Assembly (NCBI RefSeq): GCF_003122325.1
Contig: NZ_QFBC01000016.1
Location: forward strand, 1-64,000
DNA from: Rhizobium album
GTDB taxonomy: Bacteria; Pseudomonadota; Alphaproteobacteria; Rhizobiales; Rhizobiaceae
Direction: 5' to 3'
DNA: 64,000 nucleotides
The notes beneath the pieces are model-generated. The model ran no database searches and was not told the origin of the DNA. It saw only the letters and a program-made list of their open reading frames with translations. Shown piece after piece: positions 1 through 64,000 of this stretch; the stretch's first letter is position 1, and each line of letters starts with the position of its first letter. Position numbers and translations under genes: made by a program.

Positions 1-45
1 AGCAGTTTCCTTCTGTGAGACGTCCAATCCGACATACTGTTTCAC
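1..45 (-). CDS. IS110-family transposase, N-terminal 15 codons (runs off window)
   Basis: The minus strand starts at a GTG (45-43) and reads VKQYVGLDVSQKETA to the window edge. YVGLDVSQ-ETA is the typical beginning of IS110-family transposases, where the first Asp belongs to the RuvC-like DEDD catalytic domain. A GGGAGGA ribosome binding site lies about 9 bases upstream. Only the start is present, so intactness cannot be judged. The upstream leader of this element appears to be split by the IS3-family element at 146-1754. Confidence 0.7.
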   Translation of the reverse strand, partial: MKQYVGLDVSQKETA

Positions 46-145
46 TGTGATGTCCTCCCGTTGTCACTGGGACCAATCTGCCACCATCGAGGAGACTGGG
101 ACATGCCGGCAGCAATTACGTCATCGTTCGGAATGTTGACCCCTT

Positions 146-170
146 GGAGGTGCGGACGAATTCTTGGACT
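146..170 (+). repeat. Left inverted repeat of the IS3-family element
   Basis: 25 bases that are the exact reverse complement of 1730-1754. It is preceded by ctt, the presumed target duplication. Confidence 0.85.
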
Positions 171-172
171 GC

Positions 173-1714
173 CTATGCTACAATTCCGAGGTTCCGGCGG
201 TATTCCGAGGGGCTCAGGCCACCGAGTGAGATTTTGATGCGATGGTGATTGTACCACCGGATATAGGAATCTAACTGCTGCATGAAGTCTTCAAGCGTCG
301 TGTTGATCCAGTCGCGATAGTAGTACATCTCATTTTTGAGCCGTCCGAAGAAGCCCTCGCAGGCCGCGTTGTCAGGTGAGCATCCTTTGCGTGACATGGA
401 CCGGGCAAGCTGAGCATTGTGCATGCGCGACAGCCAGCCAGGCCAGCGATAATGGGCACCCCGATCAGAATGCACGACGGGACGCTCGGAACTATCGCTG
501 ATCGTTTCGATTGCGGCATCAAGCATGGTATTGACGAGTTCGGCGTCCGGACGCGTGCTAACAGACCAACTGACCACCAACCCGTCGAAGCAGTCGATCA
601 TCGGCGACAGATACACTTTACCCGCCGGCAACTGGAATTCGGTGATATCGGTGAGCCATTTCTCGTTTGGCACCGCAGCGTGGAAATCACGATTGACCAG
701 ATTTTCCGGCGCGGCGTCCAGTTCGCCTTGATAAGAGGTGTACCGACGCCGCTTCACCGTAGCCACGACAAGCTGTTCCTGCTTCATCAGGCGGCGTACG
801 ACCTTTTCGGAAACCTGTTCTCCTCTCCTGACCAGTGCCGCGTGAATGCGTCTGTAGCCATAGCAATTACGATTGGTTTCGAAGAGCGTCATAATGGTCT
901 GGCGAAGCTCTGCGTATCGGTCATCGAGGGAAAGCAGAGACCGGTGATAGAAATAGGAGCTGCGGGCAAACTCAAGCCGCGTGAGGAGTTCGGGTAATGC
1001 ATATGTTGGTCGCAGGGCATCAACCAGCAGTGTCTTTTCCCGATTTGCCAGGAGCCGCAGGTCGATGCCCAGATCTTTTTTTATGAGTTCGTTGGCCTTC
1101 GTAAGCAGGTCATGTTCGAGTTGCAGGCGCTGCACATCTCTGCGCAGCGCCTCGAGTTCGCGCTCCAGTTCGTCACGGCTGGCTGTCGGTGGTAAATCGC
1201 GGCGGCGTGTCATGGATGCAGGAACCTCACGACCGAGTTGCTGGTTTTTCCAGTTGTACAGCGTCTGCCGGCTGACGCCTACCTCCTGAGCCAACGAGCG
1301 TGCACTCTCACGACGAGAGCACAAATCAATCGCGGCCGTTCGCTTCTGTTGGTCCGATCGAGGCGTAATGGTTACGATGTTGCCAACGACCCGCCGCTTG
1401 GCGTCGGGATCATATTCATCGATCCAGGCCGAGAGCTTTTGACGGCAAGGGTAGCCAAGCGCCCTCATCGTCCATGCCAGGCAACGGCCATGGCTCAGAT
1501 AGTGCTCGACGGCAATCCGCTTCTGCTCATCCGAATACCGTTGTTTGGTGCGTACATAGCCCGCCGCCAAGACGTGACCACGTTCGTACTCGCGACACCA
1601 ATGCTTGAGAGCATTCTTCGTCGGGTAGCCCAACTGACGGATCGTGGCCTTCACGCGTTTGCCGAGCTTGATGTAGAGCTGCACGGCCCTCATGCGGTCT
1701 TCGTACGAATACAT
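173..1714 (-). CDS. IS3-family transposase (single ORF, DDE integrase)
   Basis: 513-residue transposase that would cut and join the ends of its own element. The N-terminal third holds three helix-turn-helix-like segments (about residues 1-45, 58-100 and 117-160), followed by a heptad-rich coiled coil near 185-220. The C-terminal rve-type integrase domain has the triad D356 (WLTDITEF), D417 (VVHSDRG) and E453 (NAACEGFF), giving D-60-D-35-E, the IS3 spacing. Most IS3 members make the full protein by frameshifting between orfA and orfB; here the regions equivalent to both are in one uninterrupted frame. ATG at 1714 is preceded by AGGAGA. Nothing looks damaged. Confidence 0.93.
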   Translation of the reverse strand: MYSYEDRMRAVQLYIKLGKRVKATIRQLGYPTKNALKHWCREYERGHVLAAGYVRTKQRYSDEQKRIAVEHYLSHGRCLAWTMRALGYPCRQKLSAWIDEYDPDAKRRVVGNIVTITPRSDQQKRTAAIDLCSRRESARSLAQEVGVSRQTLYNWKNQQLGREVPASMTRRRDLPPTASRDELERELEALRRDVQRLQLEHDLLTKANELIKKDLGIDLRLLANREKTLLVDALRPTYALPELLTRLEFARSSYFYHRSLLSLDDRYAELRQTIMTLFETNRNCYGYRRIHAALVRRGEQVSEKVVRRLMKQEQLVVATVKRRRYTSYQGELDAAPENLVNRDFHAAVPNEKWLTDITEFQLPAGKVYLSPMIDCFDGLVVSWSVSTRPDAELVNTMLDAAIETISDSSERPVVHSDRGAHYRWPGWLSRMHNAQLARSMSRKGCSPDNAACEGFFGRLKNEMYYYRDWINTTLEDFMQQLDSYIRWYNHHRIKISLGGLSPSEYRRNLGIVA

Positions 1715-1729
1715 GAACTATCTCCTGTT

Positions 1730-1754
1730 AGTCCAAGAATTCGTCCGCACCTCC
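1730..1754 (-). repeat. Right inverted repeat of the IS3-family element
   Basis: 25 bases that are the exact reverse complement of 146-170. It is followed by ctt, the second copy of the presumed target duplication. Confidence 0.85.
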
Positions 1755-1834
1755 CTTATCGGCGTCCAATCTTCCACGCCGAAACACATCCAACAGAAGC
1801 TGAAGGCCGAAATCTAAGGTTTGTTCAGCGGTCT

Positions 1835-3157
1835 TTAGGCCCTTGCGGTCCGACCAACAGCCTGCGTTTTGCCGGATCCTGTGTGGATAAAACTTGCGGC
1901 AATTATGCCCATCACCACACATGCTCCGATGAACACCCAGCCCATCGAGTAGTCCTTGCCGGCCTCGTTGACCACAACCAATGCCGCAAATATTTTTGCA
2001 CTGAATGCCGCAACCGTGTAGGCGGCGCCATTCACGAATCCCATAGCTTTTCCGTACACTTCGGGGGTGAAAATTTCTGCAGGGACAGCAAGGAAGGGCC
2101 CCCATGCCATGTTGCCGAAGAATCCCATGCCGCAAAGGCAGAAGGCGAGCATTCCGGGATGAGCCTCGTTGAGAGTAGCAAGCAAAAAGACAAACGGTGC
2201 GAGTCCGATGAAGCAGGTTAGAATCATAATCCTGCGATTGCCGCTGAAGACTTTGTCGGAAAGGTACGAGGATGAGAAACTTCCAATTGCACCTGCACCA
2301 AAATAAAGCGCGCTCCACAGTCCCATTTCCTGAAGCTTAAAATGGAAAACGTCGGAGAGGTAGAGCGGTATCCACGTCAAAGCTCCGTAGAGTGTGATCT
2401 GCATGACGATATCCACGAAGATCACCGCCACGTAGCTTCTATTTTTGAACAGGTCCAAGAACTTGATGTCGTGCTTTTCAAGGATTTGCTTCTGAGCGTC
2501 TCCGTAAGAACCTTCACGGATATCGCCGCGCTCAATCTCGTCGCGGTAGGCGTATTCCAAATCCGCTGGCGTCGCCTTTTTATAGTGCTCCGGCCTGTCA
2601 AAAACCAAGAGCGCAATCATGACGAGGGGAACAACCCCGAATGCCGCGGTCACATAGAAAACAATTCGCCAATCGCCAGCCGCATGTGCGAACTGCGTTG
2701 CGAAAACGCTCGCCCATGCAGGCGTCAAAATCCATGCCCAGGAGAGAAGTGCTTGAGCACGGGCCCGTCCCTCTTTATTGAACCATCGCATGAGGATTCG
2801 CGCCGAAGGCACATATTCGGTTCCCACGAGAGCGCCAAACAAAGCCATTCGGAAAAAATACTCATCTCTCGATTGAATGTGTGCCATCCACGCCGTCATC
2901 ACTGACCAGGCGATAACCGAGAAAATCAAAATGCGCTTGGCCCCAAACTTGTCGGTTAAAATCCCGGAGACATATTGCGAAGGCCCATAAAACAAAAGCA
3001 TCAAAAATGCTCCCGTTCCAAGATCACTTACTGAGAGACCCACGTCATGGGCGATAACGGGGTTCAGGACGTTCGTTTTAACCCGGTCCAAGTATTGTAT
3101 ACTGTAGGCTGCGAATAGAGTGATCGCGATCACCCAGCGGTAAGGTATTGACTTCAT
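1835..3157 (-). CDS. MFS transporter, anion:cation symporter type
   Basis: 440-residue inner membrane secondary transporter with about 12 hydrophobic segments. The loop motif GILTDKFGAKR after the second segment is the MFS motif A. The N-terminus (YRWVIAITLFAAYSIQYLDRV) resembles the hexuronate, glucarate and phthalate permeases of the ACS family, so a small organic anion is the likely substrate; this is inference. The ATG at 3157 is chosen because GGAGGAAG precedes it, while the in-frame ATG further upstream has no such site. It lies 113 bases downstream of a FAD oxidoreductase on the same strand, and the two probably act on one compound. Confidence 0.85.
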   Translation of the reverse strand: MKSIPYRWVIAITLFAAYSIQYLDRVKTNVLNPVIAHDVGLSVSDLGTGAFLMLLFYGPSQYVSGILTDKFGAKRILIFSVIAWSVMTAWMAHIQSRDEYFFRMALFGALVGTEYVPSARILMRWFNKEGRARAQALLSWAWILTPAWASVFATQFAHAAGDWRIVFYVTAAFGVVPLVMIALLVFDRPEHYKKATPADLEYAYRDEIERGDIREGSYGDAQKQILEKHDIKFLDLFKNRSYVAVIFVDIVMQITLYGALTWIPLYLSDVFHFKLQEMGLWSALYFGAGAIGSFSSSYLSDKVFSGNRRIMILTCFIGLAPFVFLLATLNEAHPGMLAFCLCGMGFFGNMAWGPFLAVPAEIFTPEVYGKAMGFVNGAAYTVAAFSAKIFAALVVVNEAGKDYSMGWVFIGACVVMGIIAASFIHTGSGKTQAVGRTARA

Positions 3158-3270
3158 TTTCTTCCTCCACAATTGCAAACACGGGCCTTCGTCGTCCAAG
3201 AGCTACTGGGACGAAGATTCCATTGAATTTTTTCTGAGACCGAGAGTTGTGCGAACCGGTATCGGTGGCT

Positions 3271-4626
3271 TTAGAGCGCGCTGCCGAGCCGAGCCATTTC
3301 TGCGCGAACCTCCTCGCCAGTGATACTGGAAAAGGATCTGCCGTCTTCGATCGACATGACGGCGGCGGTAGCAGCGGCGTTCCCATATTCAAAACACTGT
3401 GCAGTAACTCGTGCCGAGGCGAGAGCCTCATGCTCCGCACTCAACGAACGACCCGCTACGATGATGTTTTCGCCATGCTCAGGGACGAGGGCGCCGTAGG
3501 GCACCTCATAGTAATCGTCTAACAGCCAATGAAGCTTGGGCTTATCCCCGCTATGGAGCTCGATCGGCCATGGCACGCGACAAATGCCGTCAGGTCGTTT
3601 ACGGCATGTGAGCACATCATCGTTGCGGAGCGTGTCTCTGCCGACGATCGAGCGAGTTTGTCTTATGCCCGCCTCGACACCCGTATCTACGACGAAGCTG
3701 TTTTCGCAGCCAGGGATAGCTTCGGCGAGAAACCGTGCATACTCTCTTACCTGACGACGCCCTTCAATCTCGGCTTCGGTGAAATCTGCCGGATCAATCA
3801 CGTTCAACATGCGTCCATCTCTTCCAGACAGCCGGGTGGCGTTGACCATCAGTTCATTCGGTCGGGTCGTTGGAAAGATCCAGATTTTATTGCGGGGAAG
3901 GATGTATTTCCCGCTCTGATGAGCGGAAGAAATAGCATCGATGACCTTTGGTGGACATATAGTGTCCTCCCCCCAAAATGCGGAGAACGCGTCCATGTCC
4001 ACATTTCCCAGCCTGAAAAACATTGTTGGGTTTTGAATGCGGCCATCATCGCCGAACGTGTATGAATGGCCTGCCCGCGCAACAACCGCCGCATCGCCTG
4101 AAGCGTCAATAATACGTTTGGCGCGAATTACGGTACGACCTGCATTGGACTCGGCGACAATTCCAAGAAAGGTCTCGCCTTTCATGATCACGCCAGTGAC
4201 TACGGTGTGGAAGAGAACCTTAACACCGGCTGCTTCCAGGAACTGGTCGGCAGTCTCGCGCCACATCAGAGGATCATGTGTCACTGTATAAGTTTTTCCG
4301 TATATTTGCGGAGCCGTTAAACCGCCGCGCTCAGCCAATGCCTTCCTGAAGCGCTCGGCAAAGCCAAAGACAACCTGCTCAGGTTGGTCGCTTTTCTCGC
4401 TTGCCATGTAGAGCCCGCAAATCGTCCCAGACATGCCGGCCACGGCGGCACCACCGCAGAAGCCGTATCGCTCGACGAGCACTACCGATTTTCCTTTTTC
4501 TGCCGCCACGGTCGCCGCTGCAACTCCCGCCGCACCGCCTCCGACCACCAGGACATCGACGTCAGCGAGTTGGGGCAGGTCTATGCCCGCGTCGGCAGTG
4601 CACTCGATTTTCCATCCTTCAAACAT
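3271..4626 (-). CDS. FAD-dependent oxidoreductase (FAD_oxidored family)
   Basis: 451-residue cytoplasmic flavoprotein. Residues 24-55 form the FAD-binding Rossmann fold with GGGAAG at 29-34, ending in an acidic residue (VLVERYGFCGG) for the ribose. A second conserved nucleotide-binding stretch, IIDASGDAAVVARAG, lies near residue 175, and the C-terminal IIVAGRSLSAEHEALASARV is the family closing motif. No signal peptide is seen. The substrate is unknown; the adjacent MFS permease and the divergent GntR regulator suggest a small inducible catabolic unit. Its start codon lies beside one copy of a 10-bp repeat shared with the divergent promoter region. Confidence 0.82.
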   Translation of the reverse strand: MFEGWKIECTADAGIDLPQLADVDVLVVGGGAAGVAAATVAAEKGKSVVLVERYGFCGGAAVAGMSGTICGLYMASEKSDQPEQVVFGFAERFRKALAERGGLTAPQIYGKTYTVTHDPLMWRETADQFLEAAGVKVLFHTVVTGVIMKGETFLGIVAESNAGRTVIRAKRIIDASGDAAVVARAGHSYTFGDDGRIQNPTMFFRLGNVDMDAFSAFWGEDTICPPKVIDAISSAHQSGKYILPRNKIWIFPTTRPNELMVNATRLSGRDGRMLNVIDPADFTEAEIEGRRQVREYARFLAEAIPGCENSFVVDTGVEAGIRQTRSIVGRDTLRNDDVLTCRKRPDGICRVPWPIELHSGDKPKLHWLLDDYYEVPYGALVPEHGENIIVAGRSLSAEHEALASARVTAQCFEYGNAAATAAVMSIEDGRSFSSITGEEVRAEMARLGSAL

Positions 4627-4706
4627 GTCTAGATTTCCTGCTGATATACTCAGTTGTCGATCAATTGCATGTCACGATAAGCCCTCGCATTTTGTTTGTC
4701 TAGATT
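4626..4706. promoter_or_regulatory. Direct repeat TGTCTAGATT, candidate GntR operator
   Basis: TGTCTAGATT occurs at 4626-4635, overlapping the oxidoreductase start, and again at 4697-4706, both in the region between divergent genes. Each copy contains the palindrome TCTAGA. The layout fits autoregulation and control of the oxidoreductase/MFS unit by the adjacent GntR protein, but the protein-site link is inference. Confidence 0.4.
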
Positions 4707-4815
4707 GGCTAGGGCTTTTTAGCCGGACCAGTTGGTTGCGGTGGTGAGATGGAGCAAGAATGCCGAATCTGTTACGTCCACAACAATGTAACGAGACGTG
4801 AATCCGGAGAAGTGA

Positions 4816-5475
4816 ATGACCAATGACATCAGCAAAGCGGACCACGCATATGATCTACTTGAGCGGATGATCACATTTCAGGAGCTCAAACCCGGCAGTA
4901 TGGTTTCAGAAGGTACTCTCATGGAGTTGACCGCTCTGGGCCGGCATCCCGTCAGGTCTGCACTGCAGCGCTTGTCATGGGAGAGGATGGTCGAGGTTCA
5001 CCCGCGACGTGGTATCATTGTCCCGCCCATATCTGTCGAAGCTCAATTTAAGCTGTTAGCCGTGCGTCGGACGGTGGAGGAACTTGCCGTGAAATGGGCC
5101 TGCCTCCTGGCCACTCCGGGGCAAAAAGAGGCTATGTCGGCTCTTTCAGTTGAGCTGGAGCGGTTGACTGGGGCCGGGGACATGGTCGCATTCGGTGGCC
5201 AATTAAAGCAAGTCCATAAAATTATCGTTGAGGCGGCGCAGAATGAATACCTTCAACTCTCAATGGCCCCATTGCAGGGTTTGTCGAGACGGTTTTGGTT
5301 TGCCAACATCAATGATCCAGACGTGGAGCTAAAACGAGCTTCGACTCTTCATCGGACAACGCTCCTCGCTGTCGCGGCCGGAGACGAGCAAGCTGCAGTT
5401 ACGGCGTCCTTGGCACTCAATGACTACCTGACTGAGTTCACATACAAGACGTTGCGAACTAACGTTGCTTTGTAG
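4816..5475 (+). CDS. GntR-family transcriptional regulator (FCD type)
   Basis: 219-residue DNA-binding regulator. Residues 8-70 form a winged helix-turn-helix (LKPGSMVSEGTLMELTALGRHPVRSALQRL, then the wing VEVHPRRGIIVPPI). The remaining 140 residues are all-helical and fit the FCD ligand-binding domain of the FadR subfamily, which usually senses a carboxylic acid. ATG at 4816 follows GGAGAAG. It is divergent from the FAD oxidoreductase and MFS permease, its most likely targets. Confidence 0.85.
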   Translation: MTNDISKADHAYDLLERMITFQELKPGSMVSEGTLMELTALGRHPVRSALQRLSWERMVEVHPRRGIIVPPISVEAQFKLLAVRRTVEELAVKWACLLATPGQKEAMSALSVELERLTGAGDMVAFGGQLKQVHKIIVEAAQNEYLQLSMAPLQGLSRRFWFANINDPDVELKRASTLHRTTLLAVAAGDEQAAVTASLALNDYLTEFTYKTLRTNVAL

Positions 5476-5832
5476 TTTCCAACTTGGTCTTCGGAGGATC
5501 GTTGCTTTTTCCATCGGGGACTTCGTGTTCGCGACGCCGTCCGAGTGGCCATTCAGGTCTTTCGCGGCTCAAACGACCTTCGAATGAATACGGGTCTAAT
5601 GTTCCCGAAAAGACAACTCGCGTAAACGCGATTCAAGGTTGTCGACGATCAGGTCGGAGTGGGCCACATTGCGGCCGGTCGGCCCTTTTTTCTGGCCTCC
5701 TCATGTCCATCCTTACGGGCCCATTGGAGGCGGCGCAGGGCTGCTACTCCTACGCCGTTCCACACTATCTTATCGCTACGATGATGTCACAGGTTGAGGC
5801 ACAGCTGACGAACTTGGCGGAACGCTTTCAGC
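5476..5832. other. Intergenic region, little recognisable content
   Basis: 357 bases between the end of the GntR gene and the convergent end of the hydrolase gene. An open frame crosses it but has no ribosome binding site and overlaps the hydrolase on the other strand. The only structured element is GGCCG-GT-CGGCC followed by CTTTTTT at 5673-5691, a short stem with a T tail. Confidence 0.5.
5673..5691 (+). terminator. Possible weak intrinsic terminator
   Basis: A five-pair GC stem (GGCCG/CGGCC, two-base loop) followed by C and six T. It lies about 200 bases after the GntR stop codon, so it could end that transcript; the stem is short. Confidence 0.35.
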
Positions 5833-6813
5833 CTATCGAGTCGCGCGGTTCCGATATTCAAGTGGGTGCCAAGAAAACGATCCCGCTCCTTCAGCGCGCA
5901 CGTAGCCGACGCCAGGGAACGGCAGATGAGGCGCCGCGACGAGCTCGCGGCTTCTTGCCAGATCGGCGAATGTCTCCTTGCGGACCGACGCGGCGTCTTC
6001 CGGCTTCACGTCGTAGACGATTGTCACGTTCGGGTCAGGAAACTGGACCGCTGCAACGTGAATCACGTCACCGATGAAAGTCATCGACTTGTCCCTGCTG
6101 CTAACGGTGAAGAAAGCGCTGCCCGGAGTGTGACCCGGGTGCAGCGAAGTCTTAATACCGGGCAGAATGATTTCACCTTCGCCGAACGCTTTCACTTTCC
6201 CAAGCTTTTCGTAGACACCGATGGTTTTCGCGGCCTCGTCAAAATACTGTTCCGCATACCCTGTCGTCCGGGCATTTGATGGATCAAGAAAGAATTTCAA
6301 ATCCGGGGCGCCCACGTACACCGTGGCGTTCGGAAATGCTGGCCGACCATCGCGAACGAGACCACCGGTGTGGTCCGTGTGGATATGCGTGATGAGAATC
6401 TCGGTGACGTCCTGAGGCTTCACGCCGACGCTCGCGAGGCTGTCTAAAAGCTTGCCACCATATCCCGGCCCAAAGAGCTCACCGGAGCCAGTATCGACAA
6501 GGACGGTGCGGTCGGCGCTTTGGACTAGAAATGCGTTGATCGACGCCTCGACTGGATTTTTCAGGAATTCCTTGTCGAGCAAATGGTCGGTATGCGAGTG
6601 AGATGTTCCAATCAGGAGTTTGTAAAGATCCTGAGGAACGGTTCCATCCGATAGGGCTGTGATCCGGAGATCGCCGAGAGGAAAAGAGTAGCTTCCAGTG
6701 ACTTGCTGATAGCTTGCAACGGCAGGCGCGTCGCTCGCCGCGAATGTAGGTGCCGATATGCCTACTGAGAGCGCAACAGCGGTCGAAAGCAGGAGAGGTC
6801 GTGTATTTGTCAA
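5833..6813 (-). CDS. Exported metallo-beta-lactamase-fold hydrolase
   Basis: 326 residues with a Sec signal peptide (hydrophobic stretch 7-22, cleavage near APTFAAS). The metal-binding motif HIHTDH is at 143-148, with later ligands in PGHTPGS, FIGDVIH and the C-terminal APHLPFPGVG. This arrangement is that of the periplasmic MBL-fold hydrolases related to quorum-quenching lactonases and alkylsulfatase-like enzymes; the substrate cannot be read from sequence. The start is a TTG at 6813 with AAAGGAT upstream. A LysR regulator lies upstream on the same strand. Confidence 0.85.
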   Translation of the reverse strand: MTNTRPLLLSTAVALSVGISAPTFAASDAPAVASYQQVTGSYSFPLGDLRITALSDGTVPQDLYKLLIGTSHSHTDHLLDKEFLKNPVEASINAFLVQSADRTVLVDTGSGELFGPGYGGKLLDSLASVGVKPQDVTEILITHIHTDHTGGLVRDGRPAFPNATVYVGAPDLKFFLDPSNARTTGYAEQYFDEAAKTIGVYEKLGKVKAFGEGEIILPGIKTSLHPGHTPGSAFFTVSSRDKSMTFIGDVIHVAAVQFPDPNVTIVYDVKPEDAASVRKETFADLARSRELVAAPHLPFPGVGYVRAEGAGSFSWHPLEYRNRATR

Positions 6814-7022
6814 GATTCTTATCCTTTTGTAGACGAGAGATCCTAAGTTGGATCCGGCGGCCCGCGACGCGCCGCACCGTTTGATGGAGTGCAGCGCGAG
6901 CGATTTGCGTCAGTGTGAACAGGTCGACCCCGCGGGCCGTCCGGAAAGTGCCATTTCAGGATCTGGAAGACCAATCGTCATGAACAATGCGACGTATCGT
7001 TACCGCCGATGTCAAAGTGCGG

Positions 7023-7940
7023 TCAGGCATTGCCGAGGGCGGCTTCCACGACCATGGAACGCAGCCATTGATGAGCGGGGTCCGCTGACATCCTCGGATG
7101 CGAAAAGTATTTCAAGGCGAACGTCCCCAGCTCGATCGGTGGCTCGAAAAGGTCGAGGCTGTGGACGAAGCGCCCTAGCAAACGTTTAGGCAGCGTGCAA
7201 AGGCAGTCGGTCGAAGCGACGATCAGAGGAGCCAGCGCATAGCTTTGAACGGACACCGCGACCCGTCGCCTTCGACCTTGCTCAGCCAGAACACCATCGA
7301 TGACCCCCTCGAACATACCGCCACGAGACGAAATCAACAGATGGTCGAGGGAACAGAATTCGTCGAGGGAGAGAGAGCCGTCCCCACGAGGGTGGCCGAT
7401 CCGTTGAGCCGTTACTAGCTCGTCATCGAACAGCTTGCGGCCGATCAGGTCTTGCGGCGCATCATTCGCCGCGCCTATGTAAAGATCGACGTCACCGCGC
7501 TCCAGATGCTCGCCAATCATCGCAGTGTCCGGAAAGATGAAGGCAATCTTGATGCCGGGCGCTCTTTTGTGAATGAGGGGGAGCAGGTCAGGAGCGATAA
7601 TTCCCGCAGGATTATCCGAAGCCGCGATTTTGAACGTCCGGTCGCTTGAAGAGGGGTCGAATACGTAAGCTTTTTGAGCAAACTGCTTTAAACGATCGAT
7701 AATCTGATCCAACTCGGGCTTTAATGCAAAAGCATGCGGCGTCGCTGTCACGCCCCGTCCTGTCGACGCTGGAAGAAAAAGTGGATCATTCAGGATCTGC
7801 CGGAGCTTGTTCAGCCGGCCCGACAATGCAGACTGAGTAATATTCAACCTAGCCGCCGCATGAGTGACGTTTCCGTCTCGCAATAATGCGTCAAGTGCGA
7901 GCAAAAGACCAACATCCAGCTCTCCCACACGCTCAAGCAA
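7023..7940 (-). CDS. LysR-family transcriptional regulator
   Basis: About 305 residues. The N-terminal winged helix-turn-helix (GNVTHAAARLNITQSALSGRLNKLRQILNDPLF) is of the NodD-like branch of LysR proteins; the remainder is the periplasmic-binding-protein-like effector domain. I chose a TTG start at 7940 because GGAG lies seven bases before it and it gives the normal LysR N-terminus; an upstream ATG at 7976 has no ribosome binding site. The hydrolase gene downstream on the same strand, about 210 bases away, is a possible target. The effector is unknown. Confidence 0.85.
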   Translation of the reverse strand: MLERVGELDVGLLLALDALLRDGNVTHAAARLNITQSALSGRLNKLRQILNDPLFLPASTGRGVTATPHAFALKPELDQIIDRLKQFAQKAYVFDPSSSDRTFKIAASDNPAGIIAPDLLPLIHKRAPGIKIAFIFPDTAMIGEHLERGDVDLYIGAANDAPQDLIGRKLFDDELVTAQRIGHPRGDGSLSLDEFCSLDHLLISSRGGMFEGVIDGVLAEQGRRRRVAVSVQSYALAPLIVASTDCLCTLPKRLLGRFVHSLDLFEPPIELGTFALKYFSHPRMSADPAHQWLRSMVVEAALGNA

Positions 7941-8207
7941 ATTTATTCTCCGACATCCCACTCTGATCACGACCATCGTAGCGGATTGTGTGGTTCGCTT
8001 CCAAGATGAAAGATGCCGCGGTAGTTAGACTTTCGGGGATTACACGCGATCTCCCGAAAGCGCGATCACCACCTAATATGTCATTCACAACGATGACGAG
8101 CGGCGCCAAGATCAGAGTTCGCGTGGCTTGTCACGGCGACGACGACCTTGCTAAGTCCGGCGTGTCCGCCGTCTGATCCGTTCAAGGTGGAGAAGCACGC
8201 AGGCAAA

Positions 8208-9563
8208 CTAGCTTCTTTGGTCACGTGCGCTATTAGGTGCGCATCTTCTATGCTTGTGTCCCCTGGAAAGACGGCGGCGGACGTTTTTATTGAAATGCGC
8301 TGACGTTAACGTGGCATAGCGGTTCAAACCGAATTCTGCCGCAGCAATCTCCGGTTCGCGGCCGTGAACGATCGAGGCGATCAATCGCGCGGAGCCGGAG
8401 CTCATCGTCCAGCCAAGGGTGCCATGACCGGTGTTCAAAAAAAGGCCGGCGATATTTGTCGCGCCAATTATTGGTGTGCCGTCGGGGGTCATAGGTCTCA
8501 GCCCCGACCAGAACGTTGCTTTGCCAATGTTGCCGCCAGGGAACAGGTCTGTGACAGAATGCTCCAGAGTTAAGCGACGCGCCGGTGCCAAAGTGCTGTT
8601 ATAGCCGGAAATCTCGGCCATGCCGCCGACCCGTATGCGGTCCCCTAGACGGGTGATGGCAATCTTGTAGGTCTCGTCCATAACAGTCGATTCCGGAGAT
8701 CGGAGCGGATCGACGATCGGAACGGTAAGCGAATAGCCTTTTACCGGATAGACGGGTAAGTCGATGCCATAAGGCCGAAGCAGGAGCGGCGAGTAACTGC
8801 CCAACGCAACAATCACAGCATCTGCATCGACACGCTCTTGTCCCGCCAAAAACACGCCCCTTGCTCGGCCCGCCTCGATATGCAGCCCCGTTACGGTCGT
8901 GTCAAAGCTGAAATTAACGCCAAGTTCCCGGCATTTGGCGGAAAGCGCATTTGTGAATTTGAAACAATCGCCCGTCTCGTCGTTCGGCGTCAGAAGGCCA
9001 CCTACGAACTTCTCTCTGACCCTTGCAAGAGCAGGCTCGGCCCGAACACAGCCGTCGGGGTCGACCATTTCAAAGGGTATACCGTCGGCGGCCAAGGCTT
9101 CGGCGTCCTTTCCCGACGCGTCCAACTGCTGTTGCGTACGAAAAAGCTGCAGCGTGCCCCGCATTCGCTCATCGTAGGCTATTCCGGTTTCCTGGCGAAT
9201 TGCGGCTAGGGCTTTTCGGCTGTAGTCGGAAAGCTGCAGCATGCGGCTCTTGTTCAACGCGTAGCGATCGGCCGTGCAGTTCGTTAGCATCCGGGCCATC
9301 CACGAGAGCATTGCCGTGTCGAGTTTTGGGCGAAGGATCAGTGGCGCATGTTTCATGAAGAGCCATTTCATGGCCTTTAAGGGGATTCCGGGCGCAGCCC
9401 ATGGCGAGCAGTAACCGAACGAAATCTCGCCGGCATTTGCGAAACTTGTTTCCAGCGCTGGGCCTTTCTGCCGATCGATGACCGTGACCTCGTGCCCGGC
9501 TTTGGCCAGCTCGTACGCCGATGTCACGCCGATAATTCCGGCGCCCAAAACAACGACCTTCAT
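8208..9563 (-). CDS. dadA: D-amino acid dehydrogenase (DadA family)
   Basis: 451-residue FAD flavoprotein of the DAO superfamily. The FAD motif GAGIIG is at residues 7-12, followed by the DadA-typical [22 protein letters not shown], and the C-terminal [16 protein letters not shown] matches the family. DadA oxidises D-amino acids to 2-oxo acids through an imine, passing electrons to the respiratory chain at the inner membrane. ATG at 9563 follows GGAGGATC. The last 25 or so residues after [10 protein letters not shown] are a basic tail ([12 protein letters not shown]) not expected in the family, perhaps from loss of the original stop. It lies 23 bases after an M19 dipeptidase gene, which can supply D-amino acids. 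Confidence 0.88.
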
Positions 9564-9586
9564 TGTGTTGATCCTCCGGCCGGGTT

Positions 9587-10642
9587 TCAATCGATGGTGC
9601 GCGCCAAAACCGACAGCCAGTTCTCCGAGCCGATTTTGCGCAAGAGAGCGTCCGAGTACCCCCTGGTGCGTAATGCATCGATCAGCACCGGCAGTCCGGC
9701 GCTGGAGCCGACCGCCTCGGGTATCGCCGCACCGTCGAAGTCTGAACCAAGGCCGACATGATCCTCGCCGAGCCGCTCGATCAGGTAATCCAGTTGCTCA
9801 ACCATCAAATCCACCGGAGTATCGCTGCGCATTTCGCCATCGGCACGCAGGAAACAGGTCGCAAAATTCAGTCCGACCATTCCGCCGGTGTCGCGGATGG
9901 CATCCAACTGTCTGTCTGTGAGGTTACGCGGCGAAGGACAAAGCGCGTGAGCATTTGAATGGGTCGCGACCAGGGGCGCAGTTGATAGGCGCGCCACATC
10001 CCAGAACCCCTTTTCCGTGATATGCGAGAGATCGACGACAATTTTCATCCGGTTGCAGGCTTCGATCAAGCGCTTGCCATTATCCGTCAAGCCGGGGCCT
10101 AGATCCGGTGAGGCCGGAAAGTGGAACGGCACGCCATGACCGAATATGTTGTTGCGGCTCCAGACGGGCCCGAGCGAACGCAGGCCGCAGGCATAGAGGA
10201 CCTCCAGGAACTCGAGGTCGGGGTCGATCGCTTCGGCTCCCTCAAGGTGGACGACGACCGCCAGCGCGCCTCGATCGCGGGCCGCATGAATATCCTGGGT
10301 GGAGGTGCAACGGACGACAGCACCGTTCGATTCGCGTTCGATACGAAGAAGAATGGCTAGTTTCGCAAGGATTGGCGGTCGCGCCTCGCTAGCGTCCATG
10401 GGCGTGGGCATCGGGAGTTGATACCGTCCATCCTTCATCCCGTCGAATGAGATGTTGTCGCTGGATGGCGAATAGAGCGCAAAAAGCCCTCCCAACAGTC
10501 CGCCGGCACGAGCCTTGGGCAGGTCAATATGAAAACTGTCACGGCCCTGGATGAAGGCATTGACGGGATCGTCCTGCCGGTTGCGATAGAGCTTCAGCAG
10601 AATGTCGTTATGACCGTCGAAAACGGGGATATCACCGGACAT
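9587..10642 (-). CDS. Membrane dipeptidase, peptidase family M19
   Basis: 351-residue zinc dipeptidase. DGHND at residues 9-13 is the first metal-binding motif; HLEGAEAI carries the bridging Glu; [14 protein letters not shown] and ATHSNAHAL supply the later His ligands; [16 protein letters not shown] closes the barrel. M19 enzymes split dipeptides and accept a D residue at the C-terminal position. No signal peptide is evident, so it probably acts in the cytoplasm on imported dipeptides. GGAGG precedes the ATG. It is followed by dadA, so released D-amino acids could be oxidised directly; that coupling is inferred. Confidence 0.87.
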
Positions 10643-10742
10643 GTCATTGCCTCCAATACAGGCGCAATACGATCACGGCGCCGACTGCCGGTAAGTTCGC
10701 CAAAGCGTTCTTTTGTCATAGCGGTAAAAGGAGCTGCGGGTT

Positions 10743-10759
10743 GTTGCTCGAATTAGAAC
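10743..10759. promoter_or_regulatory. Weak copy of the LysR-box motif
   Basis: GTTGCTCGAATTAGAAC has a perfect left half of the GTTGC-N7-GCAAC motif and a poor right half, but keeps the T-N11-A geometry. It lies just after the LysR stop codon and about 100 bases before the dipeptidase start. Confidence 0.3.
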
Positions 10760-10762
10760 GGG

Positions 10763-11677
10763 TTAGCGTTGAGCGAAAACTCGAGATCTGCCCAGGATCC
10801 AGTCGATCACCTCCTTTGCCGGTCTCGGAAGAACCTGGCCGGAGCGTACTAGCATTGAGGCTTTGCCGGATTCCAGCAACGGATGGTCGACCTTGAGCGC
10901 GACCAGTCGGCCGTCGTCCAGATACTCCGCGACATGAAAGGGGTCCAGAAACGTTCCGACGTTCGTTTGCAAGGCATGGTCAATCAGCATTCGCAGATTA
11001 TTGGTGGTCATAGAAGCGATCATTTGCTCTTCTTCTGAATAAGCGATGTGATCGAGGATCTTTCGGATACCGTAGGATGTCGTGAGAAGCGCGAGAGGAT
11101 AGGAAAATGCTTTGCGAACTGTCAGCGGTCCTCGTGCTGCCGCAAGCGGATGCTGAGGCCTTACCAGCAGCCGTAGCGGCACGTCTACCTCTGCAAGTGA
11201 GGTCACCCGATGAGATGCGGGAGCATTGAATGCTATCCCTAGATGACAGATGCCGTCCGCGACCGCCTCTAGAATGTCTGCGACCCCAAGAGCCTCGACT
11301 GTGAAATGTATATTGGGGTGCAATGCCGTAAACGGAAGGATGACCTCCTGCTGCAAGCCGGGCGCAAACCCTTCGCCGACGGCAATTCGGACGTGACCGC
11401 GACTAAGATTACCAATTTCGCTGATTTTCTGCTCGAGGTCCTCGAGTTGCAGCCGTGACGCCTTCCAATATCTGAGCACTTCGAGCGCGGCTTCCGTCGG
11501 AACACTGCCCGCAATGCTACGCTCAAAGAGCTTGGCTCCGAGCTCGTCTTCCAGAAGCCGGATTTGGCGTGTGATCACTGAGGGCGCCGTATTCAAGCGT
11601 TCAGCCGCGCCCCTGATCGAGCCACTGACGGTCACCTCGTAAAAATATCGAAGACGCTGCGGATGAATATCTCTCAT
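10763..11677 (-). CDS. LysR-family regulator, paralogue 1
   Basis: 304 residues. The start MRDIHPQRLRYFYEV is followed by the helix-turn-helix SIRGAAERLNTAPSVITRQIRLLEDELG. It is clearly paralogous to the regulator at 15860-16774, with the same length and the shared RLRYFY and LNTAPSV-TRQ segments. ATG at 11677 has GGGGAG upstream; a longer in-frame start has none. It is divergent from a peptide-binding protein gene, and the shared upstream region carries two inverted repeats. It likely controls peptide or amino-acid uptake genes nearby; the effector is unknown. Confidence 0.88.
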   Translation of the reverse strand: MRDIHPQRLRYFYEVTVSGSIRGAAERLNTAPSVITRQIRLLEDELGAKLFERSIAGSVPTEAALEVLRYWKASRLQLEDLEQKISEIGNLSRGHVRIAVGEGFAPGLQQEVILPFTALHPNIHFTVEALGVADILEAVADGICHLGIAFNAPASHRVTSLAEVDVPLRLLVRPQHPLAAARGPLTVRKAFSYPLALLTTSYGIRKILDHIAYSEEEQMIASMTTNNLRMLIDHALQTNVGTFLDPFHVAEYLDDGRLVALKVDHPLLESGKASMLVRSGQVLPRPAKEVIDWILGRSRVFAQR

Positions 11678-11690
11678 TGTCGCTCCCCTT

Positions 11691-11707
11691 GTTGCTCTGA
11701 AAGCAAC
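11691..11707. promoter_or_regulatory. LysR-box motif GTTGC-N7-GCAAC, site 1
   Basis: GTTGCTCTGAAAGCAAC is a perfect 5+7+5 inverted repeat with T-N11-A geometry, in the divergent region between the LysR gene and the peptide-binding-protein gene. The same motif recurs upstream of other operons in the island. Confidence 0.6.
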
Positions 11708-11713
11708 GATGCG

Positions 11714-11732
11714 AAAGATGCATTGCATCTTT
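11714..11732. promoter_or_regulatory. 19-bp perfect palindrome in the divergent promoter region
   Basis: AAAGATGCATTGCATCTTT (8+3+8) lies seven bases from the GTTGC-N7-GCAAC site. It may be a second regulator site or an autoregulatory site; no other copy was noticed. Confidence 0.45.
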
Positions 11733-11854
11733 TTCGTACGCTAAAGAAGATGCAGTCTGCCACCCGTGTCAATTGTCGTTCCCGCAGAGACGGGATCGGA
11801 CACGCAAGAGCAGCGGTTCGCTGCAAGAGGCGAGGATGCAATGGGGAGGACGAC

Positions 11855-13435
11855 ATGAAGAGAAGAACGTTTCTGAAAGCCGCCGCCGGCACAGCAAGTG
11901 CCGCAGTGCTGGGCGCGCCATCGATTTCCCGCGCGGAAGGACGGGTTATCAAGGTTATCCCAATTTCCAATCTGTCGGGTATCGACCCAATCGTGACTTC
12001 GGGACAACCAATCCGCAATCACGGTTATCAGATCTACGATACCCTATTCGGCCTAGATGCCAATCTTAAAGCTAAGCCACAAATGGCGGACGGCTTTGAA
12101 GCTTCGGCGGACAAGAAAGACTGGACGATCAAGCTAAGGGACGGCCTAAAGTTTCACGATGGCGAGCCCGTTCGTGCGACGGATTGCGTTGCAAGCCTGC
12201 GCCGCTGGGGCCAGAAAGACCCTTTGGGCCAGCGGATGTTCACGCTCGCCGACGAGGTATCGGCGGTGGACGACAAGACGATGCGGTTTCGCTTCAAGTC
12301 ATCCTTCGGTCTCGTGCCGGAAGCACTCGGCAAGGTTGGAGGGCCTGCGCCTTTCATTATGCCCGAGCGGATTGCCAACACGGATGCGAACACGTCGATC
12401 ACCGAAGCAATCGGGTCCGGTCCCTTCCGGTTCGTGGCAGATGAGTGGGTGCCTGGCAACCGCGCCGTCTATGCGAAATTCGACGGCTACGTCCCGCGCA
12501 ACGAGGAACCAAGCGGCACGACCGGCGGCAAGAAAGTCTATATCGACCGATATGAGTGGCACATCATTCCAGATGCCGCGACCGCCACGGCCGCGGCCGT
12601 TCGCGGCGAGATAGACTGGTATCACAACCCGGACACCAATCTCCTTCCACTGCTTCAGAATGAATCGCAGATCGACCTGACGCCCTTCGATGACTTCGGC
12701 TACGTAACCTGCATCCGCTTCAACCATCTTCATCCCCCCTTCGACAACGTGAAGATACGCCAGGCGATCATGATGGCGGTCAGTCAACTGGATTATCTTG
12801 CGGCGGAAGCAGGTGATCCGGCTCTCTACAACGAATGCAAGTCGATGTTCTTCTGCGGCACGCCGTCATCCACCGGCGTCGGTGGTGAGGTAATGACCGG
12901 CAATGTCGAGAAAGCGGCTCAGTTGATAAAGGAGGCCGGTTATAACGGCGAGAAGATCGTGTTGCTCGCACCCACCGACCTTGTGTGGCTGTACAACGCT
13001 AATCTGGTCACCGAAGCTCTTCTCAAGAGCCTCGGTATGAATGTCGAGCTCCAGACGATGGATCTGGGCACGTTTTATACTCGGCGAACCAATATGGATA
13101 CGGTCGACAAGGGCGGCTGGTCGATCTTCCACGCCGGCTGGAATGTCACGGATATTCTCGATCCGTCTACCCATCTCGGACTTCAGGCTACCGGCAAGAC
13201 GACTTGGCCGGGCTGGCCGACCGATCCGGATCTTGAAGCATTGCGCTTCGACTGGATTCAGGCAGGAACTGACGATATGAGGGCTTCCATCGCTCGAAAG
13301 ATCGAGATGCGGACCTTCACGACCGTGCCATTCGTGCCGCTCGGCCAGTTCAAAACGCCTTCAGCCAGACGCAAAACGATTACGGGCATGTTAAAAGCGC
13401 CGATCCCGATCGCGTGGAACTTGCAGAAAGCTTGA
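11855..13435 (+). CDS. Peptide ABC transporter substrate-binding protein (family 5), orphan
   Basis: 526-residue periplasmic binding protein of the DppA/OppA class. The N-terminus MKRRTFLKAAAGTASAA has a Tat-type twin-arginine motif, with cleavage near SRA-EG. It shares long blocks with the protein at 22157-23743 (DPIVTSG-PIRNHGY, ATGSGPYRF-type and CKS-FFCGTP segments), so the two are paralogues. It has no permease genes of its own and could feed the single peptide permease at 16836-22073. The ATG at 11855 follows GGGGAGGA. ridA lies 108 bases downstream, separated by a hairpin. Confidence 0.88.
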   Translation: MKRRTFLKAAAGTASAAVLGAPSISRAEGRVIKVIPISNLSGIDPIVTSGQPIRNHGYQIYDTLFGLDANLKAKPQMADGFEASADKKDWTIKLRDGLKFHDGEPVRATDCVASLRRWGQKDPLGQRMFTLADEVSAVDDKTMRFRFKSSFGLVPEALGKVGGPAPFIMPERIANTDANTSITEAIGSGPFRFVADEWVPGNRAVYAKFDGYVPRNEEPSGTTGGKKVYIDRYEWHIIPDAATATAAAVRGEIDWYHNPDTNLLPLLQNESQIDLTPFDDFGYVTCIRFNHLHPPFDNVKIRQAIMMAVSQLDYLAAEAGDPALYNECKSMFFCGTPSSTGVGGEVMTGNVEKAAQLIKEAGYNGEKIVLLAPTDLVWLYNANLVTEALLKSLGMNVELQTMDLGTFYTRRTNMDTVDKGGWSIFHAGWNVTDILDPSTHLGLQATGKTTWPGWPTDPDLEALRFDWIQAGTDDMRASIARKIEMRTFTTVPFVPLGQFKTPSARRKTITGMLKAPIPIAWNLQKA

Positions 13436-13453
13436 GGCCGATAGCAGTTCTTC

Positions 13454-13490
13454 AGGATGGCCAGGCAGGAAAGCAGAGCCCGGCCATCCT
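13454..13490 (+). terminator. Hairpin between binding-protein gene and ridA
   Basis: AGGATGGCC (13454-13462) pairs with GGCCATCCT (13482-13490) across a 19-base loop, 18 bases after the stop codon and followed by tcattt. It could end or attenuate transcription so that the binding protein is made in excess. Confidence 0.5.
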
Positions 13491-13543
13491 TCATTTCGTT
13501 CGTGTTCCAAGCTGCATACGCATAATTTGCATGGGAGCCATCG

Positions 13544-13930
13544 TTGTCCAATTCAAACGTCATTACAACGGATCGGGCGCCTGCCGCCATTGGTCCCTAT
13601 TCACAAGCGAGAGTTCACGGCGGGCTGCTCTTTGTGTCTGGGCAGTTACCGATCGATCCATTGACCAGCAAGATTTCCTCCGATGATCCTGCCAAACAGA
13701 TCAAGCAATGCCTCACAAACATCCAGGCGATCGCAGAAGTTGCCGGCACATCGATGGCACATTGCCTCAAGACGACGGTGCTCGTGACGGATCTTTCGCG
13801 ATTTCCGGACATAAATGCCGCATATGGCCAGATGTTTACCGCACCTTATCCTGCCCGGGCGACCTATCAGGTGGCCGCCTTGCCATTGAATGCCCAAATC
13901 GAGGTCGAGGCCGTCATCGCAATCATCTGA
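13544..13930 (+). CDS. RidA-family reactive imine/enamine deaminase
   Basis: 128-residue cytoplasmic protein of the YjgF/YER057c/UK114 family. RidA hydrolyses reactive enamine/imine intermediates made by amino-acid-processing enzymes. The conserved segments are present: IGPYSQA near residue 16, the active-site arginine in PYPARATYQVAALP (about 107), and the C-terminal IEVEAVIAI glutamate. The start is TTG at 13544 with GGGAG six bases before it. In this setting it could clear imines produced by the D-amino acid dehydrogenase, which is inference. Confidence 0.88.
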   Translation: MSNSNVITTDRAPAAIGPYSQARVHGGLLFVSGQLPIDPLTSKISSDDPAKQIKQCLTNIQAIAEVAGTSMAHCLKTTVLVTDLSRFPDINAAYGQMFTAPYPARATYQVAALPLNAQIEVEAVIAII

Positions 13931-13940
13931 ACGATGCAAA

Positions 13941-13975
13941 TGAGGGCGCCGGAATCTCCAATCCCGGCGCCCTCA
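13941..13975. terminator. Strong hairpin between convergent genes
   Basis: TGAGGGCGCCGG pairs perfectly with CCGGCGCCCTCA (12 bp, 11-base loop), just after the ridA stop and 32 bases from the stop of the convergent aminotransferase gene. There is no long T tail; it is probably a two-way terminator. Confidence 0.6.
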
Positions 13976-14006
13976 GATCGGACCACCATCACCGCAAGGC
14001 ACCTTA

Positions 14007-15203
14007 TTAAGCGGGCGTAAGCCTTCCGCACGCCTCGGCAATCCGCCGGCAGGCATCCGCCAATTCATCCTGTTTTAACGCGTAGGACATCCTCAAATGT
14101 CCGGGACTGCCGAACAACCCACCCGGCACGACGGCGACGTGCGCCTCCTGCATCAGGTAGTGGCTGACATCGTCGTCGGTTCCGATGACCTTGCCATCAG
14201 GCTGCTTCATACCCAAAGCACGTGTGCAGCGCGGGAAAAGATAAAAGGCGCCGTCCGGCGTAGCGCAGTCAAATAGTCGGGTAGCCCGCAGCTTCTCGAT
14301 GAGAAACAGCGAGCGATCCCGAAACGAACGACACCGCTCGGCAAGGTAATCGTCCGGGCCTATCAGAGCCGCGAGCACGGCCGCCTGCGAGATCGACGAT
14401 GCACATGATGTCGATTGGCCCTGAACGATCGCCATGTTTCCGATCAGGGACTGCGGACCGACGCCCCAACCGATACGCCAGCCGGTCATGGCATAGGCTT
14501 TTGATGCTCCATCAACGACGAGCATCCTTCCCCTGAGGTCGGGAGCTGCGTCGCGCAAGCTGACAAAAGGAGCGTAGCTGATTTCGCGATAGATTTCGTC
14601 ACTCATAACGGCGATCTGCGGATGGCGTCTCAAGACATCCGCCAGCCCAACCAGTTCCTCCCGCCGATAAACGGCTCCTGAGGGATTGCCGGGATTGTTG
14701 AGCAGCAACCAACGAGTTCGTTTCGTAATCGCGTTCTCGAGCTGTTCCGGGGTGATCTTCAATCCCGTGTCTGCTGTCTGCACCACAACCGCGCGGCCCC
14801 CGACGATCTGTACCATATCCATGTACGTGGTCCAAAAAGGCGCAGCGAAAATAACCTCGTCACCAACATTCAACGTTGCCATTAAGGCATTGAAAATGAC
14901 CTGCTTCGCTCCCGTGCTGACGAGCACTTCCTTTTCGGTTGCGTCGTGGCGCTTTCCGATAGCGGCGCGCAATTCTGGGGTGCCCGAATTGGCGGTGTAA
15001 CGCGTCTTGCCGTTTCGTGCCGCTTGAAAGGCTGCATCTACGACATGTTCAGGAGTGGGGAAGTCAGGCTCGCCGACCCCAAGATCAATGACGTATTTTC
15101 CTTCTGCTCTCAACAGCGCGGCGGCTTCCGAAATCCGCACGATGCCCGACACCTCGATCCCTTGGAGCCGGTCTGCACGGGAAAATGGATAGCGGTCGTT
15201 CAT
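14007..15203 (-). CDS. Class I/II PLP-dependent aminotransferase
   Basis: 398 residues of the aspartate aminotransferase fold I. VIDLGVGEPDFPTPEHV near the N-terminus, NNPGNPSG in the middle and the PLP lysine in DGASKAYAMTGWRIGW identify the family; specificity could be aspartate, aromatic or prephenate and cannot be decided. The ATG at 15203 is separated by one base from the stop of the preceding ureidoglycolate-lyase-type gene, implying translational coupling; longer in-frame starts would overlap that gene. It would move amino groups in the same amino-acid-processing island. Confidence 0.87.
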   Translation of the reverse strand: MNDRYPFSRADRLQGIEVSGIVRISEAAALLRAEGKYVIDLGVGEPDFPTPEHVVDAAFQAARNGKTRYTANSGTPELRAAIGKRHDATEKEVLVSTGAKQVIFNALMATLNVGDEVIFAAPFWTTYMDMVQIVGGRAVVVQTADTGLKITPEQLENAITKRTRWLLLNNPGNPSGAVYRREELVGLADVLRRHPQIAVMSDEIYREISYAPFVSLRDAAPDLRGRMLVVDGASKAYAMTGWRIGWGVGPQSLIGNMAIVQGQSTSCASSISQAAVLAALIGPDDYLAERCRSFRDRSLFLIEKLRATRLFDCATPDGAFYLFPRCTRALGMKQPDGKVIGTDDDVSHYLMQEAHVAVVPGGLFGSPGHLRMSYALKQDELADACRRIAEACGRLTPA

Positions 15204-15204
15204 A

Positions 15205-15723
15205 TCAGTCCACCAAAATTTCCGGCGGATTTTCGTCATATGTTCGGATGATGCTTCGCTTCGGTTCGGCAACTGGTTTGTCGAAGAGCTCGCTCTGCGT
15301 CTCCTTATCCGAAAGGAAGAGGAATAGTCCCGGTTCGTTTCCGAGGGGGTAGGCATCGACCGCATGCCAGGTGCCCAGCTTGAACATTACGCCTTGGCGA
15401 TCAAGACGAAATGCCCGCAACTTCGCCGGCGTAGGCACCTCTTCCGCCGGCTCGCTTACAACGATCACCGTGGGAGATCCACCGATATGCATGCGGGATT
15501 CTGTTACATGGAAGTGTCTCTCGATCTTATGGACCTTGAAGGGCTGCGGCTTGAAGCTGATGAGTTGCAGGATGAGCGGCGCGTCGCACTGCCAAGGGAA
15601 TCTGTGAACACTTTTCGTCGGCAAGTCGAAGTCCGGGATCTCGTGCGGCTGAAAGACACGCCCGTAAGGCGCGAATGCCTCTGGTGTCAACGTTTCGATT
15701 TCAATGCCATGCCCTGACGTCAC
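15205..15723 (-). CDS. Ureidoglycolate lyase (AllA) family protein
   Basis: 172 residues, the usual length for AllA, which splits ureidoglycolate into glyoxylate and urea late in purine degradation. Matching segments are IEIETLTPEAFAPYGRVF at the start, VHKIERHFHVTESRMHIGG, the cupin-like FKLGTWHAVDAYPLG, and EPGLFLFL. No other allantoin-pathway gene is visible, so the true substrate may be a related ureido or carbamoyl compound. It is the first gene of a two-gene unit with the aminotransferase, and a variant LysR-box lies about 110 bases upstream. Confidence 0.8.
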   Translation of the reverse strand: MTSGHGIEIETLTPEAFAPYGRVFQPHEIPDFDLPTKSVHRFPWQCDAPLILQLISFKPQPFKVHKIERHFHVTESRMHIGGSPTVIVVSEPAEEVPTPAKLRAFRLDRQGVMFKLGTWHAVDAYPLGNEPGLFLFLSDKETQSELFDKPVAEPKRSIIRTYDENPPEILVD

Positions 15724-15829
15724 GTGTTTGCCTCCTCGAATTGTATCGGGTTCCCGGATGGGGCCGGTCCCATCAGGGAAGGTAGCAAGCGGCAGGTGGC
15801 GACGATATGCGCAAACGTTACGCCAGCAT

Positions 15830-15846
15830 GTTGCCCTATGGGCACT
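15830..15846. promoter_or_regulatory. Variant LysR-box motif upstream of the allA-type gene
   Basis: GTTGCCCTATGGGCACT matches GTTGC-N7-GCAAC except for the last two bases and keeps T-N11-A. It lies about 107 bases before the start of the ureidoglycolate-lyase-type gene. Confidence 0.4.
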
Positions 15847-15859
15847 GCCTCCGGCGGGT

Positions 15860-16774
15860 TCAACATTGACCGAAGATTTTGGAATGTCGTCGAATATAGT
15901 CGATCATCGTGGTCATCGCCTTTGTCGGCGTCCGGCCGGATCGCGCAATGACATTCGCCTGGTTTTCGGTCAGCAGCGGATGGTCAATCTCGAGCGCTTT
16001 CAATTCACCACTACCGAACTCGGCCGCGACATAGCGCGGGCCGAGAAACGCCACGGCCGTGCCGTTGCAGATGAAGTGGGCGATGGCTCGGGAGGAATTC
16101 GAGGAGAACACGACGTTCAGAGGAATGCGCTTGGAATCGGCCAGAAGTTCGGTGGTGCGACCGAGCCCGAAATTGTTCGGCATCTTAGCGATTGGGTACG
16201 ACAGTGCGCGGGCCAGCGTCATTGGCTCGGTTGTTTTGGCGAGTTCATGATCCTTGCTGACAAAAAGCTTGATCGGCACATCGACATGCAGGAACGAGCG
16301 GATATAGCTGACCTTCGGAGGGTTATAGACAATGCCGAGATGCGCGATATCAGACGCGACCTGATCTACGATGTCACCGACCGATAGCACGTTCACTGAA
16401 AGCTCTATTTTGGGAAAGTCCCTGTTGAATGGCTTGACGACATTGTCGACGAAATCGACCAAGAACCCCTCAGAAACCGAGATATAAACCTTTCCGCGCT
16501 TAAGCGCCCGGGTCTCAGCGATACGCTCTTCAAGGATCTCCATAAGCGAGCGGGAAGAATGCCAGTAGTCGAGCAGGAACTGTGCGGCATCAGTCGGCTT
16601 ACTGCCAGAGACGTCGCGCTCAAACAGTTTAACGCCCATCTCCTCCTCAAGCAGTTTTAACTGCCGCGTCACGACCGAAGGGGCGGTGTTCAACTCGTCG
16701 GCTGCTCGGCGGATGGAGCCATGCAGAGCAACATTGTAGAAATAGCGTAGTCGGCGCTCATTGAGTTCCCGCAT
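15860..16774 (-). CDS. LysR-family regulator, paralogue 2
   Basis: 304 residues beginning MRELNERRLRYFYNV, which aligns without gaps with the start of the LysR protein at 10763-11677. The helix-turn-helix is SIRRAADELNTAPSVVTRQLKLLEEEMG. I chose the ATG at 16774 by that alignment; an in-frame TTG lies 27 bases upstream. It sits after the permease genes of the peptide transporter and in the same direction, with a gap of about 60 bases, so it may be the last gene of that operon. It probably regulates the peptide-uptake regulon with paralogue 1. Confidence 0.87.
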   Translation of the reverse strand: MRELNERRLRYFYNVALHGSIRRAADELNTAPSVVTRQLKLLEEEMGVKLFERDVSGSKPTDAAQFLLDYWHSSRSLMEILEERIAETRALKRGKVYISVSEGFLVDFVDNVVKPFNRDFPKIELSVNVLSVGDIVDQVASDIAHLGIVYNPPKVSYIRSFLHVDVPIKLFVSKDHELAKTTEPMTLARALSYPIAKMPNNFGLGRTTELLADSKRIPLNVVFSSNSSRAIAHFICNGTAVAFLGPRYVAAEFGSGELKALEIDHPLLTENQANVIARSGRTPTKAMTTMIDYIRRHSKIFGQC

Positions 16775-16835
16775 TCTCTCGCCAACATCCTTTCGAGACA
16801 AAGCACCGACTCTTCTCCGGGGCCGTCCAGTCCGT

Positions 16836-17702
16836 TTACATATTCCGCGACATGCGCGGATCCAAATAATCCCGCAATCCGTCGCCGATGAGATTGATGC
16901 TAAGCACGGTGATCGAAAGGAACACGGCGGGGAAGAAGATCATATGGGGATAGATCTGGAAGAAGGTTCGTCCGTCGGCGATGATATTGCCCCAGGTCGG
17001 AATGGACGACGGCGTGCCTGCACCGATGAAGCTCAGGATGGACTCCACAATGATGGCGGAACCGCATATGAATGTTCCTTGCACGATGAGCGGTGCCAGC
17101 GTGTTGGGCAGGATATGCCTGAAAAGGACGTGGTGGATCGGAGCACCGGATGCTATTGCCGCCTCGACGAAAGGCTGGCCGCGCAAAGTGAAGACGACGG
17201 AGCGCATCAGACGAGTAACCCGCGGTATCTCCGAAATCGTCAATGCGATGATGACGTTGCCGACGCTGGCTGTGGTCAGCGCCATCAGGGCGATGGCCAA
17301 GAGAACGGCCGGTATTGCCATGAAGGCTTCGAGGACACGACTCATAATGGCATCCACCGACCTGAAGAAACCCGATACGAGGCCGAGAAGGATTCCGCAT
17401 GCGAGCGACAACACGGATACGGACACCCCGACCAGCAGGGAAATACGACCGCCTGCAATCACGCGGGCGAAAAGATCGCGACCAAGCGCATCGGTGCCGA
17501 ACCAATAAAGTGTGGACGGGGGCTTCAATCTCCTCAGCGGAGAAATAGCATTTGGGTCAACCGAGTAAATAATCGGTCCGACAAGAGCGATCAGGATTAC
17601 GCTCAAAAGCAAGACGCCGCCGACGACCACGGACAGATTCTGGTGCACAAAACGATGCCAGAGCGCATAGCGTGAGGGTGTGGTTTCTAGGATTACAGTC
17701 AT
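16836..17702 (-). CDS. Peptide ABC transporter permease (DppC type)
   Basis: 288-residue inner membrane permease with about six hydrophobic segments. The N-terminal domain before the first segment, the DALGRDLFARVIAGGRISLLVG block and the EAA loop (EAAIASGAPIHHVLFRHILPNTLAPLIV) are typical of DppC/OppC. The ATG at 17702 lies four bases after the stop of the partner permease. It would form a heterodimer with that protein and use the fused ATPase encoded upstream. Confidence 0.9.
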   Translation of the reverse strand: MTVILETTPSRYALWHRFVHQNLSVVVGGVLLLSVILIALVGPIIYSVDPNAISPLRRLKPPSTLYWFGTDALGRDLFARVIAGGRISLLVGVSVSVLSLACGILLGLVSGFFRSVDAIMSRVLEAFMAIPAVLLAIALMALTTASVGNVIIALTISEIPRVTRLMRSVVFTLRGQPFVEAAIASGAPIHHVLFRHILPNTLAPLIVQGTFICGSAIIVESILSFIGAGTPSSIPTWGNIIADGRTFFQIYPHMIFFPAVFLSITVLSINLIGDGLRDYLDPRMSRNM

Positions 17703-17706
17703 GGGA

Positions 17707-18648
17707 TCAGTTTCTGATTCTGGGATCGAAAATGGCATAGCTGATGTCCACCAGGAGATTTACCGCTACGTAGATCGCCGACAGCAGAATGAGCACGCCC
17801 TGGATAACCGGATAATCGCGTTGCAGGATTGCATCGACCAGTAATCGGCCGAGACCGGGAATAGCGAACACTGTCTCGGTGACAACCACGCCGCCCATTA
17901 GGAGCGCAACACCAATTCCCACGATCGTGGCGATGGGGACTGCAGCATTCCTCAAGGCATGGCGCAATAACACGACATGTTCACTCAGTCCTTTGGAACG
18001 GGCGGTGCGAATATAATCCTGCGAAAGCACCTCAATAACGCTCGCCCGCGTGATGCGCGTGATCAGAGCGATATAGACCGTGCTCAGCGAAAGGGCCGGA
18101 AGGATAAGATTGTAAAACCATCCCGACCAGTTCGTTGCCAACGGCGTATAGCCTTGAACCGGAAACCAGGCGAGTTTGACCGAGAGAAACCAGATCATCA
18201 GATAGGCGATGACGAAGACCGGAACCGAAAATCCCAAAATGCCAATTGCCATCGCTATCCGGTCAATTAGGCCTCTGGCCCGCCATGCGGCAAGCGTGCC
18301 GAGCGGAACCGCGACCGCTATCGATATGATGATCGTCAGGACTGCCAACGACAAGGTCGGCTCAAGGCGCTGCGCAATCAACGCGGTCACCGGTTTGTGG
18401 GAGAAAATTGAAATTCCCAGATCTCCTCGGAAAGTATTCCAGAGAAAGATCCCCAGCCGCACGTGGAAAGGTTGGTTGAGACCGATTGTTTCCCGAATTG
18501 CCGCGATGTCGGCGGGCTGCGCCATGTCCCCCGCGATAACCGCCGCCGGATCGCCGGGAGCGAAATAAAGCAAAGAAAATGCGATTAGCGCAACGAGAAA
18601 CATGACCGGAAGTGCGGCGAAAATCCGCCGTGCAAGGAAGGATATCAT
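17707..18648 (-). CDS. Peptide ABC transporter permease (DppB type)
   Basis: 313 residues, six predicted membrane segments. The opening ISFLARRIFAALPVMFLVALIAFSLL followed by FAPGDPAAV is the signature start of DppB/OppB permeases, and the EAA loop reads IRTARSKGLSEHVVLLRHALRNAAVPI. It pairs with the DppC-type permease that follows four bases later. It lies 39 bases downstream of an M81 peptidase gene, so uptake and hydrolysis are encoded together. Confidence 0.9.
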   Translation of the reverse strand: MISFLARRIFAALPVMFLVALIAFSLLYFAPGDPAAVIAGDMAQPADIAAIRETIGLNQPFHVRLGIFLWNTFRGDLGISIFSHKPVTALIAQRLEPTLSLAVLTIIISIAVAVPLGTLAAWRARGLIDRIAMAIGILGFSVPVFVIAYLMIWFLSVKLAWFPVQGYTPLATNWSGWFYNLILPALSLSTVYIALITRITRASVIEVLSQDYIRTARSKGLSEHVVLLRHALRNAAVPIATIVGIGVALLMGGVVVTETVFAIPGLGRLLVDAILQRDYPVIQGVLILLSAIYVAVNLLVDISYAIFDPRIRN

Positions 18649-18687
18649 CGGCCCGCTCCTGAGTTCGGCTCGCTTACATCAACCATT

Positions 18688-20178
18688 TTATCTAACCTCC
18701 TCTTGGAAATAGCCGGTGTTTGCCTGAAACGGGTCGAGAGAGGCTGGCCAGTAGGGCTGGCGTTTCTTCGAGTAAGGTAGGGTTGCGAACTTTGTCGAGG
18801 CCGATCCGCCGGCATCCACGTAACGCACCTCCGCAGCCAGAGGCCCAAAGCCAGTCAGGAAATGCTGCATCGACTTGACCACGATTATCTTCTTGTCAGT
18901 CAATTTACATCCGAGGGCCGTGAAGGCCTCGGGCGAATGAGTCTGAAGTCTGGTCGAGGTAAGAACGATGTCAATTTCCGCGCCCTTTACCCACACCCCG
19001 GTCCCGAGGCTCATGCGCCCGCCGCTCAGCGCGGGCTGCGAATGATCCCGCTTGATGCCCATGATGGTGACGCGCAAGTCCACCGGATTTCCGGATTGCG
19101 GCCCCATCTTGCCACCGACGCGAAGGTCAAGTTCTCCGCCAACACCAGTCTCCAGGCACATCTGGACAGCAATGGGGTCCCAAAAGCACCCGATAGCCGC
19201 GTTTTCCACTTTTCCATCAATCAAGCCGCGCAGAATATTAGTGTTGTCTGCGGCCGCGCCGGCGCCCGCATTGTCCGCGACATCGGCAATCACGATTGGC
19301 GCCGCAGAGGACGAGAGGGCGGCGCTGATCGCCTCTTCGACTGTATCGTAGCGCTGGGCAGCTAAATCCCGCATATCCCACAACTCTCGACGAAACCGCT
19401 CGGCCATCTTTACCGCAGCTGTCATATCGTTGTCGGCCACGACGAGCATTTTCGCCCCAACGTCCGGTACGTCAGCCCAAGGAAAGCCGTGACCGAAAGA
19501 GACCGAGAGTATTCCGTCGTGGCCCTCCGCCTCGGACATGCGTGTAACGAAGGATCGCATTGGTTCTGTCGGCGGACGCCAGACGCCGATCATCCGGCAG
19601 TCTTCCAGCGCCATTACGGGCCTTATCTCTCCGGCCAGAGTGCGGCCCACGAGGTCGTAGACCTCTCTTGCCCTTTCGGCGATATCCGTATGGGGATATT
19701 CCTTGAAGGCCACAATGATATCCGCCTTGCTGCGCATCAACTCCGTTAAGTGGCAATGGAGGTCTATCTCTACGCCGATCGGCACGGAAGGTCCGACGAT
19801 CTCTCGGACCCTTGCGATGATATCGCCCTCGCAATCGTCATAGCCTTCAGCCACCATGGCGCCATGTAGGAAGAGCAACACCTTATCCACCGGCAACGCT
19901 TTCTGCAGATCCTCCAGAATTTCGTCCCTCAATCCTTCATAAGCGGTTCTTTGCGTCTTGCCCGCAGGAGCCGCGAAAGCGCATATGCTTTCTACCACCT
20001 GATCCCCGTCGGAGGTCGCCAGACGGCGCCATTCGATCAACGGAATGTTGCCCAGCACCGGCGGGCGCAGCCCCCCGTCGCCGCGGAAATATTCGCGGGT
20101 CGTGAACGATTCCCGGACGGATGGGATAGGCGAAAACGTGTTGGTTTCTGTCGCGAGAGTGGAAATAAAGACTTTCAA
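18688..20178 (-). CDS. M81-family metallopeptidase (MlrC type), copy 1
   Basis: About 496 residues with the two-domain MlrC architecture: N-terminal part with TLATETNTFSP, FLHGAMVAEGYDDCEGD, EIDLHCHLT and FKEYPHTDIAERA (putative zinc ligands), and C-terminal part with DVADNAGAGAAADNTNILRGLID. MlrC cleaves linear microcystin peptides, which contain D-residues; family members are widespread and mostly uncharacterised. No signal peptide is present. A TTG at 20178 with GGAGAG six bases upstream looks the better start, since that ribosome site would lie inside the longer version from ATG 20193. It sits inside the peptide transporter operon, suggesting an intracellular peptidase for the imported substrate. 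Confidence 0.85.
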   Translation of the reverse strand: MKVFISTLATETNTFSPIPSVRESFTTREYFRGDGGLRPPVLGNIPLIEWRRLATSDGDQVVESICAFAAPAGKTQRTAYEGLRDEILEDLQKALPVDKVLLFLHGAMVAEGYDDCEGDIIARVREIVGPSVPIGVEIDLHCHLTELMRSKADIIVAFKEYPHTDIAERAREVYDLVGRTLAGEIRPVMALEDCRMIGVWRPPTEPMRSFVTRMSEAEGHDGILSVSFGHGFPWADVPDVGAKMLVVADNDMTAAVKMAERFRRELWDMRDLAAQRYDTVEEAISAALSSSAAPIVIADVADNAGAGAAADNTNILRGLIDGKVENAAIGCFWDPIAVQMCLETGVGGELDLRVGGKMGPQSGNPVDLRVTIMGIKRDHSQPALSGGRMSLGTGVWVKGAEIDIVLTSTRLQTHSPEAFTALGCKLTDKKIIVVKSMQHFLTGFGPLAAEVRYVDAGGSASTKFATLPYSKKRQPYWPASLDPFQANTGYFQEEVR

Positions 20179-20231
20179 ACGGATCTCTCCCAAAACCTGA
20201 AATTTAAACGATTTGCCTCAGGAGGCATCAA

Positions 20232-22073
20232 TCACTGTGCCCACTCAGATCGATCCCACTCCTGGCAGATATGGCCGGCCGACACTTCCCGATACTCGCG
20301 TTTGGGGGCAATGTAGTTTGGCGGCCTGATCGGCGAGGGCAGTTCGCGGATCGGAGGGGCGGGACGCTTCCCGCGCTCGCGTGGCTCCGGTACCGGGACC
20401 GCGGACAATAGACGCTTCGTATAGGGATGCATCGGGTTGCCGAAGATCGAGGCTCGAGGGCCAATTTCGACGATCTCTCCGAGATACATCACCGCAACGC
20501 GATGACTGATCCGTTCTACCACCGCCATATCGTGGGAAATGAAGAGATAGGATAAATTCATTCCCTTCTGGAGGTCGAGCATGAGGTTCACCACCTGCGC
20601 CTTGACCGATACGTCAAGCGCCGACACCGCCTCATCCGCGATGATGAGTTTCGGTCGGACAGCCAGAGCGCGTGCGATCGAAATGCGTTGACGCTGGCCG
20701 CCTGAGAATTCATGTGGGAACCGTCTCATCATATCCGGCAGAAGCCCCACCTCGCGGAGCAACTGCGCGACGCGATCCTTCGATTCGCGTCTGTTTGTCA
20801 TTCCGTGCAGAAGCATCGGCTCAGCGATGGCATCGCCTATTCGGATTCGAGGATTGAGGCTTGCATAAGGATCCTGGAAGATCATCTGCATCTTCGTCCG
20901 AGCCTTGCGCAGTTCGGCCGCCGAGCATTTCATGAGATCCTGGCCATCGACGACGATTTCGCCGCTCAGTGGGTGCTCAAGCCGCATGATCGACCGACCG
21001 GTCGTGGATTTGCCGCATCCGGATTCCCCAACAACGGATAAGGTTTCGCCAGCCTTCAGGTTGAAGGAGATGTTTTCGACTGCGTGGACCCGCCCGCCGA
21101 GCCTGCCCATGAAACCATTGTTGATGTCGAAGCGGGTGACCAGGTCTCTAACCTCCAGAACGGTCGGAGCCTTCTCGGTTGTCGGCTTGCGTGTACTTGA
21201 AGTCTCCGCCTTTTGCGGGGGGAGGGGCTGCTGATCCTGGAAAGGAAGTACGAAATGGGCAGGCTCCGATGTGCCCGTCATCGATCCGAGCCTCGGCACT
21301 GCCGCCAACAGTGTACGCGTATAATTGTTCTTCGGTTCGTGGAAAATATCCACGGTGTCCCCGTGTTCAACCAAATTGCCTCGAAACATGACGAGTGTTC
21401 GATGCGCAATCTCTGCAACCACTCCCATGTCATGGGTGATGAACAGGATGGACATCTGTTCTTCTGCCTGCAACTGGCGCAGCAATTGCAATATTTCCGC
21501 CTGGATCGTCACATCCAACGCCGTGGTCGGTTCATCGGCAATCAGCAATTTAGGCCGACAAGCAAGCGCCATGGCGATCATGACGCGCTGGCGCATGCCG
21601 CCTGAAAACTGGTGAGGAAAATCATCCAGACGAGTGGCGGCCGCCGGTATGCTGACGCGGTCGAAGAGCCGCACTGTTTCTGCTCGTGCTTCGGAGACCG
21701 ACATCTTGCGGTGCAAGACGAGCGTTTCCGACAGTTGCTTGCCCACCGGGAGGACGGGGTTGAGACTCGTCATCGGTTCCTGGAAGATCATCCCGATCTC
21801 ACCGCCGCGTACCTTGCGCATCTCCCGCTCCGGCAGCACGGTGAGATCGCGCCCGTTAAGTAGGATCTGGCCCTTAACCTCGCTTGATCGGGCATCGAGC
21901 AGGCGTGTGATGGCGAGGCTCGTTACGCTTTTTCCGGAGCCGCTTTCGCCGACGATGGCGAGCGTTTCACCCGGATTGACGTCGAACGAAATGCCGTTAA
22001 CCACCTGCGATCGGCCGTGCCCCGACAGAAATGCGACTTCCAGATTCCGAACGGATAATACAGTTTCGACCAC
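20232..22073 (-). CDS. Fused peptide ABC transporter ATPase (DppD-DppF in one chain)
   Basis: About 613 residues with two complete nucleotide-binding domains. The first has Walker A GESGSGKS, signature FSGGMRQRV and Walker [13 protein letters not shown]; the second has [17 protein letters not shown] and [12 protein letters not shown], where the usual Pro after Glu is Ala. DppD and DppF are usually separate proteins; the linker here is proline- and threonine-rich (about residues 270-310). A GTG at 22073 with GAGAGG six bases upstream is the best start; an ATG at 22094 and an earlier one at 22181 are alternatives. It energises the adjacent permeases. Confidence 0.88.
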
Positions 22074-22156
22074 GGATACCCTCTCAATTTTCATAGATAA
22101 GCCGGGATGGCCGCGCAGGGCGCCGCCGGTCCTGTATCGCAGAGAACCCTCCCGCC

Positions 22157-23743
22157 TCAGGCGGTCTTCCGGACGTTCCAAAAGAGCGGGGCAGGCGACT
22201 TTACAATCCCGCTTACGGTCTTGCGATAAGCGGTAATCTGGGAACGCTGGCCAAGTGGTACATAGGGGACCGACTGAAATGCATGCGCTTCGACATCACT
22301 TGCTATCTTCTTTCGCTGGTCTTGGGATGTCGCCTTCATCCAATCCGCCCGAAGGGATTCCAGCTTGGCATCATCCGGCCAGCCAGGCCATGCGGCAAGA
22401 CCGTTGCCGCGTAGAGCGAGATGTTGCGCCGGGCTGAGGAAATCAACCGACCCAGCACCCGAGACGAGAGCGCTCCAGCCGCCTTTTTCAACCGGCTCCG
22501 TCGAATTTCGACGAGTGAAATAGGTACCAAGATCCATGGTTTGGACTTCGACCGTCATGCCCATATTGCGCAGAAGCTGCTCGACGACGAGGCTGGCTGA
22601 ATAAATCCAGGGGATGTCGGTGGCCGAAATGAGGACCACTTTCTCGCCGGCATAACCAGCGTCCTTCAACAGGGCCTTGCCCAGTTCCAGATCCCCTTTC
22701 ATCACGCTCGATCCGGTGCCCGAAGACATCGGGGTGCCGCAAAAGAAGAACGACTTGCAAACTTCGTAATTGCCTTCTCCGACCATGGCGACGAGTACGT
22801 CTTCCTGGTTGATAGTGGCCATCACCGCCTGCCGAACCTTCACATTGTTGAAGGGTTTTTGCTGTTGGTTGAAGCGCAACAATGTCCCCTGGTAGGGATC
22901 ATAGTCGCCGACCACGACACTGGGATCGCCTCTCAGAAGCTCGACAAGGTTGAGATCGGGTTTTTCGAACCAATCGATTTCGCCACGCTTCAGCGCCGCG
23001 ACCGCGGTCGATTGATCGGGGATAATCAGCCACTCGACACGATCGAAATTGACCTGCTTGCCGCCAGCAATGCCGCTCGGCGTTTCCTTGCGAGGAATAT
23101 AACCGTCGAATTTTTCATAGGCGGCCTTGCTGCCCGGTACCCACTCGTTCGGTAGAAAGCGATACGGGCCGGATCCGGTGGCGTCCGTGATCTGCGTTTT
23201 GCTGTCCGTTGCACCGGCGATGCGCTCGGGCATGATAAAACACACCGGCGTGGAAGATTTACCGAGTGCAACGTAGATGAGCGGGAAGGAGGATTTCAAC
23301 GTGAAGCGGATCGTGTTGTCATCTACGGCTTCGAGCTTGTCCGTAGCGTCGAGCAGGGATTGCCCGAGGCCATCCTTACCGCCCCACCGTTTGATGCTCG
23401 CGATGCAATCCTGTGCGCGCACCGGTGCGCCGTCATGAAATTTCAATCCGGGCCGCAACGAGAACGTGTAGACGAGGCCGTCGTCGCCTTCCTCCGCCCT
23501 ATCCACCATCTGCGGCTGAATTTCAAAGTTTTCGTCTTCCGCAAACAAGGTGTCATAAACCAAATAGCCATGATTGCGGATTGGATATCCGCTTGTGACG
23601 ATCGGATCTATCGACGAGAGATTTCCGGCAGGGACAAACCGCAGCACATTGGGCGTGGATTGGGCCGACGCTCGATTTGCGCTTGCTGCAAGTAGTGCGA
23701 ACGCCGCCGTGTACTGCAGGAATTCACGTCTCGTCCCTGTCAT
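22157..23743 (-). CDS. Peptide ABC transporter substrate-binding protein (family 5)
   Basis: 528-residue periplasmic protein, first gene of the transporter operon. The N-terminus GTRREFLQYTAAFALLAASANRASA is a Tat-type signal with cleavage after ASA. The body follows the SBP family 5 pattern (YTFSLRPGLKFHDGAPVRAQD near residue 90). It is paralogous to the orphan binding protein at 11855-13435, and both keep a pair of cysteines in CKS-FFCGTP. A perfect LysR-box repeat lies about 115 bases upstream. Order: binding protein, fused ATPase, M81 peptidase, two permeases, LysR. Confidence 0.9.
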   Translation of the reverse strand: MTGTRREFLQYTAAFALLAASANRASAQSTPNVLRFVPAGNLSSIDPIVTSGYPIRNHGYLVYDTLFAEDENFEIQPQMVDRAEEGDDGLVYTFSLRPGLKFHDGAPVRAQDCIASIKRWGGKDGLGQSLLDATDKLEAVDDNTIRFTLKSSFPLIYVALGKSSTPVCFIMPERIAGATDSKTQITDATGSGPYRFLPNEWVPGSKAAYEKFDGYIPRKETPSGIAGGKQVNFDRVEWLIIPDQSTAVAALKRGEIDWFEKPDLNLVELLRGDPSVVVGDYDPYQGTLLRFNQQQKPFNNVKVRQAVMATINQEDVLVAMVGEGNYEVCKSFFFCGTPMSSGTGSSVMKGDLELGKALLKDAGYAGEKVVLISATDIPWIYSASLVVEQLLRNMGMTVEVQTMDLGTYFTRRNSTEPVEKGGWSALVSGAGSVDFLSPAQHLALRGNGLAAWPGWPDDAKLESLRADWMKATSQDQRKKIASDVEAHAFQSVPYVPLGQRSQITAYRKTVSGIVKSPAPLFWNVRKTA

Positions 23744-23850
23744 CGTCGCTCCACCCGTTGTTGGCTTATCGCTCTCGATAGGGGCGACGCCTATTCTTGG
23801 GAGCTAACGTAAGCACAAAGGCCTGCGACGTAAAACCGTAAACGGAACAC

Positions 23851-23879
23851 ATTGGTGTTGCCTGCTGGGCAACACCAAT
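23851..23879. promoter_or_regulatory. 12-bp inverted repeat containing LysR-box site 2
   Basis: ATTGGTGTTGCC and GGCAACACCAAT flank a five-base loop. The core at 23857-23873, GTTGCCTGCTGGGCAAC, fits GTTGC-N7-GCAAC. It is 20 bases after the M20 gene stop and about 110 bases before the binding-protein start on the same strand. It could also terminate the upstream transcript, but no T run follows in either direction. Confidence 0.6.
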
Positions 23880-23898
23880 CCTATCGTAAAAACTGCTA

Positions 23899-25281
23899 TC
23901 AACCCTGCGGCAGTGGTGGCAGGACCTCGTCAGGGATCGGGCAGACGTATCCCGCCCCGGCGTTGCGGTTCCGATGTTCCTGTTTCGCCTGTTCAAGCAA
24001 ATCAGTATCTTTGATTGCGCGTAAGACGGAAGCAGTCATAACCTTCGCAGCCTGCAACATCCCCTTATGCGCAGCCGGCAACTTCCCCTGTGAGACGAGT
24101 TGCCACGAATGAAATGCCGTGCTGCGCGCGAAACTGGCGACCCAAATCTGCGCCAGCGGGATCACAACTGAAACATCGCCCACGTCCGTCGACCCGAGCG
24201 AATTGCCGACGTGATCCGCAAGCGGAGCTATATCGCCGTCCAGCGCGCGGTTGCCTTGATAGTTCGGATCGTTGAACGCGACTGCCGCTGCCAAATCGTT
24301 CTCATCGAAGTCAGGTGCGCCAAGCGCGATGAACTGCTCATGCATCATCCTGGTCAGAGCCAGATTAGGTTGATACGGCGACATTCCCGATTCGATCGAG
24401 AATTCGACTTGGGTTCCGCTCATCATCGCTGCCCCGCGTGCAACCTGTTCGACGCGCGCCGCCAAGGCATTCAAACCTTCGATGGTACGCGACCTAACGA
24501 TGTAGGTGAGCTCTATTCTAGACTGGACGACGTTTGCAGCAATTCCTCCAGCATCGCGATAGGCGTAATGGATACGCTCGCCATCCTCGATGTGTTCGCG
24601 CAGGTAGTTGCAGCCGACATTCATCAGTTCGGCTGCATCAAGAGCACTTCGTCCGAGATGCGGCGTTAGGGCCGCATGCGAAGCATGTCCGCGAAAAATG
24701 ACCCGTATTTGCAAAAAGGCGTTGGTCCGGCTCATATGGGCGGAGGACGTTGGGCCAGGATGCCACGAAAAGGCGGCATCGAGATCGTCGAAGACCCCGG
24801 CGCGAGCCATAAAAGCCTTTCCGCCGCCACCCTCTTCCGCCGGGCAGGCGTAGTAGCGAATGGTGCCTGGGATGCCCATGGCTTCAAGCATTTCCGCTGC
24901 GGCCACCGCGGCAAGTGCCGAGCCCGTGCCAAGCAGGTTGTGCCCGCAACCGTGGCCGGGCATGCCTGGATGAAGAACCTCCTCTTTCGCCGAGCCCGCG
25001 AGCTGGCTCATCCCCGCCAGAGCATCGAATTCGCCCAGGAGACCTATCACCGGCTTGCCCTTACCACGTTCCGCGACAAAGGCGGTGGGCAATCCGGCGA
25101 TGCCTGCAGTGACCTTGAAGCCTTCAGCCGCCAGCACGTCCATCTGGGCTTTGCTGGAGCGGCTTTCGGCGAACCCCAATTCGGCAAATTCCCAGATCTC
25201 ATCGGCCAGCCGGGTATAACGACCCGCTCTCGTGTTCACGGCCGCATGAATACCTGCAAGATCGATTGTGATATCATTCAT
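23899..25281 (-). CDS. M20-family amidohydrolase (AbgB-like)
   Basis: 460 residues. Metal-binding and catalytic blocks are GEFDALAG, PGHGCGHNLLGTGSALA, the glutamate pair in CPAEEGGGGKAFMARAGVF, SWHPGPTSSA, and the dimer-domain RGHASHAALTPHLGRSALDAAELM. The pattern is closest to the p-aminobenzoyl-glutamate hydrolase subunit AbgB and related aminoacylases, which release an amino acid from an amide. ATG at 25281 has correct spacing from GGAGAC; the ATG six bases upstream is too close. It follows the MalY-type gene by 104 bases, and a LysR-box lies in that gap. Confidence 0.87.
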   Translation of the reverse strand: MNDITIDLAGIHAAVNTRAGRYTRLADEIWEFAELGFAESRSSKAQMDVLAAEGFKVTAGIAGLPTAFVAERGKGKPVIGLLGEFDALAGMSQLAGSAKEEVLHPGMPGHGCGHNLLGTGSALAAVAAAEMLEAMGIPGTIRYYACPAEEGGGGKAFMARAGVFDDLDAAFSWHPGPTSSAHMSRTNAFLQIRVIFRGHASHAALTPHLGRSALDAAELMNVGCNYLREHIEDGERIHYAYRDAGGIAANVVQSRIELTYIVRSRTIEGLNALAARVEQVARGAAMMSGTQVEFSIESGMSPYQPNLALTRMMHEQFIALGAPDFDENDLAAAVAFNDPNYQGNRALDGDIAPLADHVGNSLGSTDVGDVSVVIPLAQIWVASFARSTAFHSWQLVSQGKLPAAHKGMLQAAKVMTASVLRAIKDTDLLEQAKQEHRNRNAGAGYVCPIPDEVLPPLPQG

Positions 25282-25335
25282 TGCCATGTCTCCTTCTCAA
25301 GGCGAATTAAATGGCGCGACCGCAATCGCCCGGCG

Positions 25336-25352
25336 TTTGCCAATCGGGCAAG
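25336..25352. promoter_or_regulatory. LysR-box motif, site 3
   Basis: TTTGCCAATCGGGCAAG contains TTGCC-N5-GGCAA with T-N11-A geometry. It lies in the gap between the MalY-type and M20 genes, about 55 bases before the M20 start codon. Confidence 0.5.
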
Positions 25353-25385
25353 GGGCGCCCAGCCATGCGGCCTTGGCACACGGAC

Positions 25386-26600
25386 TTAGGCGCGAGTGCG
25401 CACTGCATGCGTCATGCGCTCCAGAATCTCGCTGAGTATCGTTTCCGATGTCGCAAAATTCAGCCTTGCAAAGGCCTCACCGCCTGTCACAAACGTCTGC
25501 CCGGCGCTTAGGACTACATGCGCTTCGCCCAGAAAGAAATCGTAAGCCGGCAAGGGTAATCCAAGTGCGCTGCAGTCGAGCCATGCCATGTAGGTGCCTT
25601 CGGGGGCATAGACCCGGATTTCCGGCAGTTCCTTTTTCAACCTTTGCATAAGCAGGCCGCGCATGTCGGCCAGATATGACAGTACGTCATGCTGCCATTG
25701 ATGGCTGCTCTCCCATGCAGCGATCGTCGCATCGATACCCATGGCATGTCCCGGGACAATCACCCTGCGCGGGAAGGCCTTGAGATAGCGATCGCGTAAC
25801 TCCGCAGTGCCAAAGTGAACAAACGCGCATTTCAGGCCCGCCGTATTGAACGATTTCGCCGCCGAACCCAGAGTGATCGTTCGCCTTGCTATTTCCTCGC
25901 CAAGGGAGGCGATGGGAATATGCCGGAACTGATCGAAAGTAATCTCGCAGTGCACCTCGTCCGAAATGATGAGCAGATCGCGAGCCAGAGCGAGCTCCGC
26001 CAGTTTTTCCAGGTCCTGGCGATCGAGCACGCCTCCTGTCGGATTGTGGGGATTGCACAGCATAAGCAGGCGTGTCTGGGGTCCGATGGTATTGGCGAGG
26101 TTGTCGAAATCGATGGACAAACGATTGCCGTCGTCCACGGTTTCGACCGGGGTAAAAACGCGCCCGGTCGAGACTATCGCCTCTCGAAATGGCGGATAGC
26201 AAGGCTCCTGGATGGCAGCGCCATCGCCTTCTTGCGAAAACGCCAGCACGGTTGTGAAAATTGCTTGCACGAGATCGGAAACGACGACAACGTTTTCCGG
26301 GTCCGGACGCCAATCGAAAATCCTGCTCATGCGTTCTGCATAGAGCTTTGCCACGGAGGCTGGCGTGCGAGATCCGTTTCTTGTGGGGTAGCCGTATTGT
26401 TGATCGGTCGCTATTCGTGACAGAGCATCGGCGATGGCCGGCGCCACCGCATAGTCCATCTCGGCGACAAATGCCGGAAGGACATCTTCCCCATAGCTGG
26501 ACCACTTGAGATTGCCGCGACGCCGCAGCGCCGCTTCGTCCATCAGAAAATAGGTACTGTCCGGATTGCGTTTCCGCGGAGCAGCTTCGACATTCCGCAT
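25386..26600 (-). CDS. MalY/PatB-type PLP-dependent enzyme (C-S lyase or aminotransferase)
   Basis: 404-residue fold type I PLP enzyme. LPAFVAEMDYAVAPAIADAL near residue 42, YGYPTRNG, LCNPHNPTGGV, ISDEVHCEITF and the PLP lysine in LGSAAKSFNTAGLK are the MalY/PatB pattern. Family members act as cystathionine beta-lyases or as aminotransferases, and specificity is not readable here. The ATG lies four bases after the stop of the M81 copy 2 gene, so the two are translationally coupled. It may process sulfur-containing or unusual amino acids freed from imported peptides. Confidence 0.86.
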   Translation of the reverse strand: MRNVEAAPRKRNPDSTYFLMDEAALRRRGNLKWSSYGEDVLPAFVAEMDYAVAPAIADALSRIATDQQYGYPTRNGSRTPASVAKLYAERMSRIFDWRPDPENVVVVSDLVQAIFTTVLAFSQEGDGAAIQEPCYPPFREAIVSTGRVFTPVETVDDGNRLSIDFDNLANTIGPQTRLLMLCNPHNPTGGVLDRQDLEKLAELALARDLLIISDEVHCEITFDQFRHIPIASLGEEIARRTITLGSAAKSFNTAGLKCAFVHFGTAELRDRYLKAFPRRVIVPGHAMGIDATIAAWESSHQWQHDVLSYLADMRGLLMQRLKKELPEIRVYAPEGTYMAWLDCSALGLPLPAYDFFLGEAHVVLSAGQTFVTGGEAFARLNFATSETILSEILERMTHAVRTRA

Positions 26601-26604
26601 CCGA

Positions 26605-28110
26605 TCAATCCTCTGAAATCAAACTGGAAAACGCCGGTCCCATGGGCGAAGTGCGCATCCCTTCTGCCAGCCGCGTCCAGGGCAGATCATCGGGATCGGC
26701 CTTCATCGGCCCTGGCGCCTTGGCTACGATAATGGCTGCCGCTACTTCTGTGAAATCAGCCCGAAAATGAACGGAGCTCTTGTTGACGAGTATGGATTTC
26801 GTTTCGGGTTCGATGCCGGCGATGCGATAAAGCACCCTATCGAACATCTGCGCCTTGGTCGGACTGACGACGATGCTGACACCTGCCATGCGAAGGCAGG
26901 CGACACCTCCCAGGTCGACTTTGTTGCCGTGGAACATCGGCCCCTCGAACGTGCAGGTCCCATCGCCGATAAAATCGACATGGAACGTGCCACAGAGAGG
27001 CGAATCGCCCTCTACATCCGATGTGCCGCCGAGCGCTATGGTTATGTCAGTGCCGACGCCGGCCGTGCGTGCAGCCTCGAATGCCGCAGGATCGTAAAAC
27101 ACGCCGATTGCAGCATTGGCCGCTCCACAGTCCAACAATGCCTTCAGCATGCCGGTCGTGTTTCCGTCACCACCCGCACCGGGATTGTCTTGCGTATCGG
27201 AGATGACCACCGGCTTTCGAGCGTCCGCAGTAATTCTCATGGCCTGCTCCACGGCGTCGCGTGGGGAGAGAAAATCCACCCGCCAATTCTCCTCTTCGGC
27301 AACGATCAAATCGACAAGCGTTGAAACGGCGTCTTCAACGGCGTGCCGATCGCGCCCGTAGCCCCAGACGGTGGGTCCGCATTCGGGAAAATCGGCGGCG
27401 GGAAAGCCCGGGGCGAAAGACAGGGAAATCACGTCGCCTTTCTGAAGTTCACGCAGCCTTTCGTAAACGCGACGGGCCGGATCGACCAACGTGCACATCC
27501 CGTTGATCGGAATGAGAAAGGGGAGCCTGCTAAATGACTTGAACCAGGGCGTCGGCGATGCTCGGTATTCATGGAGCAGTTCAAGCACCTTGGCTCCGGT
27601 ATCCGCCATGTCGAGATGCGGATAAGTTTGGTAGGCGATCAGGCCGTCCGCAAGATCGATCATTCTTGCAGTCACATTGGCGTGCAGGTCCAACGACGCG
27701 ACTAGAGGAACATCCGAACCTATGATCGAACGCAGCCTTGCCAGTATTTCACCTTCCCCGTCGTCATGTGCCTCTGTGACCATGGCACCATGGAGATTGA
27801 TGAAAACACTGTCATAGGAGTGCTTCCTTGCCGCTTCGGCAATCTCGCCGAGAATCTGCTCGAAAGCAGCAGTCGTCACATGGGCCGAGGCGCTCGCGCC
27901 ACCCCAGACGACGGGGATGAGCTCGTGTCCGGCTGACAACGCTGCTTTGATGAAGCCACCGGCGCCGAGGTTGATCTCTTGCAACTCATAAAGTTCGGCT
28001 CCCCGCCTCAGCGCCGGATACCCTTCTCCGTTGAGGAAGTTCCGGTAGTGGGCCTTTGAAGGCGCGAACGTGTTTGTCTCATGTTCAAACCCCGCTACAA
28101 GTATTCGCAC
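26605..28110 (-). CDS. M81-family metallopeptidase (MlrC type), copy 2
   Basis: 501 residues from a GTG at 28110 preceded by GGGGGTGG; the reading frame extends further upstream but without a ribosome site. Motifs correspond to copy 1: GFEHETNTFAPSK, FINLHGAMVTEAHDDGEGE, SLDLHANVT, YQTYPHLDMADTG and SDTQDNPGAGGDGNTTGM. No signal peptide. It differs substantially from the copy at 18688-20178, so the two probably handle different peptides or steps. It is the first gene of a unit with the MalY-type and M20 enzymes. Confidence 0.86.
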   Translation of the reverse strand: MRILVAGFEHETNTFAPSKAHYRNFLNGEGYPALRRGAELYELQEINLGAGGFIKAALSAGHELIPVVWGGASASAHVTTAAFEQILGEIAEAARKHSYDSVFINLHGAMVTEAHDDGEGEILARLRSIIGSDVPLVASLDLHANVTARMIDLADGLIAYQTYPHLDMADTGAKVLELLHEYRASPTPWFKSFSRLPFLIPINGMCTLVDPARRVYERLRELQKGDVISLSFAPGFPAADFPECGPTVWGYGRDRHAVEDAVSTLVDLIVAEEENWRVDFLSPRDAVEQAMRITADARKPVVISDTQDNPGAGGDGNTTGMLKALLDCGAANAAIGVFYDPAAFEAARTAGVGTDITIALGGTSDVEGDSPLCGTFHVDFIGDGTCTFEGPMFHGNKVDLGGVACLRMAGVSIVVSPTKAQMFDRVLYRIAGIEPETKSILVNKSSVHFRADFTEVAAAIIVAKAPGPMKADPDDLPWTRLAEGMRTSPMGPAFSSLISED

Positions 28111-28195
28111 GATCCACCCCCACTTTGCGCCAAACAAGATATGGCCTGTATCGGGCGATGGGTTTTCGCGGAAGCAGCAGCTTGTGAATGCATGC

Positions 28196-28212
28196 ATTGC
28201 CTTGAAAGCAAC
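28196..28212. promoter_or_regulatory. LysR-box motif, site 4
   Basis: ATTGCCTTGAAAGCAAC fits GTTGC-N7-GCAAC with T-N11-A. It lies about 86 bases before the GTG start of the M81 copy 2 gene and 49 bases after the stop of the Aap ATPase gene. Confidence 0.55.
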
Positions 28213-28260
28213 ACCCCAACACAATAGCACGCATCAGGGGATTATAATTGTGATGGACGG

Positions 28261-29025
28261 TCAGCGAACGAGGTTCGCGAGAAACTGCCGGGTGCGTTCA
28301 TTGGACTGGATTTTGAAAAATACATCCGGCCTGTTAACCTCCACGATCTGCCCTTTGTCCATGAAGATTACTCTATCAGCGACTTGCCGCGCAAAGCCCA
28401 TCTCGTGGGTAACGCAGATCATCGTAATGCCGTCTCTTGCCAAATCTGTCATTGTATCCAGGATTTCTTTCACCATCTCCGGATCGAGCGCGGAGGTCGG
28501 TTCGTCGAAGAGCAGAATTTTTGGCTCCATGCAGAGGGCTCTGGCGATGGCCACACGCTGTTGCTGGCCGCCCGAAAGCTGACCCGGAAATTTAGATGCC
28601 TGTTCGGAAATTCGGACACGCGCGAGATAATGATCGGCAACATCCTCTGCCTGCCGCCGCGACAATCCCCTGACTGTCATCGGTCCCAGAACGCAGTTTT
28701 CCATGACGCTCAGATGAGGAAACAGGTTAAAGTGCTGAAATACCATGCCGATCTGTTGCTTTACCATTTGCACGTCCTTTCGCGCTCCCGACATCTCAAC
28801 GCCATGGACATGAAGCCGACCGCTCTCGAAAGGTTCGAGCTGATTTATGCAACGAATGAGCGTGGACTTGCCTGATCCGGACGGGCCACAAATAACGACC
28901 TTCTCACCAACGGAAATATCGAGGTCGATACGGTTCAGAACCTGAAAGTTTCCAAACCATTTGGAGAGTTCACGAACCTGCACCGCGAAAGAATTGGCTG
29001 GGATAGGCGTTTTGGTCACGGCCAT
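28261..29025 (-). CDS. Amino acid ABC transporter ATP-binding protein (AapP/GlnQ type)
   Basis: 254-residue ATPase of the polar amino acid class. Walker A GPSGSGKS, Q-loop MVFQHFNLFPHLSV, signature LSGGQQQR, Walker B LLFDEPTSALDPEMV and the H-loop CVTHEMGFA are all intact. The ATG at 29025 begins four bases after the stop of the upstream permease, whose last codons contain its ribosome site. Last gene of a J-Q-M-P operon like the rhizobial general L-amino acid permease. Confidence 0.92.
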   Translation of the reverse strand: MAVTKTPIPANSFAVQVRELSKWFGNFQVLNRIDLDISVGEKVVICGPSGSGKSTLIRCINQLEPFESGRLHVHGVEMSGARKDVQMVKQQIGMVFQHFNLFPHLSVMENCVLGPMTVRGLSRRQAEDVADHYLARVRISEQASKFPGQLSGGQQQRVAIARALCMEPKILLFDEPTSALDPEMVKEILDTMTDLARDGITMICVTHEMGFARQVADRVIFMDKGQIVEVNRPDVFFKIQSNERTRQFLANLVR

Positions 29026-29029
29026 TCTC

Positions 29030-30196
29030 TTACCTTCCGTGATCACGAGACAATCGGCGTTCGATCAGAGCGCCATAACGCGACATGCCGAAACAGAAAC
29101 TAAAATATACAACAGCGGCAAATGCATAACCGGTCGTGCTGATCGTGGGCGCGGCCCATCGGGGATCGATGCGCGCCGTTTCAATGGTCGACAGGAAGTC
29201 GAATATCCCGACGATCAAAAGGAGCGACGTGTCCTTGAAGAGGCCAATATTAATGCTGACGATATTCGGAACGGCGACCTTGAGGGCTTGCGGGAGAATG
29301 ATGAGAACCATGGTCTTCCAGTAGCCTAAGCCTAATGCCGATGCCGCTTCATATTGCCCTCGCGGGATGGCTTGCAGTCCACCACGAATGATTTCCGCAA
29401 GATAAGCCGCCGCAAAGAACGTGATACCGACCAGAGCCCGCACCAGCTTGTCAGGGTTGAGGCCGGTCGGGAGGAAAAGCGGAAGCATCGTGTTCGCCAT
29501 GAAAAGCACGGTTACCAAAGGGACGCCGCGTGGCAACTCGATCAATCCGATGCTCAACCACCGCACGATCACCAAATGTGAGCGACGCCCGAGAGCAAGC
29601 AATATCCCGACCGGCAAGGCGGTGGCGATACCGACGGCGGCGACCACGATAGTAACCATCAGTCCGCCCCACAGATTTGTAGGAACATCCGGCAGCCCCA
29701 CCGCGTCCCAGCCGCTTAGAAAGATAAAGCCGGTTAACGGAAGGGCAACAATAACGAGAGTTAGGCCCAATCGCCGGAACGGAGCACGCGGCCACAGCAG
29801 ATAAGCGAGGCCAAGGCCGCCGGCGATAAAGAACGTGTTCACACGCCATCGCTGATCGAGCGGGTAGGACCCGTAGATAAAGTATTTGTAGCGATCAGCA
29901 ATGAACGCCCAGCACGCACCCACAGGGCGCCCATCCGAGGGTCGGCATGCCTCGCCAGTGTCACCCCACCATACCGCGTCCACCAACAGGAACCTGGCCA
30001 GGTGCCAAGCTGTGCCTGCGAGAAGGGAGAAGATCAAAATCGACAGGAGGGACTGCCGCCAGTTGGGAAAGAGATTGCGGCGAAGCCAATTGAAACAGCC
30101 TCGATCAACAAGCGGCGGCGGGGCAGGCGGGTGAGGTTCGCTCTGACAGTAGGTCAAGGGCAGCAAGGGCTCGGGTCGATAGGTACCGGATGACAT
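29030..30196 (-). CDS. Amino acid ABC transporter permease (AapM type)
   Basis: 388-residue inner membrane protein with the long N-terminal region and early membrane segments typical of AapM. The EAA loop region reads LAEIIRGGLQAIPRGQYEAASALGLGYWKTMVLIILPQALKVAVPNIV. The start ATG overlaps the stop of the preceding permease by one base (TGATG). It pairs with the AapQ-type permease. Confidence 0.9.
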   Translation of the reverse strand: MSSGTYRPEPLLPLTYCQSEPHPPAPPPLVDRGCFNWLRRNLFPNWRQSLLSILIFSLLAGTAWHLARFLLVDAVWWGDTGEACRPSDGRPVGACWAFIADRYKYFIYGSYPLDQRWRVNTFFIAGGLGLAYLLWPRAPFRRLGLTLVIVALPLTGFIFLSGWDAVGLPDVPTNLWGGLMVTIVVAAVGIATALPVGILLALGRRSHLVIVRWLSIGLIELPRGVPLVTVLFMANTMLPLFLPTGLNPDKLVRALVGITFFAAAYLAEIIRGGLQAIPRGQYEAASALGLGYWKTMVLIILPQALKVAVPNIVSINIGLFKDTSLLLIVGIFDFLSTIETARIDPRWAAPTISTTGYAFAAVVYFSFCFGMSRYGALIERRLSRDHGR

Positions 30197-31446
30197 CAGT
30201 TTTCCACCGTAGCGATGCGGCGGTTATAGACGTTCATCCCGAGTGCCGTAAGAAGCGAGATGGTGAGATAGACCGCCATGGTCATGAAGACGATCTCAAC
30301 TGCCTGACCAGTTTGGTTCAACACGGTCCCGGCGAAAATCTGCACGAGGTCGGGATAGCCGATTGCCACCGCCAGTGAAGAGTTCTTGAGGAGATTGAGA
30401 TACTGGTTGGTAAGGGGTGGAATGATGACACGTATGGCCTGCGGCAAGATCACTTCACGCATTATCTTTCCCGGTGGAAGATGAAGCGAGCGGGCGGCCT
30501 CATACTGACCCTTGGGTACAGCGGCCAAGCCGGACCGGACCACTTCGGCAATCGATGAAGCCGTATAGAAGATCAGGCCTATGAGAAGCGCCACCAACTC
30601 AGGCAAAAGCTGCCATCCTCCATCCACGCTGAACCGTCCCATCACGGGAATATTGAATAGGATCGGTGAGCGGCCAGTCGTCAGGTAGATAGCAAGGCAG
30701 AAAGCCATAGGTAGGCTGAAGAGGATCAACAGGTTCGCGGAACGATGCGGAAAGAAGTGCCCTGTTCTTGCCCGCCATAATGGAGCAAGACGTGCGGTCA
30801 AAATAAACAACCCCGCGATTGCTGCAGCGACCAAGAGCCAGGCGCCGCCGAAATCCTGAACGACCGGCTGTGGAAGAGCAAGTCCGCGACGGTTCAGATA
30901 GATAATGTTGCCGAGGTGCAGACTTTCCAAGGCTTTCGCCGGGAGAGCCGCCAATACGGCATTGTACCAGAACAGAAGCTGGAGAAGTAATGGCGTGTTT
31001 CTGAAGACTTCCACATAGGCGGCAGCCACACGGTTCAGCAACCAATTGGACGATCGCCGGGAAATGCCGATGATGAAACCCAAAATAGTTGCAAGAGGAA
31101 TGGCAATCACGGTGACTTCGACCGTGTTCAGCAGACCAACTAAAAAGGCGCGTCCATAGGTCGAAACTGCGCTGAAAGGGATCAGGCTCTGACTGACGTC
31201 GAAGCCGGCGGTATGGCCGAGAAACCCGAATCCAGAGGCGACCCCCTGCTCCGCAAGGCTGCCGCTAGCATTCCATAACGCGCCCCCAACCAGCCCGGCA
31301 ATCGCAATAAGCAGAATCGCCTGCCACAATATTTCCTTCGCGGTGGCCGATTGGCCCCGCCGGGACTTCGTGGATGTCCGCGAGAACATGTGATTTCCCA
31401 TCGTCTTACTGTTGCGAGCCCACCGCTTGTGGGCGTCATCGGTCAT
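30196..31446 (-). CDS. Amino acid ABC transporter permease (AapQ type)
   Basis: 416-residue permease. The conserved region EVFRNTPLLLQLLFWYNAVLAALP and the EAA loop SSIAEVVRSGLAAVPKGQYEAARSLHLPPGKIMREVILPQAIRVIIPPL are typical of the HisM/AapQ class. ATG at 31446 is preceded by GAAGGCC; an ATG at 31398 is also possible. It overlaps the next gene by one base and follows the binding-protein gene closely. Confidence 0.88.
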   Translation of the reverse strand: MTDDAHKRWARNSKTMGNHMFSRTSTKSRRGQSATAKEILWQAILLIAIAGLVGGALWNASGSLAEQGVASGFGFLGHTAGFDVSQSLIPFSAVSTYGRAFLVGLLNTVEVTVIAIPLATILGFIIGISRRSSNWLLNRVAAAYVEVFRNTPLLLQLLFWYNAVLAALPAKALESLHLGNIIYLNRRGLALPQPVVQDFGGAWLLVAAAIAGLFILTARLAPLWRARTGHFFPHRSANLLILFSLPMAFCLAIYLTTGRSPILFNIPVMGRFSVDGGWQLLPELVALLIGLIFYTASSIAEVVRSGLAAVPKGQYEAARSLHLPPGKIMREVILPQAIRVIIPPLTNQYLNLLKNSSLAVAIGYPDLVQIFAGTVLNQTGQAVEIVFMTMAVYLTISLLTALGMNVYNRRIATVEN

Positions 31447-31462
31447 TTGCCGGCCTTCGCTG

Positions 31463-32491
31463 TCATCGAAGCGGGGGAGCGTATTGCAGGCCTCCCTTGC
31501 TCCAGAGAGCATTCAGGCCTCGCGGAATTTTCAAGGGCGACCCGGAACCGAGATTTCGGTCGTACATTTCGCCGTAATTGCCCACGGCACGGATAGCGCG
31601 TAGCGCCCAGTCCTTGTTCACGCCCAGAAGTTCGCCAACATTGCCTTCGACGCCAAGAAGGCGCCGGATCTCCGGATTTTCGCTCGTCAGGTAGGTTTCA
31701 ACATTGTCGCGGGTGATGCCGTTGTCCTCTGCGATAAGCAGCGCGAAATGTAGCCAGGCTGTAAGATCTGACCACTGGCTGTCGCCCTGCAGGACGCCGA
31801 TGGCTAAAGGCTCCCGCGAGACGATCTCCGGGAGAACGACATGTTTGTCCGGTTCGGCCATTCTGCGACGTTCACCATAAAGCGCCGAGGAATCGTTCGA
31901 ATAGCTGTCGCAGCGTCCGCTTTCATATGCCTTTACCGTTTCGCTGCTCGTGGCAAAGGTCACCGGCTTGTATTTCATGCCTTTCGCTCGGAAGTAGTCG
32001 GAAGTGTTAAGTTCGGCCGTCGATCCCTGCGTTAGGCATATACTGGCACCGTCAAGTTCAGCTGCAGATGTCAAGCCACTGTCGGCTCTGACAAGAAATC
32101 CCTGTCCGTCGTAAAAATCGACAGCGCGAAAATCGAGACCGTTGGCTGTGTCGCGAGAGAGTGTCCAGGTTGTGGTCCTCGCGAGTACGTCGACCTGCCC
32201 GGCCTGAATTGCTGCGAAGCGGTCCTTAGCCGTCAAGGGCACAAATTTGACCTTCCTGGCGTCGCCGATCGCCGCGGCCGCCAACGCACGACAGTAGTCG
32301 GTGTCCAGGCCCTGCCAGTTGCCGTCCGAATCCGGCAGTGCAAATCCTGCTAGGCCGGTGCCGACACCACAGATAAGTTCGCCCCGCGCTCTCACCTTGG
32401 CGAGCGTGGAACTCTCATGAGCGCTTCCCCAATTTGGGGTGATCGCCATTGTCAGCGCGGCCAATGCCGCGCTATAAATTCGTACTTTCAC
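31463..32491 (-). CDS. Amino acid ABC transporter substrate-binding protein (AapJ type)
   Basis: 342-residue periplasmic binding protein, first gene of the Aap-type operon. A Sec signal peptide (IYSAALAALTMAITPNWGSA) is followed by LAKVRARGELICGVGTGLAGFALPDSDGNWQGLDTDYCRALAAA, the standard AapJ opening. GTG at 32491 follows a GGAGGGGAA site. Rhizobial Aap systems take up a broad range of L-amino acids. A LysR-box variant lies about 140 bases upstream, which would place this transporter in the same regulon as the peptide genes. Confidence 0.9.
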   Translation of the reverse strand: MKVRIYSAALAALTMAITPNWGSAHESSTLAKVRARGELICGVGTGLAGFALPDSDGNWQGLDTDYCRALAAAAIGDARKVKFVPLTAKDRFAAIQAGQVDVLARTTTWTLSRDTANGLDFRAVDFYDGQGFLVRADSGLTSAAELDGASICLTQGSTAELNTSDYFRAKGMKYKPVTFATSSETVKAYESGRCDSYSNDSSALYGERRRMAEPDKHVVLPEIVSREPLAIGVLQGDSQWSDLTAWLHFALLIAEDNGITRDNVETYLTSENPEIRRLLGVEGNVGELLGVNKDWALRAIRAVGNYGEMYDRNLGSGSPLKIPRGLNALWSKGGLQYAPPLR

Positions 32492-32507
32492 AGTATTCCC
32501 CTCCATT

Positions 32508-33106
32508 TGCGCCGGCTCTCCCGGACTGGCGCGCCTGTCGCTTTTTCCAATAATGATGCGCGATTGGCAGACGATGCTTTGAAGGTATTCAAACCTGCCG
32601 CCTAAGGAAGACGCAAAGAGTCGGTACGGGTGTTGCCCTGAAGGTAACGCAAGTGGTAGCCAGCGGAGGATTTCGGTCTGCAGATAAGGCCTTCAGCGCG
32701 CGGAAGGCATTCTCAAGATGCTTGACCAGCGGCAACTACCAATCTTGAACCCAAGTCCGCTGGCCGCGGCGGTGACGGCCATGCTCGTCACCCCGTCAGT
32801 CGCAAGTGTGACTTCAACATTGCGGAGTCGCCTCAGTGATCGTACGCGTGATCGAGGCGGCTTTGGCCAACTGACGCTCCTGCACGAAGAACGGGTCGTG
32901 ATCTATCGGAGGTTTTGGGCAAGGACGGCTTGCCTGACGACCTGAAGAAGGCGTAATCGTAACGAAGGAGCACTTGCTACTACCGATCGATGGCCTACGC
33001 TTTGGATCTCAGCGACAACGAGGTCGTCGAGGACATCCAGGGCAAGCGGGCTGGTTACTGGTTGCCACGGCAGATTGGCGTCGATAGCACCTGCTGTGGC
33101 CGGCCC
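32508..33106. other. Non-coding stretch with possible gene remnants
   Basis: About 600 bases without a convincing gene. It contains the LysR-box variant at 32632-32648. At 32900-32956 the plus strand reads DLSEVLGKDGLPDDLKKA followed by a stop, resembling the conserved N-terminal part of some IS256-family transposases, but the match does not continue. Two open frames of 75 and 83 codons cross the region without ribosome sites or recognisable domains. Confidence 0.45.
32632..32648. promoter_or_regulatory. LysR-box motif, site 5
   Basis: GTTGCCCTGAAGGTAAC matches GTTGC-N7-GCAAC with one change in the right half and keeps T-N11-A. It is about 140 bases before the aapJ-type start codon. Confidence 0.5.
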
Positions 33107-33817
33107 TTAACCTTGTGTGGGAGTTTCATTGCCGTTATTGGCAGTGGCAACCCAACCCCGAAACGAGAACGCGGCATAGAACAGGCCTATATTGACGAAA
33201 CCCACCTCCCGGAGCATGTCTTCTTCTTCGGGCGGGGTTAGTAGCGTCAGGCGCTGGCCGATCGTCTTAGCGGCGGCCGCAGCTTTCGCCCAGTCCGGGC
33301 GATCACGTAGGGCGAAGGCGGCGGTGCGCGTCATCCAGCAATCCGGATCAGGTCCGGGGGCAGAATGGTTCGCTATCACTAGCCGGGCGCCGGGGCGGAG
33401 GCGGCGGTGGATGCCCCGCAGCGTATGCATCTGCTCGCTGCGGTTCATGTGATGCAGCGTCAGAAGGCAGGTCGCACCGTCGAAAGGGCCGTCCGGAGCC
33501 CGGTCAACCGTGCCCTCCAAGAGGTCGACGCGGTCTGCGAACGGCATCACAGTCTGGCGTGCCAGGTTCAGCATGGCGGGGGACGGATCGACTCCGACGA
33601 AGCGCCAGCCGGGCTGCGCCTCGGCAAGCGACTTCGTCTCCATCCCGCCCCCGGCGCCGACGACAAGGATGTGAGCCGTCTCGGATGCCTCCTCGGCAAG
33701 GAGAAGCATCGTCATGCGATGGAGGTCGTGGAGGCCCGGCACCCTCAGCGGAACATCCCTTGCGTAGGATTCGATAGCGGCCGGATTGGCGAAATGAGAG
33801 TGGCTGTCCTGCATCAT
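33107..33817 (-). CDS. SAM-dependent class I methyltransferase
   Basis: 236 residues. Motif I is HILVVGAGGGMETKSLAE (about 49-66), followed by the acidic loop FVGVDPSPAMLNLAR that binds the SAM ribose, then GPFDGATCLLTLHHMN and LRPGARLVIANHS. The acceptor is unknown. The start overlaps the stop of the upstream flavoprotein by four bases (ATGA), so the two are co-translated. An Rrf2-type regulator is divergent from the pair. Confidence 0.85.
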   Translation of the reverse strand: MMQDSHSHFANPAAIESYARDVPLRVPGLHDLHRMTMLLLAEEASETAHILVVGAGGGMETKSLAEAQPGWRFVGVDPSPAMLNLARQTVMPFADRVDLLEGTVDRAPDGPFDGATCLLTLHHMNRSEQMHTLRGIHRRLRPGARLVIANHSAPGPDPDCWMTRTAAFALRDRPDWAKAAAAAKTIGQRLTLLTPPEEEDMLREVGFVNIGLFYAAFSFRGWVATANNGNETPTQG

Positions 33818-34716
33818 TCACCCGATCCGAATACGAGCGAGCGATGGATCGCTAGAGCGGCCATGACTCCGTCGGCACAGGCGAAGGTGACAGTATGGCC
33901 CATGCGAGTGACATCTCCGGCGGCATAGACCTCGCGGACGTTCGTCGCCTTCATCTCGTCGACTGTAATCATCGATCCTAGCGGGCCGGCCTCCGTCGCG
34001 CAGCCGAGCCGTTCGGCGAGATCGCTGTTGAAACGGTAGGAAGGGCCGATGAATAGCGCGTCCAGCGGCTTCTCGCGCCCGTCCGCAAGCCGGATCGCGG
34101 AGAGGTTTCGTCCTTCACCGACAAGTCCTTCCACGGCAACGGTCTCTATGGTGACGCCGCGCTGCTCAAGATCGGCAGTCGCCTGAGCGTTGAGGGTCCC
34201 GCCATTGAGAAAGAAGGTGGTCGGTCCCCATTCCGGAATGAGGCAGGCCTGGTGCACCGACATCGGCGACATGTTCAGCACGCCAAGCCGCCTCCCGCTG
34301 AACTCGTAGCCGTGACAGTAGGGACAATGGAGGACGGAGTGGCCCCAGCGTTCGGCGAGTCCGGGCAGCTCAGGGAGAAGGTCCCTGATTCCGAATGCAA
34401 GCAGAAGGTTTATTCCGATCACGGTCTCGCCATTCGCCAGATTGACGCTAAAGCGACCGTCTTCCCTCCGCGCATCCGTGGCCGCTTCTTCCAGGATACG
34501 CAATGTCGGGTAGGTCTCGACCTGCCTGCGCATATTGTCGAGCATGATCAGCGGATCGCTCCCGTCCTGCGCAAAGAAACCGTGCGAGGCGCGGGCAAAG
34601 CGGTTGCGAGGTTTACGCGTGTCGAGGACGCACACGGAGCGGCGGGCCCGCGCGAGATAGAGGGCGGCCGACAGGCCGGCGAAGCTGCCGCCGATGATGA
34701 TTGCGTCATACTGCAT
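33814..34716 (-). CDS. Thioredoxin-reductase-like FAD/NAD(P) oxidoreductase
   Basis: 300 residues of the class II pyridine nucleotide-disulfide oxidoreductase fold. FAD motif IIGGSFAGLSAALYLARA at the N-terminus, redox-active CPYCHG near residue 130, and the FAD-binding YAAGDVTRMGHTV near the C-terminus. The NAD(P) GxGxxG region (RRLGVLNMSPMSV) is atypical. This fits the smaller thioredoxin-reductase homologues whose partner is unknown. It forms an operon with the methyltransferase, and its promoter region carries an imperfect inverted repeat next to the divergent Rrf2 gene. Confidence 0.86.
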   Translation of the reverse strand: MQYDAIIIGGSFAGLSAALYLARARRSVCVLDTRKPRNRFARASHGFFAQDGSDPLIMLDNMRRQVETYPTLRILEEAATDARREDGRFSVNLANGETVIGINLLLAFGIRDLLPELPGLAERWGHSVLHCPYCHGYEFSGRRLGVLNMSPMSVHQACLIPEWGPTTFFLNGGTLNAQATADLEQRGVTIETVAVEGLVGEGRNLSAIRLADGREKPLDALFIGPSYRFNSDLAERLGCATEAGPLGSMITVDEMKATNVREVYAAGDVTRMGHTVTFACADGVMAALAIHRSLVFGSGE

Positions 34717-34778
34717 TTAAATATCCCCTTCGTTCTCGCGATGGCGGGTCGCAGTGGTGGACATCGGGCGGCTGTCGA

Positions 34779-34831
34779 CGTATCAGTTCATGTTACATGA
34801 TCGCGGGGATTATGTAGCAGTGAATGATACG
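34779..34831. promoter_or_regulatory. Imperfect 20-bp inverted repeat, candidate Rrf2 operator
   Basis: Arms at 34779-34798 (CGTATCAGTTCATGTTACAT) and 34812-34831 are inverted copies identical at 15 of 20 positions, with 13 bases between them. It lies in the 162-base gap between the flavoprotein and Rrf2 genes, where an autoregulatory repressor would bind. Confidence 0.55.
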
Positions 34832-34878
34832 TAAAGCAATGGCCTGTAGCGGGCTGCGTCAAACGGCGAGGTCAGACG

Positions 34879-35298
34879 ATGAACAGGGACACCCGGCTTT
34901 CAGACGTGCTTCACGTCCTCCTGCACATGGCCATGGTGGATGGACCGCTGACATCGGAGGTGCTTGCACGCAGCATGGGTACCAACCCGGCGGTGTTCAG
35001 GCGCACGATGGCAGGTTTGCGTGAAACTGGCATCGTTAGCTCGGACAAGGGGCATGGCGGAGGATGGCGGCTGACGCGTCCGCTCAACAAAATCACCCTC
35101 CTCGCCGTCTACGAAGCCCTTGGCCGTCCGAACCTGTTCGCGATCGGCAACCGCAGCCGCCATCCGGAATGCCTCGTCGAGAGGAACGTCAATGCCGTTC
35201 TGGCGGACACCATGGCAGAGGCGTCAACACTATTCTACAGACGTTTTGGCGAGATCACCCTGGACAACATTGCGGGTTCCCATGAATTCGGCCACTGA
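34879..35298 (+). CDS. Rrf2-family transcriptional regulator
   Basis: 139 residues. An N-terminal winged helix-turn-helix (LSDVLHVLLHMAMVDGPLTSEVLARSMGTNPAVFRRTMAGLRETGIVSSDKGHGGGWRLTRP) is the Rrf2 fold. The three-cysteine cluster that holds an iron-sulfur centre in IscR/NsrR is absent; a single Cys occurs in HPECLVE. It therefore probably senses something other than Fe-S status, as in YwnA/CymR-like members. It is divergent from the thioredoxin-reductase-like/methyltransferase pair. The last codons run into repeats that look like an IS end. Confidence 0.85.
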   Translation: MNRDTRLSDVLHVLLHMAMVDGPLTSEVLARSMGTNPAVFRRTMAGLRETGIVSSDKGHGGGWRLTRPLNKITLLAVYEALGRPNLFAIGNRSRHPECLVERNVNAVLADTMAEASTLFYRRFGEITLDNIAGSHEFGH

Positions 35299-35350
35299 TT
35301 CCGACGCAGATCTGCCCGCCCATTCTGACTCCATTTCGCCCGGCACTCCG
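35290..35350 (-). repeat. Three degenerate 14-bp repeats, possible IS21-type end
   Basis: On the minus strand CGGAGTGCCGGGCG, CAGAATGGGCGGGC and CGGAATCAGTGGCC occur at 35337-35350, about 35314-35327 and 35290-35303, spaced 23-24 bases. Regularly spaced short repeats of this kind are found at the ends of IS21-family elements. No istA or istB gene is nearby, so this would be a relic. Confidence 0.35.
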
Positions 35351-35470
35351 ATTTGAAGCCGGCTGTGTTTCGGCCCTTTAACTGCGGGACTTAGTCAAGC
35401 CTGTTTGTTCGTGCCGGGGTTGGGGTCCTTTTCGAGGTCATGGCCTCATCATGATGTTCGGGTCGGATGC

Positions 35471-35893
35471 CTAAACGTGTCGAGCGCCGTGCGGTCGATC
35501 CAGGCAGTGCAGGACGACGGCAAATTTTAACGCGACTGCGACCTGTGCTTTTTCATTCCTTGCGTTTCGCCACCGCAGCCCACGCTTTCAGCGCGCACCA
35601 GCGCCGAGTCCGATAGAGCAACAGGCTGGCCGCCTCGAAGAGATAAGTTCGCAGGCGATCGCCCCATCAGGAGACTTGGCCGATTATGTCCGTTTCGCCG
35701 GATTGTTTTCGTCGCGGGGTTAGGCCCAGGTCAGCACCTACGGATGCTGCATTTCAGAGGCTAGACGGATCATCGATGGTGTGGCGGAAGGTCAGTGCTG
35801 TTTCCACACCGATGCCCGGCACGGTCATAAGCCGCTTGGTTGTGTCGTCTGCTCGGGCCGTCTGTCGGACGTGGCGACCCAATGCCATTCTTT
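35471..35893 (-). pseudogene. IS110-family transposase, degenerate C-terminal fragment
   Basis: Reading the minus strand from about 35893 gives [28 protein letters not shown], then a stop and frameshift, then SVGADLGLTPRRKQSGETDI, another stop, [32 protein letters not shown], and after a further frameshift KAQVAVALKFAVVLH. These segments follow the order of the transposase_20 domain of IS110 proteins. At least two frameshifts and two in-frame stops mean it is inactive. It need not be the same element as the IS110 start at the left window edge. Confidence 0.8.
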
Positions 35894-35915
35894 TTCGGTG
35901 AAGATGGCGATAGCC

Positions 35916-36656
35916 TCAGTCATGTGCTCTGCCAAAATCGACGACGTATTGAAACCGATCGGAAGGATATAAGCTGCGTGTAACCTGAAACATTCGATTG
36001 TTGGCGTCAAAATACCAACGTTTGATGACAAGTGCGGGGGAGCCTTCGATCGCGGACAGTGCACGGGCGGTCTGCAGCGGGAGCTGTGAGGCGGATATCT
36101 CTTGGCGGATTTTTTCAATCCGGACGTTATACTTCTCGTTGATAAGGTCGGCGACTGGTCGGTTATGAACGCCGATCTCGTCAACGATCCCCCTAAAGAG
36201 GGCGTCGAAAAAAATCTCGACAAGGCAGATGGGGGCTGCCGTCTCCACTTCGTTCCAGCGAATGCCCTCCACTCGCACGACGCTGCGACCGACGCCGAAT
36301 CCGATGTCATCTGCGGTTTCCCTGTCCAGGATGATCTCGCTTATCGTCTTTACATGCAGTCGGATGGCTGTCGTATGCTGCAGCAGATCTTCGACTGAGT
36401 TCCAGCCAGCTTGAAACGCTTGTCGCTTGACCGAGGCTACAACGCGTGATCCGATTGCAGCGCTTCGTACGATAAGACCGTCCGCCTGCAAATTGCTCAG
36501 TGCCGTGCGAACCGTTGCGCGGCTTACGCCGAAGCGTGCGCAGAGCATTTCCTCCGTCGGCAGAAGGGAATCGACGGGTATTTGCCCGGATAAAATCTGA
36601 GACCTCAGATATTCCTCGACAATCCGATATTTGGGTTGGCTCTGATTTCGGCCCAA
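35916..36656 (-). CDS. GntR-family regulator with UTRA domain
   Basis: 246 residues. Residues 8-78 are the GntR winged helix-turn-helix (YLRSQILSGQIPVDSLLPTEEMLCARFGVSRATVRTALSNLQADGLIV); residues 95-240 fit the UTRA ligand-binding domain of HutC/FarR-type regulators, with the closing FQVTRSLYPSDRFQYVVDF. It is divergent from the long catabolic run starting at 36956. Two copies of a 14-bp palindrome lie between them, one near each promoter, so it probably represses both itself and the catabolic genes until the substrate binds. Confidence 0.88.
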   Translation of the reverse strand: MGRNQSQPKYRIVEEYLRSQILSGQIPVDSLLPTEEMLCARFGVSRATVRTALSNLQADGLIVRSAAIGSRVVASVKRQAFQAGWNSVEDLLQHTTAIRLHVKTISEIILDRETADDIGFGVGRSVVRVEGIRWNEVETAAPICLVEIFFDALFRGIVDEIGVHNRPVADLINEKYNVRIEKIRQEISASQLPLQTARALSAIEGSPALVIKRWYFDANNRMFQVTRSLYPSDRFQYVVDFGRAHD

Positions 36657-36720
36657 GACTCACTGACCTCATGCGGTACGCGGAAACTTCGTTCTTAGGC
36701 ATTCCGATATGCCTCAGTCC

Positions 36721-36734
36721 ATTGTACGCACAAT
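36721..36734. promoter_or_regulatory. GntR/UTRA operator candidate, copy A
   Basis: ATTGTACGCACAAT, an ATTGT-N4-ACAAT palindrome about 65 bases upstream of the regulator start codon. Confidence 0.6.
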
Positions 36735-36902
36735 CCTATATAATGGCAATCAGCCCTGTTTTTTTCAATTGGTGTCGCAGGAACCGACCCTTCAAACCTA
36801 TCCATGGGTTTGATGGAGAGCGAATAAAGCCCGTTAAATCATGCAGGTAAGTTGTTGTTGAGATGAAATTAGGCGGCGGCGAAACAGATTTTTCATTTCC
36901 GA

Positions 36903-36931
36903 TTGACATTGTACGAACAATAGAACAAATT
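36903..36931 (+). promoter_or_regulatory. Promoter with GntR/UTRA operator copy B
   Basis: TTGACA at 36903-36908 is a perfect -35 box; a weak CAAATT lies 17 bases further on. The palindrome ATTGTACGAACAAT (36908-36921) occupies the spacer, and differs from copy A at one central base. A repressor bound here would block the catabolic run that starts at 36956. Confidence 0.6.
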
Positions 36932-36955
36932 GCCGTTAATCAAGAGGTTCGACAC

Positions 36956-38404
36956 ATGAAAAGTCGCAAAGAGATCGACGCCTACGGAGAAATCGAAATC
37001 TCGGCTTCCGCTTACTGGGGGCCGCAGACAGAACGCGCGCGTCGCCTTTTTGCTATTGGCAGCGAGCGCCTGCCCGTAGATGTCATTCACTCTTTCGGAG
37101 CGCAGAAGGCCGCTGCTGCCCAGGCAAACCTCTCCCTAGGCCTGCTCCCGGAGAGGCTTGCGACGGTGATCATCCGGGCCGCATTGGAAATGCGTGACGG
37201 CGCTTTCAACGATCAGTTCCCGATTGGCGTCTGGCAGACCGGCTCCGGTACGCAAACCAATATGAATGCGAATGAGGTCATCGCCAACCGCGCCAATGAG
37301 CTGCTGGGCGAGCCTCTTGGCAACCGGTCCCCGATCCACCCCAACGACCATGTCAACCTGGGTCAGTCCTCAAACGATACGTTTCCGACGATCATGCACG
37401 TTTGTGCGATCAGGGCCGTTTTCGGAGTGTTGGCGCCGGCGATGGCGGTATTGCAATCGGCGCTCGCCGAGCAGGCCGTTGAATTCCGCGACCACGTCAA
37501 GCTCGGGATGACCCACCTGCAGGACGCCCTTCCCGTGACGCTCGGAAGCGAGTTTTACACGTGGGAGAAACAGGTTGCGTCCAGCTGGGTTGCGCTGGAG
37601 TTTCATACCGTCAGCCTGTGCGAACTGCCGCAAGGCGGGACCGCCAGCGGTAGTGGGATAAACAGCCATTCCGATTTCGCGGGGTTAGTCGCCGATGGCC
37701 TTGGCGCATTTGTCGGAAGACCCCTGCGCGCAAGCCCGACGCCCTCACAGTTCATGGCGTCGCACGATGCTTTCGTCGGGCTTTGCGGAGCCCTGAACGT
37801 CCTTGCCACCGCTCTCTTGAAAATCTGCAATGATATACGGCTTCTGACCTCCAGTCTTGGCGGGTCACCGTCCATGTCTTTGCCGGATGAGGGGTTGTCA
37901 TCTTCCATCATGCCGGCAAAACGCAATGCCACGGTCTGCGAGGCGGTTATCCAGGTCTGCCTGCGTGTGATCGGAAATTCCGCCGCTGTCATCGCTGCAA
38001 ACAGTGCAAGCACGCTGCAGTTGAATACCACTAAGCCGCTGATCCTGAACGAAGTGCTCAATTCCGTCTACCTTCTCGCCGATGCGCAACGTGTTCTTGC
38101 TTCGGGCTGCATCAAAGGGTTGCAGGCAAATCGCGACCGGCTGCGGCTGGCGCTCGACCGGTCCCCGGTCCTGGGTGCCGTGCTGGCGCCCGTCATTGGA
38201 TACGACGCTGCTGCACATCTCACGCGGGAGGCATCCACGAAAGAGCTTTCGATGCGTGATGTGATCGTACGCGAAGGTGCAATGAGTGTTGCCGACTATG
38301 ATGCCTATCTCGCCCAGGCGCTCGATCCGAACCGGCTGAGCAAACACAACTCGACCGCGGTCCCGTCGCCTTTGAGGCCGGTTGCTGCAAACAACAGTAA
38401 ATAG
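36956..38404 (+). CDS. Class II fumarase/aspartase-family lyase
   Basis: 482 residues. Substrate-binding blocks of class II fumarases are present: TGSGTQTNMNANEVIANRA, NLGQSSNDTFPT, MTHLQDALPVTLG with the conserved His, and the mobile loop SSSIMPAKRNATV. The loop keeps the catalytic Ser and the Lys and Asn that hold carboxylates, but the usual KVNP reads KRNA. This suggests a 4-carbon-dicarboxylate-type addition/elimination on a modified substrate rather than housekeeping fumarase. ATG at 36956 is preceded by AAGAGG; a longer frame starts upstream inside the promoter. It is the first gene of the run and is followed 11 bases later by an aldehyde dehydrogenase. Confidence 0.82.
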   Translation: MKSRKEIDAYGEIEISASAYWGPQTERARRLFAIGSERLPVDVIHSFGAQKAAAAQANLSLGLLPERLATVIIRAALEMRDGAFNDQFPIGVWQTGSGTQTNMNANEVIANRANELLGEPLGNRSPIHPNDHVNLGQSSNDTFPTIMHVCAIRAVFGVLAPAMAVLQSALAEQAVEFRDHVKLGMTHLQDALPVTLGSEFYTWEKQVASSWVALEFHTVSLCELPQGGTASGSGINSHSDFAGLVADGLGAFVGRPLRASPTPSQFMASHDAFVGLCGALNVLATALLKICNDIRLLTSSLGGSPSMSLPDEGLSSSIMPAKRNATVCEAVIQVCLRVIGNSAAVIAANSASTLQLNTTKPLILNEVLNSVYLLADAQRVLASGCIKGLQANRDRLRLALDRSPVLGAVLAPVIGYDAAAHLTREASTKELSMRDVIVREGAMSVADYDAYLAQALDPNRLSKHNSTAVPSPLRPVAANNSK

Positions 38405-38415
38405 GAGTTCGACGC

Positions 38416-39840
38416 ATGTCCGAGTTTAAGCTTTTGATCGACGGCAAGGAAAGGGCAGGAAACGAGGGGGTCTGGGAAGACGTCTTCGATCCTGCGACAG
38501 GGCAGGCTTTCGGTAGGGTGACCCACGCCGGCAAACAGGATCTCGATGATGCCATGAATATCGCCGTGCGCGGTCTGGCGGAATGGAGCGCGGTTCCGAC
38601 GTGGGAACGTGGCACCATCCTGCACCGCTCGGCGGCCATCCTGCGCGAGCGCAAGGAAACTCTCGGGCTGGCGATGACCAGGGAGCAGGGCAAGCCGCTG
38701 CGGGAGGCAATTGCCGAGGTCGATCGTTCGGCCGATTTTATGGAGTGGGGCGCTGAACAGGCGCGGCGTATCACGGGCGACGTGCTGACCGGTCGCGACC
38801 TAGCCAACCGCATCGTCATCGAGACGCATCCGATTGGCGTCGTGGCGGCCTTCACACCCTGGAACTTCCCGATGGCTCTGGCGGCAAAGAAATTTGCTGG
38901 CGCGCTCGGCGCAGGTTGCTCCATCATCTGCAAACCTTCACAAGAAACACCCGGCTCGGTTCTCGGCCTGGTCCAGGCCCTGCTGGATGCCGGTGTTCAC
39001 CCGGCTGCGGTCGGTGTCGTGTTCGGTGCCCCGGCCGATGTGTCATCGCACATGATCAACGCATCGCAGATTTCCAAGATCACGTTCACCGGCTCCATTC
39101 CGGTCGGTAAGATGCTGGCTGCCGAGGCCGGCAAGGTCATGAAGCCTGTCACCATGGAACTGGGCGGGCATGCACCGGTCATTGTCTGCAAGGACATGGA
39201 CCCCGAAGCGACCGCGGATTTCCTGGTGACGAAGAAATTCACCAATGCCGGGCAAATCTGCCTGTCCCCGACCCGGTTTTTTGTTGAGAGCGAGGTCCAC
39301 GATAGGTTTGTCGAGCGCTTCGTTGCCCGCGCCGCGAAGATTCGCGTTGGTGCCGGAACGGCGGAAGAAAGCCAGATGGGGCCATTGGCGAGTGTGCGCC
39401 GTGTTCAGGCAATCTCCGATCTGGTCGAGGATGCTCGTGCGAAAGGAGCGACAATCGCCACCGGCGGGCAGCACATGGGCAATAGCGGATACTTCTACGC
39501 GCCGACCGTGCTGACCGATATTCCGCCCGAGGCCAGGATCCTGCACGAAGAGCCCTTCGGACCGGTTGCTGCCATCCTCCGCTTCGATGACGAGGCCGAG
39601 ATGGTGCACCAGGCAAACAGTCTCGAGTTCGGTCTTTCAGCCTATCTCTTCACAAACGACGCGGCCCGCCAGCGCCGTCTTGCCGATGCGATGAAGGTCG
39701 GAACGGTGGGCGTAAATGACGTTCCCACCCATCTGCCGGAGGTACCTTTGGGCGGCTGGAAGGAGAGCGGCTACGGGACGGAAGGGGGCCAGCAGATTCT
39801 CACGCCGTACCAGAAGACGAAGTTCGTCAGCTACCGCTGA
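38416..39840 (+). CDS. NAD(P)-dependent aldehyde dehydrogenase, succinate-semialdehyde type
   Basis: 474 residues. FTPWNFPMALAAKKFAGALGAG binds the cofactor, MELGGHAPVIV holds the general-base Glu, and FTNAGQICLSPTRFFVE the catalytic Cys. The KKFAGALGAG segment and overall length resemble GabD and related semialdehyde dehydrogenases. It oxidises an aldehyde to an acid in the cytoplasm. It is likely co-transcribed with the lyase before it, so the lyase product or a derived semialdehyde may be its substrate. Confidence 0.88.
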   Translation: MSEFKLLIDGKERAGNEGVWEDVFDPATGQAFGRVTHAGKQDLDDAMNIAVRGLAEWSAVPTWERGTILHRSAAILRERKETLGLAMTREQGKPLREAIAEVDRSADFMEWGAEQARRITGDVLTGRDLANRIVIETHPIGVVAAFTPWNFPMALAAKKFAGALGAGCSIICKPSQETPGSVLGLVQALLDAGVHPAAVGVVFGAPADVSSHMINASQISKITFTGSIPVGKMLAAEAGKVMKPVTMELGGHAPVIVCKDMDPEATADFLVTKKFTNAGQICLSPTRFFVESEVHDRFVERFVARAAKIRVGAGTAEESQMGPLASVRRVQAISDLVEDARAKGATIATGGQHMGNSGYFYAPTVLTDIPPEARILHEEPFGPVAAILRFDDEAEMVHQANSLEFGLSAYLFTNDAARQRRLADAMKVGTVGVNDVPTHLPEVPLGGWKESGYGTEGGQQILTPYQKTKFVSYR

Positions 39841-39889
39841 CTGTATCTGCCGGCTGGAGGCCGCGGCACTGTTTTTGGGAGGAGATGAA

Positions 39890-39988
39890 ATGAAGAACCT
39901 GCGAGGACCTTGTTTGCCGGTTCGTGCCTGTTCTCAAAGGAACGGGTGGCTGGCAGTCGGGAACATGGAAGGAGACAGGCCATGCTGA
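39890..39988 (+). CDS. 32-codon small ORF overlapping the livG-type start
   Basis: A short frame starting at ATG 39890 has a very good ribosome site (GGGAGGAG). It begins MKNLRGPCLPVRACSQRNG and ends with Cys-stop; its TGA lies inside the first codons of the ATPase gene (ATGCTGA), an arrangement that allows translational coupling. It has no similarity I recognise and no clear signal peptide. It may be a leader peptide controlling the transporter genes, or the relic of a lost gene. Whether it is translated is unknown. Confidence 0.4.
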   Translation: MKNLRGPCLPVRACSQRNGWLAVGNMEGDRPC

Positions 39989-40722
39989 CCGCTCGTGACG
40001 TGACGATCCGCTTCGGGGGCGTCGTAGCCGTAAACAAAATGGAGATTGATGTCCGCCCCGGTGAAATCGTTGGCCTGATCGGGCCGAACGGAGCGGGCAA
40101 GACAACGTTCGTCAACGCGATTTCCGGAACCTACATTCCTGCCGAAGGTTCGATCCGGTGGCATGACGAGGAGATCGTCGGCCGATCCCCCAGTTACCTC
40201 GCCCGCATTGGCGTCGGTCGAACGTTCCAGAATGTTGCCTCGCTCAACGATCTGACGGTGCTCGATATAGTCAAGGTCGGTCGCTCGGTTCGCAAGCCGA
40301 GCGGTGGGTTGCGTCAGTTCTTTTTCGGCAACCGTCGCCAGGACAATGATCTGACCGACAAATTCCTGGAGCCACTCGGACTTGCGGATCACCGCGACAG
40401 CCCGTTGCAGGTGCTCTCCTACGGGCATCGCAAGGCTGTGGATATTGCCCGCGCACTGGCCGGAGAGCCGGACCTGCTTCTTCTTGACGAGCCGGTGGCG
40501 GGCGTCGCGCCGGCCGAGGCCTTCGCGCTGGCGGGCTTCGTCAAGCGCATTCGTGATCAACTGGGCTGCGCCGTCGTGATGGTGGAGCACAAGATGGACG
40601 TGGTCATGAGCACCTGTGATCGCATCGTCGTGATGGCGGCAGGCGCCAAGATTTTCGAAGGGTCAGGCGCAGGTGTCCAGTCGGATCCCGAGGTCCGTCG
40701 CGTATATCTGGGAGATGCGTGA
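39982..40722 (+). CDS. Branched-chain-type ABC transporter ATPase (LivG type)
   Basis: 246 residues with Walker A GPNGAGKT, Walker B LLLLDEPVAGVAPAEA and the H-loop VMVEHKMDVVM. The signature is LSYGHRK rather than LSGGQ, as usual for LivG proteins. ATG at 39982 follows GGAGACAGG. It is first of the order G-H-M-K-F, all on one strand. Liv-type systems also import amides, urea and aromatic acids, so leucine need not be the substrate. Confidence 0.9.
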   Translation: MLTARDVTIRFGGVVAVNKMEIDVRPGEIVGLIGPNGAGKTTFVNAISGTYIPAEGSIRWHDEEIVGRSPSYLARIGVGRTFQNVASLNDLTVLDIVKVGRSVRKPSGGLRQFFFGNRRQDNDLTDKFLEPLGLADHRDSPLQVLSYGHRKAVDIARALAGEPDLLLLDEPVAGVAPAEAFALAGFVKRIRDQLGCAVVMVEHKMDVVMSTCDRIVVMAAGAKIFEGSGAGVQSDPEVRRVYLGDA

Positions 40723-41636
40723 TGTTTACCCTGCAACTCGTTATCGCCGGCGTTGCTGTTGGAAGCGTCTACGCGCTGATCGCGCTCGGTATCGTGCTGA
40801 TCTACAAATGCTCCGGTGTCGTCAATTTCGCCCAGGGCGGGTACGCCATGCTGGGGGCGTTCTTCACCTATGCCCTTGCTCAGGCCGGCCTTCATCCCGC
40901 GCTCGGTCTGCTGATTGCGGTGGTGCTGATGGGCGCGGTGGGTGCGCTGACTCAGATCCTGATCTTGAGGCCCATGCTGAAGGCGCCGGTCGTTGCGGTC
41001 ATGATGGTGACGCTCGGCATCCTCATCACCTTCCGGGCCGTGTGCTTGTTCATCTGGGGACCGGACCAGCTTGCCTTTCCGCAATTGTTCCCGGCCGGTG
41101 TGATCGAACTGGGCGGCATCTTCATGACCTATAATTATATAGCGGCAGTCCTGCTATCGTCGGTTCTTTGTGCGGCATTTCTGGCGTTCTATCGCTATAC
41201 GCCGCTTGGCCTCATGCAGCGTTGCACGGCGGACAATACCCGTGCTGCACTTGCGATCGGCATCGATGTGAGCAGGCAGGTGACAATTGCCTGGGTCGCA
41301 TCGGCAATGCTGGCGGGGTTGGGCGGAGCGCTCCTCGCATCGCTCAACGGCCTCTCCGTAAACCTGTCGAATATCGGCCTCGTCGCCTTCCCGGTCATCG
41401 TACTTGGCGGCATGACCAGCCTCGTGGGGGCTGTGGTCGGCGGCGTCGTGCTCGGCGTATTGCAGGCTTTGACTGACGGCATGCTGACGCCGGCTATCGA
41501 ACGCGTGCTGCGTGAGTACACGGAAATCTACTCTGTCGGCGCGCTTCAGCAGGTCATTCCCTATGCGTTGCTTGTCCTCGTTCTGCTGGTTCGTCCGCAG
41601 GGCATCTTTGGCACTAGAGAATCGGAACGGGTGTAG
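40722..41636 (+). CDS. Branched-chain-type ABC transporter permease (LivH type)
   Basis: 304-residue inner membrane permease. GVAVGSVYALIALGIVLIYKCSGVVNFAQGGYAMLGAF is the typical LivH opening, and the C-terminal half has AWVASAMLAGLGGALLASLNG and FPVIVLGGMTSLVGAVVGG. The ATG overlaps the TGA of the ATPase gene by one base (TGATG) and has GGGAGA six bases upstream; a GTG just before it is less well spaced. Confidence 0.9.
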   Translation: MFTLQLVIAGVAVGSVYALIALGIVLIYKCSGVVNFAQGGYAMLGAFFTYALAQAGLHPALGLLIAVVLMGAVGALTQILILRPMLKAPVVAVMMVTLGILITFRAVCLFIWGPDQLAFPQLFPAGVIELGGIFMTYNYIAAVLLSSVLCAAFLAFYRYTPLGLMQRCTADNTRAALAIGIDVSRQVTIAWVASAMLAGLGGALLASLNGLSVNLSNIGLVAFPVIVLGGMTSLVGAVVGGVVLGVLQALTDGMLTPAIERVLREYTEIYSVGALQQVIPYALLVLVLLVRPQGIFGTRESERV

Positions 41637-41638
41637 TC

Positions 41639-42667
41639 ATGACTCTACGGCAAATCCTTATCCTGCTGGCGGTCGCGGCATGCATTCTGCTGCTGCTTCC
41701 CGGCCTGGGCCGCTATAGTGCCTACATCGTATACGTGGTTGCGATCGCATCGATCGGTGCGCTCGCCCTTAATCTCCTGATCGGCTATTGCGGCCAGATT
41801 TCCTTTGCTCATGGCGGACTGTTGGGCGTTGGCGCCTATGCTGCCGGAAATTTCGGCAATGCCGGTCAGGATATGGTCGTGGCGCTCGCCGGTGCGGGTT
41901 TCGTCACGGCGCTGATCAGCGTCATGATCGGGCTGCCGGCGCTTCGGCTGCGCGGTCTCTACTTCGCCATCGCAACCCTCGCAGCCCAGTTCATTCTGGA
42001 ATATCTCTTCCGGCTGCTGGAGCCGCTGACCCATGGGGTCTCTGGTCTCCTCATCGAACCCGCGCCTTTCCTGGGGTTCGGCGTCTCGACCGACCGCGGC
42101 TATGCGGCCGTCTCAATCATCCTGCTCGTTCTGTCGTTGATTGGTGTTTCCCGGCTGTTGCGCACGGATCTCGGCCGCCGCTTCATCCTGATCCGTGACA
42201 GCGAAATGGTCGCTCGCGGCATGGGTATCAATGTGGCCCGCACGAAGTTCTGGGCCTTTGCTATCTCTGGTTTTTTGGCCGGTATTGCCGGTGGACTTCT
42301 GGCTTTCACGACACGGATCGCGGCTCCGGAGGCATTCGAGATCGCGCTGTCGGTGGACTACGTCGCGATGATCATAGTCGGCGGGCTAGGTTCCCTGCCG
42401 GGGGCGGTGATCGGCGCCTTCTTCGTGGTGCTGTTGCCGGAGGTCGTGCAGCGCCTGGGAGAGTACTTCAACGCTGCCACGCAGACATCCGCCATTCGCG
42501 AGATGATCTTCGGCCTCCTGATCATCCTGTTCATGATCTACGAGCCCCGTGGCCTCAATTCACTGGCCAGCCGCCTCTGGCGGCGCTGGCGGGGCGCTGG
42601 CACGAAACCCGCGAAAACCCCATCCGGAGCAATGGACCTGCGTCCCTCAAGCGAACCGGCTGAATGA
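41639..42667 (+). CDS. Branched-chain-type ABC transporter permease (LivM type)
   Basis: 342 residues. ALALNLLIGYCGQISFAHGGLLGVGAYAAG and LRLRGLYFAIATLAAQFILEYLF are hallmark LivM segments, followed by FAISGFLAGIAGGLLAFTTRIAAPEAFE and MIIVGGLGSLPGAVIGAFFVVLLPE. It begins two bases after the LivH-type stop and forms the membrane pair with it. The C-terminal tail of about 30 residues is hydrophilic. Confidence 0.9.
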   Translation: MTLRQILILLAVAACILLLLPGLGRYSAYIVYVVAIASIGALALNLLIGYCGQISFAHGGLLGVGAYAAGNFGNAGQDMVVALAGAGFVTALISVMIGLPALRLRGLYFAIATLAAQFILEYLFRLLEPLTHGVSGLLIEPAPFLGFGVSTDRGYAAVSIILLVLSLIGVSRLLRTDLGRRFILIRDSEMVARGMGINVARTKFWAFAISGFLAGIAGGLLAFTTRIAAPEAFEIALSVDYVAMIIVGGLGSLPGAVIGAFFVVLLPEVVQRLGEYFNAATQTSAIREMIFGLLIILFMIYEPRGLNSLASRLWRRWRGAGTKPAKTPSGAMDLRPSSEPAE

Positions 42668-42695
42668 GATAAGTAACACAAGGAGGAGGAATACA

Positions 42696-43862
42696 ATGAG
42701 GAAAACCATCTACAGCCTTATGCTCGGCACTTTTCTGGCCGGTGCATCCAGCGCATCCGCTGCCGATATCACTGTCTGCATGTGGGGCACCATCACCGGG
42801 CCGGACGCCCTGCTGAACGGCATGTCCTACGGAACCCGCGACTACATCGAGTACATCAACCAGACACAGGGCGGCATCGCCGGCAACAAGATCAAGACGC
42901 TGCTTCTCGACGGCCGCTACAAGCTGGATGAGGAACAGAAGAACTATCGCCGTTGCGTGGGGGAGGAGAACGCTGTTTACGTCAAGGGCTGGTCGACAGG
43001 CGCCGTCAAGGCATTGCGTGACCAGATCCAGAGCGATGCCGTGCCCTTCATGACGGATTCCCATGCCAGCGAGGTGCTGGACCCGGCCAAACTGCCCTAC
43101 ATCTTTATGGCAGGCCCGACCTATGAGCAGCAATTGCTGATCGGCCTGCGGGCCGCCGCTGAGGCTGGTGGCAAGCGGGTTGTGGTCATGCACGCCAACA
43201 ATGAATACGGCCGTGCGCCCGTCGAAGTCGTTCGCAAATCGGGTGAGATCGAGAAACTCGGGCTGGAACTGGTGGACCAGATCGAATTTCCGTTCGACAC
43301 CCAAGACCTGACCGGCCAGATCCTGCGTCTCAAAAACCTTAATCCCGATGCGGTCTATATCCAGGCATCGACCCCGCAGGTTCTCGTGATCCTGCGAGAT
43401 GCCGCCAAGGTCGGTTTGCCGGCAAGCCTGTTCACCGGCAACATCTACAACATCGCACCGGCCATCATCGAACAGCTTGGCCCGGCAGCCGAGGGTTTTC
43501 GCGCCATCCAGATCTATTCCGATTTCGGCTCCGATATCCCGGCGACGGCCGACATGAAGAAGTTCGAAGAAAACAACAAGATCGAGAAGCGGGACCCCTT
43601 CTATATGAAGGGCTGGTACGAGGGCATCGCCATGGTTGCAGCCATCCGCAAGGCTGTCGAAAAGGCCGGCGGCGTGCCGGACGATATCGTCGCTTTCCGC
43701 AAGTCGGTGCGCGACGAGATGGAAGGGCTGACAGGCCTCGATACCGGCGGCATTACCCCTCCCGTCTCCTACGCCAATCACCAAGGCACGACCCAGGCGC
43801 GCATCACGGAGATCAAGGATGGTGCCTATGTTCCCGTAAGCGACTGGATCGGTGCCCATTAA
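42696..43862 (+). CDS. Branched-chain-type ABC transporter substrate-binding protein
   Basis: 388-residue periplasmic binding protein of the LivK type. A signal peptide (KTIYSLMLGTFLAGASSASA) is followed by DITVCMWGTITGPDALLNGMSYGTRDYIEYINQTQGGIAGNKI, the usual peripla_BP_6 beginning. ATG at 42696 follows AGGAGGAGGA; the frame extends upstream into the permease gene but without a site. It determines the specificity of the transporter, which cannot be read from sequence. Confidence 0.9.
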   Translation: MRKTIYSLMLGTFLAGASSASAADITVCMWGTITGPDALLNGMSYGTRDYIEYINQTQGGIAGNKIKTLLLDGRYKLDEEQKNYRRCVGEENAVYVKGWSTGAVKALRDQIQSDAVPFMTDSHASEVLDPAKLPYIFMAGPTYEQQLLIGLRAAAEAGGKRVVVMHANNEYGRAPVEVVRKSGEIEKLGLELVDQIEFPFDTQDLTGQILRLKNLNPDAVYIQASTPQVLVILRDAAKVGLPASLFTGNIYNIAPAIIEQLGPAAEGFRAIQIYSDFGSDIPATADMKKFEENNKIEKRDPFYMKGWYEGIAMVAAIRKAVEKAGGVPDDIVAFRKSVRDEMEGLTGLDTGGITPPVSYANHQGTTQARITEIKDGAYVPVSDWIGAH

Positions 43863-43888
43863 GCATCTCAAGGAAGGGACGTCCCGCA

Positions 43889-44602
43889 ATGCTTAAAGTC
43901 AGCGGCATGAGCGTTCGCTATGATTCCGTCATCGTTGCCCTGAATGGGATAGATTTCGAGGCTGCGGAAGGCCGCGTCGTGGCTTTGCTCGGGCCGAACG
44001 GGGCGGGCAAATCCACCCTGCTGAAAGCGGTGGCGGGCATGCTCCCTTTTGAACAGGGAGATATCTCGGACGGACGCGTCGCGTTCAACGGCGCGTCCCT
44101 GAGCGGCAAACCCCCTGCGGCAATCACGCGGTCGGGTATCGCCCTGGTGCAGGATGGCCGGCAATGCTTCCGCAATCTCACCGTCGGTGAGAACCTCAGG
44201 GCCGCGTCCTTTCGTCATCCGAATGGTAGCTCGGCGCGGCTCGATCTGGTCCTGTCATACTTTCCGATCCTCGAGGAATTCCTCGACCGGCAGGCAGGTC
44301 TTCTGTCCGGTGGACAGTTGCAGATGCTGGTGATTGGTATGGCACTTATGCTGCAACCACGACTCCTGATGCTGGACGAGCCCAGTCTCGGTCTCTCGCC
44401 GGTGATGGTCCAGTCCGTCTTCGAAATTGTGGAGAGGCTGCATCGCGATCTCGGGATGACGGTCATCGTTGCCGAACAGACCGTGCCGCGTCTGATGCAG
44501 ATTGCGGATGACGTCTACGTCCTGTCCCGGGGGCGTGTCGCCCTGCACGCGCCGCCGGGCGACATCAACGAGGAACGGCTGCAGCGGCTTTATCTGAGCT
44601 GA
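43889..44602 (+). CDS. Branched-chain-type ABC transporter ATPase (LivF type)
   Basis: 237 residues. Walker A GPNGAGKS, signature LSGGQLQM, Walker B LLMLDEPSLGLSPVMV and GIALVQDGRQCFRNLTVGENL mark a LivF protein. It completes the five-gene transporter. A perfect 20-bp palindrome 64 bases after its stop probably marks the end of the transporter message. Confidence 0.9.
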   Translation: MLKVSGMSVRYDSVIVALNGIDFEAAEGRVVALLGPNGAGKSTLLKAVAGMLPFEQGDISDGRVAFNGASLSGKPPAAITRSGIALVQDGRQCFRNLTVGENLRAASFRHPNGSSARLDLVLSYFPILEEFLDRQAGLLSGGQLQMLVIGMALMLQPRLLMLDEPSLGLSPVMVQSVFEIVERLHRDLGMTVIVAEQTVPRLMQIADDVYVLSRGRVALHAPPGDINEERLQRLYLS

Positions 44603-44666
44603 AGGTCGATCCCGAAAAAATGCCAGCAATCATGCCTCGCCGGAGGCTGGACCGTCGCTGTTCTGC

Positions 44667-44693
44667 GGCGCTCGCCGGCGAGCGCCAAGTTTT
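44667..44693 (+). terminator. Palindromic hairpin after the Liv-type transporter
   Basis: GGCGCTCGCCGGCGAGCGCC (44667-44686) is a perfect 20-bp palindrome followed by aagtttt. It could terminate or attenuate transcription between livF and the dehydrogenase gene. Confidence 0.6.
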
Positions 44694-44710
44694 GAGAAAG
44701 GAAAACTGTG

Positions 44711-45460
44711 ATGAGATTGAAAGACAAAATTGCGATCGTAACTGGCGGGGCAAGCGGTTTCGGCGAAGCGACGGCCCGCCGTTTTGCTGCCGAAGGCGCA
44801 CGTGTCGTGATCGCGGATTTGCGGCTGGAGGCAGCACAGCGCGTCGCTTCTGAGATCGGTGGAGCCGCCCTTGCCGTTGCCGCCGATGTTGGCGTGGCTG
44901 ACGATGTCGCCAATGTCGTGTCGGAAACCAGCAGGCATTTCGGGACACCCGACATCCTCGTGAACAATGCAGGCACCACCCATCCCAACCAGCCACTGCT
45001 GGAAACGGACGAGGCGTCCTTCGACCGTGTGTTCAGGGTCAATGTGAAGTCGATCTATCATTTCGTGCAGGCGGTCGTGCCGCTTATGCGGGATGCCGGG
45101 GGAGGGGTCATTCTCAATGTCGGATCGACGGCCGGGATCAGGCCGCGGCCGGGCCTGACGTGGTACAATGCCTCCAAAGGTGCAGTGAACCTGATGTCGC
45201 GATCGCTTGCGGCCGAACTCGCGCCTTGGAAAATCCGTGTGAACGCCCTTTGCCCCGTTGCTGGCGATACGCCGCTGCTCGCCGCTCTGATGGGGGTGCC
45301 GGATACGCCGGAGAACCGGCAGAAATTCATCTCCAGCATTCCGCTCAGCCGGTTGTGCCGGCCGTCGGATGTCGCCGCCGCGGCGCTCTACCTCGCGTCC
45401 GACGAGGCGGAGTTCATTACGGGTGTGGAGTTCCCGATCGATGGCGGCAGGACGATCTGA
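44711..45460 (+). CDS. Short-chain dehydrogenase/reductase (SDR)
   Basis: 249 residues. NAD(P) motif TGGASGFG near residue 12, NNAGTTHPNQP, catalytic Ser in VGSTAG and the YNASKGA tyrosine-lysine pair, then the closing FITGVEFPIDGGRTI. It reversibly oxidises a secondary or primary alcohol in the cytoplasm. ATG at 44711 follows GAAAGGA. A decayed copy of this gene lies at 56068-56341. The aldehyde dehydrogenase downstream could act on its product. Confidence 0.9.
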   Translation: MRLKDKIAIVTGGASGFGEATARRFAAEGARVVIADLRLEAAQRVASEIGGAALAVAADVGVADDVANVVSETSRHFGTPDILVNNAGTTHPNQPLLETDEASFDRVFRVNVKSIYHFVQAVVPLMRDAGGGVILNVGSTAGIRPRPGLTWYNASKGAVNLMSRSLAAELAPWKIRVNALCPVAGDTPLLAALMGVPDTPENRQKFISSIPLSRLCRPSDVAAAALYLASDEAEFITGVEFPIDGGRTI

Positions 45461-45541
45461 GGGTGGAAAGCCATCATGTCGGTAGGGAAAGCCTGACTGA
45501 AATACATCCATGACGATTCATGTGAACGACAGGAGAAAACA

Positions 45542-46990
45542 ATGAACGTAGCGACGAAAATGCCCGAAGCCGTGATTGCGGACGATTTCCGCATGTTGAT
45601 CGATGGCGAGCTTAAGGGTTCTGACAACCTTTTTGAAATCTACAATCCCGCGACCAATACGGTCATTGCCCACGCCCCGGATGCGACCAGACAGGACCTT
45701 GAAACTGCGGTTGCCGCCGCCCGGAGAGCCTTCAAGTCCTGGTCGCGCCTGAGTTGGGACGAACGGGGCGACTACATCACCCGGTTCGCCGACGTCATCG
45801 AGCAGCGTCGCGAAGAACTGACCACGATGCTCACGCTCGAGCAGGGCAAGCCGCGGCATACATTGGCGACGCGAGAGGTCGATCTCGCTATCCATTGGCT
45901 GAAGGGAATGGCCAAGCAGCGCCTGCACAATGAGATTCTGGAAGACAACGAACAGCATACGGTCGAAGTGCAGCACGCTCCGCTGGGCGTCGTCGGCGCG
46001 ATAACGCCGTGGAATTTTCCGGTTCTCCTGAGCCTCTGGAAGATCGCGCCGTGCCTCGTGACAGGCAACACGATGGTTTTGAAGCCGTCTCCCTATACGC
46101 CGATGTGCACACTCTGGTTCGGGGAGATAGCAAAGGACATTTTCCCGCCGGGCGTCTTGAATTTCGTGTCCGGCGGCAACGATCTCGGCCAGTGGATCAC
46201 CGAGCATCCCGGCATCAACAAGATCAGCTTCACCGGGTCGTCGGCGACGGGCAAGAAGGTGATGGCGTCGTCTTCCGTTAACCTCAAGAGGATCACGCTC
46301 GAACTGGGCGGCAACGACGCTGCCATCGTCATGCCCGATGCCGATCTCGATGAAGTGGTCCCGCAACTGTTCTGGGCCGCGTTCGGCAATTCCGGCCAAT
46401 GGTGCATCGCGCCGAAGCGGATTTTCATCCATTCGTCGGTCTATCGTCAGTTCGCCGACAAATTCGTTGCCTTTGCCAAGGAAAAGAAGGTCGGCGACGG
46501 CATGTTGCCGGATACCGACCTCGGCCCCATTCAAAACAAGATGCAGTACGGGAAACTGCTCGACATGTTCGCTGACATTCGCGCGAAGGGCTACGAGGTC
46601 TTGCTGGGTGGCCAGATCGACGAGAGCCTGGCGGGCAATTTCGTCCCCGTCACAATCGTTGACAATCCGCCGGATGACAGCCGGATCGTGCGGGAGGAGC
46701 CATTTGGACCCGTCGTGCCGCTGCTGTCCTACGAAACCTTCGACGAGGTGATCGAACGCGCCAACGATACGGACTACGGGCTGGGGGGATCCGTCTGGGG
46801 CCGGGATCGTGCGAAAGCGATCGAAGTGGCCAACCAGTTGGAAACAGGCACCGTCTGGGTCAACGAGATCCAGGTCCACGGCGTCACCCTGCCGCTCGCC
46901 GGGCACAAGCAATCTGGCATGGGAGCGGAGAACGGAGAGGAGGGGTTGTGTGAATTCACCAACACCAAGACATTGATGTTCAAGAAGTAA
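45542..46990 (+). CDS. Aldehyde dehydrogenase
   Basis: 482 residues. ITPWNFPVLLSLWKIAPCLVTGNTMVLKPSP is the cofactor region, LELGGNDAAIVMPDADLDEV has the Glu, FGNSGQWCIAPKRIFIH the catalytic Cys, and EEPFGPVVPLLSYETFDEVIERAN the C-terminal block. It resembles the phenylacetaldehyde/betaine-aldehyde branch (WKIAPCL) and differs from the aldehyde dehydrogenase at 38416-39840, so two aldehyde oxidation steps are encoded in the run. A hairpin follows its stop. Confidence 0.89.
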   Translation: MNVATKMPEAVIADDFRMLIDGELKGSDNLFEIYNPATNTVIAHAPDATRQDLETAVAAARRAFKSWSRLSWDERGDYITRFADVIEQRREELTTMLTLEQGKPRHTLATREVDLAIHWLKGMAKQRLHNEILEDNEQHTVEVQHAPLGVVGAITPWNFPVLLSLWKIAPCLVTGNTMVLKPSPYTPMCTLWFGEIAKDIFPPGVLNFVSGGNDLGQWITEHPGINKISFTGSSATGKKVMASSSVNLKRITLELGGNDAAIVMPDADLDEVVPQLFWAAFGNSGQWCIAPKRIFIHSSVYRQFADKFVAFAKEKKVGDGMLPDTDLGPIQNKMQYGKLLDMFADIRAKGYEVLLGGQIDESLAGNFVPVTIVDNPPDDSRIVREEPFGPVVPLLSYETFDEVIERANDTDYGLGGSVWGRDRAKAIEVANQLETGTVWVNEIQVHGVTLPLAGHKQSGMGAENGEEGLCEFTNTKTLMFKK

Positions 46991-47020
46991 TCCATTCGGT
47001 TCATCGATGCGATCAAGGAA

Positions 47021-47046
47021 GAGGCGCCGCAGGCATGCGGCGCCTC
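47021..47046 (+). terminator. Hairpin after the aldehyde dehydrogenase gene
   Basis: GAGGCGCCGC and GCGGCGCCTC pair perfectly (10 bp) around AGGCAT, 30 bases after the stop codon. A short T-rich stretch (acttttgtct) follows a few bases later. Confidence 0.55.
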
Positions 47047-47098
47047 AGGGGAGACTTTTGTCTGCGCTCCGGCGCGTTTCATTGGGGAGGAGAATACC

Positions 47099-48265
47099 AT
47101 GAAAGTACTTTTGCGCTCGGCATTGGCTATCTTTGCCGCAGTCTCCGTCACAGGTCAGGTAGCGGCTGAAGGACTCGACGAACTGTCGCCGGATGTCGCG
47201 GCCTACTACCAGGGGCTTGATCCGGAACAACCAACGGGGGCTTCGGCCTATCGCGACTTCAAACCGCGCAAGGGGCCGCCTTGGACCATCGGATATGCGA
47301 GCTCGTACGCGGGCAATACCTATCGCGCCGCCGCCATGGATCGCTTGATGAAGGAGCTTCTCCCAAAATACAAAGAAGCGGGTCTCGTCAACGACGTCAT
47401 CGTGACGCAGTCCAATCTCAACGACGCCACGCAGATCCAGCAAATCCGGCAGCTTGTCGATCAAGGCGCGGATGCCATAATCCTATGCTGCTCGAATCCG
47501 GTCGCACTGAACAGGGCTGTCGAATATGCCTATAGAAAAGGCGTCCCTGTTATCAACTGGTCAGGATATCTGACGTCTCCTTATTCGATAAACGCCTCCG
47601 CGAACTATACCGACGGCGGATACCAGGTCGCCAAGCAACTGATCGAGGAAACTGGAGGCAAGGGCAATTTCCTGCTGGTTTCCGGCATTCCCGGGGCGGC
47701 ATCATCCGAATCCTTCGACAATGGCGCCCGCAAAGCGCTCGCGGAGTTTCCTGAAGTCAAGCTTGTCGGCCAGGTCGCCGGCAACTGGACGGACCAGATC
47801 GCCCAGACGGAAGTCCAGAAATGGCTTGCGACGAATTCGGTCGAGCTTGCCGGCATCATCACTCAGGGCGCGCAGGAAACCGGCGTCCTCAAAGCGGTTC
47901 TCCAGTCTGGACGCAAGGTTATGCCCATGTCGCAGACGGGCGCGGCAGGACCGGCCTGCTACATGAAAAAGAACCCTGAATGGCTGAAATACGCCTTCCA
48001 CATGTGGCCGCCGGCAGACGAGATGGAACTAGGTTTCAACGTTCTGATGAGAACCCTACAGGGTCAGGGACCGAAGGTGCAGTCGATCATCCGCTCGGTC
48101 TACCGGGTCAGCGCAGCCGAATACACGGCCAAGGTTTCGGATGATTGCTCGATCGATGATCCCTCCTTCGTCGAACCCGGCATTTCGAGGTGGTTCCCCG
48201 ATGAGCGTGCCGCCGACTATTTCCTGCACCCCAGCGATCCCTTGACCTGGAAGCCGACCAACTGA
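47099..48265 (+). CDS. Sugar-type ABC transporter substrate-binding protein (RbsB-like)
   Basis: 388 residues. A signal peptide (LLRSALAIFAAVSVTGQVAA) precedes a type I periplasmic binding fold with WTIGYASSYAGNTYRAAAMDRL, TQSNLNDATQIQQIRQLVDQGADAIILCCSNP and GVPVINWSGYL. This is the peripla_BP_4 pattern of ribose/galactose and related binding proteins. ATG follows GGGGAGGAG. A strong hairpin after its stop, followed by TTTT, separates it from the ATPase gene, typical where the binding protein is made in excess. Confidence 0.89.
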   Translation: MKVLLRSALAIFAAVSVTGQVAAEGLDELSPDVAAYYQGLDPEQPTGASAYRDFKPRKGPPWTIGYASSYAGNTYRAAAMDRLMKELLPKYKEAGLVNDVIVTQSNLNDATQIQQIRQLVDQGADAIILCCSNPVALNRAVEYAYRKGVPVINWSGYLTSPYSINASANYTDGGYQVAKQLIEETGGKGNFLLVSGIPGAASSESFDNGARKALAEFPEVKLVGQVAGNWTDQIAQTEVQKWLATNSVELAGIITQGAQETGVLKAVLQSGRKVMPMSQTGAAGPACYMKKNPEWLKYAFHMWPPADEMELGFNVLMRTLQGQGPKVQSIIRSVYRVSAAEYTAKVSDDCSIDDPSFVEPGISRWFPDERAADYFLHPSDPLTWKPTN

Positions 48266-48273
48266 GGGTTTTC

Positions 48274-48303
48274 GCGAGCGGGTCTCAGCCCGCTCGCCAG
48301 TTT
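48274..48303 (+). terminator. Hairpin between binding-protein and ATPase genes
   Basis: GCGAGCGGG and CCCGCTCGC form a perfect 9-bp stem around TCTCAG, followed by cagtttta. It is probably an attenuator or a 3-prime end stabiliser for the binding-protein message. Confidence 0.65.
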
Positions 48304-48319
48304 TATGGAGGAATCGATC

Positions 48320-49861
48320 ATGACGGGCATTCTCGTGCAGGGTGTCAGCAAGTCGTTTGGCGAGACGCGCGCACTCACCGATGCAAGCCTCGCGGCTGAC
48401 ATGGGCGAGGTGCACGCTATCGTGGGAGAGAACGGCAGCGGTAAGAGCACGCTCGCAAAGATAATATCCGGCGTTCTCGCACCCGATGGAGGGACGGTGG
48501 ACGTGCTGGGTGAGACGCCTGGTAACCCATGCCATGCGCGGCGGCTCGGCGTCGCTCCCATTTTTCAGGAAATGATGCTCGCCGAACAGCTGTCGATCGC
48601 TGAAAACGTCTTCGCAGGAAGCGACGGCCTGCTTTGCCGCACCCTTTCCGCGAAGGCAAGAAACGCCGAAGCGAAGGCGTTGCTGGAGCGGCTGAGCGGC
48701 CAGGCGGTCGATCCGACGGCGAGGGTTTCAGATCTTCCGCTTCATCTAAAACAATGGGTCGTGCTTGCCCGCGCCATTTGCATCCAGCCCAGGGTGCTCA
48801 TACTGGATGAATCCTCGGCGGCTCTCGATCTCGCTGGAACGGAGCGACTTCACGCGGAAATTCGCCGATTACGCGACGGCGGCGCCTGCATCCTGATTGT
48901 CACGCATCGCATCGCCGAACTCGTCAGGATCGCCGACAAGGCGACTGTGCTCAGGGATGGCCGGACGGTGGGAACGCTGTCCAAATTCGAAATCACCGAA
49001 CAGAATCTGTTGAAGCTGATGTCGGCGGAGAAACCGCCGGCAAAGGTGCAGCTCGATCCGTCGAAAACGGCGCGTTCGTCCTCTGCGCTTGTGCTCCGTT
49101 GCGAAGCCCTTCAATTGGCCCGCGAGACGACGCCTTTCGGTTTCGAATTGCGGGAAGGCGAGATCGTCGGGGTCGCGGGCCTGGATGGTGCCGGGCATGC
49201 CGAATTCATTCGCACAGTCGCCGGTATCGACCTTCCTTCCAGCGGTTCGGTCACTATCTTCGGAAGCCACGGCCAGTCCATTGAAATCCGGTCGATCGAA
49301 GAGGCTGGCGCCGCCGGGCTGAGCTATGTTTCGGGTGACAGGAAGAAGGAAGGCATCTTCCCCGCGCTTTCGACTTTCGAGAACTTCGCTATGGCTCCCT
49401 ATGGGTGTCACCGGGACAGGACCGGATTGATAGATGCCGGTTCGCTGCGTGGATCGTTCGCCCGAGAGGTCGCCCGCCTTGGCATCAAGGTGGGACCGCC
49501 GAACGACAGAATCACTTCGCTGTCCGGGGGCAATCAGCAAAAGGTCCTGATTGCCAGGGCCTTCGCGGCGCAGCCGAAAGTGATCGTACTCAACGATCCG
49601 GCAAGAGGTGTCGATATCGGCACCAAACAAGAGCTCTACCGCCAGCTCGTCGCGTTCTCCCAGACAGGTGGAGCTGTGATCTATCTCTCTTCGGAAATCG
49701 AGGAGTTCTTCGACTTCGCCGATCGGGTGGACGTGTTCGTACAGACCACTCTTCACAGGAGCCTGCCATCCCGCGATCTCAGTGAAGAGGCCCTGCTTTA
49801 CGCCATGTTCGGGCGCCTGGCGGACGCGGTTTCGCCCATAACGGTTGAGGAGATGGCATGA
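48320..49861 (+). CDS. Sugar-type ABC transporter ATPase (RbsA-like, two domains)
   Basis: 513 residues with two tandem nucleotide-binding domains. The first has a full Walker A (GENGSGKS) and LILDESSAALD, but its signature region reads LPLHLKQWV. The second lacks a Walker A lysine (GLDGAGHAEF) yet has a good signature LSGGNQQK. This complementary degeneration is normal for RbsA/MglA proteins. ATG at 48320 is chosen because GGAGG lies seven bases upstream; another ATG 15 bases earlier overlaps that site. It overlaps the first permease by four bases. Confidence 0.9.
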   Translation: MTGILVQGVSKSFGETRALTDASLAADMGEVHAIVGENGSGKSTLAKIISGVLAPDGGTVDVLGETPGNPCHARRLGVAPIFQEMMLAEQLSIAENVFAGSDGLLCRTLSAKARNAEAKALLERLSGQAVDPTARVSDLPLHLKQWVVLARAICIQPRVLILDESSAALDLAGTERLHAEIRRLRDGGACILIVTHRIAELVRIADKATVLRDGRTVGTLSKFEITEQNLLKLMSAEKPPAKVQLDPSKTARSSSALVLRCEALQLARETTPFGFELREGEIVGVAGLDGAGHAEFIRTVAGIDLPSSGSVTIFGSHGQSIEIRSIEEAGAAGLSYVSGDRKKEGIFPALSTFENFAMAPYGCHRDRTGLIDAGSLRGSFAREVARLGIKVGPPNDRITSLSGGNQQKVLIARAFAAQPKVIVLNDPARGVDIGTKQELYRQLVAFSQTGGAVIYLSSEIEEFFDFADRVDVFVQTTLHRSLPSRDLSEEALLYAMFGRLADAVSPITVEEMA

Positions 49862-50850
49862 TGACGGACATTCTCAAACGCCTGCCAGCGGGGACGAGTC
49901 TGGCCATGCCCCTCGGTCTGGTTGCGCTATTGCTTCTGCTGTCGGCTGTCTTCAGCCCGCAACTTTTCACGATCGACGGCATAGCCGGCGCGATCCTTGT
50001 CAGCGCTCCGCTGATTGTCGCCGCCATGGCGATCACGCCGATTGCGATGGCGGGACGCGGCGGTGTCGATCTCTCGATCGGCCCGCTGATCGGCTTCATC
50101 AATGTGACGATCGTCGCGTGGCTGCAGCCGCATGGCTTCGGCACCCCGGTCATGGTCTTTGCCTACGCGATGCTTGCCGCCTGCGCCTGGTATGCCTTGC
50201 TTGCCACCGTCATCACGATCGTCCGTGTAAGCCCGATCATCGTCATGCTTGCGGGCTATATGGTGCTCGCGGGGCTTGATCTGGTCATTCTGCCTCGACC
50301 CTCCGGCAGCGCGCCGGAATGGCTGGGAGATTGGGGCTTCGGCACGGAGATCTTCTCGCCGGTGCTGGCGATCCTGCTTATCTCGGGGTTCGCCTGGGGT
50401 CTGCTTCGTTCCACGGCCCTGTTCGACAACATCGAGTTGCTTGGTGCCGACGAAAGGACCGCGTACACGGCGGGCCTTGCGACAGACCGTGTGCGGCTTG
50501 CCGCCTATGTCGTCGGCGGCCTGCTCGCGGCGATGGCGGCGATCTGCCAGACGGCAGTCATCGGTTCGGGCGATCCAACCCAGGGCAATCGCATAACGCT
50601 GCAGGCCATCACGGCGCTTGTACTTGGAGGGACCGCGCTTTCCGGCGGCAGGGGCAGCGCCACCGGCAGCGCGCTGGGCGCCATCGCCATGTTCCTGATC
50701 TCCAACCTCCTGTCCTCATTCAATTTCGGTGCAATGTCCGGCTTCATTACCCAGGCGGTGTATGGCCTTGTGCTGGTGCTGACCCTCCTTGCAACCTTGA
50801 TCCGTTTTCGGTCGAAACCTGTCAAAGGAGCCTCAGATGGCCGTTCATGA
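49858..50850 (+). CDS. Sugar-type ABC transporter permease (RbsC-like) 1
   Basis: 330 residues, about nine hydrophobic segments. GRGGVDLSIGPLIGFINVTIVAWL and the later ALVLGGTALSGGRGSATGSALGAIAMFLISNLLSSFNFGAMSG are the RbsC pattern. It overlaps the ATPase stop (ATGATGA arrangement) and itself overlaps the second permease gene by 14 bases, so the three are tightly coupled. A decayed copy of its C-terminus is found at about 53770. Confidence 0.89.
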   Translation: MMTDILKRLPAGTSLAMPLGLVALLLLLSAVFSPQLFTIDGIAGAILVSAPLIVAAMAITPIAMAGRGGVDLSIGPLIGFINVTIVAWLQPHGFGTPVMVFAYAMLAACAWYALLATVITIVRVSPIIVMLAGYMVLAGLDLVILPRPSGSAPEWLGDWGFGTEIFSPVLAILLISGFAWGLLRSTALFDNIELLGADERTAYTAGLATDRVRLAAYVVGGLLAAMAAICQTAVIGSGDPTQGNRITLQAITALVLGGTALSGGRGSATGSALGAIAMFLISNLLSSFNFGAMSGFITQAVYGLVLVLTLLATLIRFRSKPVKGASDGRS

Positions 50851-51856
50851 AACCATACCTGGCGTTACGCGGCCTTTTCCACTTGCCTGGAATCTAGAGC
50901 ACAAAGGTGTCGTCTTTGGCGCTGCCATTCTGATAGCTTTATGCCTTGCCGGCGCCGTGCTGGTGCCGGGCTTCCTCTCGGGCTCGAACATCCGCTCGAT
51001 CCTTCTGCTCGCGGCCTTTCTCGGCCTGGCAGCGATGGGGCAGACCTTCGTGGCGCTGTTAGGAGGACTGGATCTCTCGATTCCGTTCGTTATCGGTTCG
51101 GCCAACATCGGACTTGCGGCTCTTCTTGGGGCAGGAGTTCCCGCACTCCCCGCCATCGTTCTGATCGTTCTCGTTGGCGCCGGCGTCGGCCTGCTGAACG
51201 CGCTTCTGAGTTTCAGCCTGCAGAATCAAGCGCTTATTGTCAGCCTTGGCGTGGGCTTTACACTGGTGGGGCTTTCCCAGGTGCTCACGAGCATCGGAAA
51301 CGCCTATGGCGGCAATGTCATGGGAGCTGTTCCCGCACTTCTTGCGCACATATCGGCCGCCAATGGAACCACATTCGGCCTGCCGGTCCCGCCGGTCGTG
51401 CTGATCTGGGTGTGCGCCACTATTGCGGTCTCCTTCCTGATGAGACGATCACGGATCGGGCGCGGCTTCTACGCGGTCGGCGGCAACCGCATCGCCGCGG
51501 CACGACTGTCGATATCGGCATTCCGATACTGGATCTACGCCTACTGCCTTTCCGGCGCTCTCGCCGCAACGACGGGAATCCTTTTGCTGGGTTTTTCCGG
51601 CGGCGGCTTCGTCGGTGTGGGCGACTCCTATCTGTTCACCACCATCGCTGCGGTCGTTCTGGGAGGCACCTCGTTGCTGGGTGGGGCGGGAGGAAGCACG
51701 CAAACCGTCATCGGAGTTCTGGTGTTGCAGGTGCTGACGTCTCTGCTCGTGGGACTCGGCTTCAGCTTCGCGGCGCAACAGGTGGTCTTCGGTCTGATGA
51801 TCGTACCCATGGTCGCGATCTACGCCCGCAGCCCGGAGATAAGGCTGCAGATCTGA
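50837..51856 (+). CDS. Sugar-type ABC transporter permease (RbsC-like) 2
   Basis: 339 residues. AAMGQTFVALLGGLDLSIPFVIGSANIGLAALLGAG and AAVVLGGTSLLGGAGGSTQTVIGVLVLQVLTSLLVGLGFSFAAQQVVFGLMI are the conserved regions. Together with permease 1 it would form a heterodimeric channel, which is less common than the RbsC homodimer. A degenerate second copy with a large internal deletion lies at 53986-54240. Confidence 0.89.
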   Translation: MAVHETIPGVTRPFPLAWNLEHKGVVFGAAILIALCLAGAVLVPGFLSGSNIRSILLLAAFLGLAAMGQTFVALLGGLDLSIPFVIGSANIGLAALLGAGVPALPAIVLIVLVGAGVGLLNALLSFSLQNQALIVSLGVGFTLVGLSQVLTSIGNAYGGNVMGAVPALLAHISAANGTTFGLPVPPVVLIWVCATIAVSFLMRRSRIGRGFYAVGGNRIAAARLSISAFRYWIYAYCLSGALAATTGILLLGFSGGGFVGVGDSYLFTTIAAVVLGGTSLLGGAGGSTQTVIGVLVLQVLTSLLVGLGFSFAAQQVVFGLMIVPMVAIYARSPEIRLQI

Positions 51857-51940
51857 CGCCGATCGCCGACTGGTGATTTCGGCTGCGACACGACATCCGG
51901 AACGCTGGCGACAATCAAGTATCAAAGGGAGGAGAAAACT

Positions 51941-53656
51941 ATGGGGTATTTCAGTAGCGGCAAACCGTCCGATCTCGATCAGCTGGTCGATGCCTATAGA
52001 AGGGGCGCGATGACGCGGCGCGGCTTCGTCCGAGGGGCTCTTGCACTTGGCGCCAGCGCCGGCATGGCGGGTGCATTGGCCACATCGTGGTCAGGCACCG
52101 CCTTGGCTGCCTCGACAAAGGTCGCCACGAAGCCGGCAGATTCATTTGACTACATCGTAATCGGCACTGGATCTGCAGGATCTGCCGTCGTGTATCAACT
52201 TGCCAAGACCGGCGCCAGTATTCTGGTGCTCGAAGCGGGCCGGGAGGACGACCTCGATGAGGTGCATGACGCGCGCCTTTGGACCCACTCTCTCGGCACG
52301 GATGCCACGAAGTGGTTCGATACGACGCCGCAAAACTACGCTGATAGCCGGCAAATCCGGTGGCCGCGCGGCAATGTCGTCGGCGGAACCTCGGCGCTCA
52401 ACGCCATGATATACGCGCGCGGGCACCGAAGCGACTATGACAGCTGGGCCTATGCCGGAAACACAGGTTGGTCGTTCGATGAGGTTCTTCCGCACTTCAT
52501 CGCAATGGAAACTTATGAGCCCGGCGGGCGGAACCGCGGCACCTCCGGTCCAATCCTTGTCAGCCAGCCCAACGGAGACAAGAAGCATGAAGGCGCTGTC
52601 GCCTTCATGGACGCCTGCACGTCGCTTGGCTACCAGGAAACCCCGTCCTTCAACTCCGACCGTATGGAAGGCCAGGCCTGGGTTGACTTCAATATCAAGG
52701 ACCAGCGCCGACAGTCGTCCGCCACGGCATTTCTGCGTCCTGCCATGAGGGGTGGGAACATCACGCTCCTGACGGATGCGCCGGTAGTGAAGCTTGATCT
52801 CGAAGGCACGCGTTGCAGGGGTGTAACATATCTTCACAATGGCGAGGCTGTGTCGATTAGGGCGGCGCGCGAGGTGATTCTGTCGGCCGGCGCCATCGAT
52901 AGCCCCAGGCTTCTGATGCTGTCCGGAATCGGCATTGCGGCGGATCTGAAGACCATCGGCATCAAGCCGCACGTGGATCTGCCTGTCGGCCAGGGGCTGC
53001 AGGACCATGTGCTGGGTGCGGGCGTCAACTACGAGGCCAAGGCGCCCGTTCCGGTCTCCCACTACAACCATTCCGAAGTCTATATGTGGGAGCGTTCGGA
53101 CAGCCGTCTTCCCGCGCCCGACATGATCATGCTCTATGTGTCGCTTCCCTTTGCATCGTCTGGCCACAAGCTCGACTATGAGGATGGGTACTGCATCCTG
53201 TCCGGTGTTTCACGACCGCATTCGCGCGGCTATCTGAAGCTCGCCTCATCCGATCCCAGGGCTGCGCCTATCGTTGAACCTAACTACCTGAAGGAGGATC
53301 AGGATTGGGTCGCCTACAAGCGCGCGACGGAAATCTGCCGGGAGATCGGCGCGGCAAAGACCTATGACCCCTTTCGGAAAAGAGAAAGCCTTCCGGGCAA
53401 GGACGGCGAGCTTAACGATGCCGAATGGCGCGCCTTCCTGGCGAAGTCGCTTGCCACATACTTTCATCCCACATCGACGTGCCGGATGGGTGTCGGCGAG
53501 GAGGCGGTCGTCGATCCGGAATTGAAGGTTCACGGTGTCGAAGGGCTGCGGGTGGCGGATGCGTCGATCATGCCGTCGATCACAACCTCCAACACAAACG
53601 TTCCGTCAATGATGATCGGCTGGAAATGCGGAGATATGATCACGAAGACGGTTTAG
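51941..53656 (+). CDS. Tat-exported GMC-family FAD oxidoreductase
   Basis: 571 residues. MTRRGFVRGALALGASAGMAGALA inside the first 50 residues is a twin-arginine signal, so the folded flavoprotein is sent to the periplasm. FAD motif YIVIGTGSAGSAVVYQLAKTGASILVLEAG near residue 70, the GMC signature around GNVVGGTSALNAMIYARGHRSDYDSWA, and the C-terminal active-site blocks FHPTSTCRMG and TSNTNVPSMMIGWKCGDMI are present. The family oxidises alcohols such as choline, glucose or polyols. It ends the long catabolic run and may perform the first, periplasmic oxidation. Confidence 0.89.
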   Translation: MGYFSSGKPSDLDQLVDAYRRGAMTRRGFVRGALALGASAGMAGALATSWSGTALAASTKVATKPADSFDYIVIGTGSAGSAVVYQLAKTGASILVLEAGREDDLDEVHDARLWTHSLGTDATKWFDTTPQNYADSRQIRWPRGNVVGGTSALNAMIYARGHRSDYDSWAYAGNTGWSFDEVLPHFIAMETYEPGGRNRGTSGPILVSQPNGDKKHEGAVAFMDACTSLGYQETPSFNSDRMEGQAWVDFNIKDQRRQSSATAFLRPAMRGGNITLLTDAPVVKLDLEGTRCRGVTYLHNGEAVSIRAAREVILSAGAIDSPRLLMLSGIGIAADLKTIGIKPHVDLPVGQGLQDHVLGAGVNYEAKAPVPVSHYNHSEVYMWERSDSRLPAPDMIMLYVSLPFASSGHKLDYEDGYCILSGVSRPHSRGYLKLASSDPRAAPIVEPNYLKEDQDWVAYKRATEICREIGAAKTYDPFRKRESLPGKDGELNDAEWRAFLAKSLATYFHPTSTCRMGVGEEAVVDPELKVHGVEGLRVADASIMPSITTSNTNVPSMMIGWKCGDMITKTV

Positions 53657-53691
53657 GCTCAGGGGCTCCTGACCGAGCGGGTATATGACCG

Positions 53692-53724
53692 ATCAAGTCG
53701 TCGCATCACTAGCGACGATTTGAT
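53692..53724 (+). terminator. Hairpin closing the catabolic run
   Basis: ATCAAGTCGTCGC (53692-53704) pairs with GCGACGATTTGAT (53712-53724) at 12 of 13 positions with a 7-base loop, 35 bases after the GMC stop codon. There is no T run. Confidence 0.5.
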
Positions 53725-53769
53725 ATCGCGTATCCAGCTTCGAACCGGGGACCCGCGGCTCCGGATTTC

Positions 53770-54240
53770 ATCGGGGGCCATGTTCCCGATCTCGAACCTG
53801 CTGTCGGCATTGAATTTCGGGGCGATGACAGACCTGGTGCTGGTCCTGACAGTGCGTTCGAGCCGGATCCGCTTCTCGAAGAAAACTCAGGAAGGAACTT
53901 CCGGTGACGTCTGGTTAATCCCTTGCGGCCCATGCGGCATTGCTCCGCGCCGCATCGCAACCGGAAAACAAGTGCGTCGTTCTTCGGAATGGCGACCATA
54001 GGCCAGGCACTCGTGACGCTTCTCGGCGGTGGCACTTGGGGGGGGGCGTCACTGCTTGGCGGCGTCGGTGGATGTACACAGACCGTCATCGGCTTCATGG
54101 CCGTGCAGATCCTTCGCCTCTTTGTTTGTTGTATTTGGCCTGAACTTCGTTGGTCCGCAGGTCGCATTTGGCTTGATGATCGCACCAATGGTCGCTGTCC
54201 ATGTCAGCGCATACCTATTATTTCCAGATCTAGGGGCTCA
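53770..54240 (+). pseudogene. Degenerate second copies of the two RbsC-like permeases
   Basis: From about 53770 the plus strand reads MFPISNLLSALNFGAMT-DLVLVLT, matching the end of permease 1 (MFLISNLLSSFNFGAMSG then GLVLVLT) with a short deletion. From about 53986 it reads GMATIGQALVTLLGG joined directly to GGASLLGGVGGCTQTVIGFMAVQIL, which are two distant segments of permease 2, and then in another frame FGLNFVGPQVAFGLMIAPMVAV. Large internal deletion and a frameshift make both inactive. They keep the same order as the intact pair at 49858-51856, so they derive from a tandem or homologous operon copy. Confidence 0.75.
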
Positions 54241-54242
54241 AA

Positions 54243-56053
54243 ATGAAGTATTGGCGGCGAGTAAAACAATCCGGTGTTGTAATCGCTTTGTTTTGCGCAT
54301 TCGGAATTATTCTTGCTGTCTCTGGCGCCGTGGCAATGACGGTTAGCCTTGCACTCAACGCAGCACAGAGAAATTCAGAGGCATTGGTCAATGACATGAT
54401 GCCTCGGTTCGCGGCGGCGAAAAACATTCAACTTCAATTCCTTCAGTTGCAGGCAGCCTATTTTACGTCGATCACTGGTACTTCGGACGAAGTCCGCCTG
54501 GTGGCCGAAAAGCAGGTCGAGGAAATAAGGACGTATTCTACAAGTGCGTTGGGTGACATCGAAAAGGGCATAAGCGGTGAGCAGGAAAAGGAGCTCGTTG
54601 TTGTCGTTCGAAGTGGATTTGAGGGCTTCGAGAAATTGGATGGGAGCATATTGAATTTTGCGCATATGAATATGCAGGATGCCGCCACTGGAATGCTTGC
54701 AAATGCGGTCGAGGCCGGTCAGGCGGGTTTCAAGGCGACGGAAGAACTCGTACGGCTGGTGCAAGACCGTGCGACAACAATGGCCGAGCAAGCAAACAAA
54801 TCGGCGGCCGAGGCTAAATTACTTGTGCTTGCGATGATCGGCGTTTTGATGGGAATTGTTATCGCGGCTTCCATCTATGTTTTGCTGCAGATAGCGCGCC
54901 CGGTCAGGCGAATAATTCGGTCGATGAACGATCTTGTAGCAGGCGATGTGCATCGACCAATTCCCTATGTTGCGAGAGCAGATGAGATCGGTTTGATTGC
55001 GGGTGCTGTCGAGATTTTCCGCAAAGCCGCAATCAAGCGGCTGGATATAGAACAGCAAGCTGAACAAGCGCGCAACTCGTTGGAGTCGGAGCGCGTAAAG
55101 CTCGCTGCGGAAGCTGAGCGTTCTGCCAATGAGAAACTGGCAAAGGCTACATCTGGCCTGGCCGCAGGGTTGAGAAGTCTGGCTGCTGGTTTCCTCGATT
55201 TCCAGCTCGTCGAGCCGTTTTCAGCTGAGTTTGATGCACTGAGAGAAGACCTGAATGCAGCCGTCGAAAGTCTCTGTGCGGCGCTCACTTCGGTTGCCAT
55301 CTCAACCGAACAGATTGCAGCTGGAGCAACAACTCTTCGTGACGGTATATCGAGCCTATCGATAAGGACCGAGAGACAGGCAGGGTCGCTAGAGGAAACG
55401 TCGCGCGCTTTGAACGAGATCACGGACACCGTTCGCAGCGATTCTGATCGAACAATGGAAATCGAACGCATTGTTGCGGCCGCGGCCTCTGACGCCAAAT
55501 CCACTTTCAAGACGAAGTGTCCTCAAAACAGATTTCGGGTATTGCAACGGTCATCGACCAGATCGCGTTTCAGACCAATCTCCTTGCCCTTAACGCGGGC
55601 GTAGAAGCAGCGCGAGCGGGAGACGCCGGGAAGGGTTTTGCAGTCGTGGCGCACGAAGTGCGAGAACTTGCGCAGCGTTCGGCATCCGCCGCCAAGGAAA
55701 TTGAGCAACTGATCGGAAACTCGGAGAAACAAGTTCAGGGCGGCGTGATACTCGTCGGTGAAACTGGGGATGCCTTGCGATTAATTGAAGCCCAGATGGG
55801 AATGATCCATCAACATATTTCGACGATAGCAGGGTCGGTAAAGTCTCAGGCTGGCGCTTTGATCGAGGTCAACAGAGCCGTTTCTCAAATGGGTAATATG
55901 ACCCAACAAAACGCCGCGATGGTAGAGGAGACGAATGCCTCGATCGCTTCATTGGCCAACGAAGCTGCAGGCCTCGATGCACTTGTGGCCAAGTTTCGGT
56001 TAGGTAGCAATCACGCGAATGCTCCGCAGGACACCATTCGTGCATCAGCATGA
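54243..56053 (+). pseudogene. Methyl-accepting chemotaxis protein, disrupted by frameshift/deletion
   Basis: The first frame (54243 to about 55510, stop at 55604) encodes a membrane segment at residues 12-36, a helical periplasmic or four-helix sensor, a second membrane segment near 195-220, a HAMP domain (IARPVRRIIRSMNDLVAGD) and the start of the signalling coiled coil up to [14 protein letters not shown]. The second frame (about 55511-56053) resumes with [55 protein letters not shown], the hairpin tip that binds CheA/CheW, to the end. About 14 residues expected between them are missing and the frame shifts. The first product would lack the tip and cannot signal; a sequencing error is the alternative. 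The ATG follows AGGGG. Confidence 0.8.
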
Positions 56054-56067
56054 TTGATACTGCATTG

Positions 56068-56341
56068 GCGAATAACATCACCCGTCGCAATCAGCCACTG
56101 CTGGAAGCGGACGCGGCGTACTTTGATCGTGTGTTCCACGCCGCTCTGATAGGTGTTCAGGATACGCCGGAGAGCCGGCAGAAATTTATCTCCAGCATTC
56201 CGCTCACCCGATTGTGCCGGCCCACTCAACCGATTGTGCCGGCCCACCGATCTCGCCGCCGCGGGACTTTAGCTTACCGCCGATGAAGCCGAACTAATAA
56301 CCGGCGTCGGGTTCCCTACCAATGGCGGCCGGACGATCTGA
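56068..56341 (+). pseudogene. Degenerate copy of the SDR gene at 44711-45460
   Basis: The plus strand reads NQPLLEADAAYFDRVF joined to LIGVQDTPESRQKFISSIPLTRLCRP, then, after a small tandem repeat of CCGATTGTGCCGGCCCAC and a frame change, TADEAELITGVGFPTNGGRTI and a stop. The intact SDR has NQPLLETDEASFDRVF, then about 80 residues absent here, then LMGVPDTPENRQKFISSIPLSRLCRP and SDEAEFITGVEFPIDGGRTI. DNA similarity is also high, including the bases after the stop. Clearly a decayed paralogue. Confidence 0.85.
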
Positions 56342-56402
56342 GGGCCGGAGCCTGAGATGTGCGCTTGGTTTCGAACGATATGCTGTGCCAAAACACTTTC
56401 CG

Positions 56403-57296
56403 CTACGCGGCGGCCTGAAGCCTGTTTCGTGTTTCCTTCACGTCTCTGGCCGGCGGCATTCCGAACATGCGTCCGTACTCGCGCGTGAACTGCGGCACGC
56501 TCTCGTAGCCGACTGCGTAGGCGGCATTCGAAAGCGCGCTGCCTTCCGAGATCATCATTCGCCTCGCTTCAATGAGGCGAAGCTGCTTCTGGAACTGAAT
56601 TGGGGAGAGGGATGTGATTGCACGGAAATGCTGGTGGAACGACGAATTGCTCATGCCCGCAACCCCCGCCAGGCGCTCGACGGGCAATGTCTGCGCATAG
56701 TCGCTTCTAATGACCGCGACGGCGCGCGCAATCCGGTTTGCGTGGCTGTCCGCAACGCCGAGCGAGCGGATGATCGAACCATGCCGTCCCGCGAGCAGCC
56801 AGTAGTGCATCTCACGGATCAACTGCGATTGAAGCAGTGGAACCGAACTCGGCCGGTCGAGGAGGCGCATGAGCCGAAGTGCCGAGTCAGCCACCTCTGT
56901 CTCCGTCGGATCGACCTGGACTGGCTCGCCGGATTCAGCGCTGGCAATCCCCATCTCCAAGACGAGGGATTCCGTTACCGCGTGGTCAATGTCGAGAACC
57001 AGCGAGTAGTAGGGCACACCGAAGTTGGCTCTTGTGATCTGGCTGGCATTCGGCACATCCGCGGCAATGAGCAAAGACTCCCCTGCACCGAAATCGAAGG
57101 TCTTGTTGGCGATCGTCACGCGCTTGGTTCCCTGGAGGATCAGGGCGACCAGCGGCCGGGAAATTGAATACTGCAATTCACTGGGCGTCGTGGCGCGGAT
57201 TGCACAGACGCCGGGGATGGGCGTTCGCGCAACACCGAACCGATCGGCATTGGCATCCGCGAAACGGCGGACGCAATCGAGCAGGGTGCTGGACAT
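56403..57296 (-). CDS. AraC-family transcriptional regulator
   Basis: 297 residues. The N-terminal half is the AraC_N (type II) cupin-like domain: SRPLVALILQGTKRVTIANKTFDFGAGESLLIAADVP. The C-terminal double helix-turn-helix includes LPVERLAGVAGMSNSSFHQHFRAITSLSPIQFQKQLRLIEARRMM and ALSNAAYAVGYESVPQFTREYGRMFGMPP. ATG at 57296 follows GGAGAG; a longer start at 57341 lacks one. It is divergent from a PfpI-type gene. A 32-bp site found in the shared region also occurs upstream of the SDR gene at 59771. Confidence 0.87.
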   Translation of the reverse strand: MSSTLLDCVRRFADANADRFGVARTPIPGVCAIRATTPSELQYSISRPLVALILQGTKRVTIANKTFDFGAGESLLIAADVPNASQITRANFGVPYYSLVLDIDHAVTESLVLEMGIASAESGEPVQVDPTETEVADSALRLMRLLDRPSSVPLLQSQLIREMHYWLLAGRHGSIIRSLGVADSHANRIARAVAVIRSDYAQTLPVERLAGVAGMSNSSFHQHFRAITSLSPIQFQKQLRLIEARRMMISEGSALSNAAYAVGYESVPQFTREYGRMFGMPPARDVKETRNRLQAAA

Positions 57297-57372
57297 TTGC
57301 AAAACTCTCCAGTGATGAACTGTCGAAAAGTAGCAAACCACTTCACGGCGGCTCTCGCAAGTCTGTCTGGAT

Positions 57373-57404
57373 GATTAGGCAAATTCTTGGGAGAATCCGG
57401 CAAC
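57373..57404. promoter_or_regulatory. AraC-type direct-repeat site, copy 1
   Basis: The 32-bp segment starts GATTAGGCAA and ends CGGCAAC. It contains AGGCAA and CGGCAA 21 bases apart, two helical turns, as AraC-family proteins prefer. It is identical at 25 of 32 positions to 59671-59702. It lies between the divergent regulator and PfpI genes. Confidence 0.6.
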
Positions 57405-57485
57405 CTTCGATCTTCATGTTCAATGATAGTCCTAATCGCAGCAGGTGCCGTGGTGGCTGCCCCTGGCAAACCAAGAAGATACTTA

Positions 57486-58046
57486 ATGAACACGCTTTCC
57501 GGTCGTCGCATTCTGATCATGTCCACCTTCGGCTTCGAGGACGCCGAACTGTACATTCCGCGCCAGACGCTGCTTGATGCTGCTGCGCAGGTCGTTCTTG
57601 CGGCCCCAACACTCACGGAAATCCGTGGCGTAAACTACGATTCCAAGACAGGAAACTCTGACGTGTCCGAGGTGGCAATCACTCCGGACATGGTGCTCGA
57701 TGACATCAACGTCACGGAATTCGACGCGCTAATTCTTCCCGGCGGCGTGGTTAATCCCGACAAGCTCCGGATGGAGCCGTTGGCCATTGCGCTGATCAAG
57801 GATTTCGTCGAGGCGGGCAAGCCGGTGGCGGCCATCTGCCACGCCCCGTGGCTATTGATCGAAGCAGACGTTGTCCGCGGCCGAAAAACCACAGGCTGGT
57901 ACTCGATCCTCACCGACCTTAGGAACGCCGGATCGACGGTTGTCGACGAGGAGGTGGTGGTCGACGGCAACATCATCACCAGCCGGATGCCTTCCGACAT
58001 TCCAGCCTTCACGCAGGCGATCGTCGCCTCTCTCGTCCGGCATTGA
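57486..58046 (+). CDS. DJ-1/PfpI-family protein
   Basis: 186 residues. RRILIMSTFGFEDAELYIPRQTLLDAAAQV carries the conserved Glu, and AICHAPWLLIEADVVRGRKTTGW has the nucleophile elbow Cys-His. The length and the GWYSILTDLRNAG region fit the PfpI/YhbO group of cysteine hydrolases and glyoxalase-like protein repair enzymes. ATG at 57486 lies in a normal position relative to the AraC-type site about 85 bases upstream. Such genes with a divergent AraC regulator are often induced by reactive aldehydes, which is family knowledge and not shown here. Confidence 0.86.
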   Translation: MNTLSGRRILIMSTFGFEDAELYIPRQTLLDAAAQVVLAAPTLTEIRGVNYDSKTGNSDVSEVAITPDMVLDDINVTEFDALILPGGVVNPDKLRMEPLAIALIKDFVEAGKPVAAICHAPWLLIEADVVRGRKTTGWYSILTDLRNAGSTVVDEEVVVDGNIITSRMPSDIPAFTQAIVASLVRH

Positions 58047-58093
58047 GCCGCACGTGCGCAACGCGATAAGCCATTGCGGGAAAGTATACGTCC

Positions 58094-58222
58094 ATGACCA
58101 GCACGTTTCAACTTCTAGTCGACGGCGTCAGTCGAGAAGGGTCGGACAATGTCGCCGTCGACGTGACTAACCCCGCCACCGGGGAAAGTAGAGGCGGTTG
58201 TTTCTTCGAAACCGGTACTTGA
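58094..58222 (+). pseudogene. N-terminal remnant of an aldehyde dehydrogenase gene
   Basis: A 42-codon frame reads TFQLLVDGVSREGSDNVAVD followed by VTNPATGE and then leaves the family pattern before a stop. The first 31 residues match the opening of aldehyde dehydrogenases (compare FKLLIDGKERAG and VFDPATGQ in the protein at 38416, and GSDN and YNPATN in the one at 45542). The rest of the gene, about 440 residues, is absent. The stop lies ten bases before the lyase gene start. Confidence 0.7.
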
Positions 58223-58231
58223 GGACAGTCC

Positions 58232-59575
58232 ATGAGCAATCTTTCCCTCCTTGATTCCCCGCTGTTCGGGGGAAGCTTCGTCGATGACGAAATGCGTGAC
58301 GTGTTTGGAAGCGATGCTTTCGTGCGGCGCTGCGTTGAAACGGAAGTTGCGCTCGCCAGAGCCGAGGCTCGGCTTGGTCTGATCCCCAATGCGGCGGCGG
58401 CCGGCATTGCGGAGGCCGCCGAAACGGCCCACTTTGACCACGACAGGCTCCGTCGGGAAACAGAACTCGTCGGTTACCCGATCCTGCCTATCGTCGAGCA
58501 GCTTTCCGATGCCTGCGGTGACGCCGGGCGCTATTTGCACTGGGGAGCAACGACGCAGGACATCATGGATACGGCCACCGTTCTGCAGATCCGCAGCGCG
58601 TTTTTTCTCATAGAACAACGGTTGGCGGATACGATCGAGGCCCTTCGCCAGCTCGCCGCCGATCACCGGGACACGCCGATGGCCGGGCGGACCCATCTCC
58701 AGCATGCCTTGCCGATTACCTTTGGCTATAAGGCGGCGGTTTGGCTGAGTGCGCTGGAGCGACATCGCGAGCGCCTTGTACAGGTGCGTCCACGTGTCCT
58801 CGTCGTCCAATTTTCTGGCGCTTCCGGCACGCTGGCTTCTCTCGGTATAGAGGGTCTCGCGGTTCAGGCGGAGCTGGCGAATATACTAGGCCTCGCCGTC
58901 CCTGCCATTACGTGGCATTCCACCCGCGATGGTATGGCCGAAGTGGTGCAGTTGCTAGCGCTCATCTGCGGCAGCCTCGCCAAGATCGCGCTCGATGCCT
59001 CGATCATGATGACGACGGAATTGGGGGAGATCGCGGAGCCTTTCGCGCGACATCGCGGAGCGTCCAGCACCATGCCGCAAAAGAGGAATCCGGTCTCCTG
59101 CGAACTGATCGCCGCGGCTGCAAAGATGGTGCGCCAGCATGCAGGCCTGATGCTCGACGCCATGGCGCATGACTTCGAGCGGGCGACGGGACCGTGGCAC
59201 CTGGAATGGTCCGCAGTACCTGAAAGTTTTGCCCTGACCTCCGGCGCGCTCACTCAAGCGGCTTTCATGTTGCAAGGCCTCCAAGTGTATCCAGACCGAA
59301 TGCTGAGGAATCTGGACGCCTCGAAAGGGCTCATCGTCGCGGAGGCGGTGATGATGGCGCTTGCACCGATCACGGGCCGGCAAAGCGCACATGACCTCGT
59401 CTACACCGGATGCCGCCAGGCAATCGAGAGCGGTACGCCCCTGTTCGAGGTTCTGGCCCAAATGCAGGATGTCGTAATGCCGCTTGGCCTTGAACAGCTA
59501 CGACACCTGGTGGACCCCTCCAACTATCTCGGCGCCGCGCCGGCGATGGTCGATCGCGTGCTCGCCCGGCGATAA
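58232..59575 (+). CDS. Lyase of the fumarase/aspartase superfamily, carboxymuconate cycloisomerase-like
   Basis: 447 residues, all-helical superfamily. SGASGTLASLGIEG, GRTHLQHALPITFGYKAAVWLSAL with the conserved His, and the signature loop GASSTMPQKRNPVSCELI are intact. The pattern is closest to 3-carboxy-cis,cis-muconate cycloisomerase (PcaB) and adenylosuccinate-lyase-like enzymes; no other protocatechuate gene is visible, so the exact reaction is open. This is the second superfamily lyase in the window. It follows a truncated aldehyde dehydrogenase fragment, and its original operon may have lost genes. Confidence 0.85.
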   Translation: MSNLSLLDSPLFGGSFVDDEMRDVFGSDAFVRRCVETEVALARAEARLGLIPNAAAAGIAEAAETAHFDHDRLRRETELVGYPILPIVEQLSDACGDAGRYLHWGATTQDIMDTATVLQIRSAFFLIEQRLADTIEALRQLAADHRDTPMAGRTHLQHALPITFGYKAAVWLSALERHRERLVQVRPRVLVVQFSGASGTLASLGIEGLAVQAELANILGLAVPAITWHSTRDGMAEVVQLLALICGSLAKIALDASIMMTTELGEIAEPFARHRGASSTMPQKRNPVSCELIAAAAKMVRQHAGLMLDAMAHDFERATGPWHLEWSAVPESFALTSGALTQAAFMLQGLQVYPDRMLRNLDASKGLIVAEAVMMALAPITGRQSAHDLVYTGCRQAIESGTPLFEVLAQMQDVVMPLGLEQLRHLVDPSNYLGAAPAMVDRVLARR

Positions 59576-59670
59576 ATGTTCTTTACGAGAGATGTCTAGG
59601 GAAAGCGCCCGGTTTTGCCGGATGCTTTCTGTCGTTGTGATTCGATTGCCTGATGTGCTTCGCTTCGGCG

Positions 59671-59702
59671 GATTAGGCAAGTCTTGAGGAGGATACGGCA
59701 AC
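59671..59702. promoter_or_regulatory. AraC-type direct-repeat site, copy 2
   Basis: A 32-bp segment starting GATTAGGCAA and ending CGGCAAC, matching 57373-57404 at 25 of 32 positions, with the AGGCAA and CGGCAA half-sites again 21 bases apart. It ends 68 bases before the SDR start codon. Confidence 0.6.
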
Positions 59703-59770
59703 GGGCCTCAGCGTGCGGGTGGCATAACGATCGTGTTGGCAAGAGATTTTTTTAGAAACAGGAGATCGAC

Positions 59771-60523
59771 ATGAACAGCATTTCTATCATCACCGGCGCA
59801 AGTCGTGGCCTCGGCCGTAACACCGCCATCAGCATCGCGCGCAGCGGCGACGTCATCGTGACCTATCGTAACGGTGCGGAAGAGGCGAAAGCCGTCGTGG
59901 CGGAAATCGAGGCGCTTGGCCGAAAGGCCGTTGCCCTTCAACTCGACGTCACCAACGTTGCATCCTTCGGCGCATTTGCCGAAAGCGTCCGCTCGGCCCT
60001 CTCCGCTACGTGGGGCAGAGAGACGTTCGACCATCTGGTCAACAATGCCGGACACGGCGAGATGGCCAGCCTGGCGGAAACGACGGAGGCACAGTTCGAC
60101 ACATTGTTTGACACCCACGTCAAGGGCGTCTTCTTCCTCACACAGGCGCTGCTTCCGCTGTTGGTCGACGGCGGCCGCATCGTCAATTTCTCGTCCGGCC
60201 TTACGCGGGTTTCCTACCCAGGCTTTTCAGCCTATTCCGCCGCCAAGGGCGCCGTGGAGGTTCTCACTCTCTATATGGCGAAGGAACTTGCCAGCCGGGG
60301 GATCACGGCAAATACGGTCGCGCCTGGTGCGATCGAGACCGATTTCCTCGGAGGCGCCGTACGTGATATGCCTGATCTGAACAAACAGTTCGCCGGCATG
60401 ACAGCTCTTGGCCGTGTCGGCGTTCCCGAGGACATCGGGCCAATGATCGCAACCCTGCTCGGTCCCGAAAACCGCTGGATCACCGCGCAGCGCATCGAGG
60501 TGTCCGGAGGACAGGTCATCTGA
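59771..60523 (+). CDS. Short-chain dehydrogenase/reductase (SDR)
   Basis: 250 residues. Cofactor motif TGASRGLGRNTAISIARSG at the N-terminus, LVNNAGHGEMASL, catalytic YSAAKGA and the closing RWITAQRIEVSGGQVI. It differs from the SDR at 44711. The upstream AraC-type site suggests control by the regulator at 56403-57296 together with the PfpI gene, which would fit a role in reducing reactive carbonyls. A good intrinsic terminator follows. Confidence 0.89.
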   Translation: MNSISIITGASRGLGRNTAISIARSGDVIVTYRNGAEEAKAVVAEIEALGRKAVALQLDVTNVASFGAFAESVRSALSATWGRETFDHLVNNAGHGEMASLAETTEAQFDTLFDTHVKGVFFLTQALLPLLVDGGRIVNFSSGLTRVSYPGFSAYSAAKGAVEVLTLYMAKELASRGITANTVAPGAIETDFLGGAVRDMPDLNKQFAGMTALGRVGVPEDIGPMIATLLGPENRWITAQRIEVSGGQVI

Positions 60524-60555
60524 TCTCCAAGGGTTCGAAGGACGCAAATTCGAGG

Positions 60556-60587
60556 TGCCGCCACCCTGAGGGGGTGACGGCATTTTC
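60556..60587 (+). terminator. Intrinsic terminator after the SDR gene
   Basis: TGCCGCCACCC (60556-60566) pairs with GGGTGACGGCA (60572-60582) with one mismatch, five-base loop, followed directly by TTTTC. It lies 33 bases after the stop codon. Confidence 0.75.
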
Positions 60588-61082
60588 ACCAGGGCTCCAG
60601 CGCCTCGCTCAGGGCAATTCGCCGCCAGCTTTAACCTTCGCGGACCAAGGCCATTGCCGCTGTCGCGGCGATAGGCAAAGCGGGACCGGAATATTGGCGT
60701 GGCGCTAAACATCAGGCATTACCTGTGTTGTCGCCAGCCGCTTTCGGGTCCTTCACCAAGGCAACGGCGCCAGTTCTGGTGCCAAAATGGTCTGAAGTTA
60801 TTTATCGGAAACTTGCTGCATCCGCTCTTTCCGAATGAAAGTCGGCCCGCACATCTACCATTTCTTATTTAGAAGGTGCCGCGAGCCAGACGCAGTTCGC
60901 TTTATAGCTTCTGATCATTATTGAGGACAGCCGCGACCAATCCCTGTTGTACTTCAGCCCAGTGGGACCCTGGAGCGGACGATTTCACTGGTATCTTTCA
61001 AGGTGCTTGGTTCGTCTACTGGCGTTGAGGCTCTGGCTCGCGTGATCACACCGTGAGACATGATCGCGCAGACATAGAAAGC
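60588..61082. other. Intergenic region without recognisable genes
   Basis: About 500 bases after the SDR terminator. Six-frame reading shows only short or shadow frames. No repeat, RNA gene or mobile-element signature was recognised. Confidence 0.5.
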
Positions 61083-61141
61083 GTGTATTATACACTTTCA
61101 TGTTGACGCGCTTCCTACTTCCGGTTATGTGCATATTACAC
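61083..61141 (+). promoter_or_regulatory. Promoter flanked by two 13-bp operator-like repeats
   Basis: GTGTATTATACAC (61083-61095) is a perfect palindrome around one base, and GTGCATATTACAC (61129-61141) matches it at 10 of 13 positions. Between them TTGACG (61103-61108) and TATGTG (61126-61131) form a sigma-70-like promoter with 17-base spacing, so the second repeat overlaps the -10 box. This is the layout of a repressed efflux-pump promoter; the repressor gene is not in the window. Confidence 0.55.
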
Positions 61142-61226
61142 ATTGATCAGGTGATGTAAAAATCCCTGCGCAGCGTATTTGGGCGTCCGCGATTCATGTG
61201 CGGTCAATAGCAGGGAGCCGCGAAAG

Positions 61227-62486
61227 ATGGACATCGACGCATCTACAGCAGAGAACGACACAGCAGCGCCAAAGCTTGAATGGCGCGTGATGCTGCCGGT
61301 CTTTCTCAGCGTAAGCCTCTATGCGGCGAGTGCGGCCGCAGCCTTGCCAATTCTGCCATTTTATCTCAAAGAGATGGGCGGAACGCCGCTCGTTTTCGGT
61401 ATCGTTATCGCCACTGAAGCGCTAACTCAATTTGTGGCGGGACCAGTGGTCGGCCAGCTTTCAGATCGCGTGGGACGTAAAAAAATTCTGCTGGCAACGC
61501 AGGTGACTGCTTTTACCAGCTTCCTCATGCTCGCTCTGGCAAACGCGGTATTTCCCGCTCTGTTGGCGCGCGTTCTATTCGGCTTTACGGGCGGGACATT
61601 CACCGCTGCCGCCGCGTACGCCGCGGACCACAGTTCCCCGGCAAACCGTCGGCAGGCCATAGGCATCCTAAATGCCGCTGTTGGGCTTGGAGGTATCGCC
61701 GGAGCGGGACTGTCGGGTTACCTGTCCGGCATCTCGCTAACTGTTCCAATTTACGCCGCAATGGGCTTCTCCGCGACCAGCTTCGTCGTGACAGCTGCCT
61801 TAATCAAGGGTCATGTAGCATCCCACGGCTTCGATGAGACCGTCAAGAGCCGGGCTGCGTCCGATAAGGCTTCAATCAGGTCGATCATCAGCTCTCCCTT
61901 GATCAGAGTGCTTGTGATCGTACTGCTCTGCTACTTTTTTGCCTATGGTATGTATGGCTCCCAGATCGCCAACTATCTTCAAGCGACTTTCACCAGTGAA
62001 GGCAATTCGTTTGGACCGCGCGAGCTAGGCTACATAATGGCCGCGGACGGTGCGATCAACATCCTTGTCCAGTTATTCCTGCTGCAATGGCTCGGGCGAT
62101 ACTTCACGGAACGCCGGCTGATTCTCCTCATATGCGCCATTGTGGCTGTCGGCTACATCACTGTGGCCTTTGCGATGACGCTTCCGGTTCTTGTCTTTGC
62201 CCTGCTTTGCGTAAGTGTCGGTGACGCCTTGGCGCGCCCCACCTTCATCTCGGCGCTCTCCGTCCATGCTCCACGCGAACGTCAAGGAATCGTGCTGGGA
62301 ACCGCGCAATCGCTGCTTGCAGCTACGGAGACCGTCTCCCCCGTAATAGCCGGCTTTCTTATAGCCCAGGCACTCTATGGTGTCTGGACCGGCGCGATCA
62401 TCGCGTTCGTTGCGCTTGCCGCAGCAGTCGCGTGGACAAGACTGCCGCTCACTGACCCTGAGGCAGAGGGACAGGCGAATGAATAA
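61227..62486 (+). CDS. MFS transporter of the drug:H+ antiporter type (TetA-like)
   Basis: 419 residues with about 12 membrane segments. Motif A in the 2-3 loop reads GQLSDRVGRKKILL, and the segment ARVLFGFTGGTFTAAAAYAADHSSPANRRQAIGILNAAVGLGGIAGAGLSGYLSG follows the TetA/DHA1 pattern with motif C-like GxxxGxGL. It would export a toxic compound in exchange for protons. Tetracycline resistance should not be assumed from sequence. ATG at 61227 has GGGAG upstream. The promoter carries two operator-like repeats. Confidence 0.85.
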   Translation: MDIDASTAENDTAAPKLEWRVMLPVFLSVSLYAASAAAALPILPFYLKEMGGTPLVFGIVIATEALTQFVAGPVVGQLSDRVGRKKILLATQVTAFTSFLMLALANAVFPALLARVLFGFTGGTFTAAAAYAADHSSPANRRQAIGILNAAVGLGGIAGAGLSGYLSGISLTVPIYAAMGFSATSFVVTAALIKGHVASHGFDETVKSRAASDKASIRSIISSPLIRVLVIVLLCYFFAYGMYGSQIANYLQATFTSEGNSFGPRELGYIMAADGAINILVQLFLLQWLGRYFTERRLILLICAIVAVGYITVAFAMTLPVLVFALLCVSVGDALARPTFISALSVHAPRERQGIVLGTAQSLLAATETVSPVIAGFLIAQALYGVWTGAIIAFVALAAAVAWTRLPLTDPEAEGQANE

Positions 62487-62686
62487 ACATCCTGTTTTCG
62501 GTCAATGGCAGCGCTCCTCATCGAATTCGGCTCGAGAGTAACCACTTAATGACAAGCCAGAACATCTTGGAAGACAGAATCGATTTGGGGTCTGCGGGAG
62601 AAATCTTGAAGACTTCCGCCGCGTATGATGCGCTCTTTCGTAGCTATTCCCGGACGCTGGCTGCTCGCTTCGCGATCACCTCGTGG

Positions 62687-63850
62687 ATGCGGACATTGAT
62701 ACTCCTTTTGTTCGCCACGTTGTTTCTTTTCGGCTGCACGCACACGCCAGAGCGCGCTCTCAACGCCCTTGAGGCCGACAATGCCTCGATCGCGGGATAT
62801 GGTGAAATCCGAGCCTACCGCTATTCGCCGCGCAATGAAGTGCTTGCAAGCCATCGCGACTGGATGGTCAAGACCCATCCCAATGACAAAAATATACTGA
62901 TGATCTCCGGTGGTGGCGCCAGCGGCGCTTTCGGTGTCGGCGTGCTCGCTGGATGGAGCGCCACGAACACGCGCCCGCGCTTTGATGTCGTAACCGGCGT
63001 CAGTACAGGCGCCTTGATCGCGCCATACGCCTTTCTAGGTTCGGCTTACGACAAGACGCTGGTGCACCTATTTACCAGCGGCGTTGCCCAGGAGCTTGTC
63101 GCGATCAATGGGCCATTCGGGGTATTAGGTTCAAGTCTGCTTAAGCCCGAGCCGCTCAAAAAACATGTTGAACGCTCGATCACACCAACTATTCTTAACC
63201 AGATTGCCGCCGAACACCGCAACGGTCGACGGCTGCTTGTTCTCACGACAAACCTCGATACCCAACGCGGCGTGATCTGGAACATGGGTGCCATTGCTGC
63301 AAGCGGGAACCCGGACGCCCTGAAGCTGTTTCGAGATGTTATCGTCGCTTCGGCAAGTGTCCCCGGCGTCTTTCCTCCAGTCATGATCCAGGCAACGTCA
63401 AACGGACGGCAGTTTCAGGAACTGCACTCCGACGGAGGATCAACGTCCCAGATTTTGACACCACCTCTTCTTGTCGAAAACGCGCTGTTTTCCAAGACGC
63501 CCGTTCAGCAAAAAGTCAATCTGTACGTGATCGTCAACAACGCGCTCATCCCTGAGTTCAACGTTACGCCTAACAGGACAGTGCCGTCTCTGGGCCGAGC
63601 ATACGCGACCTTCCTGAAGTCTCAGGCGCAGAGCGAATTGACCGCGCTATACAACCACGCCCGCCGCACAGGAGCGAATTTCAATTTAGCATCAATCGAC
63701 GTGCAGATTCCCTATTCAATGCTTAATCCGCTCGACAGGAACTACATGCAGGCCGTGTACAGGCTTGGCTACGAGCAGACTACCTCCGGGGCATTGTGGA
63801 AGGATACGCCAATCTTTCCGCTGAAATTATTACAGCCTGTTTCACAATGA
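62687..63850 (+). CDS. Patatin-like phospholipase lipoprotein
   Basis: 387 residues from ATG 62687. The start RTLILLLFATLFLFGC is a lipoprotein signal with Cys after the lipobox LFG, so the mature protein should be membrane-anchored. The patatin fold has the oxyanion loop SGGGASGAFGVG, the nucleophile elbow GVSTG and the catalytic Asp in HSDGGSTSQ, a serine-aspartate dyad hydrolysing lipid acyl groups. A longer in-frame ATG at 62549 has a GAGAG site but would place 46 residues before the lipoprotein signal. It follows the MFS gene on the same strand. Confidence 0.85.
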   Translation: MRTLILLLFATLFLFGCTHTPERALNALEADNASIAGYGEIRAYRYSPRNEVLASHRDWMVKTHPNDKNILMISGGGASGAFGVGVLAGWSATNTRPRFDVVTGVSTGALIAPYAFLGSAYDKTLVHLFTSGVAQELVAINGPFGVLGSSLLKPEPLKKHVERSITPTILNQIAAEHRNGRRLLVLTTNLDTQRGVIWNMGAIAASGNPDALKLFRDVIVASASVPGVFPPVMIQATSNGRQFQELHSDGGSTSQILTPPLLVENALFSKTPVQQKVNLYVIVNNALIPEFNVTPNRTVPSLGRAYATFLKSQAQSELTALYNHARRTGANFNLASIDVQIPYSMLNPLDRNYMQAVYRLGYEQTTSGALWKDTPIFPLKLLQPVSQ

Positions 63851-64000
63851 GTTCGTCACCCGCAGCGCGGGCCGCCTCTCGTAAGGTTCTCGGATAGTGC
63901 CTTATCAAATGAACCGCACACTGAGGCGGCAACAAAAATGTGCGTTCCGCGCCCTTTAGCTCTGACACGTGCATGCCTGCTTAGGCGGTGCATGATTTAC

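Follow-up and report, generated by a model that had tools for sequence, protein, structure and literature searches.

A peptide-use island of Rhizobium album very probably forms one co-regulated unit, and the best overall explanation of its sequence, in which we place high confidence, is a local LysR-type regulon run by LysR1, LysR2 or both, two paralogous regulators encoded within it. A preliminary description of the window (the whole 64-kb stretch of DNA analysed) had proposed that a shared operator links the units of this island into a regulon, a proposal now supported by a weight matrix trained outside the window, by related islands and by sites found before the own genes of a LysR clade.

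Gene content of the island

The genes concerned are listed below, with limits taken from our own gene models and the start codon of SBP1 revised from its translation.

8208..10642, minus strand: M19 dipeptidase and DadA-type D-amino-acid dehydrogenase (Pfam; DadA model NF001933, 672 bits against a cut-off of 383)
10763..11677, minus strand: LysR1, candidate regulator (HTH_1 1.3e-16, LysR_substrate 2e-30)
11855..13435, plus strand: SBP1, orphan family-5 peptide-binding protein (Pfam; 52% to SBP2)
14007..15723, minus strand: ureidoglycolate-lyase-like (allA-like) gene and aminotransferase (Pfam)
15860..16774, minus strand: LysR2, candidate regulator (HTH_1 3.2e-18, LysR_substrate 6.2e-29)
16836..23743, minus strand: peptide ABC transporter operon with M81a (SBP2, ATPase, M81a, permeases; Pfam)
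23899..25287, minus strand: M20 amidohydrolase (NCBIfam TIGR01891, 235.7 bits against a cut-off of 153.75)
25386..28110, minus strand: M81b metallopeptidase and PatB-like C-S lyase (Pfam; PatB model TIGR04350, 322.9 bits, slightly below the cut-off of 340)
28261..32506, minus strand: aapJ-type amino-acid ABC transporter operon (Pfam)

LysR1 and LysR2, which are 41% identical, both combine an N-terminal HTH_1 domain with a C-terminal LysR_substrate domain and are thereby recognised as LysR-type regulators. Both stay far under the cut-offs of the IlvY model (NF008722; 44.1 and 53.4 bits for LysR1 and LysR2, cut-off 246) and below that of the CynR model (NF008416; 120.6 and 112.2 bits, cut-off 277). 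LysR2 is probably expressed from the SBP2 operon. M81a is, by its sequence, assigned to the M81 family with MlrC proper excluded, as this protein, the one compared with the NCBIfam model of microcystinase MlrC, scored 382.6 bits against a cut-off of 999. To our knowledge, M81 enzymes are widespread and their use outside microcystin breakdown is unclear. Together, the candidate targets comprise two family-5 binding proteins, peptide and amino-acid importers, M19, M20 and two M81 enzymes, a PatB-like C-S lyase, an aminotransferase and DadA; this set suggests peptide uptake and breakdown, perhaps involving D-residues or S-conjugates, the substrate itself being a guess.

Palindromic sites before the transcription units

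Seven palindromes in the window are candidate operators of varying quality.

11691..11707, plus strand: candidate operator in the divergent LysR1/SBP1 gap (exact; matrix score 23.4, window rank 2; kept in A. bohemicum, AFS040727 and R. leguminosarum)
23857..23873, minus strand: candidate operator of the peptide ABC transporter operon (SBP2, ATPase, M81a, permeases and probably LysR2; exact; score 23.7, window rank 1; kept in relatives)
28196..28212, minus strand: candidate operator of the M81b-PatB-like unit (score 17.2, rank 4; 16/17 bases kept in R. leguminosarum)
32632..32648, minus strand: candidate operator of the aapJ-type amino-acid ABC operon (score 18.0, rank 3)
15830..15846, minus strand: imperfect candidate operator of the ureidoglycolate-lyase-like/aminotransferase unit (score 10.6; R. 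leguminosarum counterpart)
25336..25352, minus strand: imperfect candidate operator of the M20 amidohydrolase gene (score 7.7, top of its own gap; exact R. leguminosarum site)
10743..10759, minus strand: possible degenerate operator of the M19 dipeptidase-dadA unit (score 4.8, top of its own gap but at noise level)

All seven had been reported earlier and are present at these positions; T-N11-A spacing is kept in 7/7, and four exact copies of TTGC-N7-GCAA do lie in gaps, at 11692, 23858, 25337 and 28197. By matrix score, four sites are strong, two intermediate and one weak. The earlier claim that such a site stands before each unit holds for the four strong ones (11691, 23857, 28196 and 32632) and extends to 15830 and 25336 at intermediate strength, whereas 10743 reaches only noise level. 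Site 11691 is 13 bp away from the start codon of LysR1.

The matrix was built from 37 distinct sites before the genes of LysR relatives, none of them from the window or from the R. leguminosarum plasmid pRL1 described below. In its first form, the four best matches in the 64 kb were 11691, 23857, 32632 and 28196 (23.4 to 16.6), the next one (10.4) lying within a gene, and 15830, 25336 and 10743 ranked 8, 13 and 22, respectively. A redundancy-filtered version ordered the sites as 23857, 11691, 32632 and 28196, followed by 15830 (10.6). Eleven gaps of the island measure at least 17 bases: in all seven that lead into a unit, the top match is the site reported earlier, and the other four (three within an operon, one convergent) are without a site, scoring -1.5 or less. 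None of 1000 column-permuted matrices reached the summed score of 105.4, the largest sum being 44.6. As to density inside coding regions, the non-coding part of the 24.4-kb island, which amounts to 1,681 bases, contains all four window matches scoring at least 12, five of seven at a score of at least 10 and five of 13 at a score of at least 8. In 172 kb of other DNA from the same genome, selected for having such sites, scores run up to 19.2, so that a matrix score alone is no proof.

Counting of motifs is less telling. Exact TTGC-N7-GCAA occurs seven times in the window against 1.65 expected, a number reached in 0/100 shuffles, and three of these copies lie outside the island gaps (23677 and 27828 within genes, 55315 beyond the island in an ORF). 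Across the genome (6.86 Mb), TTGCC-N5-GGCAA is found at 25 places (eight in the control; three in the window), and GTTGCY-N5-RGCAAC with at most one mismatch at 58, which makes it rarer than its control (184); four of the 58 are in the window, all of them sites reported earlier, and two of the three exact genomic copies are there as well. Motif counting by itself is a weak case that cannot carry the regulon claim, so the case rests on the independent matrix and on relatives. Chance palindromes in a selectively read region could draw on two of these counts, namely that the loose motif (up to two mismatches) is little enriched in the window (56 versus 37) and that exact GTTGC-N7-GCAAC is unenriched genome-wide (10 places, two of them in the window, versus 11 for the reversed control); yet this explanation is contradicted by the out-of-sample matrix, the permutations, the diverged R. 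leguminosarum island and the two-part motif in 249 genomes, and we assign it a negligible probability.

Nothing in 13 of 15 further stretches of the source genome, examined for context, clearly pointed to a wider regulon. These hold 16 core or exact sites, 13 of which fall within a mechanical ORF of at least 150 aa; the three outside such ORFs are L025:5269, L032:4697 and L034:5332. One stretch (L030) has a LysR match (33% over 178 residues, E 2e-19), and the ORF of this match stops four bases short of the site.

Conservation in related islands

A contig scan that detects close relatives only returned just two matches for LysR1, Agrobacterium bohemicum R90 and Rhizobiales AFS040727. Sites are kept there at 14 to 17 of 17 bases, but so are the flanks (0.85 to 0.97), which is why conservation in these two genomes adds little. 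For 15830 and 25336, the window and both close relatives alike have imperfect sites, and the candidacy of these two as operators rests partly on the more distant comparison.

This is provided by a diverged copy of the island on plasmid pRL1 of R. leguminosarum Ta1k (LysR1 84.5%, LysR2 87.8% identity), which extends the syntenic conservation beyond the two close relatives. In its 40.9 kb, pRL1 has seven core matches, six of which stand before 6/6 units (aapJ operon, M81b, M20, LysR2, allA-like and LysR1), the seventh (31904) being within a gene. The aapJ operon is inverted, and its site is still upstream (L014:14851, before the ORF at 13646-14689). The SBP2 operon (~6.9 kb) does not align in pRL1, and the SBP2-type operator consequently now lies ~450 bp upstream of LysR2, the two being separated by one locus tag. 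The counterpart of 15830 has one mismatch and stands 106 bp before the same gene as in the window, and an exact site is found 79 bp upstream of the M20 gene.

Base by base, 11691 matches pRL1 at 13/17 positions (flank 0.77), with all ten arm bases kept, 28196 at 16/17 (flank 0.70), 15830 at 14/17 (flank 0.64) and 23857 at 14/16 in a short alignment (flank 0.75). Site 10743 is kept at 15/17 (flank 0.58), though pRL1 has no annotated M19 gene there. Site 25336 is not aligned in register, and 32632 is unaligned because of the inversion.

A LysR clade with its own operator

In a tree with some long branches, mostly outside the clade of interest, and with L057 left out, LysR1 and LysR2 are sisters (support 100/97) inside a clade of 47 rows. 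Mean entropy is 0.69 over residues 1-62 (the HTH part) and 1.27 over residues 63-304; the HTH is usually the more conserved part of LysR proteins. HTH residues S33, R37 and Q38 are invariant in 46 rows including LysR1 and LysR2, and both paralogues could therefore read the site.

Scoring the best handful of candidates per genome, we found no genome other than the source itself in samples of the family (1/297, E 1e-60), order (1/297, E 1e-60) and class (1/385, E 1e-50), and the island thus looks sporadic in Alphaproteobacteria. At E 1e-45, relatives occur in 7/398 genomes of the phylum sample (own genome included) and in 112/249 genomes of one family, taken to be Burkholderiaceae since plasmid records of Caballeronia, Paraburkholderia, Burkholderia and Cupriavidus carry the same proteins. 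Judged by these searches, the clade is found chiefly in Burkholderiaceae, with occasional members in rhizobia.

For sites before the regulators' own genes, we sampled 28 loci from the 249-genome family (best matches), six from the phylum sample and the plasmid loci. Exact GTTGC-N7-GCAAC occurs in 39/54 upstream placements relative to the start codon (44/54 with at most one mismatch), and 36 of the 39 exact sites sit 11 to 49 bp before it. Within the clade, the exact site precedes the own gene in 37/45 non-window rows, of which L074 and L015 are identical in sequence; the eight rows without it are L014_20001, L038, L049, L051, L065, L066, L078 and L087. Outside the clade, 2/8 rows have an exact site, as does L057, which is not among the tree rows. 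Apparent sites 85 bp upstream in L065 and L038 (same letters and distance) resemble the activation element described below and were rejected as palindromes. The same operator before 37/45 sampled clade members indicates that it is tied to this LysR family. In the window, 11691 holds the corresponding position before lysR1, and there is none directly before lysR2. Homologues of M81b were found in 22/38 LysR loci examined, L099 and L015 representing one species.

A second half-site at a fixed distance

The palindrome is followed, 14 nt beyond it on the target side, by a GTTGC half-site. Among 31 non-redundant promoters aligned on the palindrome, base 15 after it is G in 30/31 and bases 16 to 18 are T, T and G in 29 to 30, the full consensus of the second element being GTTGCTCTTGCTC. 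For the 13 rhizobial promoters (seven in the window, six in pRL1), offset 14 is the best of 40 (-6.1; next -10.8; mean of the others -16.9). Combined over the window's seven promoters, the Fisher p value is 3.4e-4 towards the target and 0.49 away from it, with weak values for single promoters (0.013 to 0.34). Five putative elements, each 14 nt beyond its operator, can be placed in the window:

11722..11735, plus strand: putative activation half-site paired with operator 11691, ATTGCATCTTTTTC (p 0.07 alone)
23829..23842, minus strand: putative activation half-site paired with operator 23857, TTTACGGTTTTACG (p 0.013)
28168..28181, minus strand: putative activation half-site paired with operator 28196, GCTGCTGCTTCCGC (p 0.021)
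32604..32617, minus strand: putative activation half-site paired with operator 32632, TTTGCGTCTTCCTT (p 0.06)
15802..15815, minus strand: putative activation half-site paired with operator 15830, TTTGCGCATATCGT (p 0.05)

The element is absent before both M20 genes, that of the window and that of pRL1. Two further composite matches in the window (40721 and 26376; palindrome scores 6.0 and 5.9) were taken as chance. In described LysR systems, the palindrome is centred near -65 (PMC12016517); if the same applies here, the second element is predicted to lie over the -35, a fitting position for a LysR activation site.

Palindromes between operons might also be terminators of transcription or RNA hairpins of another kind, and 5/7 sites do follow the stop codon of the preceding gene within 65 bp, with 23857 extending to a 12-bp stem. 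We regard this reading as extremely improbable and rejected it, given that none of the 18 terminator-like matches in 9500-29000 (32632 lying outside this range) uses a site as its stem. Moreover, these 18 are at chance level (19.5), the R. leguminosarum counterpart of 23857 is without a long stem, sites also occur in the divergent lysR gaps of other bacteria, and terminators are not marked by a half-site at a set distance on one side only.

The complete two-part motif GTTGCY-N5-RGCAAC-N14-GTTGC is found at 69 places in 57/249 genomes, compared with one place in one genome for the reversed control. Among the matches listed, 57 of the 69 places fall within 200 bp upstream of a family LysR. Eight of the remaining 12 stand directly before M81b, MFS-M81b, MFS or alpha/beta-hydrolase genes (L108, L109, L112, L113, L114, L116, L117 and L118), and the last four lie before an amidase (L115), before a fragmented LysR (L110), within an ORF (L111) and before an unassigned ORF (L088). 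At L109, a fragmented LysR gene is also present on the other side of the motif. An unrelated regulator encoded elsewhere might bind these sites, which are predicted from sequence; it is highly improbable, however, as the motif sits before the clade's own genes and tracks the clade, a family LysR being carried by 56/57 motif-bearing genomes among the matches listed versus 112/249 overall.

A model of regulation

LysR proteins generally place one dimer on a palindrome and a second on a half-site, respond to an inducer by a shift of the bound protein and repress their own genes. Applied to the island, we infer that dimers of LysR1, LysR2 or both would occupy the recognition site GTTGCY-N5-RGCAAC before each unit, while a second dimer would contact the weaker half-site close to the expected -35, whose GTTGC-like arm starts on the target side, 15 nt after the palindrome. 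The inducer would probably be a peptide or an amino acid derived from one; it would then shift the bound tetramer and jointly switch on peptide import and breakdown, and the site just before lysR1 would allow for negative autoregulation.

Which paralogue acts at which site can be read in more than one way. One of them, most likely LysR1, may control all units, with LysR2 having another target or none: LysR1 has the clade-typical exact operator just before its own gene, whereas the gene of LysR2 lacks a site immediately upstream and probably depends on the SBP2 operon for its expression. On the other hand, LysR2 has the same recognition-helix pattern, and its R. leguminosarum copy, 88% identical, now has an SBP2-type operator upstream; we consider control by one paralogue a serious possibility that is nonetheless somewhat doubtful. 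The local regulon of LysR1 and/or LysR2 can also be drawn into a broader and more tentative picture, which we think unlikely to be right in all its parts: an undescribed LysR clade, mainly of Burkholderiaceae and now and then of rhizobia, would be a dedicated regulator of M81 (MlrC-like) enzymes via GTTGCY-N5-RGCAAC-N14-GTTGC, and in the rhizobial island this operator would have come to stand at six or seven promoters. With the regulator duplicated, two sister LysR proteins would there respond to two signals through a common operator, perhaps by forming mixed tetramers.

With a regulator clade and a highly specific operator that both point to M81 enzymes, partner genes could be sought genome-wide, and an operator-based reporter could be used to find the inducer. 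The island itself would be a compact example of a regulator duplicating as its operator is taken up by many promoters.

Comparison with known systems

The LysR regulon is an established type, and it is the operator, its link to the clade and its two-part form that we did not find in print: among the matches listed from a search of open-licence PMC articles, no paper dealt with this operator or with a LysR together with M81. An M81 gene does feature in a NifA data set, without a link to this LysR in the part seen (PMC8305402).

BhbR1-like LysR promoters (PMC12016517) have a palindrome with T-N11-A near -65 and a weaker activation site over the -35, and both parts are present in the island's sequence. 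BhbR1 itself uses ATA-N9-TAT, whereas the island has another sequence, seven units and two regulators, its sites being predicted from sequence. The IlvY operators TTGCA-n5-TGCAA (PMC5002191) share the identical TTGC-N7-GCAA core; they differ in having A/T inside the core, where the island operator has Y/R, and in their target, ilvC, and the IlvY model is only a weak match to LysR1 and LysR2.

A further parallel is offered by the LysR - MFS - M81 sets of Burkholderiaceae, which have the same LysR clade and operator as the island, together with an M81b homologue that is 56-62% identical. Except for L106, each locus read there carries an MFS transporter and one family LysR; in the island, two ABC importers and two LysR genes are accompanied by several further enzymes.

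Repeats adjoining the predicted operators

Immediately 3′ of the predicted LysR operator at 11691, in the gap between LysR1 and SBP1, lies a further inverted repeat, which overlaps the putative activation site (a GTTGC-like half-site 14 nt after the palindrome).

Window 11707-11729: further inverted repeat, GATGCGAAAGATGCATTGCATC

The predicted operator of the peptide ABC operon (23857) is enclosed by a longer, perfect 12-bp inverted repeat (window 23851-23879), which is missing from its R. leguminosarum counterpart.

LysR genes beyond the window

In the R. album genome itself, an exact GTTGC-N7-GCAAC palindrome is found 4 bases past the stop codon of a distant LysR gene. Two stretches from the 249 genomes of the family called Burkholderiaceae have a broken-up LysR gene of the LysR1/LysR2 family but retain the predicted two-part operator (GTTGCY-N5-RGCAAC-N14-GTTGC).

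L030 4620-5556 (G000:C12:680619-681555): distantly related LysR gene (33% across 178 residues)
L109 5052-5960: family LysR gene, split among several reading frames
L110 5158-6068: family LysR gene, split among several reading frames

Three genomes of 1.9-2.8 Mb hold several family LysR matches (six in G1299, seven in G1318 and three in G1331); the exact operator is absent from L106 of G1331, the sole stretch read among them.

Edges of the common block

The block common to the window, A. bohemicum R90 and Rhizobiales AFS040727 starts at 1792; shortly before it, outside the block, lies a transposase gene that we take to be IS3-like.

Window 173-1714: transposase, domains rve and HTH_Tnp_1

By alignment, the block ends at 32650, 2 bp beyond the predicted operator at 32632 (aapJ-type operon), and restarts at 61083, the intervening segment spanning ~28 kb in the window versus 5.2 kb in A. 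bohemicum R90 and 2.6 kb in AFS040727.
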